Source: an uncultured Chthonomonas sp. (GTDB lineage: Bacteria > Armatimonadota > Chthonomonadetes > Chthonomonadales > CAJBBX01). Taken from it: a stretch of 64,000 nt of DNA. The stretch lies in the NCBI GenBank assembly GCA_903885605.1, contig CAISJD010000192.1, positions 65,063 through 129,062 on the forward strand. The letters are read 5' to 3'. A program made the position numbers and the translations under genes. Every line of letters starts with the position of its first letter. Within the stretch, counting starts at the first letter, position 1. Below are positions 1 through 64,000 of this stretch, piece after piece. The notes beneath the pieces were generated by a model. That model had not been told where the DNA came from and searched no databases. It worked only from the letters and a program-made list of their open reading frames with translations.

Positions 1-1985
1 GAGCTGGGCGAGAGCTTCAGGTTCAGGCAGAACCCGCTGGTCGCCAGCCGTTGGGGCAGGTGGGCGGCGGAACGGAGCAGTGCTGTGGGACCCCCTCGGT
101 CGCGGCCCGGCGCGGCGCCGCAGGAGTCGGCCACGGTCTCGCCGGCGCGTCGGCCGTCGGCCCCGGCGGCCAGGTGCTTGCCGTAGCCCGGCGCGCGGGT
201 GAAGGTGCAGAGCCCGCCGGAGTAGCGGCCGCCGCGCCACGTGGTCAGCGTGTTGAGGCAGTCGAAGTACCAGCGCACCACCTCGGAGGCGAGCGCGTCC
301 ACCTCCGGTAGGTCGTTGCCGAAGCGCGGCGCGCAGGTGCGGATGCGCTGCAGCAGGGGCTCGTCGCCGGCCCAGTCGCGGTCCAACGCCTCGACGAGGC
401 CCGAGAGCGAAAGGGCGCGCTCCATGAAGACCAGCCTCTGGATGGCCGCCAGCGCGTCGGCCGTGTTGGCCACGCCCTCGGTCAGGAACTGGCCATGGTT
501 ATAGAGCGCCCCGCCCCGCTTCATGTCCTGCCCGCGGCCGACGCAGTCCGCCAGGAAGAGGGAGCGGTAGAGGTGCGGCGCGCTCGCGGCAATCACCTCC
601 TGGAAGAGGTTCGCCCGCCGGGTGAGGAGGCGCGTGGCGTGCTCGATCTGGAGGCGCAGCTGCTCCTTGAGCTCCCCGAGGCTCGCGATGGAGGCCACGG
701 GAGCCGTCTTCGGTCCGACCTGCCGGCCGCTGACGGGGCTCCGGCCTTCGTGCAGGGCCAGCTCCAGGCACTTGGCGAGGTTCAGCTCGCCGTCTTCAAG
801 GCCCATGTGGCTCATGCCCTGGATATCGACTTGCATGCAGCCGTTCATGGCGTAGTTGCGGGCGTGCTCCAGAGGGATGCCCAGGTCGGTGAGGGCGGGG
901 ACGAGCGTGTCGTCGTTGTACAGGGCGGGCATGCCGGCGCCCAGCGCGATCACCTCGGTACAGCGCCGCCGCAGGGCCGGATCGGAGCCGGAGAAGAGCC
1001 TCACGCTCAGGTTCGGAGCCTCGCGGCAGTGCTTCGCCTGCAGGTCGAGGAAGGCGAACGAGAGGGCATTGGCGGCGTCGCGGCCGTCGGCTGTCTGGCC
1101 GCCCAGGCAGACGTTCCAGCTTCGGCACGCCACGAACCTGCCCCAGAGCGCATCCAGCACCGGCATGGCCGAGGCGGCGCGCTGGGCGTCGTCCTTGCCG
1201 CGCTCGGCGGCGAGGAACGGATAGAGGAACTGGTCGATGCGGCCGGGCGAATCGGTCTCGTCCAGCACGTGGAGCATCCAGAGGAGCTGCACGGCCTCGC
1301 GAATGTCCCGCGCGCCGAGCCGCGAGACGTGGCGGCAGGTGCGGGCGACCTCGGCGTAGTGGCGGACGTCATCGGGGTGGTCGGCTTCCGCGGCCAGGGC
1401 CTCGGCGCGGTCGGCGTGGGCGGCGATGAAGTCGCCGATGCCCCGGGCCACGTGCAGGGCGCCGCGCCGCCAGTCCATCTCGGCGTCGTCGGCCCCGCCG
1501 GACCGTGCGGCCTCCTCGGCGGCCTCCAGACGCGCCACGAGGGCGCCGATGCCGTTGCGTAGCGGCTCCTCATAGCCCAGGATCGCGTGTCCGCCCCAGC
1601 CTCCGCCCCAGCCGAAGGAGGGCTCATCCATGGCCTCCCGCTCTTCCGGCGTGAAGCGCTCTCGGATCGCCTCGGCAAAGCGCGCGCTCGTGGTGCGGGG
1701 CGTCCAGAGGGCGATGGCGGCGCGGGCCTCGTCCATCTCGGCGCCCGAGAGGTCGGCCGGTAGCTCGCCCTCGCAGGTGAGCCCGCCGACGCCCATGCGG
1801 ACGATGGATCTCGAGCCGGGCATGCCCGCCAGGAGGCAATCGCGCACGACCACGGGCGCTCGGGCCCGCCACTCCTCGGCCCAAGCCCAGCCAAGGGCCT
1901 CGTCGTGCCGCATGCCCTGAGCCTCGGCCCACGCGTGGGCGCGGGTGAAGGAGAAGACGGCATCGGTCGCGTTCGCCGGCGGCAT
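1..1985 (-). CDS. Glycyl radical enzyme (PFL-like), C-terminus beyond left edge
   Basis: This gene is absent from the ORF track because its stop lies outside the window. Reading the minus strand from the ATG at 1985 (GGAGG 8 nt upstream) gives 661 open codons to the edge. Motifs fit the pyruvate formate-lyase/glycerol dehydratase superfamily: NYAMNGCMQVDIQG with the thiyl-radical cysteine at about residue 383, FGNDLPEVDALA near residue 560, and ADGRRAGETVADS near residue 605. Family members are about 800 residues, so about 130 residues including the radical glycine are missing. The cysteine is followed by Met-Gln, not the Val-Glu of the eliminases (glycerol dehydratase, choline lyase), so the substrate cannot be assigned. 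The activating radical-SAM enzyme is not in the window. The neighbouring acetyltransferase is divergent. A TAGAAT hexamer at 2028-2033 (minus strand) could be its -10 box. Confidence 0.88.
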   Translation of the reverse strand, partial: MPPANATDAVFSFTRAHAWAEAQGMRHDEALGWAWAEEWRARAPVVVRDCLLAGMPGSRSIVRMGVGGLTCEGELPADLSGAEMDEARAAIALWTPRTTSARFAEAIRERFTPEEREAMDEPSFGWGGGWGGHAILGYEEPLRNGIGALVARLEAAEEAARSGGADDAEMDWRRGALHVARGIGDFIAAHADRAEALAAEADHPDDVRHYAEVARTCRHVSRLGARDIREAVQLLWMLHVLDETDSPGRIDQFLYPFLAAERGKDDAQRAASAMPVLDALWGRFVACRSWNVCLGGQTADGRDAANALSFAFLDLQAKHCREAPNLSVRLFSGSDPALRRRCTEVIALGAGMPALYNDDTLVPALTDLGIPLEHARNYAMNGCMQVDIQGMSHMGLEDGELNLAKCLELALHEGRSPVSGRQVGPKTAPVASIASLGELKEQLRLQIEHATRLLTRRANLFQEVIAASAPHLYRSLFLADCVGRGQDMKRGGALYNHGQFLTEGVANTADALAAIQRLVFMERALSLSGLVEALDRDWAGDEPLLQRIRTCAPRFGNDLPEVDALASEVVRWYFDCLNTLTTWRGGRYSGGLCTFTRAPGYGKHLAAGADGRRAGETVADSCGAAPGRDRGGPTALLRSAAHLPQRLATSGFCLNLKLSPS

Positions 1986-2216
1986 GGGCGGCCTCCACGG
2001 TACGGCGCCTCGCGGGCGCTCACAGCCATTCTACCTGCGGCAGTGGGTGCCTCCACCCGCCGGGCTGCCGCTCGCGCGGCAACGCCCAGGTAGTCGACCA
2101 GACCCTCGGCCTGGCGGCCCGGTGAGCCCCTGCACCGAACCTGCCCGCGCCCGCCTTCCCGAGCAGGTATCATCCACCGCACCGCTGCGCGGGCAGGGCC
2201 CAGGGAGGGACGAGGC

Positions 2217-3443
2217 ATGACCATTCGACCGCTGGATATGGAGCGCGACCGTATCGCGGCCAGGCGCATCTGGCAGGAGGTGGGCTGGATATCGGCCGCA
2301 CAGGCCGAGAAGATCGACCCGTACATCGCCGCAGGCAACGCCTGGGTGGCCGAGGTAGGCGGCGAGGCCGAGTGCCTGGTCTGCACTGCGCCCGGCACGA
2401 TGCGCTACCTCCGGCGGGATCTGCCCGCGTCGTTCGTCACCGGCGTCACCGTGAGCCGCGTGGCGCGCAAGCAGGGGCTCGCCCGCCGCGTGCTGGCGCG
2501 GGCGCTGCAGCAGGATGCCGAGCAGGGCGCCGCCGTCTCGCTCCTCGGTATGTTCGAACAGGGCTTCTACAACCGGCTGGGCTACGGCACCGGTTCCTAC
2601 GTGCACTCGGTAGCGCTGGATGGCTCCATGCTTGACGCCGGCGCAGCCTTTCGCACACCGGTGCGCCTGTCATCGGCCGACGCCGAGCGTATGCATGCCC
2701 TGCGCGTGCGCCGCCACCGTGGCCATGGTGGCTGTAGCCTGACGCCGGCAGCCGTCACGACCGGCGAACTCAACGGCGAGGATAACGGCTTCGGCCTGGG
2801 CTACACGCGCGACGGCTCCGCTGAGCTGACGCACTTCGTCTGGTGTACCGCCAAGGACGCCGAGTCAGGGCCCTACCGCTGCCTCGTGTGCTTTGAGGAG
2901 CCGGCGCAACTGAAGGAGCTACTGGCGCTGCTGGGGTCGCTGGGCGACCAGGTCCGTGTCTTTAAGCTCGCGGAGCCGCCCGGCGTCCAGCTCACCGACC
3001 TGGTCCGCAAGCCCATCCGCACGCACCATGTCACGCGGAAGGGTGACTATGAGACCGGCATCCGCGCCTCTGCCTACTGGCAGGCCCGCATCCTGGACCT
3101 GCCTCGGTGCGTGGCCGCCATGGGGCCCTCCGGACCCGGCTTCCAGTTCAACCTGGAGCTCACCGACCCGGCTGACGCCTATCTCGAGCCCGAATGCGGT
3201 TGGCCGGGGCTGCGCGGCGACTACCGCATTACGCTGGGCCCCGAGTGCGCGTGCGAACCGGGACCCGACGCCGGGCTTCCCACGCTCAGGGCGAGCGTCG
3301 GCGCCTTCACCCGGCTCTGGCTCGGCGTCCGGCCCGCCTCGGGCCTCGCAGTGACGGACGACCTCAGCGGCCCTCCGGCGCTGATCGACCTGCTGGACGA
3401 CGCCCTACGCCTGCCGCCGCCCTCGCCGGACTGGGACTTCTAG
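2217..3443 (+). CDS. GNAT N-acetyltransferase, Eis-like two-domain type
   Basis: A 408-residue protein. The first 140 residues are a GNAT fold with the acetyl-CoA loop region VTVSRVARKQGLARRVL and the motif EQGFYNRLGYG, typical of the Eis / enhanced-intracellular-survival-like branch. The rest (about 150-405) resembles the second GNAT plus sterol-carrier-like half of that family, and the full length agrees with it. It probably transfers acetyl from acetyl-CoA to an amine in the cytoplasm; the acceptor is unknown. GGGAGG lies 7 nt before the ATG. It is divergent from the glycyl radical enzyme (231 bp between starts) and convergent with the ferredoxin, with a strong hairpin between them. Confidence 0.85.
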   Translation: MTIRPLDMERDRIAARRIWQEVGWISAAQAEKIDPYIAAGNAWVAEVGGEAECLVCTAPGTMRYLRRDLPASFVTGVTVSRVARKQGLARRVLARALQQDAEQGAAVSLLGMFEQGFYNRLGYGTGSYVHSVALDGSMLDAGAAFRTPVRLSSADAERMHALRVRRHRGHGGCSLTPAAVTTGELNGEDNGFGLGYTRDGSAELTHFVWCTAKDAESGPYRCLVCFEEPAQLKELLALLGSLGDQVRVFKLAEPPGVQLTDLVRKPIRTHHVTRKGDYETGIRASAYWQARILDLPRCVAAMGPSGPGFQFNLELTDPADAYLEPECGWPGLRGDYRITLGPECACEPGPDAGLPTLRASVGAFTRLWLGVRPASGLAVTDDLSGPPALIDLLDDALRLPPPSPDWDF

Positions 3444-3470
3444 CCGGCCAGGACGCACCAGACATGCAGA

Positions 3471-3497
3471 GGGCCCCGGCAGCGGTCGCCGGGGCCC
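3471..3497. terminator. Bidirectional hairpin between acetyltransferase and ferredoxin genes
   Basis: A perfect 10-bp stem, GGGCCCCGGC / GCCGGGGCCC, with a 7-nt loop lies between the convergent stops at 3443 and 3518. There is no clear U tract on either side, as is common in very GC-rich genomes. Its position suggests a two-way transcription end. Confidence 0.6.
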
Positions 3498-3517
3498 CAG
3501 TGCGGACGGCCTTGCCC

Positions 3518-3775
3518 TTACTGCGCGTGGAAGGCGCTGTTGATCTGCTCGAAGTGCGCCTTGTCGGCGGGCAGGTCGACGTCGGCGTAGATGGCAGCGG
3601 TCGGGCAGACCGGCTCGCAGTTGCCGCAGTCGATGCACGTGTCGGGATTGATGAACATCTGGTTGTAGGTGTTGCCGTCAGCATCGGTGAAGACGCCCTC
3701 GACGATGCTGTCGGTCGCACACACCTGGATGCACTCGCCGTCCTTGGTGCAGCCGTCCGTAATCACGTAAGCCAT
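3518..3775 (-). CDS. 2x[4Fe-4S] ferredoxin
   Basis: An 85-residue low-potential electron carrier, cytoplasmic. Two cysteine clusters are visible: GCTKDGECIQVC followed by a later lone C-type spacing in the first half, and CIDCGNCEPVCP in the second half, with the acidic insert expected of Alvin/FdI-type short ferredoxins. I chose ATG 3775 because AGGTGG lies 8 nt upstream; the track's start at 3787 is a GTG that overlaps this ribosome binding site. It lies 108 bp downstream of rex on the same strand. Possible partners include the radical-SAM activase of the neighbouring glycyl radical enzyme, but nothing in the sequence proves that link. Confidence 0.9.
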   Translation of the reverse strand: MAYVITDGCTKDGECIQVCATDSIVEGVFTDADGNTYNQMFINPDTCIDCGNCEPVCPTAAIYADVDLPADKAHFEQINSAFHAQ

Positions 3776-3826
3776 TCTGTAGTCCACCTTTCTGGGTCAG
3801 GCATTTGGTTTGTTTGGCGCCTCAAC

Positions 3827-3848
3827 GGGAGAGCCGATGGGCCCTCCC
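3827..3848 (-). terminator. Hairpin between rex and ferredoxin
   Basis: On the minus strand GGGAGGGCC-CATC-GGCTCTCCC forms a 9-bp stem (one G-U pair) with a 4-nt loop. It sits after the rex stop (3884) and before the ferredoxin start (3775). It may end or attenuate rex transcription before the ferredoxin gene. There is no U tract, so it could instead be an RNA-stability element. Confidence 0.45.
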
Positions 3849-3883
3849 GAGGCTGGTTGTGAAATCTGCCGCCGAACCGGCCG

Positions 3884-4525
3884 CTAGTCCTGCGGGCCGC
3901 GGGCCTGGTCCGAGTTGCGCTTGGCGATGCGGAACGAGAGGGCCATGAGCCCCTGCTCGAGCCGCTGGTTCTCCACGATGATGCCGGCCGGGACATCCAG
4001 GTCGATGAGCGCGAAGTTCCAGAAGGCTCGGACGCCGGCATTCACCAACCGGTCCGCCACGGCCTGGGCTTTGTCGGCAGGCAGGGCGAGGCACGCGGAT
4101 TCGATGCCCTGCTCCTGGATGAAGCGCTCCATGGTCGCGGCGTCCCGCACCGGAATGCCCGCCACGGCGGTACCGATAACCGCCGGGTCGGCGTCGAACA
4201 AGGCCACCAGGTCGAAGCCCGCATGGCTCCAGATATCGCTGAGCACCAGGGCCCGCCCCAGGTTGCCGATGCCCACCAGCGCCACAGGCTTGGCGGAGAG
4301 GATATCGAGCATGGAGCTGATCAGGATTTCGAGGTCCGCAATACGGTAGCCCTGGCGCGGCTTGCCGAGGATGCGCAGGGCCGACAGGTCCTGTCGCACA
4401 CGTGAGCCGGTGACGCCTTCTCGCACGGCCAGCTCGTCGCTGGTCACCGTGGCGCGGCCCTCGCTCTTCAGCTTCGTGAGCAGGAGCAGGTAGTTCATGT
4501 ACCGCTGAAGCGTCTCTCGATGCAT
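3884..4525 (-). CDS. rex: Redox-sensing transcriptional repressor Rex
   Basis: A 213-residue protein with the full Rex layout: an N-terminal winged helix (about 1-80, with GVTGSRVRQDLSAL for DNA contact) and a Rossmann NAD(H) domain (about 85-205) with VGIGNLGRAL matching GxGxxGxA. Rex senses the NADH/NAD+ ratio and represses fermentative and respiratory genes when NADH is low. AAGGAG lies 7 nt before the ATG. Co-location with a ferredoxin and a glycyl radical enzyme fits anaerobic or micro-oxic metabolism. I did not find a complete TTGTGAA-N-TTCACAA Rex operator in the flanks, only a half site near 3857. Confidence 0.95.
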   Translation of the reverse strand: MHRETLQRYMNYLLLLTKLKSEGRATVTSDELAVREGVTGSRVRQDLSALRILGKPRQGYRIADLEILISSMLDILSAKPVALVGIGNLGRALVLSDIWSHAGFDLVALFDADPAVIGTAVAGIPVRDAATMERFIQEQGIESACLALPADKAQAVADRLVNAGVRAFWNFALIDLDVPAGIIVENQRLEQGLMALSFRIAKRNSDQARGPQD

Positions 4526-4569
4526 CGTTGTCTCCTTCGGTTGGGCCCCGTCGTAGCCGCGACGCTGCT

Positions 4570-4575
4570 ATTATA
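4570..4575 (-). promoter_or_regulatory. TATAAT -10 box, probable rex promoter
   Basis: On the minus strand a consensus TATAAT lies 45 nt before the rex start, in an AT-rich island rare in this DNA. No good TTGACA is found 16-18 nt upstream, so the -35 is weak or an activator is needed. Confidence 0.5.
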
Positions 4576-4735
4576 GTAGATGAGCCGCCGGTCTCGGTAC
4601 CCGGTTATCGATTCTACGTGCTTCAGCGGCCGGCCGTGCCCCGGATCTGGCTATAGGTCGGCCTTGGGAGGCCCTCAGGGCGCGCCGAGCGCCCCGTCGG
4701 CGCGGCGCGGTCCGGCCGCCGGCCAGGAGGTCGCC

Positions 4736-7700
4736 ATGCGCTCGTCGTTTGGGTTGCCCTGCAGCTTTGCCGCCTGTTGCGCCCTCTGGCCCGGCCTGAC
4801 GCTCGCGGCCCCGGCTCCGTCGGCGCCCGCTCGGCCCGGCGCCCGCCCGTCCGTGGCCTCGCTCATGCCCTCGGGCCGCGACTACGTGCTGCAGTACTGG
4901 CACGACGGCTGGCGCGGCCGCTCCGCCGACGGCCGCAAGCTCCGCGTGGTGCAGACCGGCCGGTACGCCATGGCCCTCGACACCGAGCGCATCGCCATCC
5001 CGCACCTGGGTCCCGTGCACGCCCCCGCGCCCTACGCCCGAGCGGGATCTGACGGGCTCCCCGGCCTCGGAAAGCTGCCCCCGGCCGCCCTCACGCTGAC
5101 GCTGGAGGTGGACGGCCGCACGTACCGCTGCACCGGCGCCGAGCCGCCCAGCCTGCACGGCGGCCCGCGCATCGTGGAGGCCGGCCGCTGGCTGCAGCGC
5201 TCCGACGTGACGGGTCTCATCTTTAAGGACGACAGCGGCGCCCGTCTGCCCGTGGAGGCGCGGCTGGAGACCATCGCCTGGCCTGATCGCCTGGGCCTGC
5301 TGCTGGAGGCCGCGCCCGCACTGGGCGACCTGATCGCCGGGCCCGGCTTCGGCCGCGTGGGCGGCGGCTGGATCTTCGACGGCTCCGGCGCCATCGTCGA
5401 TGCGGCCGCCCCGGAGCTCGACCCCGCCGCCTTCACGGTGGAGATGTGGGCCTACCTCCCCGACGCGCCGGAGGCCACCAACGCCTACCCCTGGCTCTTC
5501 TGCAAGGGCGGCAACGAATGGGTCGACGGCGCGTACGGCCTGGCCGTCATCAACGGCACGCCGACAGCGCGCCTCTGCATCGGCGGCGGGCGCGAGAACG
5601 CCTTCGACCTGGAGGCCCGCTACGAGAACGGCGGACGCCTCACCATGCAGCGCGAGCGATGGACGCACCTGGCCATGACCTATGACGGCCGCGACCTGCG
5701 CCTCTTCGTCGACGGCCGCCCGGCCGGCTCCATGGCCGTGAACCGCGCCCGCACGCCCCGCGCCGACGGTATCGCCCTGGGCCGCAGGCTGGACAACTCC
5801 GGCGACGGCTACCACTTCCGCGGCGCGCTGGACGAGGTGCGCCTCACCGCCCGGGCCCTCACCGCCGCCGAGGTCGCCCAGCGCTTCGCCGGACCCGAGG
5901 CCGTACCGGCGGATGCGGCGCAGGTGCGTGAGTGGCGCTTCGATCCCGGCGGCCCGGCCATGGAACGGCGTCCCGTGCGCTCGTGGCGCGGCGCCACCCT
6001 GCGCATGGAGCTGCGGACCGGCGGCCGCACGCACGTCGCCCGCCTGGATCCCGGTCCCGGCAAGGAGTGGCGCACCGGCGAGCGGCGGAGCGTCTCCGTG
6101 GCGATCGATCCTGCCACGGGCCTGGCCGCCCCGCCCGACCCGGTGCGCGTCGTCGCCTCCGGCATGGGCGGCAAGCCCGCGCTTGCCGCCGAGGCCGATC
6201 CCGCCAGAGGCTGGGTGCGGGTGAACCTGGACGACGCCGACCGCAGGGGCTCCGGGAACGACCTGCTGGACCGCGCACGGCTCACGCTCACGAACCCCAC
6301 CGACCGGCCGCAGCCCGTTCGCCTGCTGCTGGAGAAGACCGATCGCGGCCTGCAGGCGCCCGGCATGTCGCAGGTCACGGGCATTTCGCCCATGCTCCGC
6401 GACGCCGACGGCAACCCCACGGGCCTCCACGTGCAGCTGAGCAAGAACTGGCACTCCCAGCCCGGCCGCGACCTGGTCTACCAGGGCGCCTGGCTCCACG
6501 CCGCGGCCTTCCTGCGCCTTCCGCCCCGCGCCACCGTGGACCTGGAGGCGACGCTGGCCTATGCGCATTGGGGCGGAGTGCCCGCGGCGTCCCACGCCCA
6601 GCTCTGCCTGATCGGCTGGGGGTCCAACCAGGAGTGGAACCAGTCGGCCATCGGCGCCTGGGGCGAGAGCATCTGCTACGAGCCCGACCAGGCCCAGGCC
6701 GACTGCCTGATCTGCGACGTGCGGCCCGTGCTGGTGGCCTCGCGCTTCGCCGGGAAACCCGTGCGATGGACCTGGACCGGCAATGTGGGCGGCGGCGACC
6801 TGGTCCGCTGGTTCGACCCGAAGGGCCAGCGGCGCTTCCCGGACCGCATGAACTCCGTCGTGCGCCGCGTCGGCCCGAACCTGACCGAGGTGACCTACAC
6901 CGGTGGCTTCGGGCAGGGCGCCATCCGCCACTCCGTCACCGTGAGCCTCCACCGCACCGACGACCTTGTGCGCGGCGTCTATCGCCTCTCCATGCGCGTG
7001 GCGCGGCCGGTGGAGTTCAGCCGCCTCGTCCTCTTCCAGATCGGCGCCGATACCTACAGCTACACGGGCGAGCGGCGCATGGCGACCGGGAACGCGTCGG
7101 GCCTGACCCGCGAGTGGGCCACGCAGTGGGGCGGCAACGCCTACCGCACCCAATCCGAGCCGCTGAAGGGGCCTTCCGCGTGGGTGGCCATGCAGGGCTG
7201 CGCACCGCGCTCCGACGGCGCCGACTGGCTCGCAGAGGCCAACCGGGGCCTGGTGATCCGCTCGTGGAAGGCGCGTCTGGGAGGGAAGCCCGCCGAGCCC
7301 TGGTTCGCCGAGCACGGCATGCGCGTGGGCGGAGCGGATACCTCCACCGCCGACATCCTGCCGCCCCCGGGCGTCACGCGGCTGCTGCCGGGCGACACGG
7401 TGGAGGCCCTCTTCGAGCACGTCGTCGTCCCGCAGCGCGCCGAGGACTACTACGGGCCCAACGCCGCGTTCCGGGCCGCGCTGGAGAAGGATCAGGACAC
7501 CTGGCGAATGATCCACCGTGAAGCCGCGGACAACGCGCTCACCGCGAAGGCCGGCGTCGGCCGGATCGCCTCCGAGTGGCCGCTGAAGGTCGCGGTGAGC
7601 GGCAACCGGGCGCAGTTCAGCGTCACGGGCGGGCTCGGCTACGTGCCGATCACCTTCACGGGGCTCTCCGGCTATCGCGACCCCGTGCTGGAGGTGCGCG

Positions 7701-7870
7701 AGGCGGGCGGCCCATGGAGGCGCGTCGACCAGTCCCTCCACGGCAAGGACTACTGGCAGGCAGACTTCGACGCCGAGGCCCGGACGTGGGAGCTCACCTA
7801 CACGATCCCCCTCGACACGCCCGGCGACGCACCCCTGCCGAGGGAATTCCGCTTCCGCCAGGGCCGGTGA
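4736..7870 (+). CDS. Large secreted protein with LamG (jelly-roll) domain
   Basis: A 1044-residue exported protein. I place the start at ATG 4736 (AGGAGG 5 nt upstream) because MRSSFGLPCSFAACC...LTLAAPAPSA then forms a signal peptide; the track start at 4580 adds non-coding-like residues. Residues about 225-385 are a laminin-G/concanavalin-like fold (FTVEMWAYLPD, ERWTHLAMTYDG, FRGALDEVRLTARALT), a carbohydrate-binding module common in secreted glycan-active proteins. The remaining 650 residues are beta-rich and I do not recognise a catalytic family. The UroD-like gene follows after 101 bp on the same strand, in a spacer with 10-bp repeats. Probable role: extracellular glycan binding or processing. 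Confidence 0.8.
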   Translation: MRSSFGLPCSFAACCALWPGLTLAAPAPSAPARPGARPSVASLMPSGRDYVLQYWHDGWRGRSADGRKLRVVQTGRYAMALDTERIAIPHLGPVHAPAPYARAGSDGLPGLGKLPPAALTLTLEVDGRTYRCTGAEPPSLHGGPRIVEAGRWLQRSDVTGLIFKDDSGARLPVEARLETIAWPDRLGLLLEAAPALGDLIAGPGFGRVGGGWIFDGSGAIVDAAAPELDPAAFTVEMWAYLPDAPEATNAYPWLFCKGGNEWVDGAYGLAVINGTPTARLCIGGGRENAFDLEARYENGGRLTMQRERWTHLAMTYDGRDLRLFVDGRPAGSMAVNRARTPRADGIALGRRLDNSGDGYHFRGALDEVRLTARALTAAEVAQRFAGPEAVPADAAQVREWRFDPGGPAMERRPVRSWRGATLRMELRTGGRTHVARLDPGPGKEWRTGERRSVSVAIDPATGLAAPPDPVRVVASGMGGKPALAAEADPARGWVRVNLDDADRRGSGNDLLDRARLTLTNPTDRPQPVRLLLEKTDRGLQAPGMSQVTGISPMLRDADGNPTGLHVQLSKNWHSQPGRDLVYQGAWLHAAAFLRLPPRATVDLEATLAYAHWGGVPAASHAQLCLIGWGSNQEWNQSAIGAWGESICYEPDQAQADCLICDVRPVLVASRFAGKPVRWTWTGNVGGGDLVRWFDPKGQRRFPDRMNSVVRRVGPNLTEVTYTGGFGQGAIRHSVTVSLHRTDDLVRGVYRLSMRVARPVEFSRLVLFQIGADTYSYTGERRMATGNASGLTREWATQWGGNAYRTQSEPLKGPSAWVAMQGCAPRSDGADWLAEANRGLVIRSWKARLGGKPAEPWFAEHGMRVGGADTSTADILPPPGVTRLLPGDTVEALFEHVVVPQRAEDYYGPNAAFRAALEKDQDTWRMIHREAADNALTAKAGVGRIASEWPLKVAVSGNRAQFSVTGGLGYVPITFTGLSGYRDPVLEVREAGGPWRRVDQSLHGKDYWQADFDAEARTWELTYTIPLDTPGDAPLPREFRFRQGR

Positions 7871-7881
7871 CCCTCCATCCC

Positions 7882-7910
7882 GTCCGTGGAGGTCCGTGCT
7901 GGTCCGCGCC
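7882..7910 (+). repeat. 10-bp periodic GTCCGTG repeat, copy 1
   Basis: Three heptamers, GTCCGTG, GTCCGTG and GTCCGCG, start at 7882, 7892 and 7902, exactly 10 bp apart, in the spacer between the LamG and UroD-like genes. The same repeat occurs in four copies at 49317-49353, also between genes. Confidence 0.75.
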
Positions 7911-7971
7911 GGCAGGGAAAACGCCCGCCCGCGCCGAATTAGCGCGCATCGCCCATCGGCAAGGAGCCGCC

Positions 7972-9036
7972 ATGACCTCCAAGGAGCGCGTCCTCACCAC
8001 CTTCGCACGCCGCGAGGCCGACCGCGTGCCCATCGACTACTCGGCCAATCCGGGCATCGACCAGCGGCTCAAGGCCCACTTCGGGCTGGAACCGGGCGAC
8101 CATGAGGGCCTGCTCGTGCGCCTGGGCGTCGACTTCCGAGGCGTCGGCGCGCCCTACGTCGGCCCGAAGCTGCACGGGGACATCCCCGACCGGCACGTCG
8201 ATATCTGGGGCATCCACCGGCGCTACATCGAGCACCCCTCGGGCGGCTACTGGGACTACTGCGACTTCCCGCTCCAGTCCGCCACAGAGGAGGAGGTCGC
8301 CGCCTGGCCGCTCCCCTCCGCCGACGACTTCGACGTCTCCGGCGTCTACGAGGCCTGCCGCCGCCAGTCGGAGTACGCCATCAACGGCTCGGGCGGCTTC
8401 GGCGACATCATCAACGGCAACGGCATGCTCCGGAGCATGGAGCAGACCCTCGTCGACCTGGTCACCGAGGAGCCCGCCGGCCTCCTACTGGCCGACCGCC
8501 GCATGGCCATCCAGATGGAGCTGACCGAGCGCATCCTGGAGGCGGCCAAGGGCGGCGTCGACTACATCTACATGGGCGAGGACCTGGGCACCCAGATCGG
8601 CCCCATCATCAGCATGAAGACCTTCAAGCGGCAGATCCGCCCCCGCTACGAGAAGTACTGCGCCCTGGCGAAGGCCTACAACGTCCCCGTGATGATGCAC
8701 TGCTGCGGCTCCAGCAGCTGGGCGTTCGACGACTTCGCCGAGATCGGCATCCACGTGGTGGACACACTCCAGCCCGAGGCCGCCCTCACCGCGCCGGAGT
8801 ACCTGAAGGCCCGCTACGGCGACAGGCTCGCCTTCCACGGCTGCATCTCCACGGCCGGGCCGGTGGCGAGCGGCACGGTGGACGACGTGGTGGCCGACTG
8901 CCGCCGCACACTGGAGATCATGATGCCCGGCGGAGGCTACTGCTACGCGCCCACCCACGCCCTGCAGGACAACTCCCCCACGGAGAACGTGGTAGCCATG
9001 TACGAGACGGCGCACAGGTACGGCCGGTATGTGTAG
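7972..9036 (+). CDS. Uroporphyrinogen decarboxylase-family methyltransferase (MtaA-like, Zn type)
   Basis: A 354-residue UroD-fold TIM barrel. ATG 7972 has AAGGAG 5 nt upstream; the track's longer ORF starts inside the LamG gene. The zinc motif of MtaA/MtbA methyl-corrinoid:thiol methyltransferases can be read: H-C-C in VMMHCCGSS and a third cysteine 79 residues later in GGGYCYAPTH, close to the H-x-C-x(~76)-C pattern. The protein is therefore more likely a zinc-dependent corrinoid or methyl-group enzyme, or an uncharacterised relative, than a haem-pathway HemE. No corrinoid protein (B12-binding) is encoded nearby, so the methyl donor is unknown. It may be co-transcribed with the preceding LamG gene. 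Confidence 0.8.
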   Translation: MTSKERVLTTFARREADRVPIDYSANPGIDQRLKAHFGLEPGDHEGLLVRLGVDFRGVGAPYVGPKLHGDIPDRHVDIWGIHRRYIEHPSGGYWDYCDFPLQSATEEEVAAWPLPSADDFDVSGVYEACRRQSEYAINGSGGFGDIINGNGMLRSMEQTLVDLVTEEPAGLLLADRRMAIQMELTERILEAAKGGVDYIYMGEDLGTQIGPIISMKTFKRQIRPRYEKYCALAKAYNVPVMMHCCGSSSWAFDDFAEIGIHVVDTLQPEAALTAPEYLKARYGDRLAFHGCISTAGPVASGTVDDVVADCRRTLEIMMPGGGYCYAPTHALQDNSPTENVVAMYETAHRYGRYV

Positions 9037-9375
9037 GTGCGGGCCGAACTGGCCGCCGGTTACAGAATGCCCCGCGGCGGTTGGTATTTGTCTGGTACTG
9101 CACGCCCCGCGGACCATGCGGCCAGGGCGGCGCTCATGCAGGCAAACCGCCGCCTACCGGCGTACTGGAGTAACCAGACGAGTGAGCCGCTTACCATCTG
9201 ATCGCTGTCGCCGCCGGTGGGGTCGGACTGCAGCGCCCGCTTCTCCGCTCGTGCCGGTCGCATGACCCGACATCGCGGGCTACCTGCCCCCGAGCATGGC
9301 GCCGGGCACGGTCCGGTGGGTCCGAACCAACACTCCAGGGAATGTGGGGGCATCTGCCCTTCAGGTGGTCGCCAA
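9037..9375. other. 339-bp spacer upstream of the hybrid kinase
   Basis: No credible ORF, RNA gene or riboswitch is seen. The region is GC-rich without a clear -35/-10 pair. It probably holds the UroD-like gene's transcription end and the kinase promoter, neither of which I can place. Confidence 0.4.
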
Positions 9376-12300
9376 ATGCCGTACGACACGCGTCCAGTGC
9401 ACCGGCGCACTGAAGCGCCCTCGTTCTACCTTGTGCTCAGCGTAGCGCTATGCCTTGGATGCCTTGCCCTGTCGGCTCCCGCCCGTTCCGCGGAACCGAT
9501 CACAGCAGGCTGCGAAGTAAGCTACCAGCCGTTCTGCATCGTAGACGCCCGCGGCCGCGCGACCGGCTTCTCCGTTGAGCTGATGGATGCCGCGCTCCGA
9601 GCCATGGGGCGCGGCGTGACATGGAAGACCGGCCTCTGGGCCGATGTTAAGACCTGGCCCGCCCGGGGCGTCGTGCAGGCGCTGCCCATGGTCGCCCGTA
9701 CACCGGAGCGGGAGGCGCAGTACGACTTCACCTTCCCCTACATGACACAGCACGGCGCCATTGTCGTGCGCCAGGACGAGAGGGGCTTGCGACAGCTCGC
9801 CGACCTGACGGGCCGCGATGTCGCGGTGATGAAGGGGGATATCTCAGAGGAGTTTATGCTCGGCGCAGGCAAGGGCGCCCGGCTGCACTCCCTGCCTACG
9901 TTCCCGGAGGCCCTGCGCCGCCTCTCCGGTGGCGAGTTCGATGCCGTGGTGATGCAACGGCTACTGGCGACGAGGCTGATTCGTGAGAGTGGCCTGACCA
10001 ACCTCCAGATCGCCGACCGCCCGCTGGAGGGCTTCAAGCAGGTCTTCTGCTTCGCCGTGAAGGAGGGCGACCGCAACACGCTGGCGCTCCTGAACGAGGG
10101 CCTCTCGCTCGTCATCGCCGACGGCACGTACGCCCACCTGCACGCCAAGTGGTTTGCCGCCATGGAGCTACCCATGCGGCGACGGCTGGTGATCGGCGGC
10201 GACAGCAGCTTCCCTCCCTACGAGTTCCTGGATGCGCATGGCCTGCCCGCCGGCCTCAACGTCGACCTGGCCCGCGCCGTCGCCGGAGAGGTCGGGCTTG
10301 ACATCGAGATCACGCTCGGGCCCTGGGATGCCGTCCGTAAACGGTTGGAGACCGGTGAGGTCGATGCACTGGGAGGCCTGGCCTACTCGCCGGACCGCGC
10401 GATGAAGGTGGACTTCGCCCCGCCGCATACCATGCTCAACTACGTCACCGTGGTGCGCCGTGCCGGCGGCGCGCCGCCCGAGACCGCCGCCGGGCTCCGG
10501 GGCAGGGGCCTCGTCGTCCAGCGTGGCGATATGAGCCACGACTTGGTTGTGCGCATGGGCCTGGGCTCACGCGCCGTGGCGGTGGGCTCGCAGAGGGAGG
10601 CCATGCAGCACGTCGTCGACGGCAAAGCAGACTGCGCCGTCGTGACGCGGCTCGCGGCCCTCGAATGGGAGCGGGCGCATGGGTTGGCGGGCCTCCGCGT
10701 CGGGCGCCAACCGATCCTCTCGGTTCCGTACGGTTTCGCCGTGGCCAAGGGGAACGGCGCCTTACTTGCCCAGATCAGCGAGGGCCTCAAGACCCTGGCC
10801 GAACGCGGCGAACTGAGGCGCATCCACAATAAGTGGCTGGGCCCTGACGACAGGCTGGATGCGGCGCTGGTGCTCCGCTACGTGGCCATGGTGGCAGGTC
10901 CCCTGCTCCTCGTGCTGCTGGGCGCGGTCCTCTGGGTCAGATCGCTCCGACGGCAGGTGGCGCTCCGCACCGCATCGCTGAGCCAGAGCGTGCAGCAGTT
11001 TGAACGGCTCATGCAGAACGCGCCGGACGGCATCATCATCCAGACCGAGCATCGGTTCCGGTACGTCAACACGGCGCTATGCAGGCTCCTCGGAGCCAGT
11101 GCGCCCGAGGATCTGATCGGACGCCCCGTCATGGAGCGGTTCCATCCGGCATTCCACAGCGTCATCGAAGAGCGCATCCACTCGCTGAACGTTCTGAAGG
11201 CCACGGCTCCTCCCATCGCACAGAGGTGGCTGCGGCTCGACGGCGGCGAGGTACCGGTCGAAGTCTCCGGCGTGCCCATCACCTACGAAGGCGCCGACGG
11301 CGGGCTGGTCTTCGTACGCGACATCTCAGAGCGTGAGCGGATGGAGGCGCAGCTCCGGCAGGCCCAGAAGATGGAGGCTGTCGGGCGGCTTGCCGGAGGC
11401 GTGGCGCACGACTTCAACAACATGCTGGTGGCCGTGCTCAACTACGTGGAGCTGGCCCGCGATGCCGTTGAACCCGGCCACCCGGTCCGGGAGTGCCTCG
11501 ACGAGATCGAGGGCGTGTCGCAACGCTCCGCCAACCTCACCCGGCAGCTCCTGGCGTTCGCCCGCCGGCAGACCATCGCGCCGACCGTGCTGGACCTGAA
11601 CGCCGAGATCGGCCGCATGCTCAGGATGCTCCGCAGCCTGATCGGCGAAGACATCGAACTGATCTGGAAGCCGGGTGAGGGGCTCTGGCCCGTCAAGGCC
11701 GACCCCTCGCAGGTCGACCAGGTCCTCGCCAACGTCAGCGTGAACGCCCGCGACGCCATGCGCGGACCCGGCACGCTGACGGTTGAGACCGCCAACGTCA
11801 CGATCGATGCCGCCACGGCATCGCAGCACGACGACGCGCTGCCGGGCGACTACGTGGCCCTGGCCCTGACAGACACCGGTCAGGGTATGGACGCCGAGGC
11901 GCTTGAGCATATCTTTGAGCCGTTCTACACGACCAAGGGGGTCGGCGAAGGCACGGGCCTAGGGCTGGCCACCGTTTTCGGGATCATGCAGCAGAACGGC
12001 GGCTTCGTGGAGGTCTCCAGTGCGGTGGGCCGTGGGACGACACTGACGATGTACTTCCCGCGAGAGATCGATGCGCGAGCCGATGCCGCCTCGCCGGCGC
12101 CCGTTGCCGAGCGGCCGGGCGGAGGCGAGACGATCCTGCTGGTGGAGGACGAGCGGGCCATCCTCGTCTCCACGACACGGCTGCTCGAACGGCTCGGCTA
12201 CCGCGTCCGGGCGGCCGGAGGGCCGGACGAAGCCCTGGCGGTCGCCCGGGAGCCGGGGACTCGGGTTAACTTGCTGCTCACCGACGTGGTTATGCCGGAG

Positions 12301-12501
12301 ATGACCGGCCCGGAACTCGCCGCCCGCCTGCTGGAACTGAAGCCCGGCATCAAGTGCATCTACATGTCCGGGTACACCGCCAACGTCATCGCACAGCATG
12401 GCGTCCTCGACGAGGGTGTACGGTTCCTGCCGAAGCCCTTCACGCGGGATGACCTGGCCGGCGCCGTTCGCGCCGCGCTGGACGACGAGCCGCACCCGTA
12501 A
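9376..12501 (+). CDS. Hybrid sensor histidine kinase with two periplasmic solute-binding domains
   Basis: A 1041-residue transmembrane sensor. Layout: signal/anchor about 15-40; two family-3 solute-binding domains (about 41-262 and 270-490, e.g. ARGRATGFSVELMDAALRAMG and VIGGDSSFPPYEFLD); membrane segment about 500-523 (VAGPLLLVLLGAVLWV); PAS about 544-655; histidine-kinase core with GGVAHDFNN (phosphorylated His about 678); HATPase with ANVSVNARDAM and TGLGLATVFGIM; and a C-terminal receiver with phospho-acceptor Asp about 970 in LLTDVVMPE. The arrangement recalls EvgS/BvgS, where the Venus-flytrap domains sense a small molecule. No separate response regulator is next to it, so the output partner is elsewhere. 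The ATG at 9376 has AGGTGG upstream; the track start at 9217 lacks coding character. Confidence 0.93.
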   Translation: MPYDTRPVHRRTEAPSFYLVLSVALCLGCLALSAPARSAEPITAGCEVSYQPFCIVDARGRATGFSVELMDAALRAMGRGVTWKTGLWADVKTWPARGVVQALPMVARTPEREAQYDFTFPYMTQHGAIVVRQDERGLRQLADLTGRDVAVMKGDISEEFMLGAGKGARLHSLPTFPEALRRLSGGEFDAVVMQRLLATRLIRESGLTNLQIADRPLEGFKQVFCFAVKEGDRNTLALLNEGLSLVIADGTYAHLHAKWFAAMELPMRRRLVIGGDSSFPPYEFLDAHGLPAGLNVDLARAVAGEVGLDIEITLGPWDAVRKRLETGEVDALGGLAYSPDRAMKVDFAPPHTMLNYVTVVRRAGGAPPETAAGLRGRGLVVQRGDMSHDLVVRMGLGSRAVAVGSQREAMQHVVDGKADCAVVTRLAALEWERAHGLAGLRVGRQPILSVPYGFAVAKGNGALLAQISEGLKTLAERGELRRIHNKWLGPDDRLDAALVLRYVAMVAGPLLLVLLGAVLWVRSLRRQVALRTASLSQSVQQFERLMQNAPDGIIIQTEHRFRYVNTALCRLLGASAPEDLIGRPVMERFHPAFHSVIEERIHSLNVLKATAPPIAQRWLRLDGGEVPVEVSGVPITYEGADGGLVFVRDISERERMEAQLRQAQKMEAVGRLAGGVAHDFNNMLVAVLNYVELARDAVEPGHPVRECLDEIEGVSQRSANLTRQLLAFARRQTIAPTVLDLNAEIGRMLRMLRSLIGEDIELIWKPGEGLWPVKADPSQVDQVLANVSVNARDAMRGPGTLTVETANVTIDAATASQHDDALPGDYVALALTDTGQGMDAEALEHIFEPFYTTKGVGEGTGLGLATVFGIMQQNGGFVEVSSAVGRGTTLTMYFPREIDARADAASPAPVAERPGGGETILLVEDERAILVSTTRLLERLGYRVRAAGGPDEALAVAREPGTRVNLLLTDVVMPEMTGPELAARLLELKPGIKCIYMSGYTANVIAQHGVLDEGVRFLPKPFTRDDLAGAVRAALDDEPHP

Positions 12502-12825
12502 CGCTGCCGGCGGCCTCGCTGCTGTAGCCCGACCCGCGCCACGGTCCTGCCGGACGCCCGTAGGGGCCCTGCCGCACGCCCACCTCCGCGCCCCGGCCCT
12601 CAAGACCTCCACGCCCGATCCTCATTGCGTTTCAGGCGCCTGCGCTCCGCCTTCAAGTCGAGAGAAGGGCTTGCGCTCCTCTTCCAAACGTGATATCCTA
12701 CGACCGGCAGGCGGACTAACGGCCGAACGGCTGCCATGGGCCGCCACCTGGATGGTACGGTTGCCATTAGCGGGCGGCCCCTCCGCGTTGAGGAGGCCGG
12801 TACTCGGAACTAACAGGAGTGTAAC
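12502..12825. other. 324-bp spacer upstream of the SBBP protein
   Basis: No ORF or RNA gene that I can support. A hairpin with one bulge (CGGCCCCTC ... GAGGAGGCCG, 12775-12799) lies just before the ribosome binding site of the next gene and could influence its translation or end incoming transcription. Nothing else is evident. Confidence 0.35.
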
Positions 12826-15792
12826 ATGTTCAATCACTCGCTCCAGCGCCGGCGCGCGTTCGCACGCCCCCTTGCGCTCCTCGCCTGTACCGTCGCGGCA
12901 ACCACCGCGGCAGCCGCCCCCGCCGCGCGCCCACAGCGCGCTTCGGTCCCGAACCTGCCGCTGACGTTTGAGAAGAACACCGGGCATTGGCCCAGGGAGG
13001 TGCAGTTCGTCGCCCGCTCCGGCGGCGGCACGCTCTTCCTGACGAAGCGCGAGGCCGTGCTCGATCTGCGCGGCAAGGGCAGGTCCGCGGCGCTCCGGCT
13101 GAAGCTGGCCGGATCGAACCCCGCCGCGGTGGTGACCGGACTGGATAAGCAGTCCAGCATCGTGAACTACTTCCTCGGCAATGACCCGAAGCAGTGGTGT
13201 GTGAACGTCCCCACCTACTCCCGTGTCAAGCTGGCCGGCGTCTACCCCGGCGTCGATCTCGTCTATTACGGCGCGGGGAAGTCGCGCGCGCTGGAGTATG
13301 ACTTCGTGGTGAAGCCCGGCGCCGACCCGTCGCGCATCCGCATGGCGGTCTCCGGCGCGAAGTCGCTCCGCACGGTGGGCGGCCGGCTCATCGCCTCCAC
13401 GGCCTGCGGCGACGTGACGCTGAACCGGCCCTACGCCTACCAGACCGTGGCCGGCGTCCGCCGTCAGGTCGCCTGCTCCTTCACGCTGGAGCGCAACACG
13501 GTGGCCTTCCAGGTGGCGCGTTACGATGCGTCACGGCCGCTGGTCGTGGATCCGGTGCTCACCTACAGCACGCTGCTGGGTGACACCGGCCTGGACTATG
13601 GTTACGGCATTGCCGTGGACACCGTCGGTGCGGCCTACGTGACCGGCGCCACGGCTTCGGCCGCCTACCCGACCACCGCCGGCGCCTACGACACGACCCA
13701 AAACCTCAATGAGGATGTCTTCGTCACCAAACTCGATGCCTCCGGTTCGGGCTTGGTCTACAGCACCTTTATAGGAGGCTCGGGCGCCGACTACTGCTCC
13801 GGCATCGCCATCGATAGCGACGGCGCGGCCTACATGACAGGTTACACCCCTTCGTCCGACTTCCCGACCACCGCAGGCGCGTATGACACGATCTACAACA
13901 CGAACACAGACGCCTTCGTCGCCAAGCTGAATGCCACAGGCGCGACGCTGGTCTACAGCACGTTCCTCGGCGGCGCGGGCGCGGACTCCGGCAACGGCAT
14001 CGCCATCGACGGCTCCCGGGCGGCCTACGTCGTGGGCAGCACGGCTTCGGCCGCCTTCCCGGTCACGGCGGGCGCCTACGACACCACCCAGAGCGGCACC
14101 GACGGGTTCGTAAGCAAGCTGAATGCCGACGGAACCGCGCTGGTCTACAGCACCTTCCTGGGCAGCGCAGGTACTGATCAGGCTCGCGCCATCGCCCTGG
14201 ACGGCGATGGGGCTGCCTATGTCACCGGCAGCACGGACAACTACGAGTTTCCGACCACGTCAGGCGCATACAACACGAGCATCGGAGGAGGCACTGATGC
14301 CTTTGTCACCAAGCTGATTGCCAACGGAACCGCGCTGGTCTACAGCACCTTCCTGGGCGGCGAGCTGAACGACAACGGCTACGGTATCTGCGTGGACAGT
14401 TCCGGTGCGGCCTATGTCACCGGCAACACGGGTTCGACAGGCTACCCGACGACGCCGGGCGCCATTGATACGACGCAGAACGGCGCCAGCGATGTCTTCG
14501 TGACCAAGCTGAACGCCGCGGGCACGGGGCTGGGTTACAGCACCTTCCTGGGGTCCAGCAGCTACGACTACGGCTACGCCATAGCCGTCGACAGCGCCGG
14601 CGCGGCCTACGTCACCGGCAACACGTACAGGGGCGACTTCCCTAAGACGTCGGGCGCCTACGACACCGTGCATAACGGGAACGCTGATGCCTTTGTCTCC
14701 AAGGTCGACGCCTCAGGCGCCGCCCTGGCTTACAGCACCTTCCTGGGCGGCGCATCGAACGATACTGGCCAGGGCATCGCCCTCGATAGCACGAGCGCCG
14801 TCTACGTCACGGGCCACACGTTCTCGACCGCCTATCCGACCACCGTGGGCGCCTACGATACGTCGTACAGCAGCACCGGCGATGTCTTTGTTAGCAAGCT
14901 GACCCTGCCGGCCGCCACCACACTGTCTGTCTCCAGTGTCACCGGCCAGGTCGGCGAGCGCGTCTACATCACCGCCACGCTCACCTCGGGCGGCAGCGGC
15001 GTGTCGGGCGCGACGGTCAGGTTCACGATGCCCGGCGGCGCCACCATCGACCGGCTGACGGATGCCGCCGGCATCGCCGACTACTACTGGGATATCCCGG
15101 CGGGTCAGGCCGGCGCAACCATCGGGGCGGCCTTTGCGGGCAATGCGAGCTACCAGCTCTCGAGCGGCTCCGGCGCGCTGACGGTCACCGTGGCCTCCAA
15201 GGTCACGGTGCTGCCCGCGACAGGCACGGCGGGGCAGTCCACCGGCATCGTGGCGTACCTGTGGGACGGCAAGTCGATGTCCGGCCTCACGGGCAAGCAG
15301 CTGACGCTGAAGATCGACGGCGGCGCGGCCTCCAACTTCCCGGCCCTCACGTCCGGGACCTACGGCAAGACCACGTACACCTACGCCATTCCCGCGGCCA
15401 TGGCGGGAGGAGCGCACAGCACCACGGTGGACTGGGCAGGCGGCGGCGGCTACCCGGCCTCGCAGGGCACCGGCACGCTGAACGTAACAGCGCTGGCCAA
15501 CACCTACGTCTGGGTCCACAGCCACGGCGCCTCGCAGAACGTGGCCACCAAGCTGACCTGCTACCTGTATGACTATCGGCGCAACGGCGACCTGATCCCG
15601 GTCTCCGGTAAGTCCATCAGCTTCAGCGTGGCCGGCACCACGGTGGGCACGGCCACCACGGACAACTCCGGCAAGGCATTCCGGAACCACACTCCCGCAT
15701 CGGCCGGAGCCCTGACGCAGACCATGTCCTTCGCCGGTGACGCGGCCTACGCCGCCGCAAGCAACACCGGCACGCTCACCGTCGCTCCGTAG
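12826..15792 (+). CDS. Secreted SBBP-repeat beta-propeller protein with C-terminal Ig-like domains
   Basis: A 988-residue extracellular protein. A signal peptide (about 1-32) is followed by the N-terminal region usual for SBBP proteins (NTGHWPREVQFVARSGG). Seven repeats of about 65 residues (about 246-694) follow, each with the YSTFLGG, AAYVTG, FPTTAGAYDT and DAFVTKLNA signatures, which should form one seven-bladed propeller. About three Ig-like (Big_3-type) modules fill 695-988. AGGAGT lies before the ATG. It has no catalytic motif, so adhesion or surface binding is likely, but the ligand is unknown. It is a stand-alone gene ended by a long hairpin. Confidence 0.9.
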   Translation: MFNHSLQRRRAFARPLALLACTVAATTAAAAPAARPQRASVPNLPLTFEKNTGHWPREVQFVARSGGGTLFLTKREAVLDLRGKGRSAALRLKLAGSNPAAVVTGLDKQSSIVNYFLGNDPKQWCVNVPTYSRVKLAGVYPGVDLVYYGAGKSRALEYDFVVKPGADPSRIRMAVSGAKSLRTVGGRLIASTACGDVTLNRPYAYQTVAGVRRQVACSFTLERNTVAFQVARYDASRPLVVDPVLTYSTLLGDTGLDYGYGIAVDTVGAAYVTGATASAAYPTTAGAYDTTQNLNEDVFVTKLDASGSGLVYSTFIGGSGADYCSGIAIDSDGAAYMTGYTPSSDFPTTAGAYDTIYNTNTDAFVAKLNATGATLVYSTFLGGAGADSGNGIAIDGSRAAYVVGSTASAAFPVTAGAYDTTQSGTDGFVSKLNADGTALVYSTFLGSAGTDQARAIALDGDGAAYVTGSTDNYEFPTTSGAYNTSIGGGTDAFVTKLIANGTALVYSTFLGGELNDNGYGICVDSSGAAYVTGNTGSTGYPTTPGAIDTTQNGASDVFVTKLNAAGTGLGYSTFLGSSSYDYGYAIAVDSAGAAYVTGNTYRGDFPKTSGAYDTVHNGNADAFVSKVDASGAALAYSTFLGGASNDTGQGIALDSTSAVYVTGHTFSTAYPTTVGAYDTSYSSTGDVFVSKLTLPAATTLSVSSVTGQVGERVYITATLTSGGSGVSGATVRFTMPGGATIDRLTDAAGIADYYWDIPAGQAGATIGAAFAGNASYQLSSGSGALTVTVASKVTVLPATGTAGQSTGIVAYLWDGKSMSGLTGKQLTLKIDGGAASNFPALTSGTYGKTTYTYAIPAAMAGGAHSTTVDWAGGGGYPASQGTGTLNVTALANTYVWVHSHGASQNVATKLTCYLYDYRRNGDLIPVSGKSISFSVAGTTVGTATTDNSGKAFRNHTPASAGALTQTMSFAGDAAYAAASNTGTLTVAP
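13561..14905 (+). repeat. Coding tandem repeat array (seven SBBP units)
   Basis: Imperfect direct repeats of about 190-200 bp, each starting near a TACAGCACCTTCCTGGGC-like segment, encode the seven propeller blades. DNA identity between central units is high enough to be visible by eye, so unequal recombination here is plausible. Confidence 0.8.
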
Positions 15793-15824
15793 CGCGACGG
15801 CCGCACCCACCGCAGCCGCATCGC

Positions 15825-15862
15825 ACAGCGCCCCCGGAGGCTTTGGCTTCCGGGGGCGCTGT
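15825..15862. terminator. Long hairpin terminator after SBBP gene
   Basis: A 17-bp stem (ACAGCGCCCCCGGAGGC / GCTTCCGGGGGCGCTGT, one G-U pair) with loop TTTG lies 33 nt after the SBBP stop and before the convergent lipoprotein stop. It is well placed as a two-way terminator despite lacking a U tract. Confidence 0.75.
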
Positions 15863-15913
15863 GGCGTTTGGGTCGGACGTGTCAGACGGTTCGGACACGT
15901 CGGCCGAGCCAGG

Positions 15914-16144
15914 CTAGAAGGTTTTCGGCGCCGCCTCGGGCCTGGACTCGGCGGGCGCCGCGCTCGGCCGGCCGGGTATGGGCGTCACGGCGGATCCCTC
16001 GGCCATGGGGGTCTCGCGGGAGTTGGCCCGTGGCGGCTCCGGCGGACCGTAGGTCTCGTTCTTCTTGTCGGTGCATCCGGCCAGCGCCATGACTGCCGGC
16101 AGAACGCACCAAACGGCTCGCCGCCATGCGCTTCCTCGTCTCAT
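15914..16144 (-). CDS. Small predicted lipoprotein
   Basis: A 76-residue protein with an arginine-rich n-region, hydrophobic core and lipobox LAGC (Cys about 24), followed by a Pro/Ala-rich, low-complexity mature part without recognisable domain. Export and lipidation in the envelope are expected. GGAAGGAG lies upstream of the ATG. It follows the prepilin-like gene on the same strand after 182 bp and may be co-expressed with it. Function unknown. Confidence 0.75.
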   Translation of the reverse strand: MRRGSAWRRAVWCVLPAVMALAGCTDKKNETYGPPEPPRANSRETPMAEGSAVTPIPGRPSAAPAESRPEAAPKTF

Positions 16145-16326
16145 GCGTCTCTCCTTCCTTGTCGTGCGTCGCGGGTACGGGAGGTCCGGCGATCGCAGCG
16201 TCTGCGACGGTTGGGTCCGCCGCAGGCGCTCCGGTCGCCGGTCAGGGGTTCCTCCCGCTGCGCCTCACCTCCGCTTCAGGGGCCGGCAGGGGGTTACGCC
16301 GGCAGCGGCGCGAGGCGCCCTCGCAT

Positions 16327-17196
16327 CTACGGCTGGTAGTCCGGGCGGAACAGCCAGCGGTGGCATCCGTTCCACCAGGTGCTGAAGCCGCCCGAGGCGT
16401 TGAGGACGTCGCCGGTCTCGGTGTTGGTGGTCGAGAAGGGGTCCATGTTCGGGTCGGCCTTGAGCGGCCGCCACTTCGAGTGACCGTCGGCGAAGGTGAA
16501 GTTGTCGCCGCTGCCGTGGACCCATGAGTTGTACTTGGGCATGCCGGCGTAGAGGCGCAGCGCGTCGCGATAGCCGTTGGTGGTAGCCGCGGCGCACCCG
16601 GCGGCGCTACGCGGTTGGTAGACGCAGGGCTGCGTGGCGTCGGGACAGGTCAGCGTTGGGTTCACGTTGGCGTATCCCAGCGGCCCGCTCTTCAGGAACC
16701 CGGTCCAGACCATGATCACATCGGCCTGTTGCGGGATGCCCGGCTGTGGGTAGCTGCCCAGGTCGCCGTTGAAGATGCCGGAGATCCGGTGCGGCGTCCT
16801 GACGGTGGGGGTGGCATTGAGCGACCAGGGCATGGTGCTCGGGCACTCCAGCACGCCGACGTTCTTCATGTACGACTGGATCGCGTTGGCCCAGATGCAC
16901 TGGCCCAGGCCGGCCGATCCCCCGCGGATGTCGTAGGGCGTCGACCAGAAGTAGGTGGCTCCCCAGCCGATGCCGGGGATGTTGAGCAGGCCCTGAGGCA
17001 TCAACTCGTCGTAGTCCTGCGAGTACATCAGGATGGCGAGGCCGTGCTGCTTCATGTTGGAGAGGCAGGAGGCCTGCCGGGCCTTCTCCCGGGCCTGTGC
17101 GAAGACCGGGAAGAGGATGGCCGCCAGTATCGCGATGATGGCGATAACTACCAGCAGCTCGATGAGGGTGAACCCACGTCTCTGATCAGCGCGCAT
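16327..17196 (-). CDS. Prepilin-like protein, DUF1559/H-x9-DG type (type II secretion pseudopilin-like)
   Basis: A 289-residue protein with a prepilin leader (MRADQRRG^[18 protein letters not shown], cut after Gly) and a long N-terminal helix, then [17 protein letters not shown] and a C-terminal H-x9-DG ([12 protein letters not shown]). This family is strongly expanded in Planctomycetota and Armatimonadota and is exported or anchored through the prepilin pathway; its exact role is unknown. I use ATG 17196 (AAGGAG upstream) instead of the track's 17343, since it gives a standard leader. No prepilin peptidase or secretion ATPase lies nearby. Confidence 0.93.
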
Positions 17197-17379
17197 GGTG
17201 CGCCGCTCCTTTCTGGTGTGCGGGAGGCCTGCGCGGCCTCCTTGCAAGCGGGTCGGGCCCTGCCCGGGCGTGACGGCGGCGTTGACGGAATAGGCCGATC
17301 TGCGTGAACTTCCCGCCGATGGCCCTTCCCGGCGCAACGTCACGCCCGGTTGGTCCGTCGAATGTCCGTAATGCCGGGG

Positions 17380-17841
17380 TTAGTCGATGACGCGGCGAGC
17401 CATGGTCGGTGATGACAGGCGCGCCTCGGCTACCGGCTCAGGCATCATCAGCTCAGCCTCGCGGCGGGCAGCTTCACGGGCGTGGATGCGGGCATAGATG
17501 CGTGCCGAGATCGGGCTGGGTGATGTCTCCATGGGCAGGTGCGATGTGTCGTTGGCGCGGGCCACGCCCACCGCGTAGATGCCGATGTAGGCCGCGACGG
17601 CGGCGTTGGCCGCGAGCCGGACCGTGCGGGGATGGACCCGCCATGCCCACTCGAGGATGCCCAGGGCCATCCCCAGTGCGCCGAGCTTGACGGCCGCCAG
17701 CGCCCACGGGCTGTGGGCGAGGAGCCGCGCCATGAAGGGGTTGGCCTCCGCCGCGCCGCAGCGGCCGACCAACCAGAGTGTCGCTGCCAGGTCGGCAATG
17801 CCGAGGGCAGCAAGAGCGACGGTCTGTCGATGCAGTTTCAC
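17380..17841 (-). CDS. DUF5658-like small integral membrane protein
   Basis: A 153-residue protein with three or four hydrophobic segments in its first 110 residues and a charged C-terminal tail. The LADLAATLWLVGRCGAAEANPFMARLL segment matches the D...T...G..EaNP pattern I associate with DUF5658. The start is taken as GTG 17841, with GGAGG 8 nt upstream; the track's ATG at 17955 would lie inside the divergent regulator gene. The start codon is only 24 bp from that of the divergent SARP-type gene. Function unknown. Confidence 0.7.
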   Translation of the reverse strand: MKLHRQTVALAALGIADLAATLWLVGRCGAAEANPFMARLLAHSPWALAAVKLGALGMALGILEWAWRVHPRTVRLAANAAVAAYIGIYAVGVARANDTSHLPMETSPSPISARIYARIHAREAARREAELMMPEPVAEARLSSPTMARRVID

Positions 17842-17865
17842 CTTGGTCGCCTCCGAGGAGTTGAG

Positions 17866-20838
17866 ATGAACCCAGTATCCGCCGTGGCCGTAACGGCGCC
17901 GATGACATTGCGAGCCGACTTGCGTGACATGCACGCGCGCCGCGGCGTCACGCATCGCACGCTCCGGTTCAGCTTCTTCGGGGCCTTCGCCGGGGAGCTG
18001 GACGGCGCGGCCATGCCCCGGCTCCGCTCCCGCAAGGGGGTCTGGCTGCTGGCGCTACTGGCGCTGCGGAACGGCCGGGAGGTCTCACGCGAGTGGCTCA
18101 CCACCATGCTCTGGCCCGACGCCACCGAGGCGGCCGGGTCCGTGAGCCTGCGGCAGAGCCTGGCCGACCTGCGCCGGGCGCTGGGGCCGCACGCGGAGAG
18201 GATCGAGGCGCCGTCGCCGCGTTCGCTCCGCGTGGACCTTTCCGCGGAAGAGGCCGACCTGGTGGCCTTCGACCAGGCCGTCCGGCGGACCGATCCCGAG
18301 GCGGCGGCAGTCGCGGCGGCGGCCTACTCCGGCCCGCTGCTGGAGGGATGCACCGAGGAGTGGGTGGGGCAGGAGCGGGACGTCCGGGAGCAGGCCTACC
18401 TCGACGCCCTGCAGCGCCTGGCCGACCACTGCGCCGAGGTCGGCGACCTGCCCGGCAGCATCGCCTACCTCCGCCGTATGGCCGGCGCCGACCCGCTCAG
18501 CGAGACCGCGCGACGGGCGCTCATGCAGGCGCTGGCTCGGGGCGGCGACTACGCGGGCGCGCTGGCGGCCTACCGCGACCTGCGGATCCTGCTGCGCCGG
18601 GAGATGAACTCGGACCCCGCGCCGGAGACCGTGGACCTGTTCGAGGCCGTGCGGCTGGAGGCGCGGACCCGGGCCTCGGCGCGCCCGGCCCTGATCCTTG
18701 AGCTTGAGCCGCCCCTGGCCGCCACGGGCCGGTTGCCCGCGCCGCTCACCCAGCTCATCGGCCGCGAGGCGGAGGCGCGCCGGGTGGCCGTGGCGCTGGA
18801 GGAGGCGAGGCTCGTCACGCTGGCCGGTCCCGGCGGCGTGGGGAAGACCCGACTGGCGCTGCACGTGGCCCGCGAGCTGGGCTCGGCCTTCCCCGACGGC
18901 GTCTGGCTGGTGGACCTGAGCGCCATCGCTCCCAGCGGCCAGGTCTGCCGGGCCGCCGCGGCCGCGCTGGGGCTGGCGGAGACGCCCGGCGAGCCCTGCC
19001 TCGACGCGCTGAAGCGCATCCTGGGCCCGCGCCGCCTGCTCATGGTGCTGGACAACTGCGAGCACGTCCACGATCAGGCGGGCCGGATGGCGGCGCTGCT
19101 CCTCACCAGCTGCCCGGACCTGCGGCTTCTGGCCACGTCGCGGCAGCCGCTGAGCGTGGTGGGCGAGAGCGTCTACCAGCTGCCGGCGCTGGCCATGCCT
19201 CCCGACGGCGGGGCGCCGGAGCCGTTCACGGCGGCCGGCCTGATGGAGTACCCTGCGGTCCGGCTCTTCGTCGAGCGCGCGCGGGGCGTCCGATCGGACT
19301 TCGCCCTGACGGAGAAGAGCGCGCCGGCCGTGGCGGCCATCGTGCGGCGGCTGGACGGCAACCCGCTGGCGCTGGAGCTGGCCGCCGCCCGGGTTCGGGC
19401 CATGCCGGTGGAGCAGATCGCCCAGCGGCTGGGCGACGCCTTCCACCTTCTGGTCTCCAACTCGCCCGGCGCGCCGCAGAGGCACCAGGCCCTGGGCGCC
19501 GCCATCGGCTGGAGCCACGATACGCTCACCACGGGCGAGCGGGCGCTCTTCCGACGCCTGGCTGTCTTCGGCGGCGGCTGGACGCTGCCAGCGGCAGAGG
19601 AGGTCTGCGCGCTCGACGAGGGCGATCCCGAGATCGAGGAGACGCCCATTGTCGACCTGCTGAGCGCGCTGGTAGACAAGTCGATGGTCGTATTTGATCC
19701 GAGCAGTGGCGAGGAGGGCAGGTACCGCATGCTGGAGACCGTCCGCCAGTATGCCGTGGAGCGCCTGGCCGAGAGCGGGGAGGAGGACGCGGCCCGGAGG
19801 CGGCACCTCTGCTTCTACGCCGCCGCGGCCCACCGCACCTCGGCCGACGACCAGGGGAGCCGCCGCGAGTGGATCGAGGCCATGGACGGCGAGCGGGACA
19901 ACCTGCGCGGCGCGCTGGACTATGCCGAGGCGCGCGGCCTGGCGGACGAGGCCCTGTCGCTCTCGAGCGACCTGGTCGTCTACTGGTGGGCGCGGCGGGC
20001 CGCCGGCGAGGGAGCGATCCGGCTGAACCGGGCGCTTGCGCTGGCCGAGGGCCAGGCGCCGTCCGACCTGCGCGTGGCGGCTATGCTCCGATCAGCGGAG
20101 TTCGCGTGGCTCGCCGGCGACGCGGCCGAGACCGACCGGCTCAGCACCCAGGGCCTGAGCATGGCGGAGGAGCTGGGCAACGCGGCGCACAGGGCGTGGG
20201 CCCAGGTCCTGCGCGGGCACACCGAGCTGGAGCGCGGGGCCGCCGACGCCGCGGACGAGCAGTACGGGTCCGCGCGGGCCTACTTCCAGTCCGTCGGCGA
20301 TGAAGGGCAGGTGGCCGCCACGGACCTCTACGCCGGCGAGGCCGCGCGCCTTCGCGGCGACCTGGAGAGGGCGCGCAGCGACTACGAGGCCGGCAGGGGC
20401 CGGGCCCTGGCCGCCGGGCAGCGCCGCGTGGCCGCCCTCTGCGCCCACAACCTGGGAGCCATGGCCCTGGACCGGCAGGAGACCGGCGAGGCGCTGCGCC
20501 TGCTCCGGCACGCGCTCGCCGAGATCCTGAACACGCCGAACACCAACATGGTGCCCATGATGCTCCCCACCTTCGCCGGGGCGGCCCTGGCCCTGGGCGA
20601 TCCGGCGGCGGCTGTGCGGCTGCTGGCCGCATCCGTCGCGCTCCACATACAGAACGGGACGGTGCCGCAAGCGGCCGACAGGGCCCAGCACGCGCAGATA
20701 TGCGCCGGCGCCGAGGCCGCCTGTGCCGCGCTGGGGCTGGAGGCGGACCGCGAAGCCGGCCGAGGCATGACCTTCGACGAGGCCGTGGCCCTGGCCCTGG
20801 CCCTGCACCCGAACGGCCAAAACGATCTCTGCGCTTGA
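17866..20838 (+). CDS. SARP/AfsR-type regulator (wHTH-BTAD-NB-ARC-TPR)
   Basis: A 990-residue cytoplasmic STAND regulator. Residues about 28-110 are the OmpR-like winged helix (RKGVWLLALLALRNGREVSREWL), 120-265 the bacterial transcriptional activation domain (AYLDALQRLADHCAEVGDLPGSIAYLRR), 305-560 an NB-ARC ATPase with Walker A GPGGVGKTRLAL (Lys about 327) and Walker B RLLMVLDNCEH, and 650-990 TPR-like helices. Ligand or partner binding to the TPRs is expected to switch on ATP-dependent DNA binding. GAGGAG is 5 nt before ATG 17866; the track's 17539 start reads back through the divergent gene. Target genes cannot be told from the sequence. Confidence 0.9.
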   Translation: MNPVSAVAVTAPMTLRADLRDMHARRGVTHRTLRFSFFGAFAGELDGAAMPRLRSRKGVWLLALLALRNGREVSREWLTTMLWPDATEAAGSVSLRQSLADLRRALGPHAERIEAPSPRSLRVDLSAEEADLVAFDQAVRRTDPEAAAVAAAAYSGPLLEGCTEEWVGQERDVREQAYLDALQRLADHCAEVGDLPGSIAYLRRMAGADPLSETARRALMQALARGGDYAGALAAYRDLRILLRREMNSDPAPETVDLFEAVRLEARTRASARPALILELEPPLAATGRLPAPLTQLIGREAEARRVAVALEEARLVTLAGPGGVGKTRLALHVARELGSAFPDGVWLVDLSAIAPSGQVCRAAAAALGLAETPGEPCLDALKRILGPRRLLMVLDNCEHVHDQAGRMAALLLTSCPDLRLLATSRQPLSVVGESVYQLPALAMPPDGGAPEPFTAAGLMEYPAVRLFVERARGVRSDFALTEKSAPAVAAIVRRLDGNPLALELAAARVRAMPVEQIAQRLGDAFHLLVSNSPGAPQRHQALGAAIGWSHDTLTTGERALFRRLAVFGGGWTLPAAEEVCALDEGDPEIEETPIVDLLSALVDKSMVVFDPSSGEEGRYRMLETVRQYAVERLAESGEEDAARRRHLCFYAAAAHRTSADDQGSRREWIEAMDGERDNLRGALDYAEARGLADEALSLSSDLVVYWWARRAAGEGAIRLNRALALAEGQAPSDLRVAAMLRSAEFAWLAGDAAETDRLSTQGLSMAEELGNAAHRAWAQVLRGHTELERGAADAADEQYGSARAYFQSVGDEGQVAATDLYAGEAARLRGDLERARSDYEAGRGRALAAGQRRVAALCAHNLGAMALDRQETGEALRLLRHALAEILNTPNTNMVPMMLPTFAGAALALGDPAAAVRLLAASVALHIQNGTVPQAADRAQHAQICAGAEAACAALGLEADREAGRGMTFDEAVALALALHPNGQNDLCA

Positions 20839-20894
20839 CGCCGTCCCGAACTACGGGGGATGCCTCGTTCCTCGGGATGGCGCCGGCGGCGCCG

Positions 20895-23219
20895 CTACTC
20901 CATCGTCGCCTCCAGCGCCTCGCCCTTGGCCAGCTGGATGACGTAGTCGGCGCCGGCTCGGGTGACGCCGGGGCGGCTCCAGCGCGGCGTTCGGCCCGCG
21001 AAGGCGTCGCGGAGGCGCACCGGGCCCGTGCCGCCGGCCACCACCTTCAGCCAGACGGTCCTGCCACCCCGGCGCCTGGCGGAGACGCGGTGGCCTCCCT
21101 CGGCGCGGAGGTCGCTGAACGAGGCGTCGGTCCATTCGGCGGGCGTGGCCGGGAAGAGGCGGATCACCTCGGAGCCGCGCTTGCCGGGCGTGGGGCTCCA
21201 GCTCTGGAGCAGCATCTCCTGCAGCGCCTGCATGGCCACGAAGTTGCCTTCGAGCGTGAAGGGGCGGTAGGTGAAGCTGCTGTAGCCGCTCCTCGTCTGG
21301 TCGCCATTGGCGTGGAAGCCGTTGCGCAGGACGAAGGCCTTGGTGAAGACCCGCAGCAGGCGGAGCGCCTCGTCGGCGCGGCCGGCGCGGGCCTGGAGGG
21401 CGCTCATCCAGCCGAAGCTGTAGCCGCACCACTGCGAGGTGCCGAGCCGCGCCCACTGAGCCAGGGAGGCGTCGATGCGGCGGCGGTCGGTCTCGTCGCC
21501 CTCCACGGTGATCAGGTTGAACGGGTAGAGGCCGATCAGGTTTGAGAGGTGCCGGTGGCTTTCGGCCAGGGGCTGCACCGGGTCGATGAGCAGCTCACCG
21601 CGCGCGTCGGCATGGAAGTCGCCCAGCGCGGCGGCGGACTTCAGCCACTCGGCGGCCTCGGCGGGCTTGCCCCGGGCGTCGGCCATCTCCGCCACGGCGA
21701 GGAACTGCATCTTCAGGCTCATCAGGTCGTAGTTGCTGTTCGGCCGCACCCAGGCCTCGGCGCTGTTGCCGTGGATCTCCGGCGAAGAGGAGAGCGGCAG
21801 CGCGAGGACGCCCCGGGCGTCGGGCTTCAGGAGCGAACGCACGCAGCGCGCGGCATCGAGGCACCAGGGGTAGGCCCGGTCGCGAAGGAAGGCGGGGCTG
21901 CCCGTGTAGCGCCAATGCAGGTAGAAGATGTGCGCGTTCCAGCTCGTCATCGTGGGCGACATGCTGTACTGGCCCCACCCGCCCAGCGGCTGCCCTGCCA
22001 GCGACATGACGCCCGGCGTGGCGAGCCCCTCGACGCCGTAGAAGCTCCGTGCGAAGTCGCGGAAGGTCGGGCGGAGCTTCCAGAGCAGGTCCAGGTAGGA
22101 GAGCCCCTGCTCGAAGTGGCCCGCGGCCTGGTACGAGATGTAGGTCATCTGCGTGTTCAGGTCGTTGTGGTAGTCGCCCTTCCAGGGCGGCAGGCCCCCG
22201 GTGTCGGCGGTCCAGACGCCCTGCAGCGGGATGGGCGGCGCACCCCGGCGAGATCCGGCGCCCAGCAGGTAGCGCGAGAGCAGGTACTGGCGGCGCACGG
22301 CGGCATCGGGCACGTCCACGGCGCTGGCGGCCCAGAAGCGCTGCCACCAGGCCGCGTGGGCGGCCATGAGCCCGGCGCGGCCCCGGCGGAAGGCGTCAGC
22401 GCAGCGCTTGCGGGCGATGGCGAGGGGGTCGGGGCCGTCCGTCGTAGCTGCCACCGTGACGGCCAGGAGCGAACCGCCCTGCACGGGCTTCGTCTCGACG
22501 TAGACGCAGTAGCGCAGGCCCTGGGCGGCCTCCTGCACGTACCAGCGCGCGCCGCCCGAGGCGCCCGTGACGGCCTCGGGGTAGCCCAGGCGATCCACCG
22601 AGCCGCCGCTGCTGGGACCGGCGTCGGCCCCGGCGGCGCGGCGCAGCACCTGCAGCGGCGTGAAGAGGGCGACGGCCGGCGCGGGACCCGGGACATGGAG
22701 GAGGATGACGGGCTGCGTGGCGGAGGCGAAGGCGGAGACGCGGCGGCCGTCGGCCAGGTCGGCGAAGGCCTCGGCGCGGGCGAGGCGGAGCCGGAAGCGC
22801 TCCACGCGGGCGCCCCCTCCCAGGTCCAGCTCCACGCGCCCGGCGGGCAGCTTGGTGGGGCTCACTCCGTTGTAGGGGCTGTCCCACCAGCCGTTCACCG
22901 TGGCGGCGTCGCCGGCGTCAATGCGCTTCTTGCCCTCGGCCCAGGTCTGCTTCTTCCACCAGTTCGGGTCGCCTGCGGGGCGCTCGTCCCAGAGGTCGCC
23001 GCGGTCCAGCGAGAGGCGCAGCGTGCCGCCGCCGCCCCAGAGCAGCCCGCCCATCAGGCCGTTGCCCATGGGCACGGCCTCGTCCCAGGTGTCGATGGGA
23101 GCCTGCAGCGTCAGGTCGTCAGTGGCGGGCGGCGGCGCGGCGCCGGCGGCGGCCAGGGCCGGCAGCGCCTGCAGCAGGCAAGCACAGGCAAGGAGCGCCA
23201 GGGGAAGAAGCAGCCTCAC
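20895..23219 (-). CDS. Secreted glycoside hydrolase family 95 (alpha-L-fucosidase/galactosidase)
   Basis: A 774-residue exported enzyme: signal peptide about 1-23, N-terminal beta-sandwich beginning APIDTWDEAVPMGNGLMGG, then an (alpha/alpha)6 barrel. GH95 hallmarks are seen: GVWTADTGGLPPWKGDYHNDLNTQM, SPEIHGNSAEAW, and ESHRHLSNLIGLYP with the conserved His region, then FHANGDQTRSGYSSF and EGNF. The family hydrolyses alpha-1,2-L-fucosides by inversion, and some members act on alpha-L-galactosides. Length agrees with the family. GGAGGTGACC lies directly before the ATG. It is transcribed in the same direction as the esterase-fusion gene upstream (72 bp apart), so they may form an operon. Confidence 0.93.
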   Translation of the reverse strand: MRLLLPLALLACACLLQALPALAAAGAAPPPATDDLTLQAPIDTWDEAVPMGNGLMGGLLWGGGGTLRLSLDRGDLWDERPAGDPNWWKKQTWAEGKKRIDAGDAATVNGWWDSPYNGVSPTKLPAGRVELDLGGGARVERFRLRLARAEAFADLADGRRVSAFASATQPVILLHVPGPAPAVALFTPLQVLRRAAGADAGPSSGGSVDRLGYPEAVTGASGGARWYVQEAAQGLRYCVYVETKPVQGGSLLAVTVAATTDGPDPLAIARKRCADAFRRGRAGLMAAHAAWWQRFWAASAVDVPDAAVRRQYLLSRYLLGAGSRRGAPPIPLQGVWTADTGGLPPWKGDYHNDLNTQMTYISYQAAGHFEQGLSYLDLLWKLRPTFRDFARSFYGVEGLATPGVMSLAGQPLGGWGQYSMSPTMTSWNAHIFYLHWRYTGSPAFLRDRAYPWCLDAARCVRSLLKPDARGVLALPLSSSPEIHGNSAEAWVRPNSNYDLMSLKMQFLAVAEMADARGKPAEAAEWLKSAAALGDFHADARGELLIDPVQPLAESHRHLSNLIGLYPFNLITVEGDETDRRRIDASLAQWARLGTSQWCGYSFGWMSALQARAGRADEALRLLRVFTKAFVLRNGFHANGDQTRSGYSSFTYRPFTLEGNFVAMQALQEMLLQSWSPTPGKRGSEVIRLFPATPAEWTDASFSDLRAEGGHRVSARRRGGRTVWLKVVAGGTGPVRLRDAFAGRTPRWSRPGVTRAGADYVIQLAKGEALEATME

Positions 23220-23291
23220 GGGTCACCTCCATGCGCGGCGGCTGGTTGCGGCGCCGCGCCGATGCCCGCAGGTTCGCCGGGGAGGCGCCGA

Positions 23292-25343
23292 TCACCTGCC
23301 GCGCGGAGCCGCTTTGCCCGGAGCCGGCCCCATCTTGCCGAGGACCCACTCCAGCGCCTGCGGCAGCGCATGGAGCGGCGTCTCATGGTCGCCCTGGGGC
23401 TGCTCGTCGTAGCGGAAGCCGGCGCGGCCGGCCATCGCCTTCGCCAGCAGGCGGCTCCAGGTGACCGGGATGACGGCATCCAGCGCACCGTGGCAGACAT
23501 AGACCGGCATGCGCAACGCGGCGGCCCGGCGGATGGGAGAGCGGGCGGCATAGACCCGCGGGATCTCGCGCGGCTCGCCGGCATACGCGGCGCGGATGGC
23601 CTGGCCGATCTCGCGGCAGATGGGCGGCTCGGCCGTGGCGCACCAGGCGACGTAGGCGCCGATGTCGGAGGCAGGGCAGAGCGCGATGACGCCGTCCGCG
23701 TCCTCGGGGTGGACGGCGGCGTAGGCGAGCACGCTGGAGCCGCCCATGCTCCCGCCCACGAGCAGGAAGCGGCGTGCGCCGCGCTTCTCGCGCATCCAAC
23801 GGAGGAGGGCGTGGAGGTCGGCGGCGGCCTCGGGCGACATCCAGGGGTTGCCGCGCAGGTTGGGGGTCAGGATGCCCAGCCCGCGCGCCCGGAAGGCGGG
23901 GAGCCAGAGGTCGCGGATGTCGGGCCGGGTGTAGAGCTGGTCGCCGGTGGAGCCGTGGCCGTGGAGGTTCACCACCCAGTCGGCGCCGCGCGTGGGCGGC
24001 AGCAGCAGGGCCCAGTCGGGCGTGCCGTCGACGCCGATGGTGTCGAGCCGCCGGACGCCGCCGGGCAGCCCGGCTCCGGCGGGCTTCTCTCCGGGCGCGC
24101 GGAAGCCGGGCGCGGGTATCGGAAGCGGAGCCGCGGCGACGCGGGCGTAGGCCTGGCGCAGGAGCGGCATGACGGCGTTCGGCGTTACCGTGTCGGCCTC
24201 GAAGGCGAAGTGGGCGTGGGTGTAGTCGAGCCCTGCGAGGCGGCATCCGAGGACCACGTCGGCCAGGTGGCCCGGGTTGTTCGCGGCGCCGGCGAACCCG
24301 GCGTTTTCGCCCCACATGGGCGGCGCGGAGGCGCCTCGGGCATCGAGGTAGGCGCGCAGGCGGCGGACCTCGGGCTCGTTCTCGCAGCCGGTGTACTGCA
24401 GGTCGCTGCCGGTGCGGGCGGCGAGGTCCATGAGGAAGAAGGAGTCGGCCATCATCTGGACCGCGTCACCGCCACGGCCCGTGCGGACGGCCTCCTGCCA
24501 CTGCTCCGGCGTGTAGGCGGCACCCGGCACGTAGATGAGCGTCCGCGCGCGGGGGAACTCCTTCTTAAGGGAGGCCACCTGCCAGGCGCAGAAGCTCCGC
24601 TTGCTGTCGCGGTACCAGGTGAGCAGGTCGTGCCACATGGCGCCCGGCCGCTCGCCGGGGCGAGGCGGCGCCACGGCGTCCCAGGCGGCGTAGGCCGTGC
24701 CCCAGGCCCGGTTGGCGTCGGCCAGGACCGGGTACCTGCGCTGCATGGCCCTGCGGAAGTCGGCCCGGGCGTGGATGTCGTAGCACCACATCGTCTGGGC
24801 GCGGACGTGCTCGCCCAGCGTCCAGGGCACCGGGTAGATCGCCTCGCCGGCTGGCCCCAGGGCGGGGATGACGAAGTCCACGCGGTCGGCCAGGCCCATG
24901 TCGGCCAGCGCCCTGCGAATGCCGCGGACCTTGTCGGTCATCAGCGCCTGCAGGCCGGGGTACCAGTAGCTGAGCGTGTTGAGGCTCACCTGCCCGTTCT
25001 CATCGGTGATCAGGGCGTCGGGATGCTGCTGCACGAACCACTGCGGCGGGCCCATGAGCGCGCCGACGATCAGCTTCACGCGGAAGCCGTGCTCCCGCAC
25101 GAGGCCCAGGTAGGTCCGGAACGGCGCCGGGTCCCAGACGCCGGGCGAGGTCTCCAACTGCCGCCAGTCCAGCTCCACGCGGAGCGTATCGACGCCGATC
25201 TCGCGGTAGATGCGGAACCGGGCGGCGATCTTCTCGGCCGGCTGGAAGTACCAGCCCTGCGGGTCGGTCATGCAGCATCGCCCCGGCGCGGCGGCGGCGG
25301 GCAGGGCGGCGAGGAGCATTAGGAGCAGGCAGGCGGTGCGCAT
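23292..25343 (-). CDS. GH42/GH14-like glycosidase barrel fused to alpha/beta-hydrolase esterase
   Basis: A 683-residue exported two-part protein (signal peptide about 1-19; ATG 25343 with GGAGG 5 nt upstream). Residues about 20-430 form a clan-A type TIM barrel like beta-galactosidases/beta-amylase-like proteins: LRVELDWRQLETSPGVWD, PALGPAGEAIYPV and MWCYDIHARADFR, and a late CENEPE/GENAGF region where the nucleophile would lie. Residues about 450-675 form an alpha/beta hydrolase with VNLHGHGSTGD, nucleophile Ser about 532 in GGSMGGSS, Asp in HGALDAVIP and His in GDHET. Together they could remove sugars and ester groups (e.g. acetyl) from one polysaccharide. I do not know this fusion as a named family. 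Confidence 0.8.
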   Translation of the reverse strand: MRTACLLLMLLAALPAAAAPGRCCMTDPQGWYFQPAEKIAARFRIYREIGVDTLRVELDWRQLETSPGVWDPAPFRTYLGLVREHGFRVKLIVGALMGPPQWFVQQHPDALITDENGQVSLNTLSYWYPGLQALMTDKVRGIRRALADMGLADRVDFVIPALGPAGEAIYPVPWTLGEHVRAQTMWCYDIHARADFRRAMQRRYPVLADANRAWGTAYAAWDAVAPPRPGERPGAMWHDLLTWYRDSKRSFCAWQVASLKKEFPRARTLIYVPGAAYTPEQWQEAVRTGRGGDAVQMMADSFFLMDLAARTGSDLQYTGCENEPEVRRLRAYLDARGASAPPMWGENAGFAGAANNPGHLADVVLGCRLAGLDYTHAHFAFEADTVTPNAVMPLLRQAYARVAAAPLPIPAPGFRAPGEKPAGAGLPGGVRRLDTIGVDGTPDWALLLPPTRGADWVVNLHGHGSTGDQLYTRPDIRDLWLPAFRARGLGILTPNLRGNPWMSPEAAADLHALLRWMREKRGARRFLLVGGSMGGSSVLAYAAVHPEDADGVIALCPASDIGAYVAWCATAEPPICREIGQAIRAAYAGEPREIPRVYAARSPIRRAAALRMPVYVCHGALDAVIPVTWSRLLAKAMAGRAGFRYDEQPQGDHETPLHALPQALEWVLGKMGPAPGKAAPRGR

Positions 25344-25565
25344 TGAACCCTCCGGGCGCGGCGAGTGCAACCGCGCAGAGCCATAGTACCGGCCCGTGGG
25401 CCAAGATGCACCAGGCCGCGGCTCTCATCGACGACCCCGTCAGCAACGTCGGCAACGTCAACACCCGACCTTGTTGACAGGGTTGACGGCGTTGTCGATG
25501 GCGGCGGGCTGCTCAGGCAGGGAACCACGGCCCGGACCGCGAACCTTTCGCCGGAGGAGCCCACC

Positions 25566-27149
25566 ATGATGGCAAGGCGCGATCTGGCGAAGGTTGCGGC
25601 CGCGGCGGCGGCTGTGGCGCTGATGAACGAACCCGAGGCCGAGGCGGCCGCGAAGCCCGCGCCCGGCGGCCTCTGCCTGAACGAGGACGACAGCCACTAC
25701 TTCGGCACGCGGGCCGGGCAGAAGCTGGACGCCGAAACCGTGGCGTCCTGGGTGGACCAGTACGCCGACACGCAGGTGCGCGAGCTGATGCTCTGCCCCA
25801 ACTGCATGCGGACGAGCTACGGCAGCAAGGTGTGGGACCCCATCTGGCGCGGCTACGACCCCGCCGGACCGGACGACCAGCCGCTCCTCGCCAGCACGCC
25901 TGCCGACGGCCGAAAGGGCGCGCGCGACTGGATCCATACCGCGTGGAAGCTCAATCAGGATGGCATCGACCCCTACGCGCTCTGGATCGCCCGGGCGCGC
26001 AAACGCGGGATGGCTCCCTGGATCACCATGCGGATGAACGACGTGCACTGCGTCGACGACGAGCGATCCTACATCCACAGCGAGTTCTGGCGGAGCCGGC
26101 CCGAGCTTCGGCGCGTACCCTACCGCTTCGGCGAGTGGGTGGACCGGGCCTTCGACTACGGGCACAAGGAGGTCCGCGACTACCACCTGGCGCTGGTGCG
26201 CGAGCTGATCGACCGGTACGACTTCGACGGGCTGGAGCTGGACTGGATGCGCTTCGGCTTCCACCTGCGGCCGGGCCGGGAGCTGGAGGACGCGCCGCTC
26301 CTCACCGAGTTCACCGCCACCGTTCGCAAGTGGCTCGACGCCAAGGGGCGCCGCACGGGCCGGCGCATCCGGCTGGGCGCGCGCGTGCCGTCGCGTCCGC
26401 AGACGGCGCTGAACCTGGGGCTCGACGCGGCCGAGTGGGCCCGGCGCGGGCTGGTCGACATGCTGGTCATCACGCCCTTCTGGGCCAGTTGCGAGACCGA
26501 CATGCCGGTGGAGGTCTGGCGCGCCCTACTGCGCGGAACGCGGGTGACGCTGGCCGCCGGGCTGGAGATCCTGCTGCGCCCCTATCCCGGCTACGGCGTG
26601 AACCAGACGAACTCGCTGGAGACCGTGCGCGGCGCGGCGGCGTCGCTGCTGGACCGGGGCGCCGACCGGATTTACCTGTTCAACTATATGGACTCGCAGA
26701 CGGCGATGGACGACCTGGCCAACTACCCGGCGCTCCTGCGCGAGTGCGGCGACCTCGCCACACTGACAGGCAAGCCCCGGCGGCATGTGGTGACCTACGC
26801 CGACACCTGGGCGCCCGGCGAGCCGCACGGCAGCGCCCTGCCGCTGGAGGTGGGTCCGGGGCGCTGGGCGGCCCTCCGCATCGAGACCGGCCCGAAGCCG
26901 CAGGGGCACGCCGCGGAGGTGGCGCTGGGCATCGAGGGCGGCGCCGCCGGGATCGCCCAGTGGCAGGTGCGGCTCAACGGCGCCCGGCTGGAGCACGCCG
27001 GTCCACTGCCGGCACGCAAGCCCGGCCCGGCCGCTCCGCTCCACGGGTGGCGCGTGCCGGCCGACGTGCTGCAGCGGGGCCACAACCTCGTCGAGGTGCA
27101 GGCCACCGAGGCGGGGCGGATCGCGTGGGCGGAGGTTGCGGTCAGTTGA
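25566..27149 (+). CDS. Exported GH10-like/GHL-type TIM-barrel glycosidase
   Basis: A 527-residue protein. ATG 25566 (GGAGGAG upstream) gives an Ala-rich N-terminus with a twin Arg (MMARRDLAKVAAAAAAVAL), possibly a Tat-type or weak Sec signal. Residues about 45-400 look like a family-10-like glycosyl hydrolase barrel (putative GHL group): PWITMRMND, ALVRELIDRYDFDGLELDWMRF and VDMLVITPFW. The E/D pair in DGLELDW is the likely active-site strand. The last 130 residues are a beta-sandwich, perhaps carbohydrate-binding. It lies 60 bp before the GH29 gene on the same strand, so both may be one transcript. Substrate unknown. Confidence 0.75.
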   Translation: MMARRDLAKVAAAAAAVALMNEPEAEAAAKPAPGGLCLNEDDSHYFGTRAGQKLDAETVASWVDQYADTQVRELMLCPNCMRTSYGSKVWDPIWRGYDPAGPDDQPLLASTPADGRKGARDWIHTAWKLNQDGIDPYALWIARARKRGMAPWITMRMNDVHCVDDERSYIHSEFWRSRPELRRVPYRFGEWVDRAFDYGHKEVRDYHLALVRELIDRYDFDGLELDWMRFGFHLRPGRELEDAPLLTEFTATVRKWLDAKGRRTGRRIRLGARVPSRPQTALNLGLDAAEWARRGLVDMLVITPFWASCETDMPVEVWRALLRGTRVTLAAGLEILLRPYPGYGVNQTNSLETVRGAAASLLDRGADRIYLFNYMDSQTAMDDLANYPALLRECGDLATLTGKPRRHVVTYADTWAPGEPHGSALPLEVGPGRWAALRIETGPKPQGHAAEVALGIEGGAAGIAQWQVRLNGARLEHAGPLPARKPGPAAPLHGWRVPADVLQRGHNLVEVQATEAGRIAWAEVAVS

Positions 27150-27208
27150 AAGTCGAAAGGGACAACTCGCAAGGGACGGCGGCGCGTGTAGTCGCGGGGA
27201 GGGTGAGG

Positions 27209-28519
27209 ATGATGCAGGTGGTTTGGGTGGTGGCGGCGCTGGCGCTGGTGGCTTCGGTCTGTTGCGTGGCGGATGACCGGTCGGCTTCGCCGCGTCCTGC
27301 TACCGCCGAGGAGATGCAGTGGTGGCGCGACGCCAAGCTGGGGCTCTTCATCCATTGGGGACCGGCCAGCGTGCGGGGCGTGGAGATCAGCTGGGCGCGG
27401 ATCGGCCACCCCTTCGACCACCACGGCCATGAGACGGTGCCCGCCGGCGAGTACGACCAGCTCTACAAGCGGTTCGACCCGGAGAAGCTGGACGCCGACA
27501 AGTGGATGCGGATGGCCAAGCAGGCCGGGTGCAAGTACGTAGTCTTCATCACCAAGCACCACGACGGCTTCTGCCTCTGGCCCAGCAAGCTGACCGACTA
27601 CAACATCACCAACACGCCCTACAAGCGCGATATCTGCCGCCAGATCGCCGACGCCGCCCACAAGCATGGCCTGAAGCTGGGCTGGTACTACTCGACGCGC
27701 GACTGGACCCATCCCGACTACCTGCAGGGCGACAACAGCCGCTACAACGACTACTACCACGGCCAGATCGAGGAGTTGCTGAGCAACTACGGCAAGGTCG
27801 ACATCCTCTGGTTCGACCACGTCTGCGGCAACTGGGGCGCCTACCGCTTCCGGGAGCTGTTCAGCATGATCTACCGGCTGCAGCCGCACATCCTGGTCAA
27901 CAACCGCGCCGCCCGGTTCGTCTTCCCGACCAAGGACCAGCCTGCGGCGGGCCTGCTCGACTTCGTGAACGGCGACTACGAGACCCCGGAGCAGCAGATC
28001 GGCGCCTACCACATTGACCGCGCGTGGGAGTCCTGCATGACGATGACCGAGTGCAAGGACGGCGGCGGCTGGTCCTACCGTCCCGACGGGCGCACCCGCG
28101 ACGCCGCCGAGTGCATCAAGATCCTGGTCAGCACGGTTACCGGCGACGGCAACCTGCTGCTCAACGTGGGCCCCATGCCCACGGGCGAGATCATGCCCGA
28201 CCAGGTGGAGCATCTGGCCGAGATGGGCGCGTGGATGAAGCAGTACGGCGGCACGCTGTACGGCACGCGCGGCGGACCCATCCCGAACGGGGCCTGGGGA
28301 GGCGCCACCCGCAAGGGCGATCGGGTCTGGCTGCACCTCTTCCCCTGGCAGGGCGAGAGCCTGAAGCTGCCCGCGCTTCCCGGCAAGGTAGCCTCCGTCA
28401 AGACGCTGACAGGCGGCCAGGCCACAGTGACGCAGGCCGCCGACGGCACGGTGGTCACGCTTGCGGCGAAGGACCGCCACGCGGTCGACACCATCGTGGA
28501 GTTGCGAATGGAGCGGTAG
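27209..28519 (+). CDS. Secreted alpha-L-fucosidase, GH29
   Basis: A 436-residue retaining alpha-L-fucosidase. Signal peptide about 1-24, then the GH29 barrel: EMQWWRDAKLGLFIHWGPAS at the start, FITKHHDGFCLWPSKLTDYN, LKLGWYYSTRDW, and VDILWFDHVCGNWG with nucleophile Asp about 203. The GDGNLLLNVGPMPTGEI block is classic for the family. The C-terminal 90 residues form a small beta domain. ATG 27209 follows GGGGAGGGTGAGG, and a second ATG directly follows, so either may be used. It lies downstream of the GH10-like gene. Together with GH95 it gives two different routes to release L-fucose. Confidence 0.95.
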   Translation: MMQVVWVVAALALVASVCCVADDRSASPRPATAEEMQWWRDAKLGLFIHWGPASVRGVEISWARIGHPFDHHGHETVPAGEYDQLYKRFDPEKLDADKWMRMAKQAGCKYVVFITKHHDGFCLWPSKLTDYNITNTPYKRDICRQIADAAHKHGLKLGWYYSTRDWTHPDYLQGDNSRYNDYYHGQIEELLSNYGKVDILWFDHVCGNWGAYRFRELFSMIYRLQPHILVNNRAARFVFPTKDQPAAGLLDFVNGDYETPEQQIGAYHIDRAWESCMTMTECKDGGGWSYRPDGRTRDAAECIKILVSTVTGDGNLLLNVGPMPTGEIMPDQVEHLAEMGAWMKQYGGTLYGTRGGPIPNGAWGGATRKGDRVWLHLFPWQGESLKLPALPGKVASVKTLTGGQATVTQAADGTVVTLAAKDRHAVDTIVELRMER

Positions 28520-28533
28520 GAAGGTTGGAAGGG

Positions 28534-28539
28534 TACTAT
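28534..28539 (+). promoter_or_regulatory. Possible -10 (TACTAT) of the HEPN-like pair
   Basis: TACTAT lies 33 nt before the GTG start of the HEPN-like gene and just after the GH29 stop. No matching -35 is seen at 16-18 nt. If used, it would make the pair independently transcribed. Confidence 0.3.
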
Positions 28540-28571
28540 GCTGGTGTCCTGCAGACCCGAGGAGGGATGTA

Positions 28572-29045
28572 GTGGCTGGATCATTGTTCAGTGCAAAGGC
28601 ATATTACACAGCCGCCAATGAGCACCTTGGTCTCTCACTGCGGCTTGTCAACTCCGGTGAGCACCTCGCTGCGCACTACTTCGCCGGGGTGGCGGCGGAG
28701 GCTGTGTTGCGTGCCCACGTGGTGCGCATCGGGCACGCATTCACCAGCAACCATAGCATCTGGTATCTCGCGGGGCTAGCAGGCCTCACCAGTGATGGTC
28801 GCCGTGATGGTACGGATGACCTTCAGGCCGCACTGATCGAGATCGAGACGCGTTGGCGGGCCAACCACCGCTACCTGCCGCGCGAAGGTCTCCTTGCATA
28901 CCTGAACTCGACAGGCCTCGATTGGCGCGTTCGAGGTGACCGGGTCAAGTACAGCGCCACTCGAATGGTGGATATGGCCGGCACGGTTGTCGCAGAAGGG
29001 GCCCGCAAATGGAGCAAGTCGAACAACACGTTCGCGAGAGCATAG
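28572..29045 (+). CDS. HEPN-like small protein (putative RNase/partner)
   Basis: A 157-residue, mostly helical, cytoplasmic protein. GTG 28572 follows GGAGGGATGTA; the track start at 28461 reads from the GH29 end. The segment AKAYYTAANEHLGLSLRLVNSGEHLAAHYFAGVAAEAVLRA resembles the first helices of HEPN-type proteins, and ETRWRANHRYLP supplies an R-x4-H motif (R-WRAN-H), the usual HEPN RNase signature. The family call rests on this pattern alone. The next gene overlaps its last 37 nt, implying translational coupling. Base use is less GC-biased than the glycosidase genes around it, suggesting acquisition. Confidence 0.55.
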   Translation: MAGSLFSAKAYYTAANEHLGLSLRLVNSGEHLAAHYFAGVAAEAVLRAHVVRIGHAFTSNHSIWYLAGLAGLTSDGRRDGTDDLQAALIEIETRWRANHRYLPREGLLAYLNSTGLDWRVRGDRVKYSATRMVDMAGTVVAEGARKWSKSNNTFARA

Positions 29046-29266
29046 CGCGTCGTTTTCCCGGCGCCGAGATACATGTGGGGTGGGACCCCGACATGGAGAA
29101 GGTTGCCGGGTATGTGCTGTGGTCGGGGTTCGAGCGCAAGAAGTTCATCACACGCCAGAAGCTGCTCTTTGGCGCTCTACGCAAGGACCTCGGGGACGAA
29201 GCCCAGCACGTGTCCATCATCTTCGCCCATACGCCCAACGAGTACGAGGTGATGAGCGCCTGCTAG
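29009..29266 (+). CDS. Small 85-aa protein overlapping the HEPN-like gene
   Basis: An acidic/basic mixed alpha/beta protein with no signal peptide. It begins inside the preceding gene (37-nt overlap), preceded by AAGGGG. By eye it is related to the 80-aa product at 46699: both start with an amphipathic V..xIRE/D helix and share a V-x-G-x-V ... F ... RQ-x2-L-x3-L-x3-LG-x2-A-x2-V ... P pattern. I do not recognise a named family; a BolA/KH-like small fold is only a guess. The coupled arrangement suggests a partner or antidote to the HEPN-like protein. Confidence 0.6.
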   Translation: MEQVEQHVRESIARRFPGAEIHVGWDPDMEKVAGYVLWSGFERKKFITRQKLLFGALRKDLGDEAQHVSIIFAHTPNEYEVMSAC

Positions 29267-29327
29267 CTGCCACGCCTTCGAGTGCAGCTGCCGCAGCCCG
29301 TGCCCTGCCATGGAAGGAGTGCCGGCG

Positions 29328-31427
29328 ATGTGGTTCCTCACGTCATGTGTGGCTCTGATGGCTGCGGGGCTTCTGCTCGCGGAGGCCGGGGCCGCGCCTC
29401 CTCCTCGCACGCTCTACGTCTCGCCGGTCGGGCGCGATAGCTGGTCGGGCACGCTTCCGGCCGCCAACCGGGCCCGCACCGACGGCCCCTTCGCCACGCT
29501 GGAGCGCGCCCGCGACGCCATACGACAGGCCCGGGCGCATGGCTCGGCCGGCGCGGCCACGGTTCTGCTGCGCGGCGGCGTCTACCGGCCGGCGCGGCCC
29601 TTCGTGCTGCGCCCCGGCGACTCCGGCACGGAGCGCTCGCCGGTGACCTACGCCGGCTACCCCGGCGAGGAGCCCGTCCTCAGCGGCGGGGTGCCGATCA
29701 CCGGTTGGCGGCGCATGCCGGATGGGCTATGGAGCGCTCCCGCGCCCGCCGCGGCGGCCAAGCGCGGCATCCGGCAGCTGTTCGTCAACGGCGCCCGCCG
29801 GGAGCGCGCGAGGTGGCCCGCCAAGGGCTGGTTCACCGTGGCCGGGGCCGCCGACCACAAGACCACCAACTGGGCCGCGTCGCTGGGCGGGAGGCCGGAT
29901 GACGAGGTCGCCCGCCGTTCGTTCCGGTTCCGTCCGGGCGACATCCGGGCCGACTGGGCGGGCGCCGACAACGTGGAGGTGGTCGTGCTCCAGTTCTGGA
30001 TGGCGGCTCGCCTGCGCATCCATGCCGTGGACGAGGCCTCGTCCACCGTGCTCTTCACCGGCGGCAGTTGGCGGCCCCTCACCTGGTCGTTCGGCTACAC
30101 CATCGACAACGCGCCGCAGGGCCTCGTCACGCCCGGAGCCTGGCGATGGGATGCGGCCACACGTACGGTGCTCTACCACCCCATGCCGGGCGAGGAGCCG
30201 GACACGGCCGAGGTGGTGGCTCCGCTGACCGACGAGTTGGTGCGGATCGAAGGCCGGCCGAACGGACCCGAGCGGGTCCACGACGTCACCTTCCGGGGCA
30301 TCACGCTGAAGCACACCGGGTGGCCGCTGCCTGCGGAGGGGTACGCGTTCACGCAGGCCGAGCTCGGAGCCCCATCGGCGGTGACCGCCGTGGGAGCGCA
30401 GCGTTGCCGGTTCGAGCGGTGCAAGGCGCAGCACCTGGGCGGCTGGGCCATCGACCTCGGCCGGGGCTGCCGCGACAACAGCATCGTGGGCTGCGACATC
30501 CGCGACGTGGGCGCCGGCTGCGTGAAGGTGGGCGAGGCCGCCGATCCCAAGCTCGACGCGGCGGAGGCCTGCGGCACGCTAATCTCCGACAACCGCCTGG
30601 CGGACGGATGCCGGGTCTACCTGGGCGCTCCGGCCATCTGGGTGGGGCAGAGCGGGCGCAACCGAATCTGCCACAACGAGATCACCGGGCAGTTCATGTG
30701 GGCGGTGTCGCTTGGGTGGAACTGGGCCTACTTCCCGCTGAACCGGTCACGCGACAACATCGTGGAGCGCAACTTCATCCACGACCTCGGCACCGGCACG
30801 CTGGGCACGCACGGGGCGCTCTATTGCCTGGGCATCTCGCCGGGCACCGTGCTGCGCGGCAACCTGATCCGGGGCGTCCACGCCACCGAGGCCTGGGGCG
30901 CCGGCGAGGGGATCATCCTCGACAACGGATGCTCCGGCATCCTGGTCGAGGACAACGTGGTGGTCGATGCCGTCTCCGGCGGCTGGGGATGCAACTTCAA
31001 CTGTTACGGAAACATCATTCAGAATAACATATTCATCAATGGGACGCGGTATCAGCTCACTCGCTACGGCGACGCGCCGGACGGGCCGCCGCCGCCCAAC
31101 GGCGAGGTCTTCGCCCGGAACATCGTGGTATGGCGCGACGGCCCGCTCTTCAACGAGAAGGACTGGTGGTCATTCGCCACGCTCTGGAACTGCAACCTCT
31201 ACTGGCGGACCGACGGCGATCCGGTCCGCTTCATGCGCTACAGCTTCGACGAATGGAAGGCCAAAGGGCTGGACCGCGACTCGCTGATCGCGGACCCGCT
31301 CTTCGTGGCGCCGGAGAAGGGCGACTACAGGCTCAAGGCGGGTTCGCCGGCGCTGACGTTGGGCTTCCGGCCCATCGACCTCCGCGGCGTCGGCCCCAGG
31401 AAGCCCGGCAAGGCCGCTACTCCGTAA
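29328..31427 (+). CDS. Secreted right-handed beta-helix protein, GH141-like
   Basis: A 699-residue exported protein. ATG 29328 (AAGGAG 8 nt upstream) gives a signal peptide ending near EAGAAPPP. The mature start LYVSPVGRDSWSGTLP...PFATLERARDAIR is typical of GH141 (fucosidase/xylanase) and related parallel beta-helix carbohydrate enzymes. An N-terminal domain (VLSGGVPITGWRR, LFVNGARRERARWP) precedes the helix repeats (about 330-690: HDVTFRGITLKHTGW, NIVERNFIHDLGTG, NIIQNNIFINGTRY). Predicted role: cleavage of a branched plant- or algal-type polysaccharide. Its stop overlaps that of the convergent neighbour by 11 nt. Confidence 0.8.
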   Translation: MWFLTSCVALMAAGLLLAEAGAAPPPRTLYVSPVGRDSWSGTLPAANRARTDGPFATLERARDAIRQARAHGSAGAATVLLRGGVYRPARPFVLRPGDSGTERSPVTYAGYPGEEPVLSGGVPITGWRRMPDGLWSAPAPAAAAKRGIRQLFVNGARRERARWPAKGWFTVAGAADHKTTNWAASLGGRPDDEVARRSFRFRPGDIRADWAGADNVEVVVLQFWMAARLRIHAVDEASSTVLFTGGSWRPLTWSFGYTIDNAPQGLVTPGAWRWDAATRTVLYHPMPGEEPDTAEVVAPLTDELVRIEGRPNGPERVHDVTFRGITLKHTGWPLPAEGYAFTQAELGAPSAVTAVGAQRCRFERCKAQHLGGWAIDLGRGCRDNSIVGCDIRDVGAGCVKVGEAADPKLDAAEACGTLISDNRLADGCRVYLGAPAIWVGQSGRNRICHNEITGQFMWAVSLGWNWAYFPLNRSRDNIVERNFIHDLGTGTLGTHGALYCLGISPGTVLRGNLIRGVHATEAWGAGEGIILDNGCSGILVEDNVVVDAVSGGWGCNFNCYGNIIQNNIFINGTRYQLTRYGDAPDGPPPPNGEVFARNIVVWRDGPLFNEKDWWSFATLWNCNLYWRTDGDPVRFMRYSFDEWKAKGLDRDSLIADPLFVAPEKGDYRLKAGSPALTLGFRPIDLRGVGPRKPGKAATP

Positions 31428-33999
31428 CCACCGTCTCGGCCAGCAGGGGGGTGCCCAGGTGGACCACCGCCTTACCGGGCACCTCCATGGCAAACGCCCA
31501 ATGGTTCTCGAAGCGGCCCGGCCGGTGGGTCGCGTAGGGCAGGCGGAGCTTCACGCTGCCGCCGGGAGGAACCGGAGGGCCGGCGGGCAGGTCGATGCGG
31601 CTCTCCTTCGCCGCGTCCCACTGCCGCGTGAGGGCCAGGTGGAGCCGGTAGGCTTGCGCGGCCGTGTCCCAGGCCTGGGAGCCCGTGTTGCGTATCGTGA
31701 TCTCCAGTTCGGCCTGCTCGCCGAGGCGCATTCGGGCCGGCGCCGACGCCGTGACCTCCGCGTCCCAGAGCCGGGGCTTCGAGATCGCCTTGGCGTTGTC
31801 CTCATTGGACGGTCGGCTCCGGCGGCCGCGTGCGTCCAGCGCGACCACGTGGTACCAGTAGGCGTGGTCGCGCAGGGGCGGCGTGTCCAGGACCATCGTG
31901 GCACGGGTGGTGGCGACGGCGGTGGCCTTGGCGCCGAAGGCATCCGCCCGCATGAGCACGTACCGGTCGGCGACGCCGCCTTCGGGCGCGAACCACTGGA
32001 CGCGGATGCGCCCCACCTCGCGGTGCGCCACCAGCTTGCGCGGCGCCTGGAGCTCCACGGCGCGGACCACGGCGACCGTCGCAGGTCCGAATGCGCGTCC
32101 CTTGGCGTGGGCCAGCCGCAACAGGTGCGCGGTCTGCCCGGCGCAGGCGGCTCGGGGCAGGCGCAGCAGGTCCGCCGTCGATGCGCCGGGGACCAGGTCG
32201 TCGCGAAGCGTCCAGAGCGTGCGTCCGCCGATGCGGATATCCACGCAGCCCGCCGTCCATGCGGCCGTGCCCGTGTTCGTCACCGTGGCCGCCACCGAGG
32301 CGATCTCACCGACGCCGCACTCGGCCGGCGCGTCTGGCAGCGCGATGGCTCCGTCGATGGCCGGCCGCGCGCGCACGATGCGGACGGTGGTGAAAGGCGC
32401 CCCGGTGCTGACCGGCAGCCGCAGCGAAGAGGCCGCGACGACCGGGGTCCGCCTCACGGGCCCCGGCGTCTCCGCACCGGTCCGGTAGTCGATGCCGGCT
32501 CCCTGCGTCCGCACCTCCAGCGGCGTTCCGGCGACCCAGCCGGTGGCGGCGAGATCCAGCAGGACCGTCGTGGGACCGGGCTGGTCTAGCTGCACCAGCG
32601 CCACCGCCTCATCGCGGCATCGCAGGTAGGTTGCCAGCAGGCCCGGCGCCTTGGCCCTGGGTTCGGCCGCGAACCGCGCAGGCAGCCGCACGGCCTCAGC
32701 TCCGGGCGGCGACGCCTGCGCCCAGAAGCGGTAGACCGACCAGATCGGATGGTAGGGGTCGGCCTGGGCCGAGGTCCATCCGGGCCGCAGGTCGATGACG
32801 GCGCCGTCGTCGGTCTCGCTGCCGAAGACGATGTTGGTGCCGGGCACCTTGTGCTTGGCCGGCCAGATGTCCCACCAGTCCTGGTACTTGCGGAGGCCCC
32901 AGCGCCATACCCATCCGCCGCCGGGGGCGAACTCCGACGCCCAGAACATGAACTTCGAGCCACCGAGGCCGAAGAACTCGGCCATGGATCGGTTGAAGCG
33001 CCACGCCTGCCCCTCCTCGGAGAGCGGCGGCTGGGGATGCGGCGCGGGATCGGGCTTCCACGGCGGAGGCGCGGCCTTGACCTGCCGGCTGTCCAGCGCC
33101 CACTGGAAGGAGCTCTCGCCTGATCCCACCTCGACCTGGCGCTGTCCCAGTTCGTCCAGCACCGAACGGATCGAGGTGAAGTAGTCCTTCAGGCCCGCAT
33201 AGGGGTCCGCGCCGAAGACGTCCGCAAAGTAGTTCATGGGGACGTCGTCATACTTCCCCTTGCAGGCCGTCAGGTTGTCGCGGGTCCAGCGGTCCATCTG
33301 GTCGCGGTTGTTCAGCGCGCCGTAGACGTTCATGCCGCCGATGCCGGGCGTGGCGCCGCTGATGCTGATGAACGTGCCCGGATCGGCTCGCTTGAAGGCA
33401 TCGTAGCCCGTGCGGTAGATCTCCTGCACATGCTTGATATCCATGCCCGGCCAGTAATCGCGCATGTTGGCCTCGCCCTGCAGCAGCCAGAGCGCCACGC
33501 GGCCCCGGTAGCGGCGGCCCAGCAGGTCGCAGAGGTGCATCCAGTCGTCGGCGTCCACGGGGCCCAGCACCAGGTTGGTGTCCTTGGGCCAGTCCCTGTC
33601 GTTGGTGTAGGGGGTCGACCAGGAGAGGTCGATCTTCACCTTCATGCCGCGCCGGAGGCACTCGTCCACGATGGCGTCCATCTCCGCCATCCCCTTCTCG
33701 TCGCCCTTGTAGCGCTCGAACTCGTACCACCAGTGCCAGAAGTCGGCATAGGAGATGCGCTTCAGGTCCTCGGGCATCTTCTCCGTGTAGTCCCAGAAGC
33801 TGGGCGCCACGTTGAGTATGCCGGCGCCGGTGGTGTTGCAGTCGGCGCGCTCGTGCAGGAAGTGGATGCCGAGCAGCACGTTGTCATGCGTCATGGCCCC
33901 TGAGTGCGGCGGGCCGGACGCCAGGGCGTGGGGCTTCGGGCAGAGCGCGATGGCCATGAGCATCACCTTTGCGATGAGTGAACGAACGGGACGAGACAT
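31417..33999 (-). CDS. Secreted clan-A-like glycosidase with FN3/NEW3-type modules
   Basis: An 860-residue exported protein. Start at ATG 33999 (GGGAGG 6 nt upstream), giving a signal peptide MSRPVRSLIAKVMLMAIALCP; the track's longer ORF begins in the divergent GH36 gene. Residues about 40-400 look like a GH5/GH39/GH42-type barrel: MKVKIDLSWSTPYTND, VALWLLQGEANMRDYWPG (candidate acid/base Glu) and QVEVGSGESSFQW (candidate nucleophile Glu). After a linker strand region come a NEW3-like domain (about 500-610), an FN3-like domain (APRKLVAHREVGRIRVQWFAP...) and another NEW3/CARDB-like domain. Exact family and substrate are not clear. Confidence 0.7.
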   Translation of the reverse strand: MSRPVRSLIAKVMLMAIALCPKPHALASGPPHSGAMTHDNVLLGIHFLHERADCNTTGAGILNVAPSFWDYTEKMPEDLKRISYADFWHWWYEFERYKGDEKGMAEMDAIVDECLRRGMKVKIDLSWSTPYTNDRDWPKDTNLVLGPVDADDWMHLCDLLGRRYRGRVALWLLQGEANMRDYWPGMDIKHVQEIYRTGYDAFKRADPGTFISISGATPGIGGMNVYGALNNRDQMDRWTRDNLTACKGKYDDVPMNYFADVFGADPYAGLKDYFTSIRSVLDELGQRQVEVGSGESSFQWALDSRQVKAAPPPWKPDPAPHPQPPLSEEGQAWRFNRSMAEFFGLGGSKFMFWASEFAPGGGWVWRWGLRKYQDWWDIWPAKHKVPGTNIVFGSETDDGAVIDLRPGWTSAQADPYHPIWSVYRFWAQASPPGAEAVRLPARFAAEPRAKAPGLLATYLRCRDEAVALVQLDQPGPTTVLLDLAATGWVAGTPLEVRTQGAGIDYRTGAETPGPVRRTPVVAASSLRLPVSTGAPFTTVRIVRARPAIDGAIALPDAPAECGVGEIASVAATVTNTGTAAWTAGCVDIRIGGRTLWTLRDDLVPGASTADLLRLPRAACAGQTAHLLRLAHAKGRAFGPATVAVVRAVELQAPRKLVAHREVGRIRVQWFAPEGGVADRYVLMRADAFGAKATAVATTRATMVLDTPPLRDHAYWYHVVALDARGRRSRPSNEDNAKAISKPRLWDAEVTASAPARMRLGEQAELEITIRNTGSQAWDTAAQAYRLHLALTRQWDAAKESRIDLPAGPPVPPGGSVKLRLPYATHRPGRFENHWAFAMEVPGKAVVHLGTPLLAETVVTE

Positions 34000-34222
34000 G
34001 GTCGGCCTCCCGCAGAACAGGGCTCGGGCACGAGCGCGCCGCCCTCCCCCGCGTCCTCGGTGGTGTACGAGGGCAACTACGCCGGGGGGCCATCGGCCTC
34101 CTGCCTGGGCGCGCGAGTTCCGGATCGCGGCCAGGCATGCAGGGCATCCGCGCCTCGCTGTAGAACTCACTGCCGGCCCGCGCGCGCCTGATCGCGTCCG
34201 GGCCGGTAACGAGGTGCGAACC

Positions 34223-36730
34223 ATGCTCAGCCTGGCCCTGCTTGCGGCACTGGAGTGTATGCCCATGTCCCTGCCCGCTTCCGATCCGTTCGCCTCCATC
34301 GCGTCGACCACGCGGCAGTGGGCCAGGTCGGCATTCGCCGAGGCGAAGGCTGCGCCCGCCCCGGCTTGTCGGCTCGTCGTCGTCCACGAGGATGTGGCGG
34401 GCGATACGCACCTGCGCAGGGGCGCCGGCGGCGGACCCATGCGGCTGGGCGACCGGACGTTCGCCCACGGGATCGGCGTCAACTCGCACAGCGTCCTGCG
34501 CGTGGAGCTTGATGCGCCGGCCCGCACGTTCACGGCCCTGATCGGTCTGGACCGCAACGTGGACAACACGGCGGCTTCGGTCCGCTTCCATGTCCAGGTG
34601 GCGGGCAAGGACCTCTTCGCCACGCCCGTGATGCGGGCCGGCGAGACGCCTGTGCCGATCGCTGTGCAGATGCACGGCGCCCGATCATTTGATCTCATCG
34701 TGGACGACGGCGGCGATGGGCGCGGATGGGACCAGGGCGACTGGGCCGACGCGCGCGTCACGCTTGAGGACGGCCGAAGCGTCTGGCTCGACAGCCTCGC
34801 CGGCCGGGCCGCGATGAAGCCGGGGCTGCCGTTCTCGTTCACGTATGGCGGACGGCCCTCCTCCGAACTGATCGGCGGCTGGCGGCGCGAGGTCCGCGTC
34901 GTCGCCTCGCCGACCGCCGAGAAGCGGACGGTGGTCCTGACCGATCCCGAGACCGGGCTGGAGGTCACAGCCGAAGCCACGGTCTACCTGGACACGGCCG
35001 GCGCCGACTGGACGCTCCACTTCCGCAACACCGGCGCGGCCGACACGCCGATCCTGGAGGAACTCCGGGCCGTCGATGCCTCGGTGCGGCTGGGCCTGGG
35101 CGCCGACGTTTCGCTGCACCGGCTACGCGGCAGCGCCCATGGGCCCCTGAGCTGGCAGCCGATCGACGAGAAGGTTGTCTCGGGAGCGACGGCCCGCCTC
35201 GTCAGCGCCGACGGCCGCACCGCGGCCGAGGTGGGGCCCTTCTTCACGGTGGACTGGGGAACTGGCGGCGTGGCCACCGCGGTGGGTTGGTCCGGCCAGT
35301 GGCAGGCGGCCGTCGAGCGTCCCACGGGCGGCGACCTGCGCGTTTCGGCCGGTATGCAGGGCGTCCATGTGCGCCTCAAGCCCGGCGAGGCGGTCCGTTC
35401 GCCGCGCATCCTGCAGGTCTACTACGCCGGGGCCGACATGGAGACGGCGCACAACGCGCTTCGGCGGACGATGCTGGCCCACGTGCTGCCGAGGATCGAC
35501 GGCACGGTGGTCACGCCGCCGGTCGTCCACCTGAGCACCTCGTTCTACGAGATGAACGCCACCACGGAGCAGAACCTGACGGCGCACCTGCGCTCAGTGG
35601 AGGGCCTGGGCTTCGAGGTCTTCTGGCTGGACGCCTACTGGACGCGGGGCGGCTTCCCGGAGGGGATGGGCAACTACGCCCTGCCCCTGAGCAGCGCCGA
35701 GCCGCCGGACCGGTTCCCGCATGGCCTGAAGCCCATGGGCCGGGCGGTGCGGCAGGCCGGCATGAAGTTCCTCATGTGGTTCGAGCCGGAGCGCGTGGCG
35801 TCGGGCACCATCATCGCCAAGCAGCACCCGGAGTGGGTCCTCTCGCCCGCCGGCGACGGCAGCGGCCTCCTGGACATGGGCAACCCGGCCGCCCGGGAGC
35901 ATGTCACCCGCTACCTGGCCGAAGCCGTCCGCGAGTACGGCCTGAGCTGGCTCCGGTTCGACTTCAACATCAACCCGCTTCCTTACTGGCGGCACGGCGA
36001 CCGCACCGATCCGGACCGAGCCGGCCTGACGGAAATACGCTACGTCGAGGGCGTCTACCGCATGTGGGACGACCTGCGCCGCATGTTCCCGCACCTGGCC
36101 ATCGACAACTGCGCCAGCGGAGGCACCCGGATCGACCTGGAGACCTGCTCCCGATCCATCCCGCTCTGGCGCACGGACGACACCATCGGCCCGCTCTTCG
36201 ACCTCGACTTCAACGAGGCGGCCATTCGCAACCAGATCATGACCGACGGCCTGAGCCCCTACGTGCCCTACAGCGTCAGCGGCATGATGGGCTCCAGCCC
36301 CTACCTGTTCCGCAGCGGCTGCAACGCCGGGATCGCCTTCGCCGAGGATGTGCGCCCGGCCCGCTACCCGAAGGCCGAGCTGAAGCGCGCCATTGCCGAG
36401 GCCAAGCGGCTGCGGCGTTACCACGCGGGCGACCTGTACGTCCAGACCGCCACCGATCACGACCCGAGGAACTGGTCGGTCCGGCAGTACGACCTGCCCC
36501 AGTCGGGCGAGGGCATGGTGGTCGCCTTCAGGCGGCACCTGTCGCCGTTCTGCGCGTTCGACTGCACGCTCAGGGGGATCGACCCCAAGGCGACCTACGC
36601 CGTCCGCCGCTCGGCGGGATACACGCGCGGCAAGGCGGAGACGATGACCGGCGTCCAACTGGCCAAGCTGCAGGTCGCCATCCCGGCGAGGCCCGGATCG
36701 GTGGTGGTGGAGTACGCGCGGCTGAAGTAG
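34223..36730 (+). CDS. Secreted NPCBM-GH36 alpha-galactosidase
   Basis: An 835-residue protein. ATG 34223 (GAGGTG upstream) gives a short hydrophobic N-terminus. Residues about 50-195 are an NPCBM carbohydrate-binding module (RTFAHGIGVNSHSVLRVEL ... RSFDLIVDDGGDG). The GH36 portion follows: a beta-sandwich, then the barrel with FLMWFEPERVASGT, LSWLRFDFNINP (nucleophile Asp about 580), DNCASGGTRIDLE and PLWRTDD (acid/base region Asp about 652-653). It should release alpha-linked galactose with retention. It is divergent from the clan-A glycosidase (223 bp between starts), so they may share control. Confidence 0.92.
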   Translation: MLSLALLAALECMPMSLPASDPFASIASTTRQWARSAFAEAKAAPAPACRLVVVHEDVAGDTHLRRGAGGGPMRLGDRTFAHGIGVNSHSVLRVELDAPARTFTALIGLDRNVDNTAASVRFHVQVAGKDLFATPVMRAGETPVPIAVQMHGARSFDLIVDDGGDGRGWDQGDWADARVTLEDGRSVWLDSLAGRAAMKPGLPFSFTYGGRPSSELIGGWRREVRVVASPTAEKRTVVLTDPETGLEVTAEATVYLDTAGADWTLHFRNTGAADTPILEELRAVDASVRLGLGADVSLHRLRGSAHGPLSWQPIDEKVVSGATARLVSADGRTAAEVGPFFTVDWGTGGVATAVGWSGQWQAAVERPTGGDLRVSAGMQGVHVRLKPGEAVRSPRILQVYYAGADMETAHNALRRTMLAHVLPRIDGTVVTPPVVHLSTSFYEMNATTEQNLTAHLRSVEGLGFEVFWLDAYWTRGGFPEGMGNYALPLSSAEPPDRFPHGLKPMGRAVRQAGMKFLMWFEPERVASGTIIAKQHPEWVLSPAGDGSGLLDMGNPAAREHVTRYLAEAVREYGLSWLRFDFNINPLPYWRHGDRTDPDRAGLTEIRYVEGVYRMWDDLRRMFPHLAIDNCASGGTRIDLETCSRSIPLWRTDDTIGPLFDLDFNEAAIRNQIMTDGLSPYVPYSVSGMMGSSPYLFRSGCNAGIAFAEDVRPARYPKAELKRAIAEAKRLRRYHAGDLYVQTATDHDPRNWSVRQYDLPQSGEGMVVAFRRHLSPFCAFDCTLRGIDPKATYAVRRSAGYTRGKAETMTGVQLAKLQVAIPARPGSVVVEYARLK

Positions 36731-36757
36731 GCCGAGCCCGCGCGTACCCGATCGGCG

Positions 36758-38131
36758 TCACCCCCGCTTCAGGGTCACGAGCACGGCAGCCTCGCCGGGG
36801 TAGTCCGGCGGCGTGATCTGGAGCGGGGCGCCTGTGGAGGTGCACGTGCGGTCGGTGACGGCGCCCGTCAGCGGCTGGGTCCATCGGACGCGGTACCTGC
36901 CCGCAGGCAGCGTGACGGTAAGGCCGCCGCCCGCGCCGCCGCAGATGTAGGCCGCGTACTGGGCGCCGGGCCTGGCCATGGCGAAGGCCTGCGCTGCGCC
37001 GTCGGCGGGCTTGAGCCAGGACGTGTCGGGCGCCACGGCGGCGAGGTCCAGCGCGTTCATGAAGCGCAGGAGCGTCGCCATCTGCTTGCGGAAGGCCGGC
37101 CCGCCGCTACCGGGCGTGGGCTCCTCCACGACCTCCGTGCCGTCCGGGTGCGCCACGGTGAAGGAGTAGTCCAGGTTGTTGTACATGCCCCCGCCGCTGA
37201 GCATGAAGGCCCACCCCTGGCGGCGGTAGGGTTCACCGGCGATGCCCTGGAAGCCCGTCTCGTCGCAGGTGACGATGCGCTTCAGGTCGGCGTTCTCGGC
37301 CACGGCCACGGGCGGCGACGTGTAGTGGAAGTTCAGGATCTGCACGTTGGGGTCAGGGTCGGTGACGCGGGCCGAGCCGTTGGCGATGTTCTGGGCGATG
37401 AGGTGCTTCCTGGGCAGGCGGCGCTCCTCGTCGGCGATGGCGTCCGATATGCGCCGCTGCCACGCCGCCGTGACGCCGCCGAAGTAGGGCTCGTTGCAGA
37501 TCTCGAAGAAGAGGTTGTCGTGGCGGTTCATCTCGCGGGTCAGCTTCCGGGCCAGCGCGATCTGCGCCTGCGTCAGGGCCTCCTCCTTCAGCGCGTAGAC
37601 CTCTTCGCGTCCACAGGTGCCCACGCCGTTCACGTTGTTGGCGGCCTTCATGGGGCTCAGGTTCCACATGCCGTCTCCGTAGAACGGGCAGAAGAAGGTC
37701 AGTTCCACGATCACGCCCCGCTTGCCGGCCTCGTTGACGAAGGCGTGCAGGCGCTCGAAGTATGCCGGGTCCCAGCGTGTGAGGTCGAACCTGGCGCCGC
37801 CGCCGGCATAGCCCTCGGTGGTTGACCGGGCCCAGGGGCAGATGAGCTTGCCGGGCGCGGGCGCCAGCGTGTTGTGGCGGATGCCGAAGTCGGCCGGGCT
37901 CTCGCAGTAGACGCCGGAGAAGATGCGCGTGTAGTTGAGCCCATCGGCCCTCAGGGCGGCGAGGTAGGTCCGGGCGTCCATCTCCAGGTTCAGCACGCCG
38001 CCATAGTGCTCGGCCGAGGTGACCAGCACGGTCGGCTTGCCCTTGTAGGTGAAGACGCGCGGGTTGGCCGGGTGCTGGGCGATAGGCCCGGAAGCCGCCG
38101 CCGCCAGTGCGGCCATGGATGCGATGAGCAT
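36758..38131 (-). CDS. Secreted GH5/DUF4038-like glycosidase
   Basis: A 457-residue exported protein with a short signal (MLIASMAALAAAASG). The N-terminus HPANPRVFTYKGKPTVLVTSAEHYGG resembles DUF4038/collagen-binding-like glycosidases; the barrel contains LTFFCPFYGDGMW, NLFFEICNEPYFGG (candidate acid/base Glu in NEP, as in GH5-type enzymes) and KRIVTCDETGFQG (candidate nucleophile Glu). The last 90 residues form a beta-sandwich. GGAAAGG lies upstream of the ATG. It converges on the GH36 gene with a 27-bp spacer. Substrate unknown. Confidence 0.78.
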   Translation of the reverse strand: MLIASMAALAAAASGPIAQHPANPRVFTYKGKPTVLVTSAEHYGGVLNLEMDARTYLAALRADGLNYTRIFSGVYCESPADFGIRHNTLAPAPGKLICPWARSTTEGYAGGGARFDLTRWDPAYFERLHAFVNEAGKRGVIVELTFFCPFYGDGMWNLSPMKAANNVNGVGTCGREEVYALKEEALTQAQIALARKLTREMNRHDNLFFEICNEPYFGGVTAAWQRRISDAIADEERRLPRKHLIAQNIANGSARVTDPDPNVQILNFHYTSPPVAVAENADLKRIVTCDETGFQGIAGEPYRRQGWAFMLSGGGMYNNLDYSFTVAHPDGTEVVEEPTPGSGGPAFRKQMATLLRFMNALDLAAVAPDTSWLKPADGAAQAFAMARPGAQYAAYICGGAGGGLTVTLPAGRYRVRWTQPLTGAVTDRTCTSTGAPLQITPPDYPGEAAVLVTLKRG

Positions 38132-38242
38132 GGATGTAACCTTTCCGTTGAGATGCAGCCTCGGGGCCTCGCCGGAAACGCGGCCCCCGCAGTGTGTAGT
38201 TACGCCTCAAGGCTCCGACCTCCTGCAAGGCCGAGGATCGGG

Positions 38243-38272
38243 TTGCGGAACGTGCTCCGGGGGTGCTATATC
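38243..38272 (+). promoter_or_regulatory. Probable promoter of the PIN/NYN gene
   Basis: TTGCGG (38243-38248), an 18-nt spacer and TATATC (38267-38272) preceded by TGC give an extended -10 type promoter 48 nt before the TTG start of the next gene. Confidence 0.5.
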
Positions 38273-38319
38273 TGTTCATGCTGTACCGGTAGAGTCCACC
38301 ATGGCGGGAGAGCGGTCCC

Positions 38320-38919
38320 TTGGCGAAGCACGGAATACCCGGTGGCCCTTGTCTGTTGTTCGTTGACTACGAGAATGTCCAGACCCTCGACCTGGCGGCT
38401 CTGCCGGGCGACTGGCGGGTACGGGTGTTCGTTGGAAGCGCCCAGAAGAGCATCTCAATCACGACGGTGCTGGCAGCGCAGGCGTTGGGGCCGCGCCTTG
38501 AGTGGGTGCGAAGCGTCGATGGCGGCCCGAACGCCCTGGACTTCATCATCACGTACAGCCTTGGCGCCGAACTCGCCAGGTCGCCGGGCACGCCGTGCGT
38601 CGTCCTATCCAAGGACCGGGGCTATGACGCGCTCCTGAGCTACCTCAAGGCGCAGGGGCACACCTGTCGGCGGGTGAACAGCCAACTGGAGCTAGCCCCG
38701 CCGGCAGCCGCGGCGAACGTGCCCGACCTCAAGCGCATCACCGACAGCCTCGTCAAGGCCGGCAAGGCGCGTCCGCAGAAGAAGGAGACCCTGGCGAAGC
38801 ACATCGCCAACGTACTGCAGAAGCCGTTCAACGGCCCGGAGGTCCAGACGCTGATCGACATCCTCTTCCGCGATGGCTTTGTCAGCGAAACCGCCGGGCG
38901 GCTGTCGTACAGCCTGTAG
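38320..38919 (+). CDS. PIN/NYN-like RNase-fold protein with C-terminal winged-helix-like tail
   Basis: A 199-residue cytoplasmic protein. The PIN/NYN fold occupies about 10-115: LLFVDYENVQ (metal-binding Asp about 16 and Glu about 18), GPNALDFIITYSLG with Asp, and VVLSKDRGYDALLSYLK with another acidic pair, matching the four-acid metal site of these nucleases. Residues 140-199 (KKETLAKHIANVL...EVQTLIDILFRDGFVSE...LSYSL) resemble a small helix-turn-helix. No ATG is available in frame; TTG 38320 with GGAG 9 nt upstream is the likely start. It is a single gene, with its own promoter and terminator. Probable RNA processing or decay role. Confidence 0.75.
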   Translation: MAKHGIPGGPCLLFVDYENVQTLDLAALPGDWRVRVFVGSAQKSISITTVLAAQALGPRLEWVRSVDGGPNALDFIITYSLGAELARSPGTPCVVLSKDRGYDALLSYLKAQGHTCRRVNSQLELAPPAAAANVPDLKRITDSLVKAGKARPQKKETLAKHIANVLQKPFNGPEVQTLIDILFRDGFVSETAGRLSYSL

Positions 38920-38939
38920 TCGCCAGGCTCCGTGGTGCG

Positions 38940-38969
38940 GCGCCCTGCCACGAACCGACAGCAGGGCGC
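38940..38969 (+). terminator. Hairpin terminator after the PIN/NYN gene
   Basis: A perfect 9-bp stem, GCGCCCTGC / GCAGGGCGC, with a 12-nt loop lies 20 nt after the stop and just before the next promoter. Confidence 0.6.
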
Positions 38970-38992
38970 GTTCGGTCCCCTCCGATGCACCA

Positions 38993-39022
38993 TTGACGGC
39001 GGCAGGCCGCCTGTGCTAGTAT
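38993..39022 (+). promoter_or_regulatory. Sigma70-type promoter of the propeller/AKR/TetR operon
   Basis: TTGACG (38993-38998), 18-nt spacer, TAGTAT (39017-39022): five of six and four of six matches to consensus. It lies 82 nt upstream of the first gene's ATG and is the best-looking promoter in the window. Confidence 0.7.
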
Positions 39023-39024
39023 TA

Positions 39025-39042
39025 GGTCGATCGGTCAGATCG
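39025..39042 (+). promoter_or_regulatory. Candidate TetR operator
   Basis: GGTCGATCGGTCAGATCG contains the inverted pair CGATC-ggtca-GATCG and the CGATCGGTC core often found in TetR-family operators. It overlaps the expected transcription start of the operon that ends with a TetR gene, so binding should block transcription. Confidence 0.5.
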
Positions 39043-39103
39043 GGGGCTCAATGGGTCCCGACGGCCGGTTCATCCAGTCTTGCCGGCATGGAGGGCACAC
39101 GGC

Positions 39104-40096
39104 ATGGGCGACGAGGCGTTCGATAGGCGTGAGTTTCTCGGGAAGGCGGCCAGGGTGTCGGCGTTGCTCGCCGCGGCGCCGGCGCTTGGGCTCGACGCGG
39201 CGGCGGCTCCCAGGGGGCCGCGGATCTCCTACTACAAGGACGGCCGGATCCACGTGACCGAGGTCGGCAAGCCGGAGGGTGCGCCCGTTACGACCGGGCA
39301 CTGGGACTTCAAGCCGTCATGGTCGAAGACCGGCAACAGGCTCGTCTTCTTCCGAAGGCTGAAAGACGATCCCGATGTGGCGAAGTGGATCACCCAGGTC
39401 TGCGTCATCGGCATCGGCGGCGATGGGTTCCACGCATTGACGGATGGAACACGCACGGAGTTCAACCCCACCTGGACGCGCGACGGGAGGAACACACCTG
39501 TCTGGAACCGGAGGAACCCGGTGACGGGGACCTACCAGATCATGCAGGGCGCCGTGGGCGGCAAGCCCGGCGAGGAGGTCGCCCTCACCGACGAGCGCCG
39601 CCATGCCTGGGTCTACTCGAGCCTCAGGGACGGTCGCCTTCTGGTTTCGTGCGACCACCCGCAGCAGGGGTACCGGTACTTCCTCATGGCGCGCAAGCCG
39701 GGCGGCGCGCACTCCTACGAGCCCATCGACTGCGACCTCGCTCGGAAGGGCCTGCTGGATCGGGTGAGCGTATCGCCGGACGAGACGCAGGTCTGCTTCG
39801 AGTTCCAGAACGGTTTCGAGTACAAGGACCCGGGCCGCACGCTCTACGTCGCGGGCTTTGACGCCGGGAAGCGGACCATCACAGGACCTCGGCCCATCGC
39901 CAACGAGGAGGGCAAGCCCTACTGGATCGCCTACCCGCGCTGGATCGATGGAGGAACGGCGATCGTCTACCACTCGCACGAGACGGGCATCGGCCGCCTC
40001 CACGCCTACACGCTGCGCGACGGCTCGACCAGGCAGGTCTCCACCGCGCCGGGCTCGGACTACCGGTACCCGCACGGGGAGGCCGCGCCGTGCTGA
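39104..40096 (+). CDS. Tat-exported PD40/WD40-like beta-propeller protein
   Basis: A 330-residue protein. ATG 39104 (GGAGG 9 nt upstream) gives a twin-arginine signal (DRREFLGKAARVSALLAAAPALG). The mature part has TolB/PD40-type propeller strands: HWDFKPSWSKTGNRLVFFR, EFNPTWTRDGRNTPVWNR, LDRVSVSPDETQVCFEF and IAYPRWIDGGTAIVYHSHE. No catalytic motif is evident. It is the first gene of an operon with a Tat-type aldo-keto reductase (22 bp downstream) and TetR. The shared Tat route suggests the two exported proteins work together in the periplasm, but the substrate is unknown. Confidence 0.82.
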   Translation: MGDEAFDRREFLGKAARVSALLAAAPALGLDAAAAPRGPRISYYKDGRIHVTEVGKPEGAPVTTGHWDFKPSWSKTGNRLVFFRRLKDDPDVAKWITQVCVIGIGGDGFHALTDGTRTEFNPTWTRDGRNTPVWNRRNPVTGTYQIMQGAVGGKPGEEVALTDERRHAWVYSSLRDGRLLVSCDHPQQGYRYFLMARKPGGAHSYEPIDCDLARKGLLDRVSVSPDETQVCFEFQNGFEYKDPGRTLYVAGFDAGKRTITGPRPIANEEGKPYWIAYPRWIDGGTAIVYHSHETGIGRLHAYTLRDGSTRQVSTAPGSDYRYPHGEAAPC

Positions 40097-40118
40097 CCCA
40101 TCGATGGAAGCAGAGCGT

Positions 40119-41168
40119 ATGAGCGCAGGTCTGGGTCGCCGGGAACTCCTGGCAGGCACGGTGGGCGCCGCCGTCGCGGGCAGCATGGCCCTTGCGGCGG
40201 GCTGCAGCAGTGAAGGGGCCGACAGGGGCGAAGGGGCCGCCAACGGTAAGGCATTGCCGCCGCTCCCCGCGCGCAAGCTCGGCAAGACCGGGCTGAAGCT
40301 CCCCATCCTCGGGTATGGCGGCGCGGCGTTGCCGAGCACCTGGGGAAATCCGCTCTCCATCGAGGAGCGCGTCCTCCTGGTGCGCTATGCCTACGACAGG
40401 GGCATCCGGTACTTTGACACCGCCGTGAACTATATGGAAAGCCAGCCCATCATCGGCGAGGCTCTAAGGGACCGTCGCAAGGATGTCTGCCTCGTCACCA
40501 AGGTGGAGTGCACCGAGCCGGGCGAGGTCCGCCGGTCCGTCGAGCGCTCGCTGAAGGAGCTTCAGACGGACCACGTGGAGATCCTCGTGATGCACGGAAC
40601 GCCGGGCATCGAGCAGATGAGCGTGCGGCAGGCGATGGCGGTCCACGCCGAACTGGTGAAGCTCCGCGACGAGAAGGTCATACGGTTCATCGGGATGTCG
40701 GCTCACGGCTACTTCGACAAGGCGCTGACCCTCATCAACACCGGCGGGTTCGACCAGTGCATGCTGTCGTTCGGGTACGTTCCGCGGGGCCTTGACCAGA
40801 TCTGGTCCGATCGGCAGACCCGGCTACGCGATGACTGCATCGCCAGAGCGGACCAGAAGGGCATGGGCATCGTCGCGATGAAGGTGGTCGGAGCCGGCAT
40901 GCTGGGCTCCTGGTCGCAGACCATCGTCCCGGGCTATGACCCGCAGAGCCTGGCGAAGCTGCCCGGCGCGGCCATTCGGTGGGCGCTCCAGGACCGGCGG
41001 ATCGACCTCCTGTGCATCGGCATGCGCCTCAAGGAGGAGATCGACGCCAATATCAAGACCGTGGCAGGCAAGCACGCCTATACAGACGATGATCGTCGGC
41101 TGTTGTCGGAGTTCGCCGTGAGCCTCTACCGGAGTGATGCCGTGAAGGCCATGAGGATCGAGCGTTGA
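40119..41168 (+). CDS. Tat-exported (lipo)protein aldo-keto reductase
   Basis: A 349-residue protein. The start is ATG 40119 (GGAAG upstream). A twin-arginine signal (GRRELLAGTVGAAVAG) ends in ALAAGC, which could also be a lipobox. The AKR barrel has the catalytic tetrad in order: Asp and Tyr in YFDTAVNYMES, Lys in LVTKVE, and His in ILVMHGT. Oxidoreduction of a carbonyl/alcohol with a nicotinamide cofactor is expected. Export by Tat fits a protein folded with its cofactor; periplasmic AKRs of this sort are common in Planctomycetota-like genomes. It lies between the propeller gene and TetR. Confidence 0.87.
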   Translation: MSAGLGRRELLAGTVGAAVAGSMALAAGCSSEGADRGEGAANGKALPPLPARKLGKTGLKLPILGYGGAALPSTWGNPLSIEERVLLVRYAYDRGIRYFDTAVNYMESQPIIGEALRDRRKDVCLVTKVECTEPGEVRRSVERSLKELQTDHVEILVMHGTPGIEQMSVRQAMAVHAELVKLRDEKVIRFIGMSAHGYFDKALTLINTGGFDQCMLSFGYVPRGLDQIWSDRQTRLRDDCIARADQKGMGIVAMKVVGAGMLGSWSQTIVPGYDPQSLAKLPGAAIRWALQDRRIDLLCIGMRLKEEIDANIKTVAGKHAYTDDDRRLLSEFAVSLYRSDAVKAMRIER

Positions 41169-41821
41169 CGCGGCCACCATGCTGGAAACCGGGCATGCCG
41201 CCGGCTGCCAGGCTGCGCGACAAGGGTGAGCTTTCGTTCATTGAGAAGGCCCGGCGCGCCCAGATCGTCGAGTGCGCCATCGAGACGATCGCGTCCGTCG
41301 GTTGCGCTCGGGCGTCGCTGGCGCAGATCGCCGAGCGCGCCGGCATCAGCAAGGGCGTGATCTCGTACCATTTCGCCGGGAAGGCGGAGCTGATCGAGCA
41401 GGTCGTCGATGCGGTCTACGCGGCCGCGGGCTCGTTCATGGCGCCCCGCGTCGAGCATGAGCCGACCGTTGCCGGGATGCTGCGGGCCTACATCGAGTCG
41501 AACCTCCAGTTCATGCGGTCGCACCGGACGCATATGCTGGCGCTCATCGACATCTGGGCCAACTTCCGCCCCAGGGACGGCGAGCCGTCGCCCCTTGCGG
41601 CGCTTCACCAGACCGGCCTGACGCACCTCGAGGGGCTTCTGGCCTATGGGCAGGAGCAGGGCGAGTTCCGCCGGTTCGCCCCGTGCGTGATGGCCCTCGT
41701 CATCCGCAAGGCGATCGACGAGGTGGCCTATCAGATCGCTACGCAGGACGATTTCGACCTGGACGCTTACGCGCACGAGCTTGTGGTCCTCTTCGATCGG
41801 GCCACTAGCCGGGACGAGTAG
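41165..41821 (+). CDS. TetR-family transcriptional regulator
   Basis: A 218-residue regulator. The N-terminal helix-turn-helix (about 25-75) reads AQIVECAIETIASVGCARASLAQIAERAGISKGVISYHFAGKAELIEQV, a canonical TetR DNA-binding domain; the helical remainder would bind ligand. The first available start is TTG 41165, overlapping the preceding stop by 4 nt with GAGGAT upstream, suggesting coupling; ATG 41195 is a good alternative. It is the last gene of the three-gene operon and probably represses it through the palindrome at 39025-39042. Confidence 0.92.
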   Translation: MTRPPCWKPGMPPAARLRDKGELSFIEKARRAQIVECAIETIASVGCARASLAQIAERAGISKGVISYHFAGKAELIEQVVDAVYAAAGSFMAPRVEHEPTVAGMLRAYIESNLQFMRSHRTHMLALIDIWANFRPRDGEPSPLAALHQTGLTHLEGLLAYGQEQGEFRRFAPCVMALVIRKAIDEVAYQIATQDDFDLDAYAHELVVLFDRATSRDE

Positions 41822-41927
41822 CGAAACCCGGAGGGCCTGACCGGGGTACTAGTTGCGTACGGCCGCGCTGGACGCGGTGTGAGGCTCGGGCTCGTCATCG
41901 TCGAGGAGGCCCGGCAGGGAGAGTAAT

Positions 41928-43262
41928 ATGCGTGTGCCGGTCCTCTGTGTCGTGGCTGCGGCCTGCCTGTGCCTCGCGGTCGGTCCCGCGGCGGTGGCCC
42001 AGAACCCTCCCGCCCCTCCCGCCGTGGCCCCAGCGGCACAGCCCGCCGCCGAGCGGGTGATCGTGGACATCGGCGCCGAAGGCGTCTCGGTGGCCGCGGC
42101 CGGGGTCGACGCGCATGAGTTCTTCAACCGGTACGCCCGCAAGACCGGCCTGCAGATCATGATCGACGACACGGTCAAGCGGACCATCACGGTGAACCTG
42201 ACCCACCGCAAGGCCGGCGATATCCTCGACACCGTGGTCAGCGCCTACGGCCTCGCCTGCCGCCAGGTGAAGGGCATCTTCATGATCAGCGAGGGCATCC
42301 CGAAGACGCCCTCCTCCTACCTCCTCAGCGATATCGACTCGATCAGCACGCAGTACGTCCTGGCGCCCAACGCCAAGTCGCTCCTGCCGGTCTTCCTGCA
42401 GGACCACGTGAAGACGAACCCCGAGCAGAACTCCGTGATCCTCTCGGCGCCACCGGACGTGCTTCGCAAGTTCCGCGAGGATATCCGCCAGTTCGACATC
42501 CCCGCCTCGCAGATCATGATCGACGTGCTCATGGTGGAGTTCACCGACAGCGGAGCCCGCGAGTTCTCGCTGAAGTGGGACTGGACCAACGCCACGCGGC
42601 AGGTCTCCGTGGACACGCCGGCAGGCAGCCTCTTCTACCGGACGCTGGTGACGCTTCCCGACGCCTTCAGCGCGGGCCTCAAGTCGTTGGTGACGCAGGG
42701 CAAGGCCCGCGTGAAGGCCAACCCGCGCATCGCCACCGTGAGCGGCCAGAAGGCGGGCATCTTCATCGGCAAGCAGCGCTACCTGAGCACGCCCGTGGCG
42801 ATCACCGGTGGCTCCGACGGCTCGATGATCCAGACCAACTCCATCGACGCCGGCGTCCGGCTGGACATGACGCCCTTCACCGGCGGCGAGGGCGAGATCA
42901 TCATCGATATCCACCCGGAGATCAGTGTCCTCAGCGCCCTGGACCCAAAGACCGGCCTGCCCGACCGTAGCACGCGCCGGGCCAACACCACCGTCCGCGT
43001 CCGCGACGGCGAGACGGTGATCCTCGGCGGCCTCACGCAGCAGGAGACCATCAGCACCCGCACGCGCATGCCGATCCTCGGCGACCTGCCTCTCCTCGGT
43101 CCGCTCTTCCGCTCCACGGACTCGAAGGAGTCCAGCACCGAGATGGCCATCTTCATCACGCCGCGCATCCTCTCAACCACCGGCCACCTGCCCGCCGAGG
43201 AGGAGAAGAAGCTGCGCGAGCGCTTCCTGCAGGGCGACGCGCCCAAGGGCAAGGCGCCGTAG
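41928..43262 (+). CDS. Secretin-domain protein 1 (GspD/PilQ superfamily)
   Basis: A 444-residue exported protein (signal about 1-24). An STN/N0-like region (about 55-110: HEFFNRYARKTGLQIMIDDTVK) is followed by a spacer and the secretin domain (about 190-430): NPRIATVSGQKAGIFIG, GEIIIDIHPEIS, VRVRDGETVILGGLTQQE and the signature RMPILGDLPLLGPLFRS. It likely forms or contributes to an outer-membrane ring. It is shorter than a full PilQ/GspD because few N-domains are present. GGGAGAG lies before the ATG. It is first of three consecutive secretin genes; only 1 nt separates its stop from the next start. Confidence 0.88.
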   Translation: MRVPVLCVVAAACLCLAVGPAAVAQNPPAPPAVAPAAQPAAERVIVDIGAEGVSVAAAGVDAHEFFNRYARKTGLQIMIDDTVKRTITVNLTHRKAGDILDTVVSAYGLACRQVKGIFMISEGIPKTPSSYLLSDIDSISTQYVLAPNAKSLLPVFLQDHVKTNPEQNSVILSAPPDVLRKFREDIRQFDIPASQIMIDVLMVEFTDSGAREFSLKWDWTNATRQVSVDTPAGSLFYRTLVTLPDAFSAGLKSLVTQGKARVKANPRIATVSGQKAGIFIGKQRYLSTPVAITGGSDGSMIQTNSIDAGVRLDMTPFTGGEGEIIIDIHPEISVLSALDPKTGLPDRSTRRANTTVRVRDGETVILGGLTQQETISTRTRMPILGDLPLLGPLFRSTDSKESSTEMAIFITPRILSTTGHLPAEEEKKLRERFLQGDAPKGKAP

Positions 43263-43263
43263 C

Positions 43264-44961
43264 GTGACCTGGAGGCGGCTCTTCCCGGCGGCCCTGTTGC
43301 TCCTCGCCTGCGCGCCCGCGCACGCCCAGCGCGTCTACTGCAACATCACGTCCATCGAATCGGTGCGGCGCGGCAACGCCGTGCAGGTGACGATCCGGGC
43401 CGACGGCCTCATGCGCGTCGTGGCCGATCCGGGCATCTTCTTCGACCTGGAGGCGGCGCAGAAAGGGCAGTGGGACAAGCTCCACCGGCTCATCGACACG
43501 GTGCCGATCTGGGTCACCAACGCCCGGTCGCAGGTGGGCAGCTTCGCCAACGTGGGCGTCTACCCGGTGAGCCATGTGGAGGCTTCGGTACCCGTGGGCG
43601 CCCAGGACGGCATCGGCCTGGAGCTTCGCGTCAGCCTGCTGACGCCGGGCGTCGTCTCGCTCTTCAAGTCCGGCAACGAGAACTGGGAGACCGGCGGCAA
43701 CGAGCTGCCGGTGCCCAAGATATCGCTCGAGGTGAGCCAGGACCAGCGCTCCATCGTGATCCTCGTGACCAGCGACCGCCGCACCCAGCCGCCCGCCGTG
43801 CGGCGCAAGGCCGCGCCCGGCGATCCGCACGAGCTGGAGGTGACGGGCGGGCCGGAGCGCATCTCGGTGCAGGCCCTGAACGGCGACCTGCGCGAGCTGC
43901 TGGCGCGCATCGGGGCCGCGGCGGGCACGACGATGCTGGTGGACCCCGGCGTCGACCGGCAGGTGAGCATGCGGCTGGACGACGCGCCCGTGGCCGACGC
44001 CCTGGACGCCATCGCGATGGCCTACGGCCTCGCCCTGGAGCGCCGGGACGGGACCGTGCGCGTGGCGGACGGCGGCTCCGCGGGCATGGCCGCCTACGAC
44101 GTGGAGGCGCTGGAGACCGTGCGCGTGCGGCACGGCTCGGCGGTCGCCATCCGCAACAGCCTGCCGGAGTTCCTGCTCCGCTACATCCACGCCAACCCGG
44201 GTGAGAACGCGCTCAGCGTCTTCGGGCCGCCGAACCTGGTGCGGAGGCTGCGTGAGGACATCGGCCGCCTGGACAGGCCCGTCGCCCAGATCGAGGTAAC
44301 CGCCACCACCGTGGAGTACAACCGGTCCGACGACCTGGAGGCGCTGCCCGAGCTACGGGGACTGGGGGCCTTCGGCGACCTGGCGGCATCGCCCGACGCC
44401 GCAGGCATCCGGTACACCAGCCTCGGCGCGCTCGAGGCGGACTTCAGCGCCCGGCTGCGAGCCCTGGGCAGCCAGGGGCGGGTGCGCATCAAGTCCGAGC
44501 CCAAGGCGGTCGTCCTCAGCGGGAAGTCCGCCTCGCTGTTCGCGGGGCAGCAGAAGTACATCAAGGCGATCACCTACAACACGTTTGTGAATGCCTACGA
44601 TACGGTCCTGATGCCGGTGGAGGTGGGCGCGCGCCTCACGGTATCGGCCACGGCAGGCGGCGGCGGCTCGATCCTGCTGGGCGTGATGCCGCAGGTGAGC
44701 AACATCGTTGAGCTTGACCCGGCAACCGGCGCTCCCACCGTCGCCACGCGCATCGCCGTGGCGCAGATGCGCATCCAGGGCGGCGAGACCCTCTTCATCG
44801 GCGGCCTCGACATCGCCCAGGACGAGCCCGCGCGCACTCGGATACCCCTGCTGGGCGATCTTCCGCTGATCGGCCGGCTGTTCACTCGCCACGGCGCTCG
44901 CCGAGCGGAGACCCGATTGGGTGTCTTCGTTACGGCCCGCGTGCTTCCGGACGCCACTTAG
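43264..44961 (+). CDS. Secretin-domain protein 2
   Basis: A 565-residue exported protein starting with GTG 43264, 1 nt after the previous stop. Signal peptide about 1-21, then an N-terminal beta-domain shared with the third paralogue (RVYCNITSIES...VQVTIRADGL versus AFCNIQSIDA...VQISIKADGV), which resembles AMIN-type domains of PilQ. An STN-like segment (MRLDDAPVADALDAIAMAYGL) and a secretin domain follow, ending with GGETLFIGGLDIAQ and IPLLGDLPLIGRLFTR. Spacing implies co-translation with its neighbours. The domain order (AMIN-like, N0, secretin) fits a PilQ-like role, but the pilus machinery is not encoded here. Confidence 0.88.
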   Translation: MTWRRLFPAALLLLACAPAHAQRVYCNITSIESVRRGNAVQVTIRADGLMRVVADPGIFFDLEAAQKGQWDKLHRLIDTVPIWVTNARSQVGSFANVGVYPVSHVEASVPVGAQDGIGLELRVSLLTPGVVSLFKSGNENWETGGNELPVPKISLEVSQDQRSIVILVTSDRRTQPPAVRRKAAPGDPHELEVTGGPERISVQALNGDLRELLARIGAAAGTTMLVDPGVDRQVSMRLDDAPVADALDAIAMAYGLALERRDGTVRVADGGSAGMAAYDVEALETVRVRHGSAVAIRNSLPEFLLRYIHANPGENALSVFGPPNLVRRLREDIGRLDRPVAQIEVTATTVEYNRSDDLEALPELRGLGAFGDLAASPDAAGIRYTSLGALEADFSARLRALGSQGRVRIKSEPKAVVLSGKSASLFAGQQKYIKAITYNTFVNAYDTVLMPVEVGARLTVSATAGGGGSILLGVMPQVSNIVELDPATGAPTVATRIAVAQMRIQGGETLFIGGLDIAQDEPARTRIPLLGDLPLIGRLFTRHGARRAETRLGVFVTARVLPDAT

Positions 44962-44970
44962 GAGAACCCC

Positions 44971-46638
44971 ATGCGAACCCATCCGGCGCTGCTGCTGATC
45001 GTCGCCATGACCGCCCTGGCCTCGGCTTGCCTTGCCCAGACCGCGGCGTTCTGCAACATCCAGAGCATCGACGCCCAGCAGCTGAGCAACGGGGTGCAGA
45101 TCAGCATCAAGGCCGACGGCGTGCTGGACTGGATGCCGGAGAACAACGACTGGGGCATGATCTACGGCGGCGGCGCGCGGCAGAAGGTGAGCATCGTCTT
45201 CACCAACGCCAAGTCGCAGGTCGGCAAGACCTTCATCGACGTCAGCAAGTACCCGGTCAGCTACCTCCAGCTCGCGGTGCCGCAGAGCGCCAAGGAGGGC
45301 GTCGGCGTCAACCTGGTGGTGGCCATGTACGAGCCGGCCTCCATCCGCTTCGCCAAGAGCACCGACCAGCAGAGCGTCATCATCACCGTGAACAGCGAGC
45401 GGAACACCGCCGCGCGGGCGACCTCGAACGGCTCGGCCGCGGCAGGGGCGGCGGCGGCGGGCGGCATGGATGTCAGCATGAAGGCGGGGCTACTGAGCAT
45501 CGACGCGACCAAGGCCAAGCTCCTGGCCCTGCTGGCCGCCGTATCGGTGACCGCCAAGGCCGACATGGTGATCGACGACTCGGTGAAGGATCGCGACGTC
45601 TCGGTGTCGCTGGACGGCATGGCGGTGGACGACGCCGTGGCCGGGCTCGCCGCCTCGTGCGGGCTGGCGGCCTCCAAGAGGGACGGCATCTGGACCATCT
45701 GCGACGGCACTCCCGTGGACCTGGCCACCTACCGCCTGTCGGGCACCGAGTCCTATCGCATGAAGTACATCAAGGCCCAGACCGCCTCCGGCCTGCTGCC
45801 GACGTTCCTGTATAGCTTCCTGCACGTCAACGAGGCGCAGAACGCCGTCGTGGTCACCGCGCCGGGGCAGATGCTGGACAAGATCCGCTCCGACTTCGGC
45901 AAGGTCGATGTGGCCCCGCCGCAGATCATGATCGAGGCGCTGGCCGTGGAGGTGGCGTCGACCTCCGACCTGACCGCCTCGCTGGCCACGGCGTTCCGGA
46001 ACGACCGCATGACGGCCGGGACCAACTCGGCCACGGGCGACATCACCTACAGCACCATCGGCACGCTCCCCACCGACTTCCAGGCGCTCCTCAAGGCGCT
46101 CGTCTCCGATGGCAAGGCGAAGGTACGGGCCAACCCGCGCATGGCGGCGGTGAACGGCCAGGCCGCCGACATCTTCATCGGCCAGACCAAGTTCATCAAG
46201 GTCGAGGTCACCTCCTACGGCGGCAAGCAGGAGCGCATCCAGGGCGTCGACGTGGGCGTGAAGCTGGAGGTGCGGCCCTGGACCGGCGGCAACGGCGAGA
46301 TCACCGTGACGCTGAAGCCCGAGGTGAGCAACATCAGCGAGCAGGAGCGCGAGACCGGCCTCCCGGTCCTCTCCACCCGCCGAGCCGAGACGACGGTCCG
46401 CGTGAAGGACGGCGAGACGATCATGATCGGCGGCCTCGTGCAGAAGCAGGAGTACCAGACCCGCACGAAGGTGCCGATCCTGGGCGACATCCCGGTCCTC
46501 GGCATCCCCTTCCGCAGCCGCAAGACCAGCACCGTAGACTCCGAGCTGGTCATCTTCGTAACCCCCCGCCTCCTGACCGACCGAGGCCGCCTCAAGGACG
46601 AAGCCGCCGAGGCCAAGGTAAGGCGGCTGCTGAAGTAA
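44971..46638 (+). CDS. Secretin-domain protein 3
   Basis: A 555-residue exported protein: signal about 1-23, AMIN-like N-domain, a short Ala/Gly-rich linker, STN-like domain (KLLALLAAVSVTAKADMVIDDSVKDRDVSVSL) and secretin domain (NPRMAAVNGQAADIFIG, VRVKDGETIMIGGLVQKQE, VPILGDIPVLGIPFRS). The preceding stop TAG is part of the ribosome binding site (TAGGAG-AACCCC-ATG), strong evidence of coupling. It resembles protein 2 more than protein 1 in its N-terminus but is closer to protein 1 in the secretin core, as expected of an old tandem duplication. Confidence 0.88.
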   Translation: MRTHPALLLIVAMTALASACLAQTAAFCNIQSIDAQQLSNGVQISIKADGVLDWMPENNDWGMIYGGGARQKVSIVFTNAKSQVGKTFIDVSKYPVSYLQLAVPQSAKEGVGVNLVVAMYEPASIRFAKSTDQQSVIITVNSERNTAARATSNGSAAAGAAAAGGMDVSMKAGLLSIDATKAKLLALLAAVSVTAKADMVIDDSVKDRDVSVSLDGMAVDDAVAGLAASCGLAASKRDGIWTICDGTPVDLATYRLSGTESYRMKYIKAQTASGLLPTFLYSFLHVNEAQNAVVVTAPGQMLDKIRSDFGKVDVAPPQIMIEALAVEVASTSDLTASLATAFRNDRMTAGTNSATGDITYSTIGTLPTDFQALLKALVSDGKAKVRANPRMAAVNGQAADIFIGQTKFIKVEVTSYGGKQERIQGVDVGVKLEVRPWTGGNGEITVTLKPEVSNISEQERETGLPVLSTRRAETTVRVKDGETIMIGGLVQKQEYQTRTKVPILGDIPVLGIPFRSRKTSTVDSELVIFVTPRLLTDRGRLKDEAAEAKVRRLLK

Positions 46639-46686
46639 CAGGAAGGGCGGGGAGAGGGGGGCGATCAGAGCCCGACGCGCTAGGGG

Positions 46687-46692
46687 TACAAT
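46687..46692 (+). promoter_or_regulatory. -10 box (TACAAT) implying a leaderless start
   Basis: TACAAT ends 6 nt before ATG 46699, so transcription would begin at or next to the A of the start codon. There is no ribosome binding site between them. No clear -35 is visible 16-18 nt upstream. Confidence 0.45.
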
Positions 46693-46698
46693 CCGGGC

Positions 46699-46941
46699 AT
46701 GAAAGACCAAGTCGTGGAGGCAATCAGGGACGTCTTTGAGCCGAGTATGATCGATGAGAGTGCGCTCACCGAAGTGGATGGCCATGTTTACGGCACCGTG
46801 CAGGTGATCGGATCGCCAGTGTTCGATGCGCTCGATGATGTGCGCCGCCAGCATCGCCTCTGGGACAAGCTCATCGCAGTGCTGGGTGGCGATGCTCTGA
46901 ACGTCGGCCCCGTCGTTCTTCAGCCTGGCCGGCGTGGCTAG
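46699..46941 (+). CDS. Small 80-aa protein, partner of DUF2971 gene
   Basis: A short alpha/beta cytoplasmic protein with no signal peptide. It shares an alignable pattern with the 85-aa product at 29009 (an N-terminal helix, a V-x-G-x-V strand, F then RQ-x2-L-x3-L-x3-LG-x2-A-x2-V and a terminal proline strand). It has no ribosome binding site and a -10 box 6 nt upstream, so it may be translated from a leaderless mRNA. The following DUF2971 gene starts 8 nt before its stop. Base use is less GC-rich than the secretin genes. Family unknown to me. Confidence 0.6.
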   Translation: MKDQVVEAIRDVFEPSMIDESALTEVDGHVYGTVQVIGSPVFDALDDVRRQHRLWDKLIAVLGGDALNVGPVVLQPGRRG

Positions 46942-47908
46942 AACGGTCGGCGCCATCGGCGCCCCGCGCAAAGCAATGCGGGAGCGTATCGATGTGCTTC
47001 GCCAGGCCCTGCCGCAGCTCATCCGTACGGCTGTTCTACGGGCCGCCCCGGACCTCCCGTGGCGCCTTGACGGATGTGTGTACCAGTACACGCGTTTCGA
47101 GGCGTTGCTGGCCATGGTGGGCGGCCCTATCGTCCGGCCCTCTGCGGCTAAGCAACCCATGTCCGAGCTGTGGGCAACATCATCGGTTCACCTTAACGAT
47201 TCGCAGGAGTTCACGCGCGGTCGCGAGGTGATTGCCAAGGCTCTGCCCATTCTGCCAAAGGACGAGGTCACCAGGAGGATGACCAGAGCGGTGCATGATG
47301 CAGACGCTCTGGAGGTCTACTGCACGTGCTTCTCTGGCGTGGATGATGATCTCAGCCAGTGGCGCGGTTACGGCGCCGACGGTACCGGAGTCTGCATCGA
47401 GTTTGACTTGCGCAAGCTCATAGAGGGGCTTGATGGCGTAGGATGCTGGCTCATCTACGGGAAGCCTAACGATAAGTCCGAGTTAACGCAGGTTGCTGTC
47501 GCCGAGAAGCTAGTCACGTATATCCATCGCAGCATCGCTACCGCACTGCCACCCGGGCGCGTACCGGAAGCGGTCTACAGTGAGGTCCGGGAGCAACTGG
47601 CCGAGATATGGTCGGCGCTGTTCTTGGTGTTTAAACACCAGGACTTCTGCGCGGAGAACGAGTTCCGGATCGTCTACTCTAGTGCTGTTGGTCGAACCAT
47701 TGAACCGGCGTTCCGCCCGGATTCCGTGGTTCCGTTCGTGCCACTTCAGATGACATCCGGTAAAGCGCTGCCGGTAACGGCCATACGCCTCGGGCCCGCT
47801 GTCAGTACTGACATCAACGTTCGAAGCCTTGAACTCCTACTGAGCAGGCTGAAACTCGGCGATCGTATCAGGGTAACCAAGAGCGACATACCTTACGTCC
47901 CCCGGTAG
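46934..47908 (+). CDS. DUF2971-family protein
   Basis: A 324-residue cytoplasmic protein. Recognisable DUF2971 features: an early Y-x-Y-T (VYQYTRFEALLAM), then LWATSSVHLNDSQEF, VYCTCFSGVDDDLSQWRGYGADGTGVCIEFD, and FKHQDFCAENEFRIVY. The biochemical function of the family is not established. The start is GTG 46934, overlapping the upstream small gene by 8 nt; ATG 46976 is an alternative that would remove the overlap. Codon choice (more A/T at third positions) differs from neighbours, consistent with transfer. Confidence 0.75.
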   Translation: MARTVGAIGAPRKAMRERIDVLRQALPQLIRTAVLRAAPDLPWRLDGCVYQYTRFEALLAMVGGPIVRPSAAKQPMSELWATSSVHLNDSQEFTRGREVIAKALPILPKDEVTRRMTRAVHDADALEVYCTCFSGVDDDLSQWRGYGADGTGVCIEFDLRKLIEGLDGVGCWLIYGKPNDKSELTQVAVAEKLVTYIHRSIATALPPGRVPEAVYSEVREQLAEIWSALFLVFKHQDFCAENEFRIVYSSAVGRTIEPAFRPDSVVPFVPLQMTSGKALPVTAIRLGPAVSTDINVRSLELLLSRLKLGDRIRVTKSDIPYVPR

Positions 47909-47995
47909 GTACCTTGCACGCGCCGCCGGACCGCCCGACCGGCGATGCCATGGAAGTCGGTCAGGCGCTGCGGCGTGCTCCAGGGAGGCCACCTC

Positions 47996-49210
47996 ATGCG
48001 ATGGACGGATCGGCACTCCAGCCTCGCTCGCCTTGCGGCGTCGCTCGCGGTCGCCGGGGTGATGGTGGTCGGGCTTGTCTCCGGCTACCGCAGGCATTCG
48101 CGTTCGGCACCGCGGTTGGAGGCGGCGCCGCTGGTGGCCGCGGCCCAAGCCGGCGATGTGGAAAGGGTCCGGTTGCTCCTTCGCACCGGCGCCGACCCGA
48201 ACCGGCTCAGTGATCGGGGCTGGAGTCCCCTTGTCGGCGCCGCCTGGAAGGGCAGCGTGCCCATCGCCCGGATGCTCGTGGCGCGAGGCGCGAAACTGGA
48301 CCTGCCGGACTTCGAGGGAAGTACGCCGCTCTGGATGGCGACCTTCATGGGGCAGGAGACCATGGTGCGGTACCTGGTGGGCGCAGGGGCCGACGTCAAC
48401 GCCCAGAACAGGCGGCACCGCCGACCGCCGCTGATGGATGCCGTCTGGCTCGGCGAACGCGACATTGCGGTCTACTTGCTCAAGCACGGCGCCCATGCCG
48501 ACACCTCTGACGACTGGGGCCGGACGCCGCTGACCATGGCGCTGGGAGGCGGCGACACGGCCATGGTGCAGCTGCTGCTCGCGCACGGCGCAAGGGTGGT
48601 CCCCGGCGACCGGGCCAGTTCGGCCGAGGTGCTCCGTGCCGCGCTGGCGGGCGACGTCGAGGCGCTGCGGAAGCGGCTTGACGCCGGCGATAGCCCCGAT
48701 TCGTGCGACAAGCAGGGCGTTCGCGCACTGATGGCGGCGTGCCGCTTGCACAGGGTAGACGCCGCGGACCTCCTCCTGGCGCGCGGCGCCCGCGTGGACC
48801 TGATGGACATCGGCAACAACACCGTGGTCAGCCACGCGGTCCTGGGCGGCTGCCTCGAGCAGATGGCTCGCATGATCCGCCTGGGCGCGGACCCGAATGC
48901 CGCCAACGTTGAGGGCGCGACCCCGCTGAAGCTTGCGGCCGATGCGGGCCTGACCGATGCGGCGGCAGCGCTGCTCGGGTGCGGGGCCGATCCAAACAGC
49001 CGGAACGGGTACGGGCAGACGCCGCTGGCCCTGGCGGCAATGAACGGCCACGCGCCGGTGGTGCGCGCCCTGATCGCGGCAGGCGCTGATGTGAACGCGC
49101 TGCCGGCAGGCTGGAAGGAGAGCGACCGCCGCTCCGCCCTGCGCTGCGCCCGCGATGGCGGACACGCAGCAATCGTCAAGATGCTCCAGGCGGCCGGCGC
49201 GCGGGAGTAG
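47996..49210 (+). CDS. Membrane-anchored ankyrin-repeat protein
   Basis: A 404-residue protein. ATG 47996 (GGGAGG 7 nt upstream) gives a single N-terminal membrane segment (LARLAASLAVAGVMVVGLVSG), followed by about ten ankyrin repeats (about 42-400), e.g. PLVAAAQAGDVERVRLLLRTGADPN, TPLTMALGGGDTAMVQLLLAHGA and TPLALAAMNGHAPVVRALIAAGADVNA. Such solenoids bind proteins; here the domain would face the periplasm or outside. No enzyme domain is present. It stands alone after the DUF2971 gene, 87 bp downstream, and is back in the high-GC composition of the rest of the window. Confidence 0.88.
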   Translation: MRWTDRHSSLARLAASLAVAGVMVVGLVSGYRRHSRSAPRLEAAPLVAAAQAGDVERVRLLLRTGADPNRLSDRGWSPLVGAAWKGSVPIARMLVARGAKLDLPDFEGSTPLWMATFMGQETMVRYLVGAGADVNAQNRRHRRPPLMDAVWLGERDIAVYLLKHGAHADTSDDWGRTPLTMALGGGDTAMVQLLLAHGARVVPGDRASSAEVLRAALAGDVEALRKRLDAGDSPDSCDKQGVRALMAACRLHRVDAADLLLARGARVDLMDIGNNTVVSHAVLGGCLEQMARMIRLGADPNAANVEGATPLKLAADAGLTDAAAALLGCGADPNSRNGYGQTPLALAAMNGHAPVVRALIAAGADVNALPAGWKESDRRSALRCARDGGHAAIVKMLQAAGARE

Positions 49211-49316
49211 GAGGGGCGAGGCCCCGGCGTCATGCTGAGTGTTCGATGGAAGCCGAAGGGACTCACTTAGCCATGGCAGAGAAGCGAGCCCCCGAACCCT
49301 TGATGTCGCGGGGCGG

Positions 49317-49353
49317 GTCCGTGCTCGTCCGTGGAGGTCCGTGTGGGTCCGTG
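49317..49353 (+). repeat. 10-bp periodic GTCCGTG repeat, copy 2
   Basis: Four perfect heptamers GTCCGTG at 49317, 49327, 49337 and 49347, each separated by 3 nt, so every copy lies on the same face of the helix. They sit in the 265-bp spacer between two convergent genes; the rest of that spacer shows nothing else. The related array at 7882-7910 shares the GTCCGTG-GAG-GTCCGTG segment. Confidence 0.8.
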
Positions 49354-49475
49354 TGGCCTTCTGACGGCGCCCACGCCTCCGGGGGGTGTTTCGCTGCGAC
49401 CAGCCTGCCGTGGTCTCGGTGTGCGTGCCCGCCTTGCGGCGGGGCGCTTCACCGTCGGCAAGCGGGCCGCGTGCC

Positions 49476-51542
49476 CTACCTCGCGGTGAAGTCCACCACC
49501 ACGCCCTCTACCATTAGCTTCCGTCCCTGGCGCTGGAGCTTGCCGCCCGCCGGCGTGAGGACCAGTACCGCGGCTCGGTCGGCCGGCAGGCTCAGCCTGG
49601 CCCGGCCCTTGCAGCGGCGCGCCACGAAGCGCTTGGCGACGGTGTCGTAGAGGTCCACGGGCTTCGGACCCACGGGCACGCTGACCGTGCGCGGGGCGGC
49701 GTGGGGGTTGTAGAGCAGGTAGGTGGGGTAGGAGCGGCCGGCGAAGACGTCCATCATCCGGAGGTCGAGCCGCAGGATACCGCTCACGTCCGTCGTGTCG
49801 ACCAGGCCCGCCATGAAGGCCGCCGAGGCGCCGCTGTAGAGGCTCAGGTCCTTCACGGGCCAGTTGTAGTCCGGTGCGTCGCTGCCCGCCGTGAGCCACT
49901 TGCCCTTGCGGCCCCAGTTGATGCGCTCATAGGGGATGCAGCGCTTGGGATCGCCCTTCCAGTCCCAGCAGGACTGGCTGTCCGGCGGGACCTCGGCCGG
50001 GTAGAAGAGGCGGAGCGAGTTGGCCAGGTTGAGCACCCACTTGCCCATGGCGCGGGCGTAGGCGGGATCGTACCGGGCGACGCCGGCGAGGATCGACCAC
50101 TGCGCCGACTCGACCATGTAGGCCTTCGCGGCCGGGTCGTGCCAGAGGCCGCAGATGTCGAGGTCGCCCCAGCGGTCCACTCCCACGCCGTTATGGTCGA
50201 TCCCCTCGTGGCTGAAGGCGAAGGCGCGCTGCACGTAGCGGTCGGCAGGCAGGCGGAGGCCCAGTTCGGCGTTCATGCGGACGGCGGCCGCCGCGCCCCA
50301 GGCCACCCCGGTTTCGATGATCGGCACCTCGCCGTACCGATCCCAGAAGCGGAAGCACTCCAGTGCGCGGTCGAGGTAGGCCTTGTCGCCGGTGCGCTTG
50401 TAGGCCGCGTAGAAGAGCCACGCGGCGTGGCCGGCGTTGTCGGGCTCCTTGCTGCCCGTGGCGGCGGGACGGCGCGCGTCGTAGTCGTAGCCGCTGAAGT
50501 CGTAATCGGGCACGCCGTCGGAGCCCTTCAGGCCGTCGTGGATCCGAGCCAGCGTCTCGATGCTCCTGCGCCAGAGGCGCTCGGCCTCCGGCCTGCCGGG
50601 GTAGAGGTCCAGGAGCACGGCGTAGGCGGTGGAGGGCTGCAGGTCGTACCAGTAGTTGAGGGGCGTCGGGCCGTTGCGGTAGTCGGTGAACAGGCTCAGC
50701 CCCTTGTCGGTGCAGAACCAGGCGTCGCAGAGCCGGACCCAGTCCTGGCCGCCCTGCCGGCGCTTGTCGACGCCGCTGTAGGCCGCACCTATGACCGTCC
50801 ACATGGAGTTGATGCTCTCGCCGGCGCCGGTCTTGGCGCGGTCGTCGCCGATGTAGGTCGTCTGCGCGAAGAAGGGCCCGCGCTCGTCGGCGCCCACGCG
50901 GCAGAGCGGCAGGTTGGGGCCCGTGGCGCGCGTGTCGAAGGTAAGGGCGTCGAAGTCGCGGCAGACGCGCTTCCAGTCCAGCATCTTGTAGGGGCGGGGG
51001 AGGTTCGGCATCAGGTCCACGGCGAGGAGGCTCTTCTGGCCAGCGATGCGCGTCGCGGCCGGCCGGGGCATCGGCAGGAAGTCCAGCGCCGAGACCTCGC
51101 CCCAGGCGCCCTTGGGGCCTTCGATGGTGACGACGACCTTCAGCGGCCTGCCGCCTGCCGGGCGCACGGCGCGGGGGTCCAGCGGGCGCTCGTAGGTCCC
51201 CTGCCTGTCGGAGCTCCAGGCCGGCGAGTACATCCGCTGCTTGCCGTCGCCGTGGAGGTCGCCGGCGACCTGCATGATGAGCCGTCCGCCGCCGCCCAGC
51301 CGCACGTTCAGGCGCACCTTGCCCGCGTCGCGCGGCAGGATGACCGGCTCAACCACGCCGCCGCACCAGCCCTGCTCGACCACCAAGCGGAGGCCGGCAT
51401 CGGTCACCGAGAGCGTGCCCGAACCCGCGCGTGACCAGGCGGCAGGCGTGCGGATCAGTCCGGGTTCCCACCGCGGCGGGCCCGACGGCGTCTGCGCGAA
51501 GGCCCAGCAGAGCAGGGCGGGCATGGCAAGGGCAGTCAGCAT
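49476..51542 (-). CDS. Secreted six-hairpin (alpha/alpha) glycosidase-like protein
   Basis: A 688-residue exported protein: signal about 1-17; a galactose-binding-like beta domain (about 20-150); and an (alpha/alpha)6 toroid (about 200-600) with repeated aromatic helices such as TDYRNGPTPLNYWYDLQPSTAY, EPDNAGHAAWLFYAAYKRTGDKAYLDRALECFRFWDRYGEV and DLDICGLWHDPAAKAYMVESAQW. A C-terminal beta domain of about 90 residues completes it. The fold is that of many hydrolases and lyases of polysaccharides; I cannot name the family. It starts 22 nt after the end of the following-listed gene on the same strand and is probably co-transcribed with it. Confidence 0.72.
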   Translation of the reverse strand: MLTALAMPALLCWAFAQTPSGPPRWEPGLIRTPAAWSRAGSGTLSVTDAGLRLVVEQGWCGGVVEPVILPRDAGKVRLNVRLGGGGRLIMQVAGDLHGDGKQRMYSPAWSSDRQGTYERPLDPRAVRPAGGRPLKVVVTIEGPKGAWGEVSALDFLPMPRPAATRIAGQKSLLAVDLMPNLPRPYKMLDWKRVCRDFDALTFDTRATGPNLPLCRVGADERGPFFAQTTYIGDDRAKTGAGESINSMWTVIGAAYSGVDKRRQGGQDWVRLCDAWFCTDKGLSLFTDYRNGPTPLNYWYDLQPSTAYAVLLDLYPGRPEAERLWRRSIETLARIHDGLKGSDGVPDYDFSGYDYDARRPAATGSKEPDNAGHAAWLFYAAYKRTGDKAYLDRALECFRFWDRYGEVPIIETGVAWGAAAAVRMNAELGLRLPADRYVQRAFAFSHEGIDHNGVGVDRWGDLDICGLWHDPAAKAYMVESAQWSILAGVARYDPAYARAMGKWVLNLANSLRLFYPAEVPPDSQSCWDWKGDPKRCIPYERINWGRKGKWLTAGSDAPDYNWPVKDLSLYSGASAAFMAGLVDTTDVSGILRLDLRMMDVFAGRSYPTYLLYNPHAAPRTVSVPVGPKPVDLYDTVAKRFVARRCKGRARLSLPADRAAVLVLTPAGGKLQRQGRKLMVEGVVVDFTAR

Positions 51543-51566
51543 TGGACCTCCTGGGGTCGTGGCGGG

Positions 51567-52991
51567 CTACAGCCCGCCCAGCTTGGCCAACTCCTCGCGG
51601 CCGCGCCGGCGCTCCTCGTCGGACTGCATGATGCCGTAGGCACGGTAGACGGCGGCGAACCATGCCACGGGGCGCTTCCTGGGTAGCGGCGCCGGGGCCG
51701 TAGCGGCGGGCGCAGGTACGGGTGTGCGCGGTTTGTCGGCGGCGCGGTCCCACGCGGAGCGGATGGCAGCCTCGTCGCCAAGGCCGTCGGGGAAGGCCTG
51801 CGAACGGTCGTTGGCGTTGTAGAACCAGAGCTTGGGCGCGGTCACGGGCACGGTGGCCGGCCTGCGCCCGGGCATCTGGAAGTGGCCCGAGCGGGTATGG
51901 TCACGCACCCATCGGTACGCGTAGTCGAGGAAGGCCCGGCGCCGCTCGTCGGGCAGGTTCGCCAGCCAGGTGGCCTCGTCGGCGCCCCAGAGGAAGACCC
52001 CGCCGGCATCGCTCAGGCCGGTCATGCAGTTGTCCACCTCGTAGAGTTGCGGGATCTCCGCGCAGCGCCATCCTGCCGGGTGGATGCCGCCGGGCGCGCG
52101 GCCATACATGGTGTCAAGGTAGTCTGCGCGCAGTTCGGCGCCCAGCGGCTCGGCGGTCTCCACGGGCCGCAGCGGGAAGCCCAGGAAGTCCCAGAGGAAC
52201 GTGCCGTTGAAGATGACACCGGGGTCGGGTCGGTTCATCACGAAGTGGCCGTCGCAGAGGACCCACTTGCGCCGGGCGTGCAGGGCGGCGTAGCGGCGGG
52301 TGCGTGCGACCACGGCTGCCCAGCATCTCCAGCCCTCGTCGCGCTGCCCCACGAGCTGGACCTGGCCGAAGTGGATGGCCTCGTAGCCCGCGTCGATGTA
52401 GCGTCTCGCTCGGTAGAGGAACCAGTACTGCGTCTCGCGCCGGGTGATATCGGGCACGGAGCCACCGGGCATCCAGAGGTTGCGCATGCGGCCGTCGGGA
52501 TAGAGCATCTCCTCGTAGCGGAAGCTGCGGGCCTCGGGCTCATCGCCGAACTCGCGGAAGACCCAGGCCGGGATCGGCACATCCTCGACGCCGGCCTGCG
52601 GCGAGCCCTTCCTGGCTCGCTCAAGGGCCTCGGGCGACTTGCTTGAGTAGGCCGTCTCGAAGACGCAGGCCTGCAGGATCGCCTCGGGGTCCTGCGCATG
52701 GACCCGGGCGGCGTTCTCGTGGGCGATGCGGAAGTGGCGCTCATCGTCGGCGGGGCAGTCCCAAGCGTAGGCGGCCCGGCCCAGGAACTTGGCGCCGGTC
52801 CGGCGCACCATCCGCAGGCTATCGTCGAAGCCCGGCGCCGGCCCAGAGGAGCCCTCGGAGCAGAGCCCCAGCGTCTGCAGGGAGCGGGCCAGGTAGCGCT
52901 CGAGCACCGCCTGCGGTATGGGACCGTTGAAGGCGTAGGGCGATGCCGAACTGCAGAGCGCGAGGAGGGCGGCGGCGGCGGGCATGGTCAT
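51567..52991 (-). CDS. Unrecognised secreted protein, TIM-barrel-like
   Basis: A 474-residue protein with signal peptide (MTMPAAAALLALCSSASPYA; ATG 52991 with GGGAG upstream; the track's 53015 start is less likely). The mature part begins FNGPIPQAVLERYLARSLQTLGLC. Alternating strand/helix pattern with AKFLGRAAYAWDCP, DAGYEAIHFGQVQL and RKWVLCDGHFVMNRP suggests a TIM barrel of glycosidase type, but I do not recognise a family or clear catalytic pair. A Pro/Ala-rich linker near residue 430 precedes a short charged tail. It is directly upstream of the six-hairpin protein. Confidence 0.6.
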   Translation of the reverse strand: MTMPAAAALLALCSSASPYAFNGPIPQAVLERYLARSLQTLGLCSEGSSGPAPGFDDSLRMVRRTGAKFLGRAAYAWDCPADDERHFRIAHENAARVHAQDPEAILQACVFETAYSSKSPEALERARKGSPQAGVEDVPIPAWVFREFGDEPEARSFRYEEMLYPDGRMRNLWMPGGSVPDITRRETQYWFLYRARRYIDAGYEAIHFGQVQLVGQRDEGWRCWAAVVARTRRYAALHARRKWVLCDGHFVMNRPDPGVIFNGTFLWDFLGFPLRPVETAEPLGAELRADYLDTMYGRAPGGIHPAGWRCAEIPQLYEVDNCMTGLSDAGGVFLWGADEATWLANLPDERRRAFLDYAYRWVRDHTRSGHFQMPGRRPATVPVTAPKLWFYNANDRSQAFPDGLGDEAAIRSAWDRAADKPRTPVPAPAATAPAPLPRKRPVAWFAAVYRAYGIMQSDEERRRGREELAKLGGL

Positions 52992-53073
52992 GGCGCAGGT
53001 CTCCCGTAGCCGCACTGTCGCGGCGGTTGGCCTTCAGTGTACGCGATGGGGGCGGGCATCGGGACGCCCTCGC

Positions 53074-54489
53074 CTACCCCCGCCTGGCGCGGGCCGCCAG
53101 CACGGCGAACTCAACCGCGGCGGCCGCCGTCATGGCGATCGAGGCTACCCACATGGCCGGGCCGCGTAGCGCGACGCCCGCGGCGAGCAGGACCGCGTGG
53201 CAGGTCAGGCCCACCACCATGGCGCGGTAGACGTCGGTGGTCTTGCCGGAGGCCATGAGCAGGCCGCGCACCCAGCTTCCCAGCGCCGTCAGCAACGGCA
53301 GCGCGACGCCGAGGAGCACTGCCAGCCGCACCAGCCCGTGCAGTTCGACCGGCGCGTGGACGACCGCGCTGAGGTAGAGGCCGAGCAGCGGCGTGGCCGG
53401 CAGCGCCAGCGTCAGCGCCGTGCAGCCCCATCCCAGCCACCAGGCGAAGGCGCGCAGGACCGGCGGCGCCCCGGCCACACGGGCCTGCGAGACGGTGATC
53501 TCCTGGTACGCCATGGCCCCGCCGCGGATGACCAGCAGCGCCATGAAGGCCACGGGCCACGCCGCCAACCCCGCACGGGGATCGGGCAGGCGGGCCAGCG
53601 CGGCGGCCGTCATGGGCCCGGTGATCAGCGCCAGCATGGAGGTGGCGGCCAGGGGCAGGTGGTAGCGCCAGATGGCCCGTTGGGTGAGCGGCTGCAGGTC
53701 GGCGCGATGCAGCGTCAGCACCTCGCGCCGGACGATGGGCCGCGCAAAGAGGGTGGTCATGACGGCTTCCGACACCACGGCCGCCATGATGGCCAGCGCC
53801 GCCACCTGCACGCCCGTGAGGCGTCCCCAGAGCATCAGGCCCACAGCGGTGCCGACGGCCGCGATCAGCCGCACCACCGTGCCGTAGGTGACCCACCGCG
53901 TGTGGCCGTGGCTCACGAGGACGCCCTGATAGAAGCGTCGCCAGCCGATGGCTGCCGACCAGAAGAGCATGGATTGGAGCGCCGGGCGCGCCGCGGCCAC
54001 GATGTCGTCCGGCTGGCCCATGATGCCCCGGGCCACCAGGTCATAGAGCGGCGTGAAGGCTACCAGCGCGGTCACGGCGGTGCATCCCGCGCAGAGGATG
54101 AGCATGAACCGGCGGAGCTCGGCGAATGACTCGGCGTCGCGCGCGAGGGCCACGGCGGTTCCAAGCAGCATGATGACCGGGCTCTCGATGAGCAGCGAGA
54201 TGCCCATAGCGAGGCCCCACGCGGCGAGGTTCAGCGATGGGGCCGGCAGGCGGCCCATGACGCCCTGGAAGGCGGGCCCCTCCAGCATCATCAGCTCAAA
54301 GCTAACGGCCAGGGGGATCCAGAGGAGGAACAGGCCGCGTACCGAGGGGGCGCTTGGCCGATGGGCTTGTTGTGCGGTGATAGGAGGGGCACCTCGTGCT
54401 GACGTGGGTCCACAGCATACCGCAGTGACGGCTGCGCACGGTGCGGTATACCGGTAGGAGCCAAGCCGATGCAGCCGGCCGGGGCCCAT
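53074..54489 (-). CDS. MOP-superfamily multidrug/polysaccharide-type membrane exporter (MATE/Ank-like)
   Basis: Up to 471 residues with about 12 membrane segments; repeated halves and motifs such as NLAAWGLAMGISLLIESPVIMLLGTAVALARD and SMLFWSAAIGWRRFYQGVLVSHG suggest the MATE/Ank-like flippase group. The substrate is unknown. The first membrane helix starts near the track's residue 52; the 50 residues before look non-coding, and no ATG, GTG or TTG lies in frame between 54489 and the first helix. A GAGGTG site 8 nt before an ATC codon (54379-54381) hints at a rare start there. The ATG at 54489 is only 23 bp from the divergent GH78 start. Confidence 0.7.
   Translation of the reverse strand: MGPGRLHRLGSYRYTAPCAAVTAVCCGPTSARGAPPITAQQAHRPSAPSVRGLFLLWIPLAVSFELMMLEGPAFQGVMGRLPAPSLNLAAWGLAMGISLLIESPVIMLLGTAVALARDAESFAELRRFMLILCAGCTAVTALVAFTPLYDLVARGIMGQPDDIVAAARPALQSMLFWSAAIGWRRFYQGVLVSHGHTRWVTYGTVVRLIAAVGTAVGLMLWGRLTGVQVAALAIMAAVVSEAVMTTLFARPIVRREVLTLHRADLQPLTQRAIWRYHLPLAATSMLALITGPMTAAALARLPDPRAGLAAWPVAFMALLVIRGGAMAYQEITVSQARVAGAPPVLRAFAWWLGWGCTALTLALPATPLLGLYLSAVVHAPVELHGLVRLAVLLGVALPLLTALGSWVRGLLMASGKTTDVYRAMVVGLTCHAVLLAAGVALRGPAMWVASIAMTAAAAVEFAVLAARARRG
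54436..54452 (+). promoter_or_regulatory. Promoter-like 17-mer upstream of GH78
   Basis: GCACGGTGCGGTATACC with TATACC as possible -10 and GTGACG 16 nt before it as possible -35. The identical 17-mer occurs at 57814-57830 before the DUF349 gene. Confidence 0.5.
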
Positions 54490-54512
54490 GCCTCGGCGGC
54501 AAGGAGTGCTCG

Positions 54513-57500
54513 ATGCGCGTTCGTTGCGCCGTCCTGGCGGCGGCCCTGACCATCGTCTCGTCCCTCGCGTCCCACGCGTGCCGGGCCGCGCCGACCCTTA
54601 CGGACCTGCGCTGCGAGGCGCGGGTCAACCCGCTCGGCGTCGACGAACCGCGTCCCCGGCTCAGCTGGGTGTTTGTGTCGCCCGTGCGGGGTGAGCGGCA
54701 GACGGACTACCAGGTGCAGGCCGCCTCGGGCGCCGCGCGGCTCGCGGCGGGCGCGCCGGACCTGTGGGACAGCGGCCGCGTCCGCTCCACGCGCTCGACC
54801 TACGTGCCCTACGGCGGGCGACGGCTACCGGCCGCGGCCCGGTGCTGGTGGCGCGTGCGGGTCTGGGGCGCCGACGGCGCGGCGTCGGGCTGGAGTGCGC
54901 CGGCCAGGTGGGTGGTGGGGCTGCCCCGTCCCGAGGATTGGCGCGCCGTCTGGATCGCCGCTCGCGCCGAGGCGGACGCGCCCTCGGTGGGCCTCGGCTA
55001 CCACGCGGAGGAGGCCGCCGCCGCCGATGACGCCAAGTGGGTGCAGGTGGACCTGGGCCGCACCATGCCGATCGACGCGATCCACCTGGTCCCGCTGAAC
55101 CACGACGGCGTGGCGGGCTTCGGCTTCCCGCTGCGGTTCCGGCTGGAGGTGGACGACGACCCGGCCTTCGCATCGCCGCGAATGGTGGCTGATCACCAGG
55201 CAGAGGACTACCCCAGCCCGGGCCTGTCGCCGGTCGTGTTCCGATCCGCCGGGCTGCGCGGCAGGTACGTGCGGCTGAGCGTCGGCAAGCTCTGGAACCG
55301 GGGCTCGCGCGAGCGGCCCTTCTGCTTCGGCCTCTCCGAGCTGCAGGTCCTCTCCGGCGGGCGCAACGCGGCCCTGTCCGCCCCGGTGACGGCCAGGGAT
55401 TCGGTGGAGCAGTGGGGCTGGGGGCACGTCCAGCTCACCGACGGACGGCTGTCGGCCGGCTCCTCCGTCGGCGACCGCTATGCCGCGCCGCTGCTGCGCA
55501 AGGAGGTGACGATCGGCGCGGGCATACGCCGGGCCACCGCCTTCGTCTGCGGCCTGGGCTACTCCGAGCTCTACATCAACGGCGCCAAGGTCGGCGACAG
55601 CGTGCTCGACCCCGCCTGGACCGACTTCAACAAGCGGGTCTGCTACCGGACCTACGACGTGACGCGCGCCCTCCGCAAGGGCGCCAACGCCGTCGGCGCG
55701 CTGCTGGGCAGCGGGTGGTACCGGCCGTCCACGCCGGACCTGTTCGGGTATGAGAAGGCGTCGTGGGTCGGCCCGCCGAAGCTGCTGCTGCAGATCCGCG
55801 TGGAGCGGACCGACGGCCGCATCCAGTGGGTGACTTCGGACACGACCTGGCGCCGGGGCAAGAGCCCGATCACCTTCAACTGCGTGCGGGGCGGCGAGAC
55901 GGTCGATGCCCGCATGGCCGAGCCCCGGTGGTCGCGGCCCGGGTTCGACGACCGCGCGTGGCCCCGCGTGGTGGCGGTCCCCGCTCCCAAGGGGAGGCTC
56001 GTGCCGCAGGCGATCCCGCCGATCCGGGTGACGGAGCGCATCCGGCCGGTCCGCGTCACCGAGCCGAAGCCCGGCGTCTACGTGTTCGACCTGGGCCGCC
56101 ATATCGCCGGCTACGCGCGGCTGACGGCCAGGGGCGCTGCCGGGGCCAGGGTGGTGCTGGACTTCGACGAGAACCTGAACGCCGACGGCACGATCACCGT
56201 GAAGAGCCTCAACAGCCACACCAACGGGCGCTACCAGACCGGCGAGCTGATCCTCAGCGGCGGCCCGGCCGACGTCTTCCAGCCCCGGTTCACCTACCAC
56301 GGCTTCCGGTACGTGCAGGTCCGCGGCCTGACGCAGAAGCCCTGTCCCGGCACGCTGATCGGGCTGGCCGTCCACACCGACCTCCAGAGCGCGGGCTCCT
56401 TCGAGTGCTCCAACCCGGTCCTGAACCGGATACAGCAGGCGGTGCGGTACTCGATCCTGAACTGCCACCACAGCATCCAGACCGAGCCGGCGCGGGAGAA
56501 AGTGAACTGGACCGAGGACGCCCACAACACCGTGGAGCCCGCGATCCTGAACTTCGACTACGAGACCTTCGCCCGGAAGTGGCTCGACGACGTGCTCGAC
56601 TCGCAAGAGCCCAACGGCCACGTGCCGCCCATCAACCCCACCGCGACCTGGGGCAAGTCGCTCTCCAACGGCGCGCCGCCGGACTGGTCGGACCCCTGGT
56701 GGGCGGGCGTCGTGGTCGAGATTCCCTGGTTCCTCACCACCTACTACGGCGACACGGACGTGCTGCGGCGCTCATACGGCCCCATGAAGCGGTACGTGGA
56801 CTACCTCGCCACAACCACGAAGGAGTGGCCCTTCCTTGACTGGTGGCTGGGCGATTGGCTGGAGGTGGGCGCCGACGGCGGCCGCTCCACGCGCACGCCC
56901 ATCGTCCAGTGCTCAACGATGGCCTACTACCACTATGCCGTGCAGGTGGCCCGAGCGGCGCGCCTGCTCCAGCGGAAGGCGGACGCCGAACGGTACGAGC
57001 GCCTGGCCGAACGGATCAAGGCGGCCTACAACGCGCGCTTCCTGGATCCGGTCACCAGCCGGTATGCGCTGGACAGCCAGTCCGCCCAGGCCATGCCTCT
57101 CGCGCTGGGCCTGGCGCCGGCCGACCGGCGTGCGGCGATCCTGCAGCGCCTTGTGGAGAACGTGGGCGAGCGCAAGGGGCACATCAGCGCGGGCTTCGTG
57201 GGCTACCAGTATGTGCTGAGGGCCCTCACCGCCTACGGACGCGCCGACCTGGCATACGGCATGGCCGCGACCGAGGAGTACCCCGGTTGGGGCCACATGG
57301 TTCGCGGCGGCGGAACCACCTTGTGGGAGGCCTGGAACGGTAGCGCGTTCAACTTCACCTCGCTGGGCGCGGTCGGGGCTTGGGTGTTCGAGGCGCTGGG
57401 AGGCATCCGCCCGGACCCGGAGCAACCGGGGTACCGGCGCATCATCGTGCGCCCCAGCGCGGTCGACGGCCTCACATGGGCCCGTGCGAGCGCGCGGACA

Positions 57501-57743
57501 CCCTACGGGAAGGTGGCCGTGCAGTGGCGCAAGGCCGGCGCCGCGTTCGCGCTGAGTGTGATGATCCCGTGCGGCTCTACGGCGGAGGTCTGGGTGCCGG
57601 CGCGGTCTGCAACCGCCGTCCGGGAGTCCGGGCGGGCGACCGCAAGGGCGCCGCACGTGAGGTACCTGCGGATGGAGGCCGGCTGCGCCGTGTACGAGAC
57701 AGGCTCCGGCAGGTACCGCTTCACTACCCTCTCAGACCGCTGA
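54513..57743 (+). CDS. Secreted GH78 alpha-L-rhamnosidase with inserted F5/8-type C module
   Basis: A 1076-residue exported enzyme (AAGGAG 6 nt before ATG 54513; signal about 1-26). GH78 layout: an N-terminal beta domain (LTDLRCEARVNPLGVDEPRPRLSW), rhamnosidase N region (SELYINGAKVGDSVLDPAWTDFNKRVCYRTYDV), Bac_rhamnosid region with VYVFDLGRHIAGYARL, then the (alpha/alpha)6 barrel with EPAREKVNWTEDAHN and LTTYYGDTDVLRRSYGPMKRYVDYL, and a C-terminal beta domain. Between the first and second domain, residues about 165-295 are a discoidin/F5-8-type module (VQVDLGRTMPIDAIHLVPLN ... LRGRYVRLSV), probably for glycan binding. It removes L-rhamnose from plant- or bacterial-type polysaccharide. Confidence 0.93.
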   Translation: MRVRCAVLAAALTIVSSLASHACRAAPTLTDLRCEARVNPLGVDEPRPRLSWVFVSPVRGERQTDYQVQAASGAARLAAGAPDLWDSGRVRSTRSTYVPYGGRRLPAAARCWWRVRVWGADGAASGWSAPARWVVGLPRPEDWRAVWIAARAEADAPSVGLGYHAEEAAAADDAKWVQVDLGRTMPIDAIHLVPLNHDGVAGFGFPLRFRLEVDDDPAFASPRMVADHQAEDYPSPGLSPVVFRSAGLRGRYVRLSVGKLWNRGSRERPFCFGLSELQVLSGGRNAALSAPVTARDSVEQWGWGHVQLTDGRLSAGSSVGDRYAAPLLRKEVTIGAGIRRATAFVCGLGYSELYINGAKVGDSVLDPAWTDFNKRVCYRTYDVTRALRKGANAVGALLGSGWYRPSTPDLFGYEKASWVGPPKLLLQIRVERTDGRIQWVTSDTTWRRGKSPITFNCVRGGETVDARMAEPRWSRPGFDDRAWPRVVAVPAPKGRLVPQAIPPIRVTERIRPVRVTEPKPGVYVFDLGRHIAGYARLTARGAAGARVVLDFDENLNADGTITVKSLNSHTNGRYQTGELILSGGPADVFQPRFTYHGFRYVQVRGLTQKPCPGTLIGLAVHTDLQSAGSFECSNPVLNRIQQAVRYSILNCHHSIQTEPAREKVNWTEDAHNTVEPAILNFDYETFARKWLDDVLDSQEPNGHVPPINPTATWGKSLSNGAPPDWSDPWWAGVVVEIPWFLTTYYGDTDVLRRSYGPMKRYVDYLATTTKEWPFLDWWLGDWLEVGADGGRSTRTPIVQCSTMAYYHYAVQVARAARLLQRKADAERYERLAERIKAAYNARFLDPVTSRYALDSQSAQAMPLALGLAPADRRAAILQRLVENVGERKGHISAGFVGYQYVLRALTAYGRADLAYGMAATEEYPGWGHMVRGGGTTLWEAWNGSAFNFTSLGAVGAWVFEALGGIRPDPEQPGYRRIIVRPSAVDGLTWARASARTPYGKVAVQWRKAGAAFALSVMIPCGSTAEVWVPARSATAVRESGRATARAPHVRYLRMEAGCAVYETGSGRYRFTTLSDR

Positions 57744-57813
57744 TCGAAGGCCGGGTAAGGGGAGAGACGCCGCTTGCCGAGCCGGGGCGGCAGGATCGCG
57801 CACCGAAAGCCCG

Positions 57814-57830
57814 GCACGGTGCGGTATACC
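57814..57830 (+). promoter_or_regulatory. Promoter-like 17-mer upstream of DUF349 gene
   Basis: A second exact copy of GCACGGTGCGGTATACC, 47 nt before the ATG at 57878. TATACC could serve as -10, with a TGCGG extension. No ribosome binding site stronger than GGTAATGCC is visible, so the gene may be weakly initiated. Confidence 0.5.
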
Positions 57831-57877
57831 AGAGGGAAGCAGGTTGATGCTACCACCGGTCTTGGATAGGTAATGCC

Positions 57878-59584
57878 ATGAGCGAATGCGCCAACACCGA
57901 CATCCTTGGGCAACCCGGCCAGTACGACGACGTCGTCGGCCATGCCACTTCTGACGGACGCATTTTCAAGCAGGGCTCCGGCCCCGCGGACCCGGGCCTC
58001 GGTCGGCTCGATGAGACCGGCGCGGTCCTCCGCTTCGGGCGCGACGGCGCCGGCGAGACCGAGGTCGGCATCGTCGTCGACCTGAAGGCCTTCGGCCTGG
58101 AGGGTGACGGCGTCCGGCCCGAGTGGGGCCTCGTGAACGAGGAGGGGCATGTCGTTCTCCTCGGCGCCACGGCCGAGCAGAACAGGGCCATCGGCCGGGT
58201 TCGCGGCCCCAATGCCGCCGCCGCCCTTGCCTTCTTCATGCTCCGCTTCGAGGACCTTGTGGACGAAGTGCGTGAGCTCGAGGGTCGCGTTCACGCCGCG
58301 TCGCCCAAGCAGCCGCTCATGGCCGAGGTCCACGCCTGCACCACCTTCATGCGCCGGGCCAACGCCCTCGGCGATTTCAGCCGCCTCCTGCAGCCCCTCA
58401 AGGCCCTTGAGCATGCCGCGCACGACGAACTGAAGGCCAACGCTGCCGCCAAGGTCGAGCTCTGCGTCGAGGCCGAGGCCATCGCCGAGTCCGACGATTG
58501 GCCGCATGGACCCGACGGCCTGCGCGACATCATGGAGCGCTGGAAGCTGGTCGGCCCCGTCTCACGCGAGGACGGCGACCACCTCTGGAGCCGCCTCCAA
58601 GCCGCCCGCGATCGCTACTACGCCCGCCGGCGCGAGCATCACGACGAGTTGGAGCGGGGCCGTGAGGCCAGCCTCGAGCGCAAGACCGCCCTCTGCTCCG
58701 AGGCGGAGGCGTTGAGCCTGAGCGACGAGTGGAAAGCGGCTTGGGACAGGCTGCAGGCGATCGTCGATGAGTGGAAGCAGGCCGGTCCCGCCCCGCGTGA
58801 GCCGGAGCAGGCGCTCTGGGAGAGACTGCACGCCGCCCGCAAGACCTTCAACCATCGCCGCCAGGCCCACTTTGCCGAGCAGGACCGGGCGCGGCGAGCG
58901 AACCTCGAGGTGAAGAAGGAGCTCTGCGTCCGAGCCGAGGAGATCGCCCAGTCCACCGACTGGAAGGTCACCACCGAGGCCATGGGCGCCCTGTTGGAGG
59001 AGTGGAAGGCCGCCGGGCCCGGCCCACGGGACCAGGAAGCCGCCGTATGGGAGCGGTTCCAGGCGGCGCGGACGGGCTTCTACGAGCGCCGCAGGACCCA
59101 CTTCGCCGAGCAGGACCGCGAGCGCCGCGCACACCGCGACGCCAAGGCCGCCCTATGCGCGGAGGCCGAGGCGCTGGCCCGCGAGCCGGACTTCGGCGCG
59201 GCGCGAGAGCGCGTCCGGGAGCTTCAGGCGCAATGGAAGACCATCGGCGAGGTGCCCCGCGCCGAGTCAGACGCCCTCTGGCAGCGCTTCCGTGCGGCGA
59301 TCGACGCGGTCTTTGCCGCGGCCGACGCGGAGCGCGTCTCCCGCGTGGAGACCAACATCCGGCGCTGGGAAGAGCAGATCGAGAAGCAGGAGCAGTTCAT
59401 CGAGACCATGCGCGACGGCATCGCGCAGGATGAGTACCGGCGCGACCGGGCCCGCAACGATGAGTTCTCCGCCATCGTCACCGGCTGGATCATCGAGCGC
59501 ACGTCGAAGATCAGCGAGGCCGAGGGCCGCATCCGCGAGCTCAAGGACCGCATCAAGGACATTCGGGCCCGCCTGCGCGGCTGA
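57878..59584 (+). CDS. DUF349 coiled-coil protein with N-terminal extension
   Basis: A 568-residue soluble, highly charged protein. Residues 1-110 form a beta-rich region of unknown type (GQYDDVVGHATSDGRIFKQG ... LVNEEGHVVLLGATAEQN). About 185-480 contain four DUF349 repeats, each with a W-K-x2-G-P or WKxxGxV turn followed by LWxRFxAAxDxxYxRR (e.g. MERWKLVGPVSREDGDHLW and WKTIGEVPRAESDALW). The C-terminus (480-568) is a coiled coil. DUF349 proteins are usually bacterial, soluble and linked to nucleic-acid or ribosome-related processes, but the function is not settled. Downstream is a convergent FG-GAP gene, 17 bp away. Confidence 0.83.
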   Translation: MSECANTDILGQPGQYDDVVGHATSDGRIFKQGSGPADPGLGRLDETGAVLRFGRDGAGETEVGIVVDLKAFGLEGDGVRPEWGLVNEEGHVVLLGATAEQNRAIGRVRGPNAAAALAFFMLRFEDLVDEVRELEGRVHAASPKQPLMAEVHACTTFMRRANALGDFSRLLQPLKALEHAAHDELKANAAAKVELCVEAEAIAESDDWPHGPDGLRDIMERWKLVGPVSREDGDHLWSRLQAARDRYYARRREHHDELERGREASLERKTALCSEAEALSLSDEWKAAWDRLQAIVDEWKQAGPAPREPEQALWERLHAARKTFNHRRQAHFAEQDRARRANLEVKKELCVRAEEIAQSTDWKVTTEAMGALLEEWKAAGPGPRDQEAAVWERFQAARTGFYERRRTHFAEQDRERRAHRDAKAALCAEAEALAREPDFGAARERVRELQAQWKTIGEVPRAESDALWQRFRAAIDAVFAAADAERVSRVETNIRRWEEQIEKQEQFIETMRDGIAQDEYRRDRARNDEFSAIVTGWIIERTSKISEAEGRIRELKDRIKDIRARLRG

Positions 59585-59601
59585 CGGTCTTCGGACTGCT
59601 G

Positions 59602-62292
59602 CTATGGGCGCCTCGCGCCCGGGACGGCCGCGAGCACCCGCACGCGGCCGTCCTCAGTCTCTACGATGATCTCCGAGTGCCCGTCGCCGTCCAGGTCCGC
59701 AGCGAAGGCGTCCCGGATGCCCGCCGCGAGGGGCTTGCGCCACAGCACCACGCCCTTGCCGTCGCGCTCATCCAGCGCGAGCAACTCCCCGGTCGGCAAG
59801 CCGACGATGAGGTTGTCCCGGCCGTCGCCGTCCACATCCACCGTGGAGACGTTAAACACGGATGCCCTGGTCCCGAGGTCCATTGTCCAGCGCGATCGCC
59901 CTGTCAAGGCGTCGACACAGTGCAGGATCCCGTCGTGGTTTACCATGGCGACATCCCAGGCTCCGGGGCGAAGGGAGGCCACCGCGGAGCCGCAATACTC
60001 GAACTCATAGGTATTGAAGAAGCGGTTCATCAGGACGGCGCCGGACGCGTCAAGGGACTGGATCGTGTCCAGTCCGGGCGTGAAGAGGATGCGGGATGCA
60101 CCGTCGGCGCCGAACGGACCCACGATCGGAAGGGCGTAGGGGCTGTTGACCATGATGCCGCCGCGGTACGATCCGTAGGGCAGGTCCACCAGCGTGCTGC
60201 CGTCCAAGCGGTAGATCGCCTTGTTGTAGTGGTCATTCACCACCAGAGACCACGCGCCGTCGGGACCCAGTCTGGCGGCGGCCGCGGACCGCGGGTATGG
60301 GCCGGTCGCCTTGTTGAGCCAGAGCTCCTTGCCGGTCTCGTCGTACAAGGCGGAAGCCAGCGTGTGAACGCCGGTCTGGAGGCCCACGAAGAGGCGCATG
60401 GCCTGGTCGCCGAACGGAAGCAGCGTGGAGCCGCTGCGTGTGATGGCGTTCAGGTACACCGGGAACGGCAGTGGCACGCGGCTCAGCGGCGCCGGCTTGC
60501 GGGAGCCCGCGTCCGGAACGCCGATGTGCAGCTCCTCCGGCGCGGGACCGGCCGTGCAGACGACGCGCCGCGCATCGGGCCCGATCCAGACGCTGGGCAT
60601 GGCCCCGGGCATCGACCAGGACGTCCGGAACCGGCCCGGCCGTCGCCAATCCGGAACCCCTCCGACGGTGCGCCCGTCCGACATCTCCACGATCAACTCG
60701 CGCACGCCGGACGCCATGCTGACCCGTGCATTGGCGGCATCGGCGCCCCCGGGACCGTCAGCGCCCCGGAACCCCTCGTCAACACCCGCCAGGTTGGGAC
60801 GCGCCATCGACAGCAGCACCGACCTGGCCCCGGCGCCGATGCGGCGCCTGCCGAAGCTGCCGCCCCCGCGGGACAGGCGCCAGAACTCCTCGGCGCCACC
60901 CCGGCGATGAATGAGCAGGCCGCCGTCGGCCCCGGCGACGAAGACCGGTGACGCCCGAAGGCCCATGAACCCGGTGTCGTCGCGTGTCGGGCCTGTCCAT
61001 GTCGTGAGCGAGGCGCTGCCGGCTGAAGAGACATCGCGCCCGGTGCGGCCGTCCACGATCTGGTATGTCGCGGAGGCGGAAGGACGCCTGGCGGCCTCGG
61101 AACTGGTGACTACCTCTGCTGCGCCGTCGCCGTCCATATCCCAGCAACCCCAGAAGAAGCGGCCCGGCAGGTCCATCCGGCGCGCCGAGTAGCCGCCCAT
61201 GGGGTTGAGCGCCACGGTATGCCACTTGCCGTCCCCGGTGGTGTTGTACAGGCCCACCACCAGTTCCAGCTTGCCGTCGCCGTCGAGGTCGGCGACCGAC
61301 GTGATGTTGGGGCGAAGTTCTACGCGGTCGTCGGGATAGTCCTTCTCCACGAACTGCGACCAGACGAGGCCTAGCGCCTTCCCGCCCACATTGCGGACGA
61401 CGCCGACATACTCCTCGACCTGGCATGAGGCGATCACCACATCGCGGTATCCGTCTCCGTCCAGATCCTGCGCCGTCAACAGGCCGTAAGGGCGCCCGAT
61501 GTCCGGGCCGTCGGTCACCTTGTAGTGCAGGTCGAACCGCATGGCGCCCGTATCGAGGTCGGCCACGCCGACGTAGCCCGGCTTGCCGGCGACTACCACT
61601 TCGGGCCGGCTGTCGTTGTCCATGTCGGCCAGGACGATCTGCGGCCCGTACCCGGCCCAGTAGGCGCCGGCATAGGTCCGCTCCCACATTATCTCGGGCG
61701 CCTTCCCGGCGCCGCCCAGCCGGAAGCAGTAGCCGTTCAGCGTGTTGAGCGGGAAACAGACGAAGCGCGAGTCGGTGGGCCGGATCAGCAGTTTGCATGA
61801 GCCCAGGTAGGCGCCGTTCGGAGGGCTCCACGTCCAGACGACCCCGCCCGTGGCGACATCGACCATGGCGGCCGCCGTCGATCCCACGGTGACGATGGCC
61901 TCCACGCCGCCCTGTCCCCGGAGGTCGCCCACCCCCAGGACGCCGGTGACGGCCATCCTGGCGTTCTGCCAGACGGTGCGGCCCCGGGCGTCGGTCAGCC
62001 GGATGGCGGAACGCACCTGGCCGAAGTAGCGCGTCGCGCCGCCTACCTCTACCCGCTCGCAGACGATGAAGTCATCGCGGCCGCCGCCCACCGACCAGAC
62101 CTCGCGGGGCGCCGTCGACATGCGCCCCGGCAGGTCGGCCCGGGCTGTGTTCCCGGCGTCCTTGCGAGGGAGGAGCCAGAGGCCCCGCGGCGCCGGCTCA
62201 GGGCCCATCGCACGGCAAGGCAGGGGCGCCATCCAGATCGAAGCGGCGCCCATTGCCGCGGAGAGCAACCGAAGGCCTTGGGGCCGGCTCAC
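59602..62292 (-). CDS. Secreted FG-GAP/VCBS-repeat beta-propeller protein
   Basis: An 896-residue exported protein. The start is GTG 62292 (weak GGGACG upstream) or ATG 62253; both give a signal-like N-terminus. FG-GAP/VCBS calcium-loop motifs recur: LADMDNDSRPEVVVAG, AQDLDGDGYRDVVIA, VADLDGDGKLELVVGL, WDMDGDGAAEVVTSS, VDVDGDGRDNLIVGL and ADLDGDGHSEIIVE. This predicts one or two seven-bladed propellers binding Ca2+; no enzyme motif is apparent. A second set of PQQ-like repeats (LLALDERDGKGVVLW) lies near the C-terminus. It precedes the pectate-lyase-fold gene on the same strand and is probably part of the polysaccharide locus. Confidence 0.85.
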   Translation of the reverse strand: MSRPQGLRLLSAAMGAASIWMAPLPCRAMGPEPAPRGLWLLPRKDAGNTARADLPGRMSTAPREVWSVGGGRDDFIVCERVEVGGATRYFGQVRSAIRLTDARGRTVWQNARMAVTGVLGVGDLRGQGGVEAIVTVGSTAAAMVDVATGGVVWTWSPPNGAYLGSCKLLIRPTDSRFVCFPLNTLNGYCFRLGGAGKAPEIMWERTYAGAYWAGYGPQIVLADMDNDSRPEVVVAGKPGYVGVADLDTGAMRFDLHYKVTDGPDIGRPYGLLTAQDLDGDGYRDVVIASCQVEEYVGVVRNVGGKALGLVWSQFVEKDYPDDRVELRPNITSVADLDGDGKLELVVGLYNTTGDGKWHTVALNPMGGYSARRMDLPGRFFWGCWDMDGDGAAEVVTSSEAARRPSASATYQIVDGRTGRDVSSAGSASLTTWTGPTRDDTGFMGLRASPVFVAGADGGLLIHRRGGAEEFWRLSRGGGSFGRRRIGAGARSVLLSMARPNLAGVDEGFRGADGPGGADAANARVSMASGVRELIVEMSDGRTVGGVPDWRRPGRFRTSWSMPGAMPSVWIGPDARRVVCTAGPAPEELHIGVPDAGSRKPAPLSRVPLPFPVYLNAITRSGSTLLPFGDQAMRLFVGLQTGVHTLASALYDETGKELWLNKATGPYPRSAAAARLGPDGAWSLVVNDHYNKAIYRLDGSTLVDLPYGSYRGGIMVNSPYALPIVGPFGADGASRILFTPGLDTIQSLDASGAVLMNRFFNTYEFEYCGSAVASLRPGAWDVAMVNHDGILHCVDALTGRSRWTMDLGTRASVFNVSTVDVDGDGRDNLIVGLPTGELLALDERDGKGVVLWRKPLAAGIRDAFAADLDGDGHSEIIVETEDGRVRVLAAVPGARRP

Positions 62293-62343
62293 AGGCTCGT
62301 CCCGTTCAGGCGCTCTGGTTCGTGCGCTGGCATCTGCCCCAAC

Positions 62344-63681
62344 CTAACCGGCGGCGTTGTCGCTGATCTTCACGCTGCCTGTGCTGTCGTTCTTGATCCG
62401 CTCCTCGCCCGTGATCACGTTCCCCGTGATGACGGCGCGGCGCACCTTCGGTCCCAGCTCCACCTGCGCCTTGTTCTCGCGGAACTCGCAACCGCGCACC
62501 AGCACCGTGCCGCCCGCGACCTGCAGGGCGTGACGTCCCTCGCGCTTGCTGTCCCAGTGGGTGAAGGTGCAGTCGCCGAAGCCTATGGTGCCCTTGCCGT
62601 CGATCCGGGCGATCTGGTTGCACGGGCCCCAGAAGGCGCAGTTCACGAAGCGCACGCTGCCGCTGTTCTTCGGCCCCACGGTGACCATGGTGGGATCCGG
62701 GCCGTGGAACGAGACGAACTCGCCGTTGGTGATGAGGATGCCGAACGGCGCGCTCTGCTCGATCAGGACCGCAGTGTAGCAGTCGTCGGCGCCGATCCCC
62801 AGGAAGTTGCCGTTGGTGGCCCCGGCCTTGGTCTCCATGAACCGGTAGCCCACCTTGTAGCCGAAGCAGAAGGTGTTGTGGACGTAGTGCCAGTCGGTGC
62901 GGCCGAAGATGAAGGCCTCGCCGTTCTGCTGCTGCCACTCGAAGAGCTTCGGCTTCATGGACCACCAGGGGTTGAAGTGGACGTTCTCCAGCCGGCCAAT
63001 GTCGTAGATCGAGTCGATCCAGACGCCGCGGCGGAGGGGCTGCCCGCTGACGTTGCGGATGAGGTGCCTCTCGTTCTGGCTGGCATCGATCCCGTTGTAG
63101 GGGTTCAGCAGCTCGACGTCGAGCACGGCGGGGTTCTTGCCGCGCATGGCGATGGCCCAGGGGTACGCCACCGGGGCGTCATCCACGATCTGGTTCGGGT
63201 AGTAGAGGACGACGCCTTTGAGCGTGGAGTTCGTGTTCAGCGTGATGAACGCCGCGGCATCCTCGGTCCCCGCGTCGCCCGTGACAAGGAACGTGGTGCC
63301 GTCATCGGTGGGCAGCGGCATGCCGGCGTCGCGGACGCCGTTGTGCGACGGGACCGATTCCCACATGCCCTTGAGCGTGACGGCGGCGGGCACGTTGAGG
63401 CGGCCCTTGAAGAGGTAGTTGCCGCGCGGCGCGAAGACCACGCCGCCGCCGGCCTTTGCGGCGGCATCCAGGGCCTTCTGGAAGGCGACCGTGTTGTCGG
63501 TCTTGCCGTCAGCCTTGGCGCCGAACTTCTTGTCCGTCACCGTCAGCCCGCTGAGGCCCAGAGGCTTGGTCGGCGGCGCGGGCTTGGCGGGCTTGGATGC
63601 CTTCTTGGGCGCATCGGCCCCGGCGGCTGCGGCCAGTGTGACCGCGGCGGCCAGCAGCGCGAACGGAAGCAGGCTCGGCAT
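62344..63681 (-). CDS. Secreted pectate-lyase-superfamily beta-helix protein
   Basis: A 445-residue exported protein. ATG 63681 (GGGAGG upstream) starts MPSLLPFALLAAAVTLAAAAG; a Lys/Pro/Ala-rich linker follows. The region VTDKKFGAKADGKTDNTVAFQKALDAA...GGVVFAPRGNYLFKGRL is the pectate_lyase_3/N-terminal beta-helix signature (also found in GH28/GH55). Later coils include VLDVELLNPYNGIDASQNE, VRFVNCAFWGPCNQIARIDGKG and GNVITGEERI. It is likely a polysaccharide lyase or hydrolase; the catalytic residues are not evident. It ends 51 bp before the FG-GAP gene and begins 16 bp after the edge amidohydrolase, implying one operon. Confidence 0.85.
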   Translation of the reverse strand: MPSLLPFALLAAAVTLAAAAGADAPKKASKPAKPAPPTKPLGLSGLTVTDKKFGAKADGKTDNTVAFQKALDAAAKAGGGVVFAPRGNYLFKGRLNVPAAVTLKGMWESVPSHNGVRDAGMPLPTDDGTTFLVTGDAGTEDAAAFITLNTNSTLKGVVLYYPNQIVDDAPVAYPWAIAMRGKNPAVLDVELLNPYNGIDASQNERHLIRNVSGQPLRRGVWIDSIYDIGRLENVHFNPWWSMKPKLFEWQQQNGEAFIFGRTDWHYVHNTFCFGYKVGYRFMETKAGATNGNFLGIGADDCYTAVLIEQSAPFGILITNGEFVSFHGPDPTMVTVGPKNSGSVRFVNCAFWGPCNQIARIDGKGTIGFGDCTFTHWDSKREGRHALQVAGGTVLVRGCEFRENKAQVELGPKVRRAVITGNVITGEERIKNDSTGSVKISDNAAG

Positions 63682-63697
63682 GGGTGGGTCCTCCCTC

Positions 63698-64000
63698 TCA
63701 GAGTCGGTAGATCTTGATGGCGTTCTCACGCAGGAGCTTCCGGCGGTATCCCACCGGCCAGGGGGCGATGATCTGGCGAAGGGCGCGCACCCACTCCGCC
63801 AGCTCGGCTCCCAGGGTGCAGACGGGCCAGTCGCCGCCGAAGACGATGCGGTCGGGACCGAACGCCCGGGCGCAGTGCTCGACGAAGGGCGCCAGGTCCT
63901 CAGGCGCCCAGGCGCCCTTGCGAACGGAACTCACGAGGCCGCTGATCTTGCAGCTCACGTTGGCGCGCTTGGCCAGGGCGTCGATGTCGCGGCGCCACTG
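63698..64000 (-). CDS. Amidohydrolase/sugar-lactonase-like protein, C-terminal fragment at edge
   Basis: The reading frame is open from the right edge to the stop at 63698 (100 codons), so only the C-terminus is present. WRRDIDALAKRANVSCKISGL and FGPDRIVFGGDWPVCTLGA match the end of amidohydrolase-2/COG3618 proteins, which include L-fucono- and L-rhamnono-lactonases; the Asp in GGDWP is the conserved metal-site acid. With fucosidases and a rhamnosidase in the same window, a deoxy-sugar lactonase is attractive, but substrate specificity cannot be read from this fragment. It is upstream of the pectate-lyase-fold gene on the same strand. Confidence 0.78.
   Translation of the reverse strand, partial: QWRRDIDALAKRANVSCKISGLVSSVRKGAWAPEDLAPFVEHCARAFGPDRIVFGGDWPVCTLGAELAEWVRALRQIIAPWPVGYRRKLLRENAIKIYRL

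Follow-up and report, generated by a model that had tools for sequence, protein, structure and literature searches.

A divergent BolA-like small-protein family paired with HEPN and DUF2971 effector genes in Armatimonadota: candidate two-gene toxin-antitoxin-like modules

Two small genes, P1 and P2, each joined to a different effector gene, were found in the window, i.e., the whole 64,000-nucleotide stretch of Armatimonadota DNA analysed here, which belongs to a genome of 5.6 Mb (G000). Profile comparisons support that P1 and P2 are members of one small-protein family located beside two unrelated effectors, and, judging from alignments and trees, this family is a divergent BolA-like one that lacks the defining Fe-S ligand and is not filed as BolA. 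The pairs may well represent two-gene toxin-antitoxin (TA)-like or defence modules in which the BolA-like protein would neutralise or regulate the effector (probability of roughly 0.55). The wider proposal, that Fe-S-ligand-free BolA-like proteins are a new class of antitoxin or regulator, paired with HEPN and DUF2971 in Armatimonadota as an undescribed modular TA or phage-defence system, is given an even chance.

The features of the two modules are listed in Table 1. The start of P1 overlaps the 3' end of the HEPN gene by 37 nt, and the 3' end of P2 overlaps the GTG start of the DUF2971 gene by 8 nt, which bears out the couplings proposed in the initial annotation, with P1 downstream of a HEPN-like gene (overlap at 29009; Pfam HEPN matches within the subtype) and P2 upstream of DUF2971 (overlap at 46934; confirmed by Pfam). 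A Shine-Dalgarno-like aggaggg is located at 28560-28566, ahead of the GTG of the HEPN gene. The third-codon G+C of the HEPN, P1, P2 and DUF2971 genes was ~0.66-0.79 versus ~0.90-0.96 in the neighbouring genes, whose starts were called with a simple script.

Table 1. Genes and module segment described in this study (positions in the window).
Feature	Position	Strand	Remarks
HEPN effector gene, 157 aa, subtype HEPN1	28572..29045	+	GTG start; HEPN1 profile E=7.9e-55
P1, BolA-like small partner, 85 aa	29009..29266	+	family profile E=4.2e-31
P2, BolA-like small partner, 80 aa	46699..46941	+	family profile E=4.4e-16
DUF2971 effector gene, 324 aa	46934..47908	+	GTG start; Pfam DUF2971 E=2.9e-8; profile E=1.6e-87
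P2-DUF2971 module segment	46638..47964		lacking at this site in the congeneric genome G136

Taken as two sequences alone, P1 and P2 cannot be told from a chance pair: BLASTP gave no match between them, their local alignment had z = 1.0 with 791 of 5000 shuffles scoring as high, and neither protein, searched singly, matched Pfam or NCBIfam. Their kinship becomes clear once relatives are included. In the single-sequence searches of 251 genomes, P1 had matches in 24 and P2 in 8, and three loci, on G210:C41, G011:C16 and G020:C69, were common to both searches; the P1 search also retrieved small proteins located upstream of DUF2971 genes (L056, L057, L061, L062 and L069). HHalign aligned the HEPN-coupled members with the P2 set (P2, L071 and L072) at a probability of 98.0% and a score of 70.0, where the best of 50 column shuffles scored 16.3, and with the other DUF2971-coupled members at 99.4% and 106.4, the scores of the column-shuffled controls being at most 21.7 and their probabilities at most 17.2%. 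The profile-profile check suggested in the initial annotation was thus far above background and not at the shuffled level, and its proposal of a single family is upheld. The common pattern it had described at the same spacing holds exactly for the 20-residue core RQ-x2-L-x3-L-x3-LG-x2-A-x2-V, which is shared by both proteins; outside the core, the gap from VxGxV to F is 3 residues longer in P2 and the proline is shifted by one. That the pattern is a chance resemblance between two unrelated proteins, as the direct comparison and the absence of a significant fold match for the P2 model might suggest, is extremely improbable given the convergence of the independent searches on the same loci and the profile alignments far beyond their shuffles.

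BolA has long been associated with iron-sulphur clusters and cell shape, through a mechanism that is unclear. When the family profile A6, built from 29 members, was compared with the PDB, the top matches were all BolA proteins (4pug, 3.6e-6; 2kz0, 2.2e-5; 1xs3, 5nfk, 2dhm and 3tr3), the Pfam BolA model (PF01722) was matched by 7 of the 29 members, with a best value of 4.5e-5, and HHalign placed the family against eight canonical BolA proteins at 95.3% with a score of 46.9 (shuffled maximum score 17.1, probability at most 2.8%). The two groups are also alike in size, in the FxG motif and in the TPxE end, and the alpha-beta-beta-alpha-beta order predicted for P2 (AlphaFold, AF2, pLDDT 84) would be compatible. 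Foldseek with the P2 model gave other alpha/beta folds as best matches, none of them significant, with BOLA3 at rank 44 (TM 0.54); since BolA is not singled out, the fold evidence for P2 is consistent with BolA and not decisive. The small protein probably derives from the BolA/class II KH-like group or has a common ancestor with it. The small protein of the modular, possibly undescribed system pictured in the initial annotation thus belongs to an undescribed family, but one that has relatives.

The family differs from BolA/IbaG in the loss of histidines, in forming its own branch and in having an effector gene as neighbour. The C-terminal His of BolA is totally conserved and ligates the Fe-S cluster (PMC7538681); it was present in the aligned column in 1 of 63 family members, or in 4 of 63 when positions within 3 columns were counted, versus 6 of 6 BolA sequences. 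Each of the three conserved BolA histidines examined was kept in just 0-2 of the 63 members, with R in place of the SHF histidine in 41 of them and the basic R of the RQ motif conserved; 49 of the 63 have no Cys. In the tree, the canonical BolA sequences branch apart from the family (support 100/98). Clear matches to canonical BolA were found in only 2 of 151 Armatimonadota genomes, which leaves the phylum almost devoid of it. The small proteins might be taken for ordinary BolA/IbaG working with monothiol glutaredoxin in iron-sulphur metabolism beside incidental neighbours, since the family profile and several members do match BolA, but this is very improbable given the separate branch, the scarcity of Cys and the 56 of 64 members that adjoin one of two effector families; the canonical role was rejected because the invariant Fe-S histidine is lost.

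The A6 profile detected the family in 46 of 291 Armatimonadota genomes and in 35 of 156 genera. Of the small genes at the 64 loci, 25 lie directly behind HEPN1 and 20 behind HEPN2, 11 are located directly ahead of DUF2971, and 8 lack both kinds of partner, some of these 8 being near contig ends or weak matches; the neighbour survey proposed in the initial annotation hence yielded 45 HEPN-coupled, 11 DUF2971-coupled and 8 unpaired members. The gene order was invariant, with HEPN first in the HEPN pairs and DUF2971 second in the DUF2971 pairs, and in the 56 paired members the frames overlap or are closely spaced. In the reverse direction, with profiles built mostly from coupled members, all 24 HEPN1 matches with E<1e-14 and all 11 DUF2971 matches with E<1e-50 adjoin a small gene, while no small gene was found alongside the more distant HEPN and DUF2971 relatives examined.

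Members with the same type of partner group together in the family tree, with 9 changes versus 33 in shuffles (a tree of few columns and weak inner support), at least 3 changes are needed among the three partner types, and the DUF2971 partners form two groups. Because the partner types cluster while DUF2971 falls in two groups, partner switching is, on the evidence of this tree, real but rare. The idea of a small module swapped between unrelated effectors therefore stands as regards the two effectors, but the module is not freely shuffled.

Outside Armatimonadota, the searches covered plasmids, phages, viral contigs and one pattern-based genome scan. The HEPN alignment retrieved just three loci from genome contigs, all of them Armatimonadota. 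No match was obtained with the small proteins or HEPN1 on plasmids or with HEPN on viral contigs, and HEPN2 gave one weak HEPN match on plasmids. One small-protein match on a viral contig (L079) was rejected by eye, as it lies inside a longer ORF resembling a phage structural gene.

HEPN-fold proteins are mostly metal-independent RNases, and the window HEPN protein contains the motifs AHYFAGVAAE and RWRANHRY (R-x4-H). Its match to Pfam HEPN (PF05168) had a value of 0.014, below the cut-off, and 10 of 12 HEPN1 members match the model, the best (7.3e-7) being over the cut-off. The R-x4-H motif (RWxxNHRY) is present in the window copy and in most HEPN1 proteins, with Q for H in L045, L050 and L052; HEPN2 proteins are without R-x4-H and keep a conserved upstream His, a pattern comparable to that described for AF0298-like HEPN (PMC3710099). 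PF05168-type HEPN proteins act as toxins in TA and abortive infection (Abi) systems, including the MNT-HEPN and ParA-like ATPase-HEPN TA pairs (PMC3710099). The present HEPN pairs resemble these in consisting of two genes, a PF05168-type HEPN and a cognate partner, and differ in that the partner gene, located downstream of HEPN, encodes a BolA-like protein and not a nucleotidyltransferase or ATPase. The PADLOC candidate PDC-M28A was matched by a HEPN1 relative (L051 HEPN, 2.2e-6), but the small partner matches no model of PDC-M28A. BolA-like and HEPN proteins together were not found in the literature searched, outside which most subscription journals lie, so that the novelty is provisional.

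For the second effector, the window protein scored 35.4 bits with Pfam PF11185 (DUF2971), for which the cut-off is 22, and all 8 aligned members match this model too. The window protein also matched the PADLOC candidate family PDC-S31 (1.5e-4), with which it shares the domain and the motifs HYT, LND, QWRGY and E-x-E-x-R. The DUF2971 family was seen in 42 viral contigs and 154 plasmids, and a DUF2971 gene adjoins qatCD of the Qat system on A. fabrum pAt. At the three plasmid loci inspected and in the viral relatives, no BolA-like gene was found in front of DUF2971, whereas the close Armatimonadota subfamilies have it there in 11 of 11 cases. No characterised activity of DUF2971 was found in the literature searched, where the family is named in a genome reannotation. 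The top PDB match of the DUF2971 model in Foldseek was a tRNA 2'-phosphotransferase of the ADP-ribosyltransferase superfamily (E=0.35, non-significant), nothing significant was retrieved from the viral library, and an ADP-ribosyltransferase-like fold for DUF2971 is only a guess from the model.

Both modules look mobile on comparison of related genomes. In G136, 423 bp of unrelated DNA lie between the secretin gene (to window position 46637) and the ankyrin gene (from 47965), and neither the small gene nor DUF2971 is present, making this an empty site for the P2-DUF2971 module. At the P1 site, the flanks of G000 and G136 are 88.6-91.5% identical, and the HEPN gene could not be aligned by BLASTN. 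Among three congeneric genomes, dS was 0.8-1.7 in the HEPN and P1 genes versus 0.14-0.32 in the adjacent gene, with dN/dS of 0.06-0.29 for HEPN and P1 and of 0.06-0.19 for P1 alone, indicating purifying selection; high dS together with low dN/dS is expected of alleles that are exchanged but functional. A third small gene is located on contig C88 of the window genome, where the DUF2971 partner has been mostly lost by deletion and the small gene that remains has just 2 amino-acid differences from its relative. A VapBC-like pair, named by eye, was also observed near this gene.

The window may thus hold two copies of one two-gene accessory unit, composed of a small BolA-like protein (~80-90 aa) and an effector. 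The small protein would be made together with the effector via the overlapping reading frames observed in the sequence, would bind the effector and keep it inactive, and may also bind its own operator or RNA through the inherited KH-like surface. When it is lost or displaced, e.g., during phage infection, the freed HEPN would cut RNA, as the R-x4-H motif suggests, or the freed DUF2971 would act on some target, and growth would stop, so that the unit would work as a TA-like or abortive defence module whose antitoxin or regulator family is shared. The loss of the iron-sulphur ligand suggests that the BolA-like protein was given a new task, and restraint of the effector is suggested by an asymmetry, as the effector subfamilies were not found without the small gene (no lone HEPN1 among 24), which can stand alone (lone small genes exist). 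TA-type traits were observed in the adjacent overlapping genes, the patchy spread, the empty site and the raised dS, and the conflict setting of DUF2971, on viral contigs, on plasmids and beside qatCD, supports the antitoxin reading.

Other observations argue against this reading. The small gene is second in the HEPN pairs, a less usual place for an antitoxin gene, and P1 shows higher conservation (76-87% identity) than its HEPN (47-73%), while in many type II systems it is the antitoxin that evolves faster. The HEPN toxin step is in addition weakened by R-x4-H being incomplete in some HEPN1 proteins and absent in HEPN2. The main rival is that the small protein is a nucleic-acid-binding adaptor or sensor whose KH-like surface delivers or activates the effector, both genes being needed. 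The class II KH fold of BolA proteins includes a helix-turn-helix, and some of these proteins are DNA-binding (PMC6747721); this fits such a role, as do the conserved basic positions (the R of RQ and the R replacing the SHF histidine), the better conservation of the small protein and the fact that the coupled effector subfamilies were not found without it. However, there are small genes with no effector beside them, a situation in which an adaptor would have no obvious use, and the overlapping, coupled layout is typical of TA pairs, so that the adaptor role is considered rather unlikely.

If the antitoxin or regulator reading is true, a BolA-like branch without its metal ligand and tied to conflict-type effectors would be a second life of this fold, and a lead to the function of DUF2971, widespread on plasmids and in viral contigs, would be obtained. 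The family profile is ready for finding further such modules, and the pairs lend themselves to a simple two-gene test.

In the congeneric genome G096, four separate modules pairing a BolA-like small protein with DUF2971 were found, plus one module of the P1 type, and in one of the four (L111) the DUF2971 reading frame is broken. A third member of the BolA-like family was found in the window's own genome (L074), where the small gene is orphaned, since its DUF2971 partner has been mostly deleted relative to L111; the small proteins of these two loci differ at just two residues. A VapBC-like pair, named by eye, lies near the orphan on the opposite strand. Armatimonadota almost entirely lack canonical BolA: a phylum-wide search gave clear matches in 2 of 151 genomes and none in the window's genome.

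The P2 module lies directly downstream of three tandem secretin-like genes. A sequence resembling a -10 box lies immediately 5' of the site where P2 translation begins; if used, it would give a nearly leaderless transcript. The PIN7-domain protein is likely an RNase and has no relation to the P1 and P2 modules.

Coordinates of the features discussed
Feature	Location	Evidence or remark
Orphan BolA-like small gene	L074:4986-5225, contig C88, own genome	Compared with L111
G096 small-protein + DUF2971 modules	C24 (L069), C64 (L072), C97 (L071), C134 (L111)	
PIN7-domain protein	window 38320-38919	Pfam 1.6e-19
Three tandem secretin-like genes	window 41928-46638	First confirmed by Pfam Secretin, 3.6e-41
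TACAAT, -10 box-like	window 46685-46690	Just 5' of P2 start codon
Further HEPN subtype	L221:1477-2300	

A further HEPN subtype (MNRSDFQ...YYLAGYAVECALKACI), present at L221, L223 and L224, is another HEPN pair with another partner: the overlapping downstream gene encodes a different protein of 133-138 aa, with no Pfam match in the two scanned.

On the Agrobacterium fabrum plasmid pAt (L080), a DUF2971 gene immediately follows qatC-qatD, which belong to the Qat anti-phage system. On several viral contigs (L143, L146, L147, L151-L153 and L156), DUF2971 stands just behind a short gene that by eye resembles a regulator of the AlpA type, which suggests a prophage cargo site.
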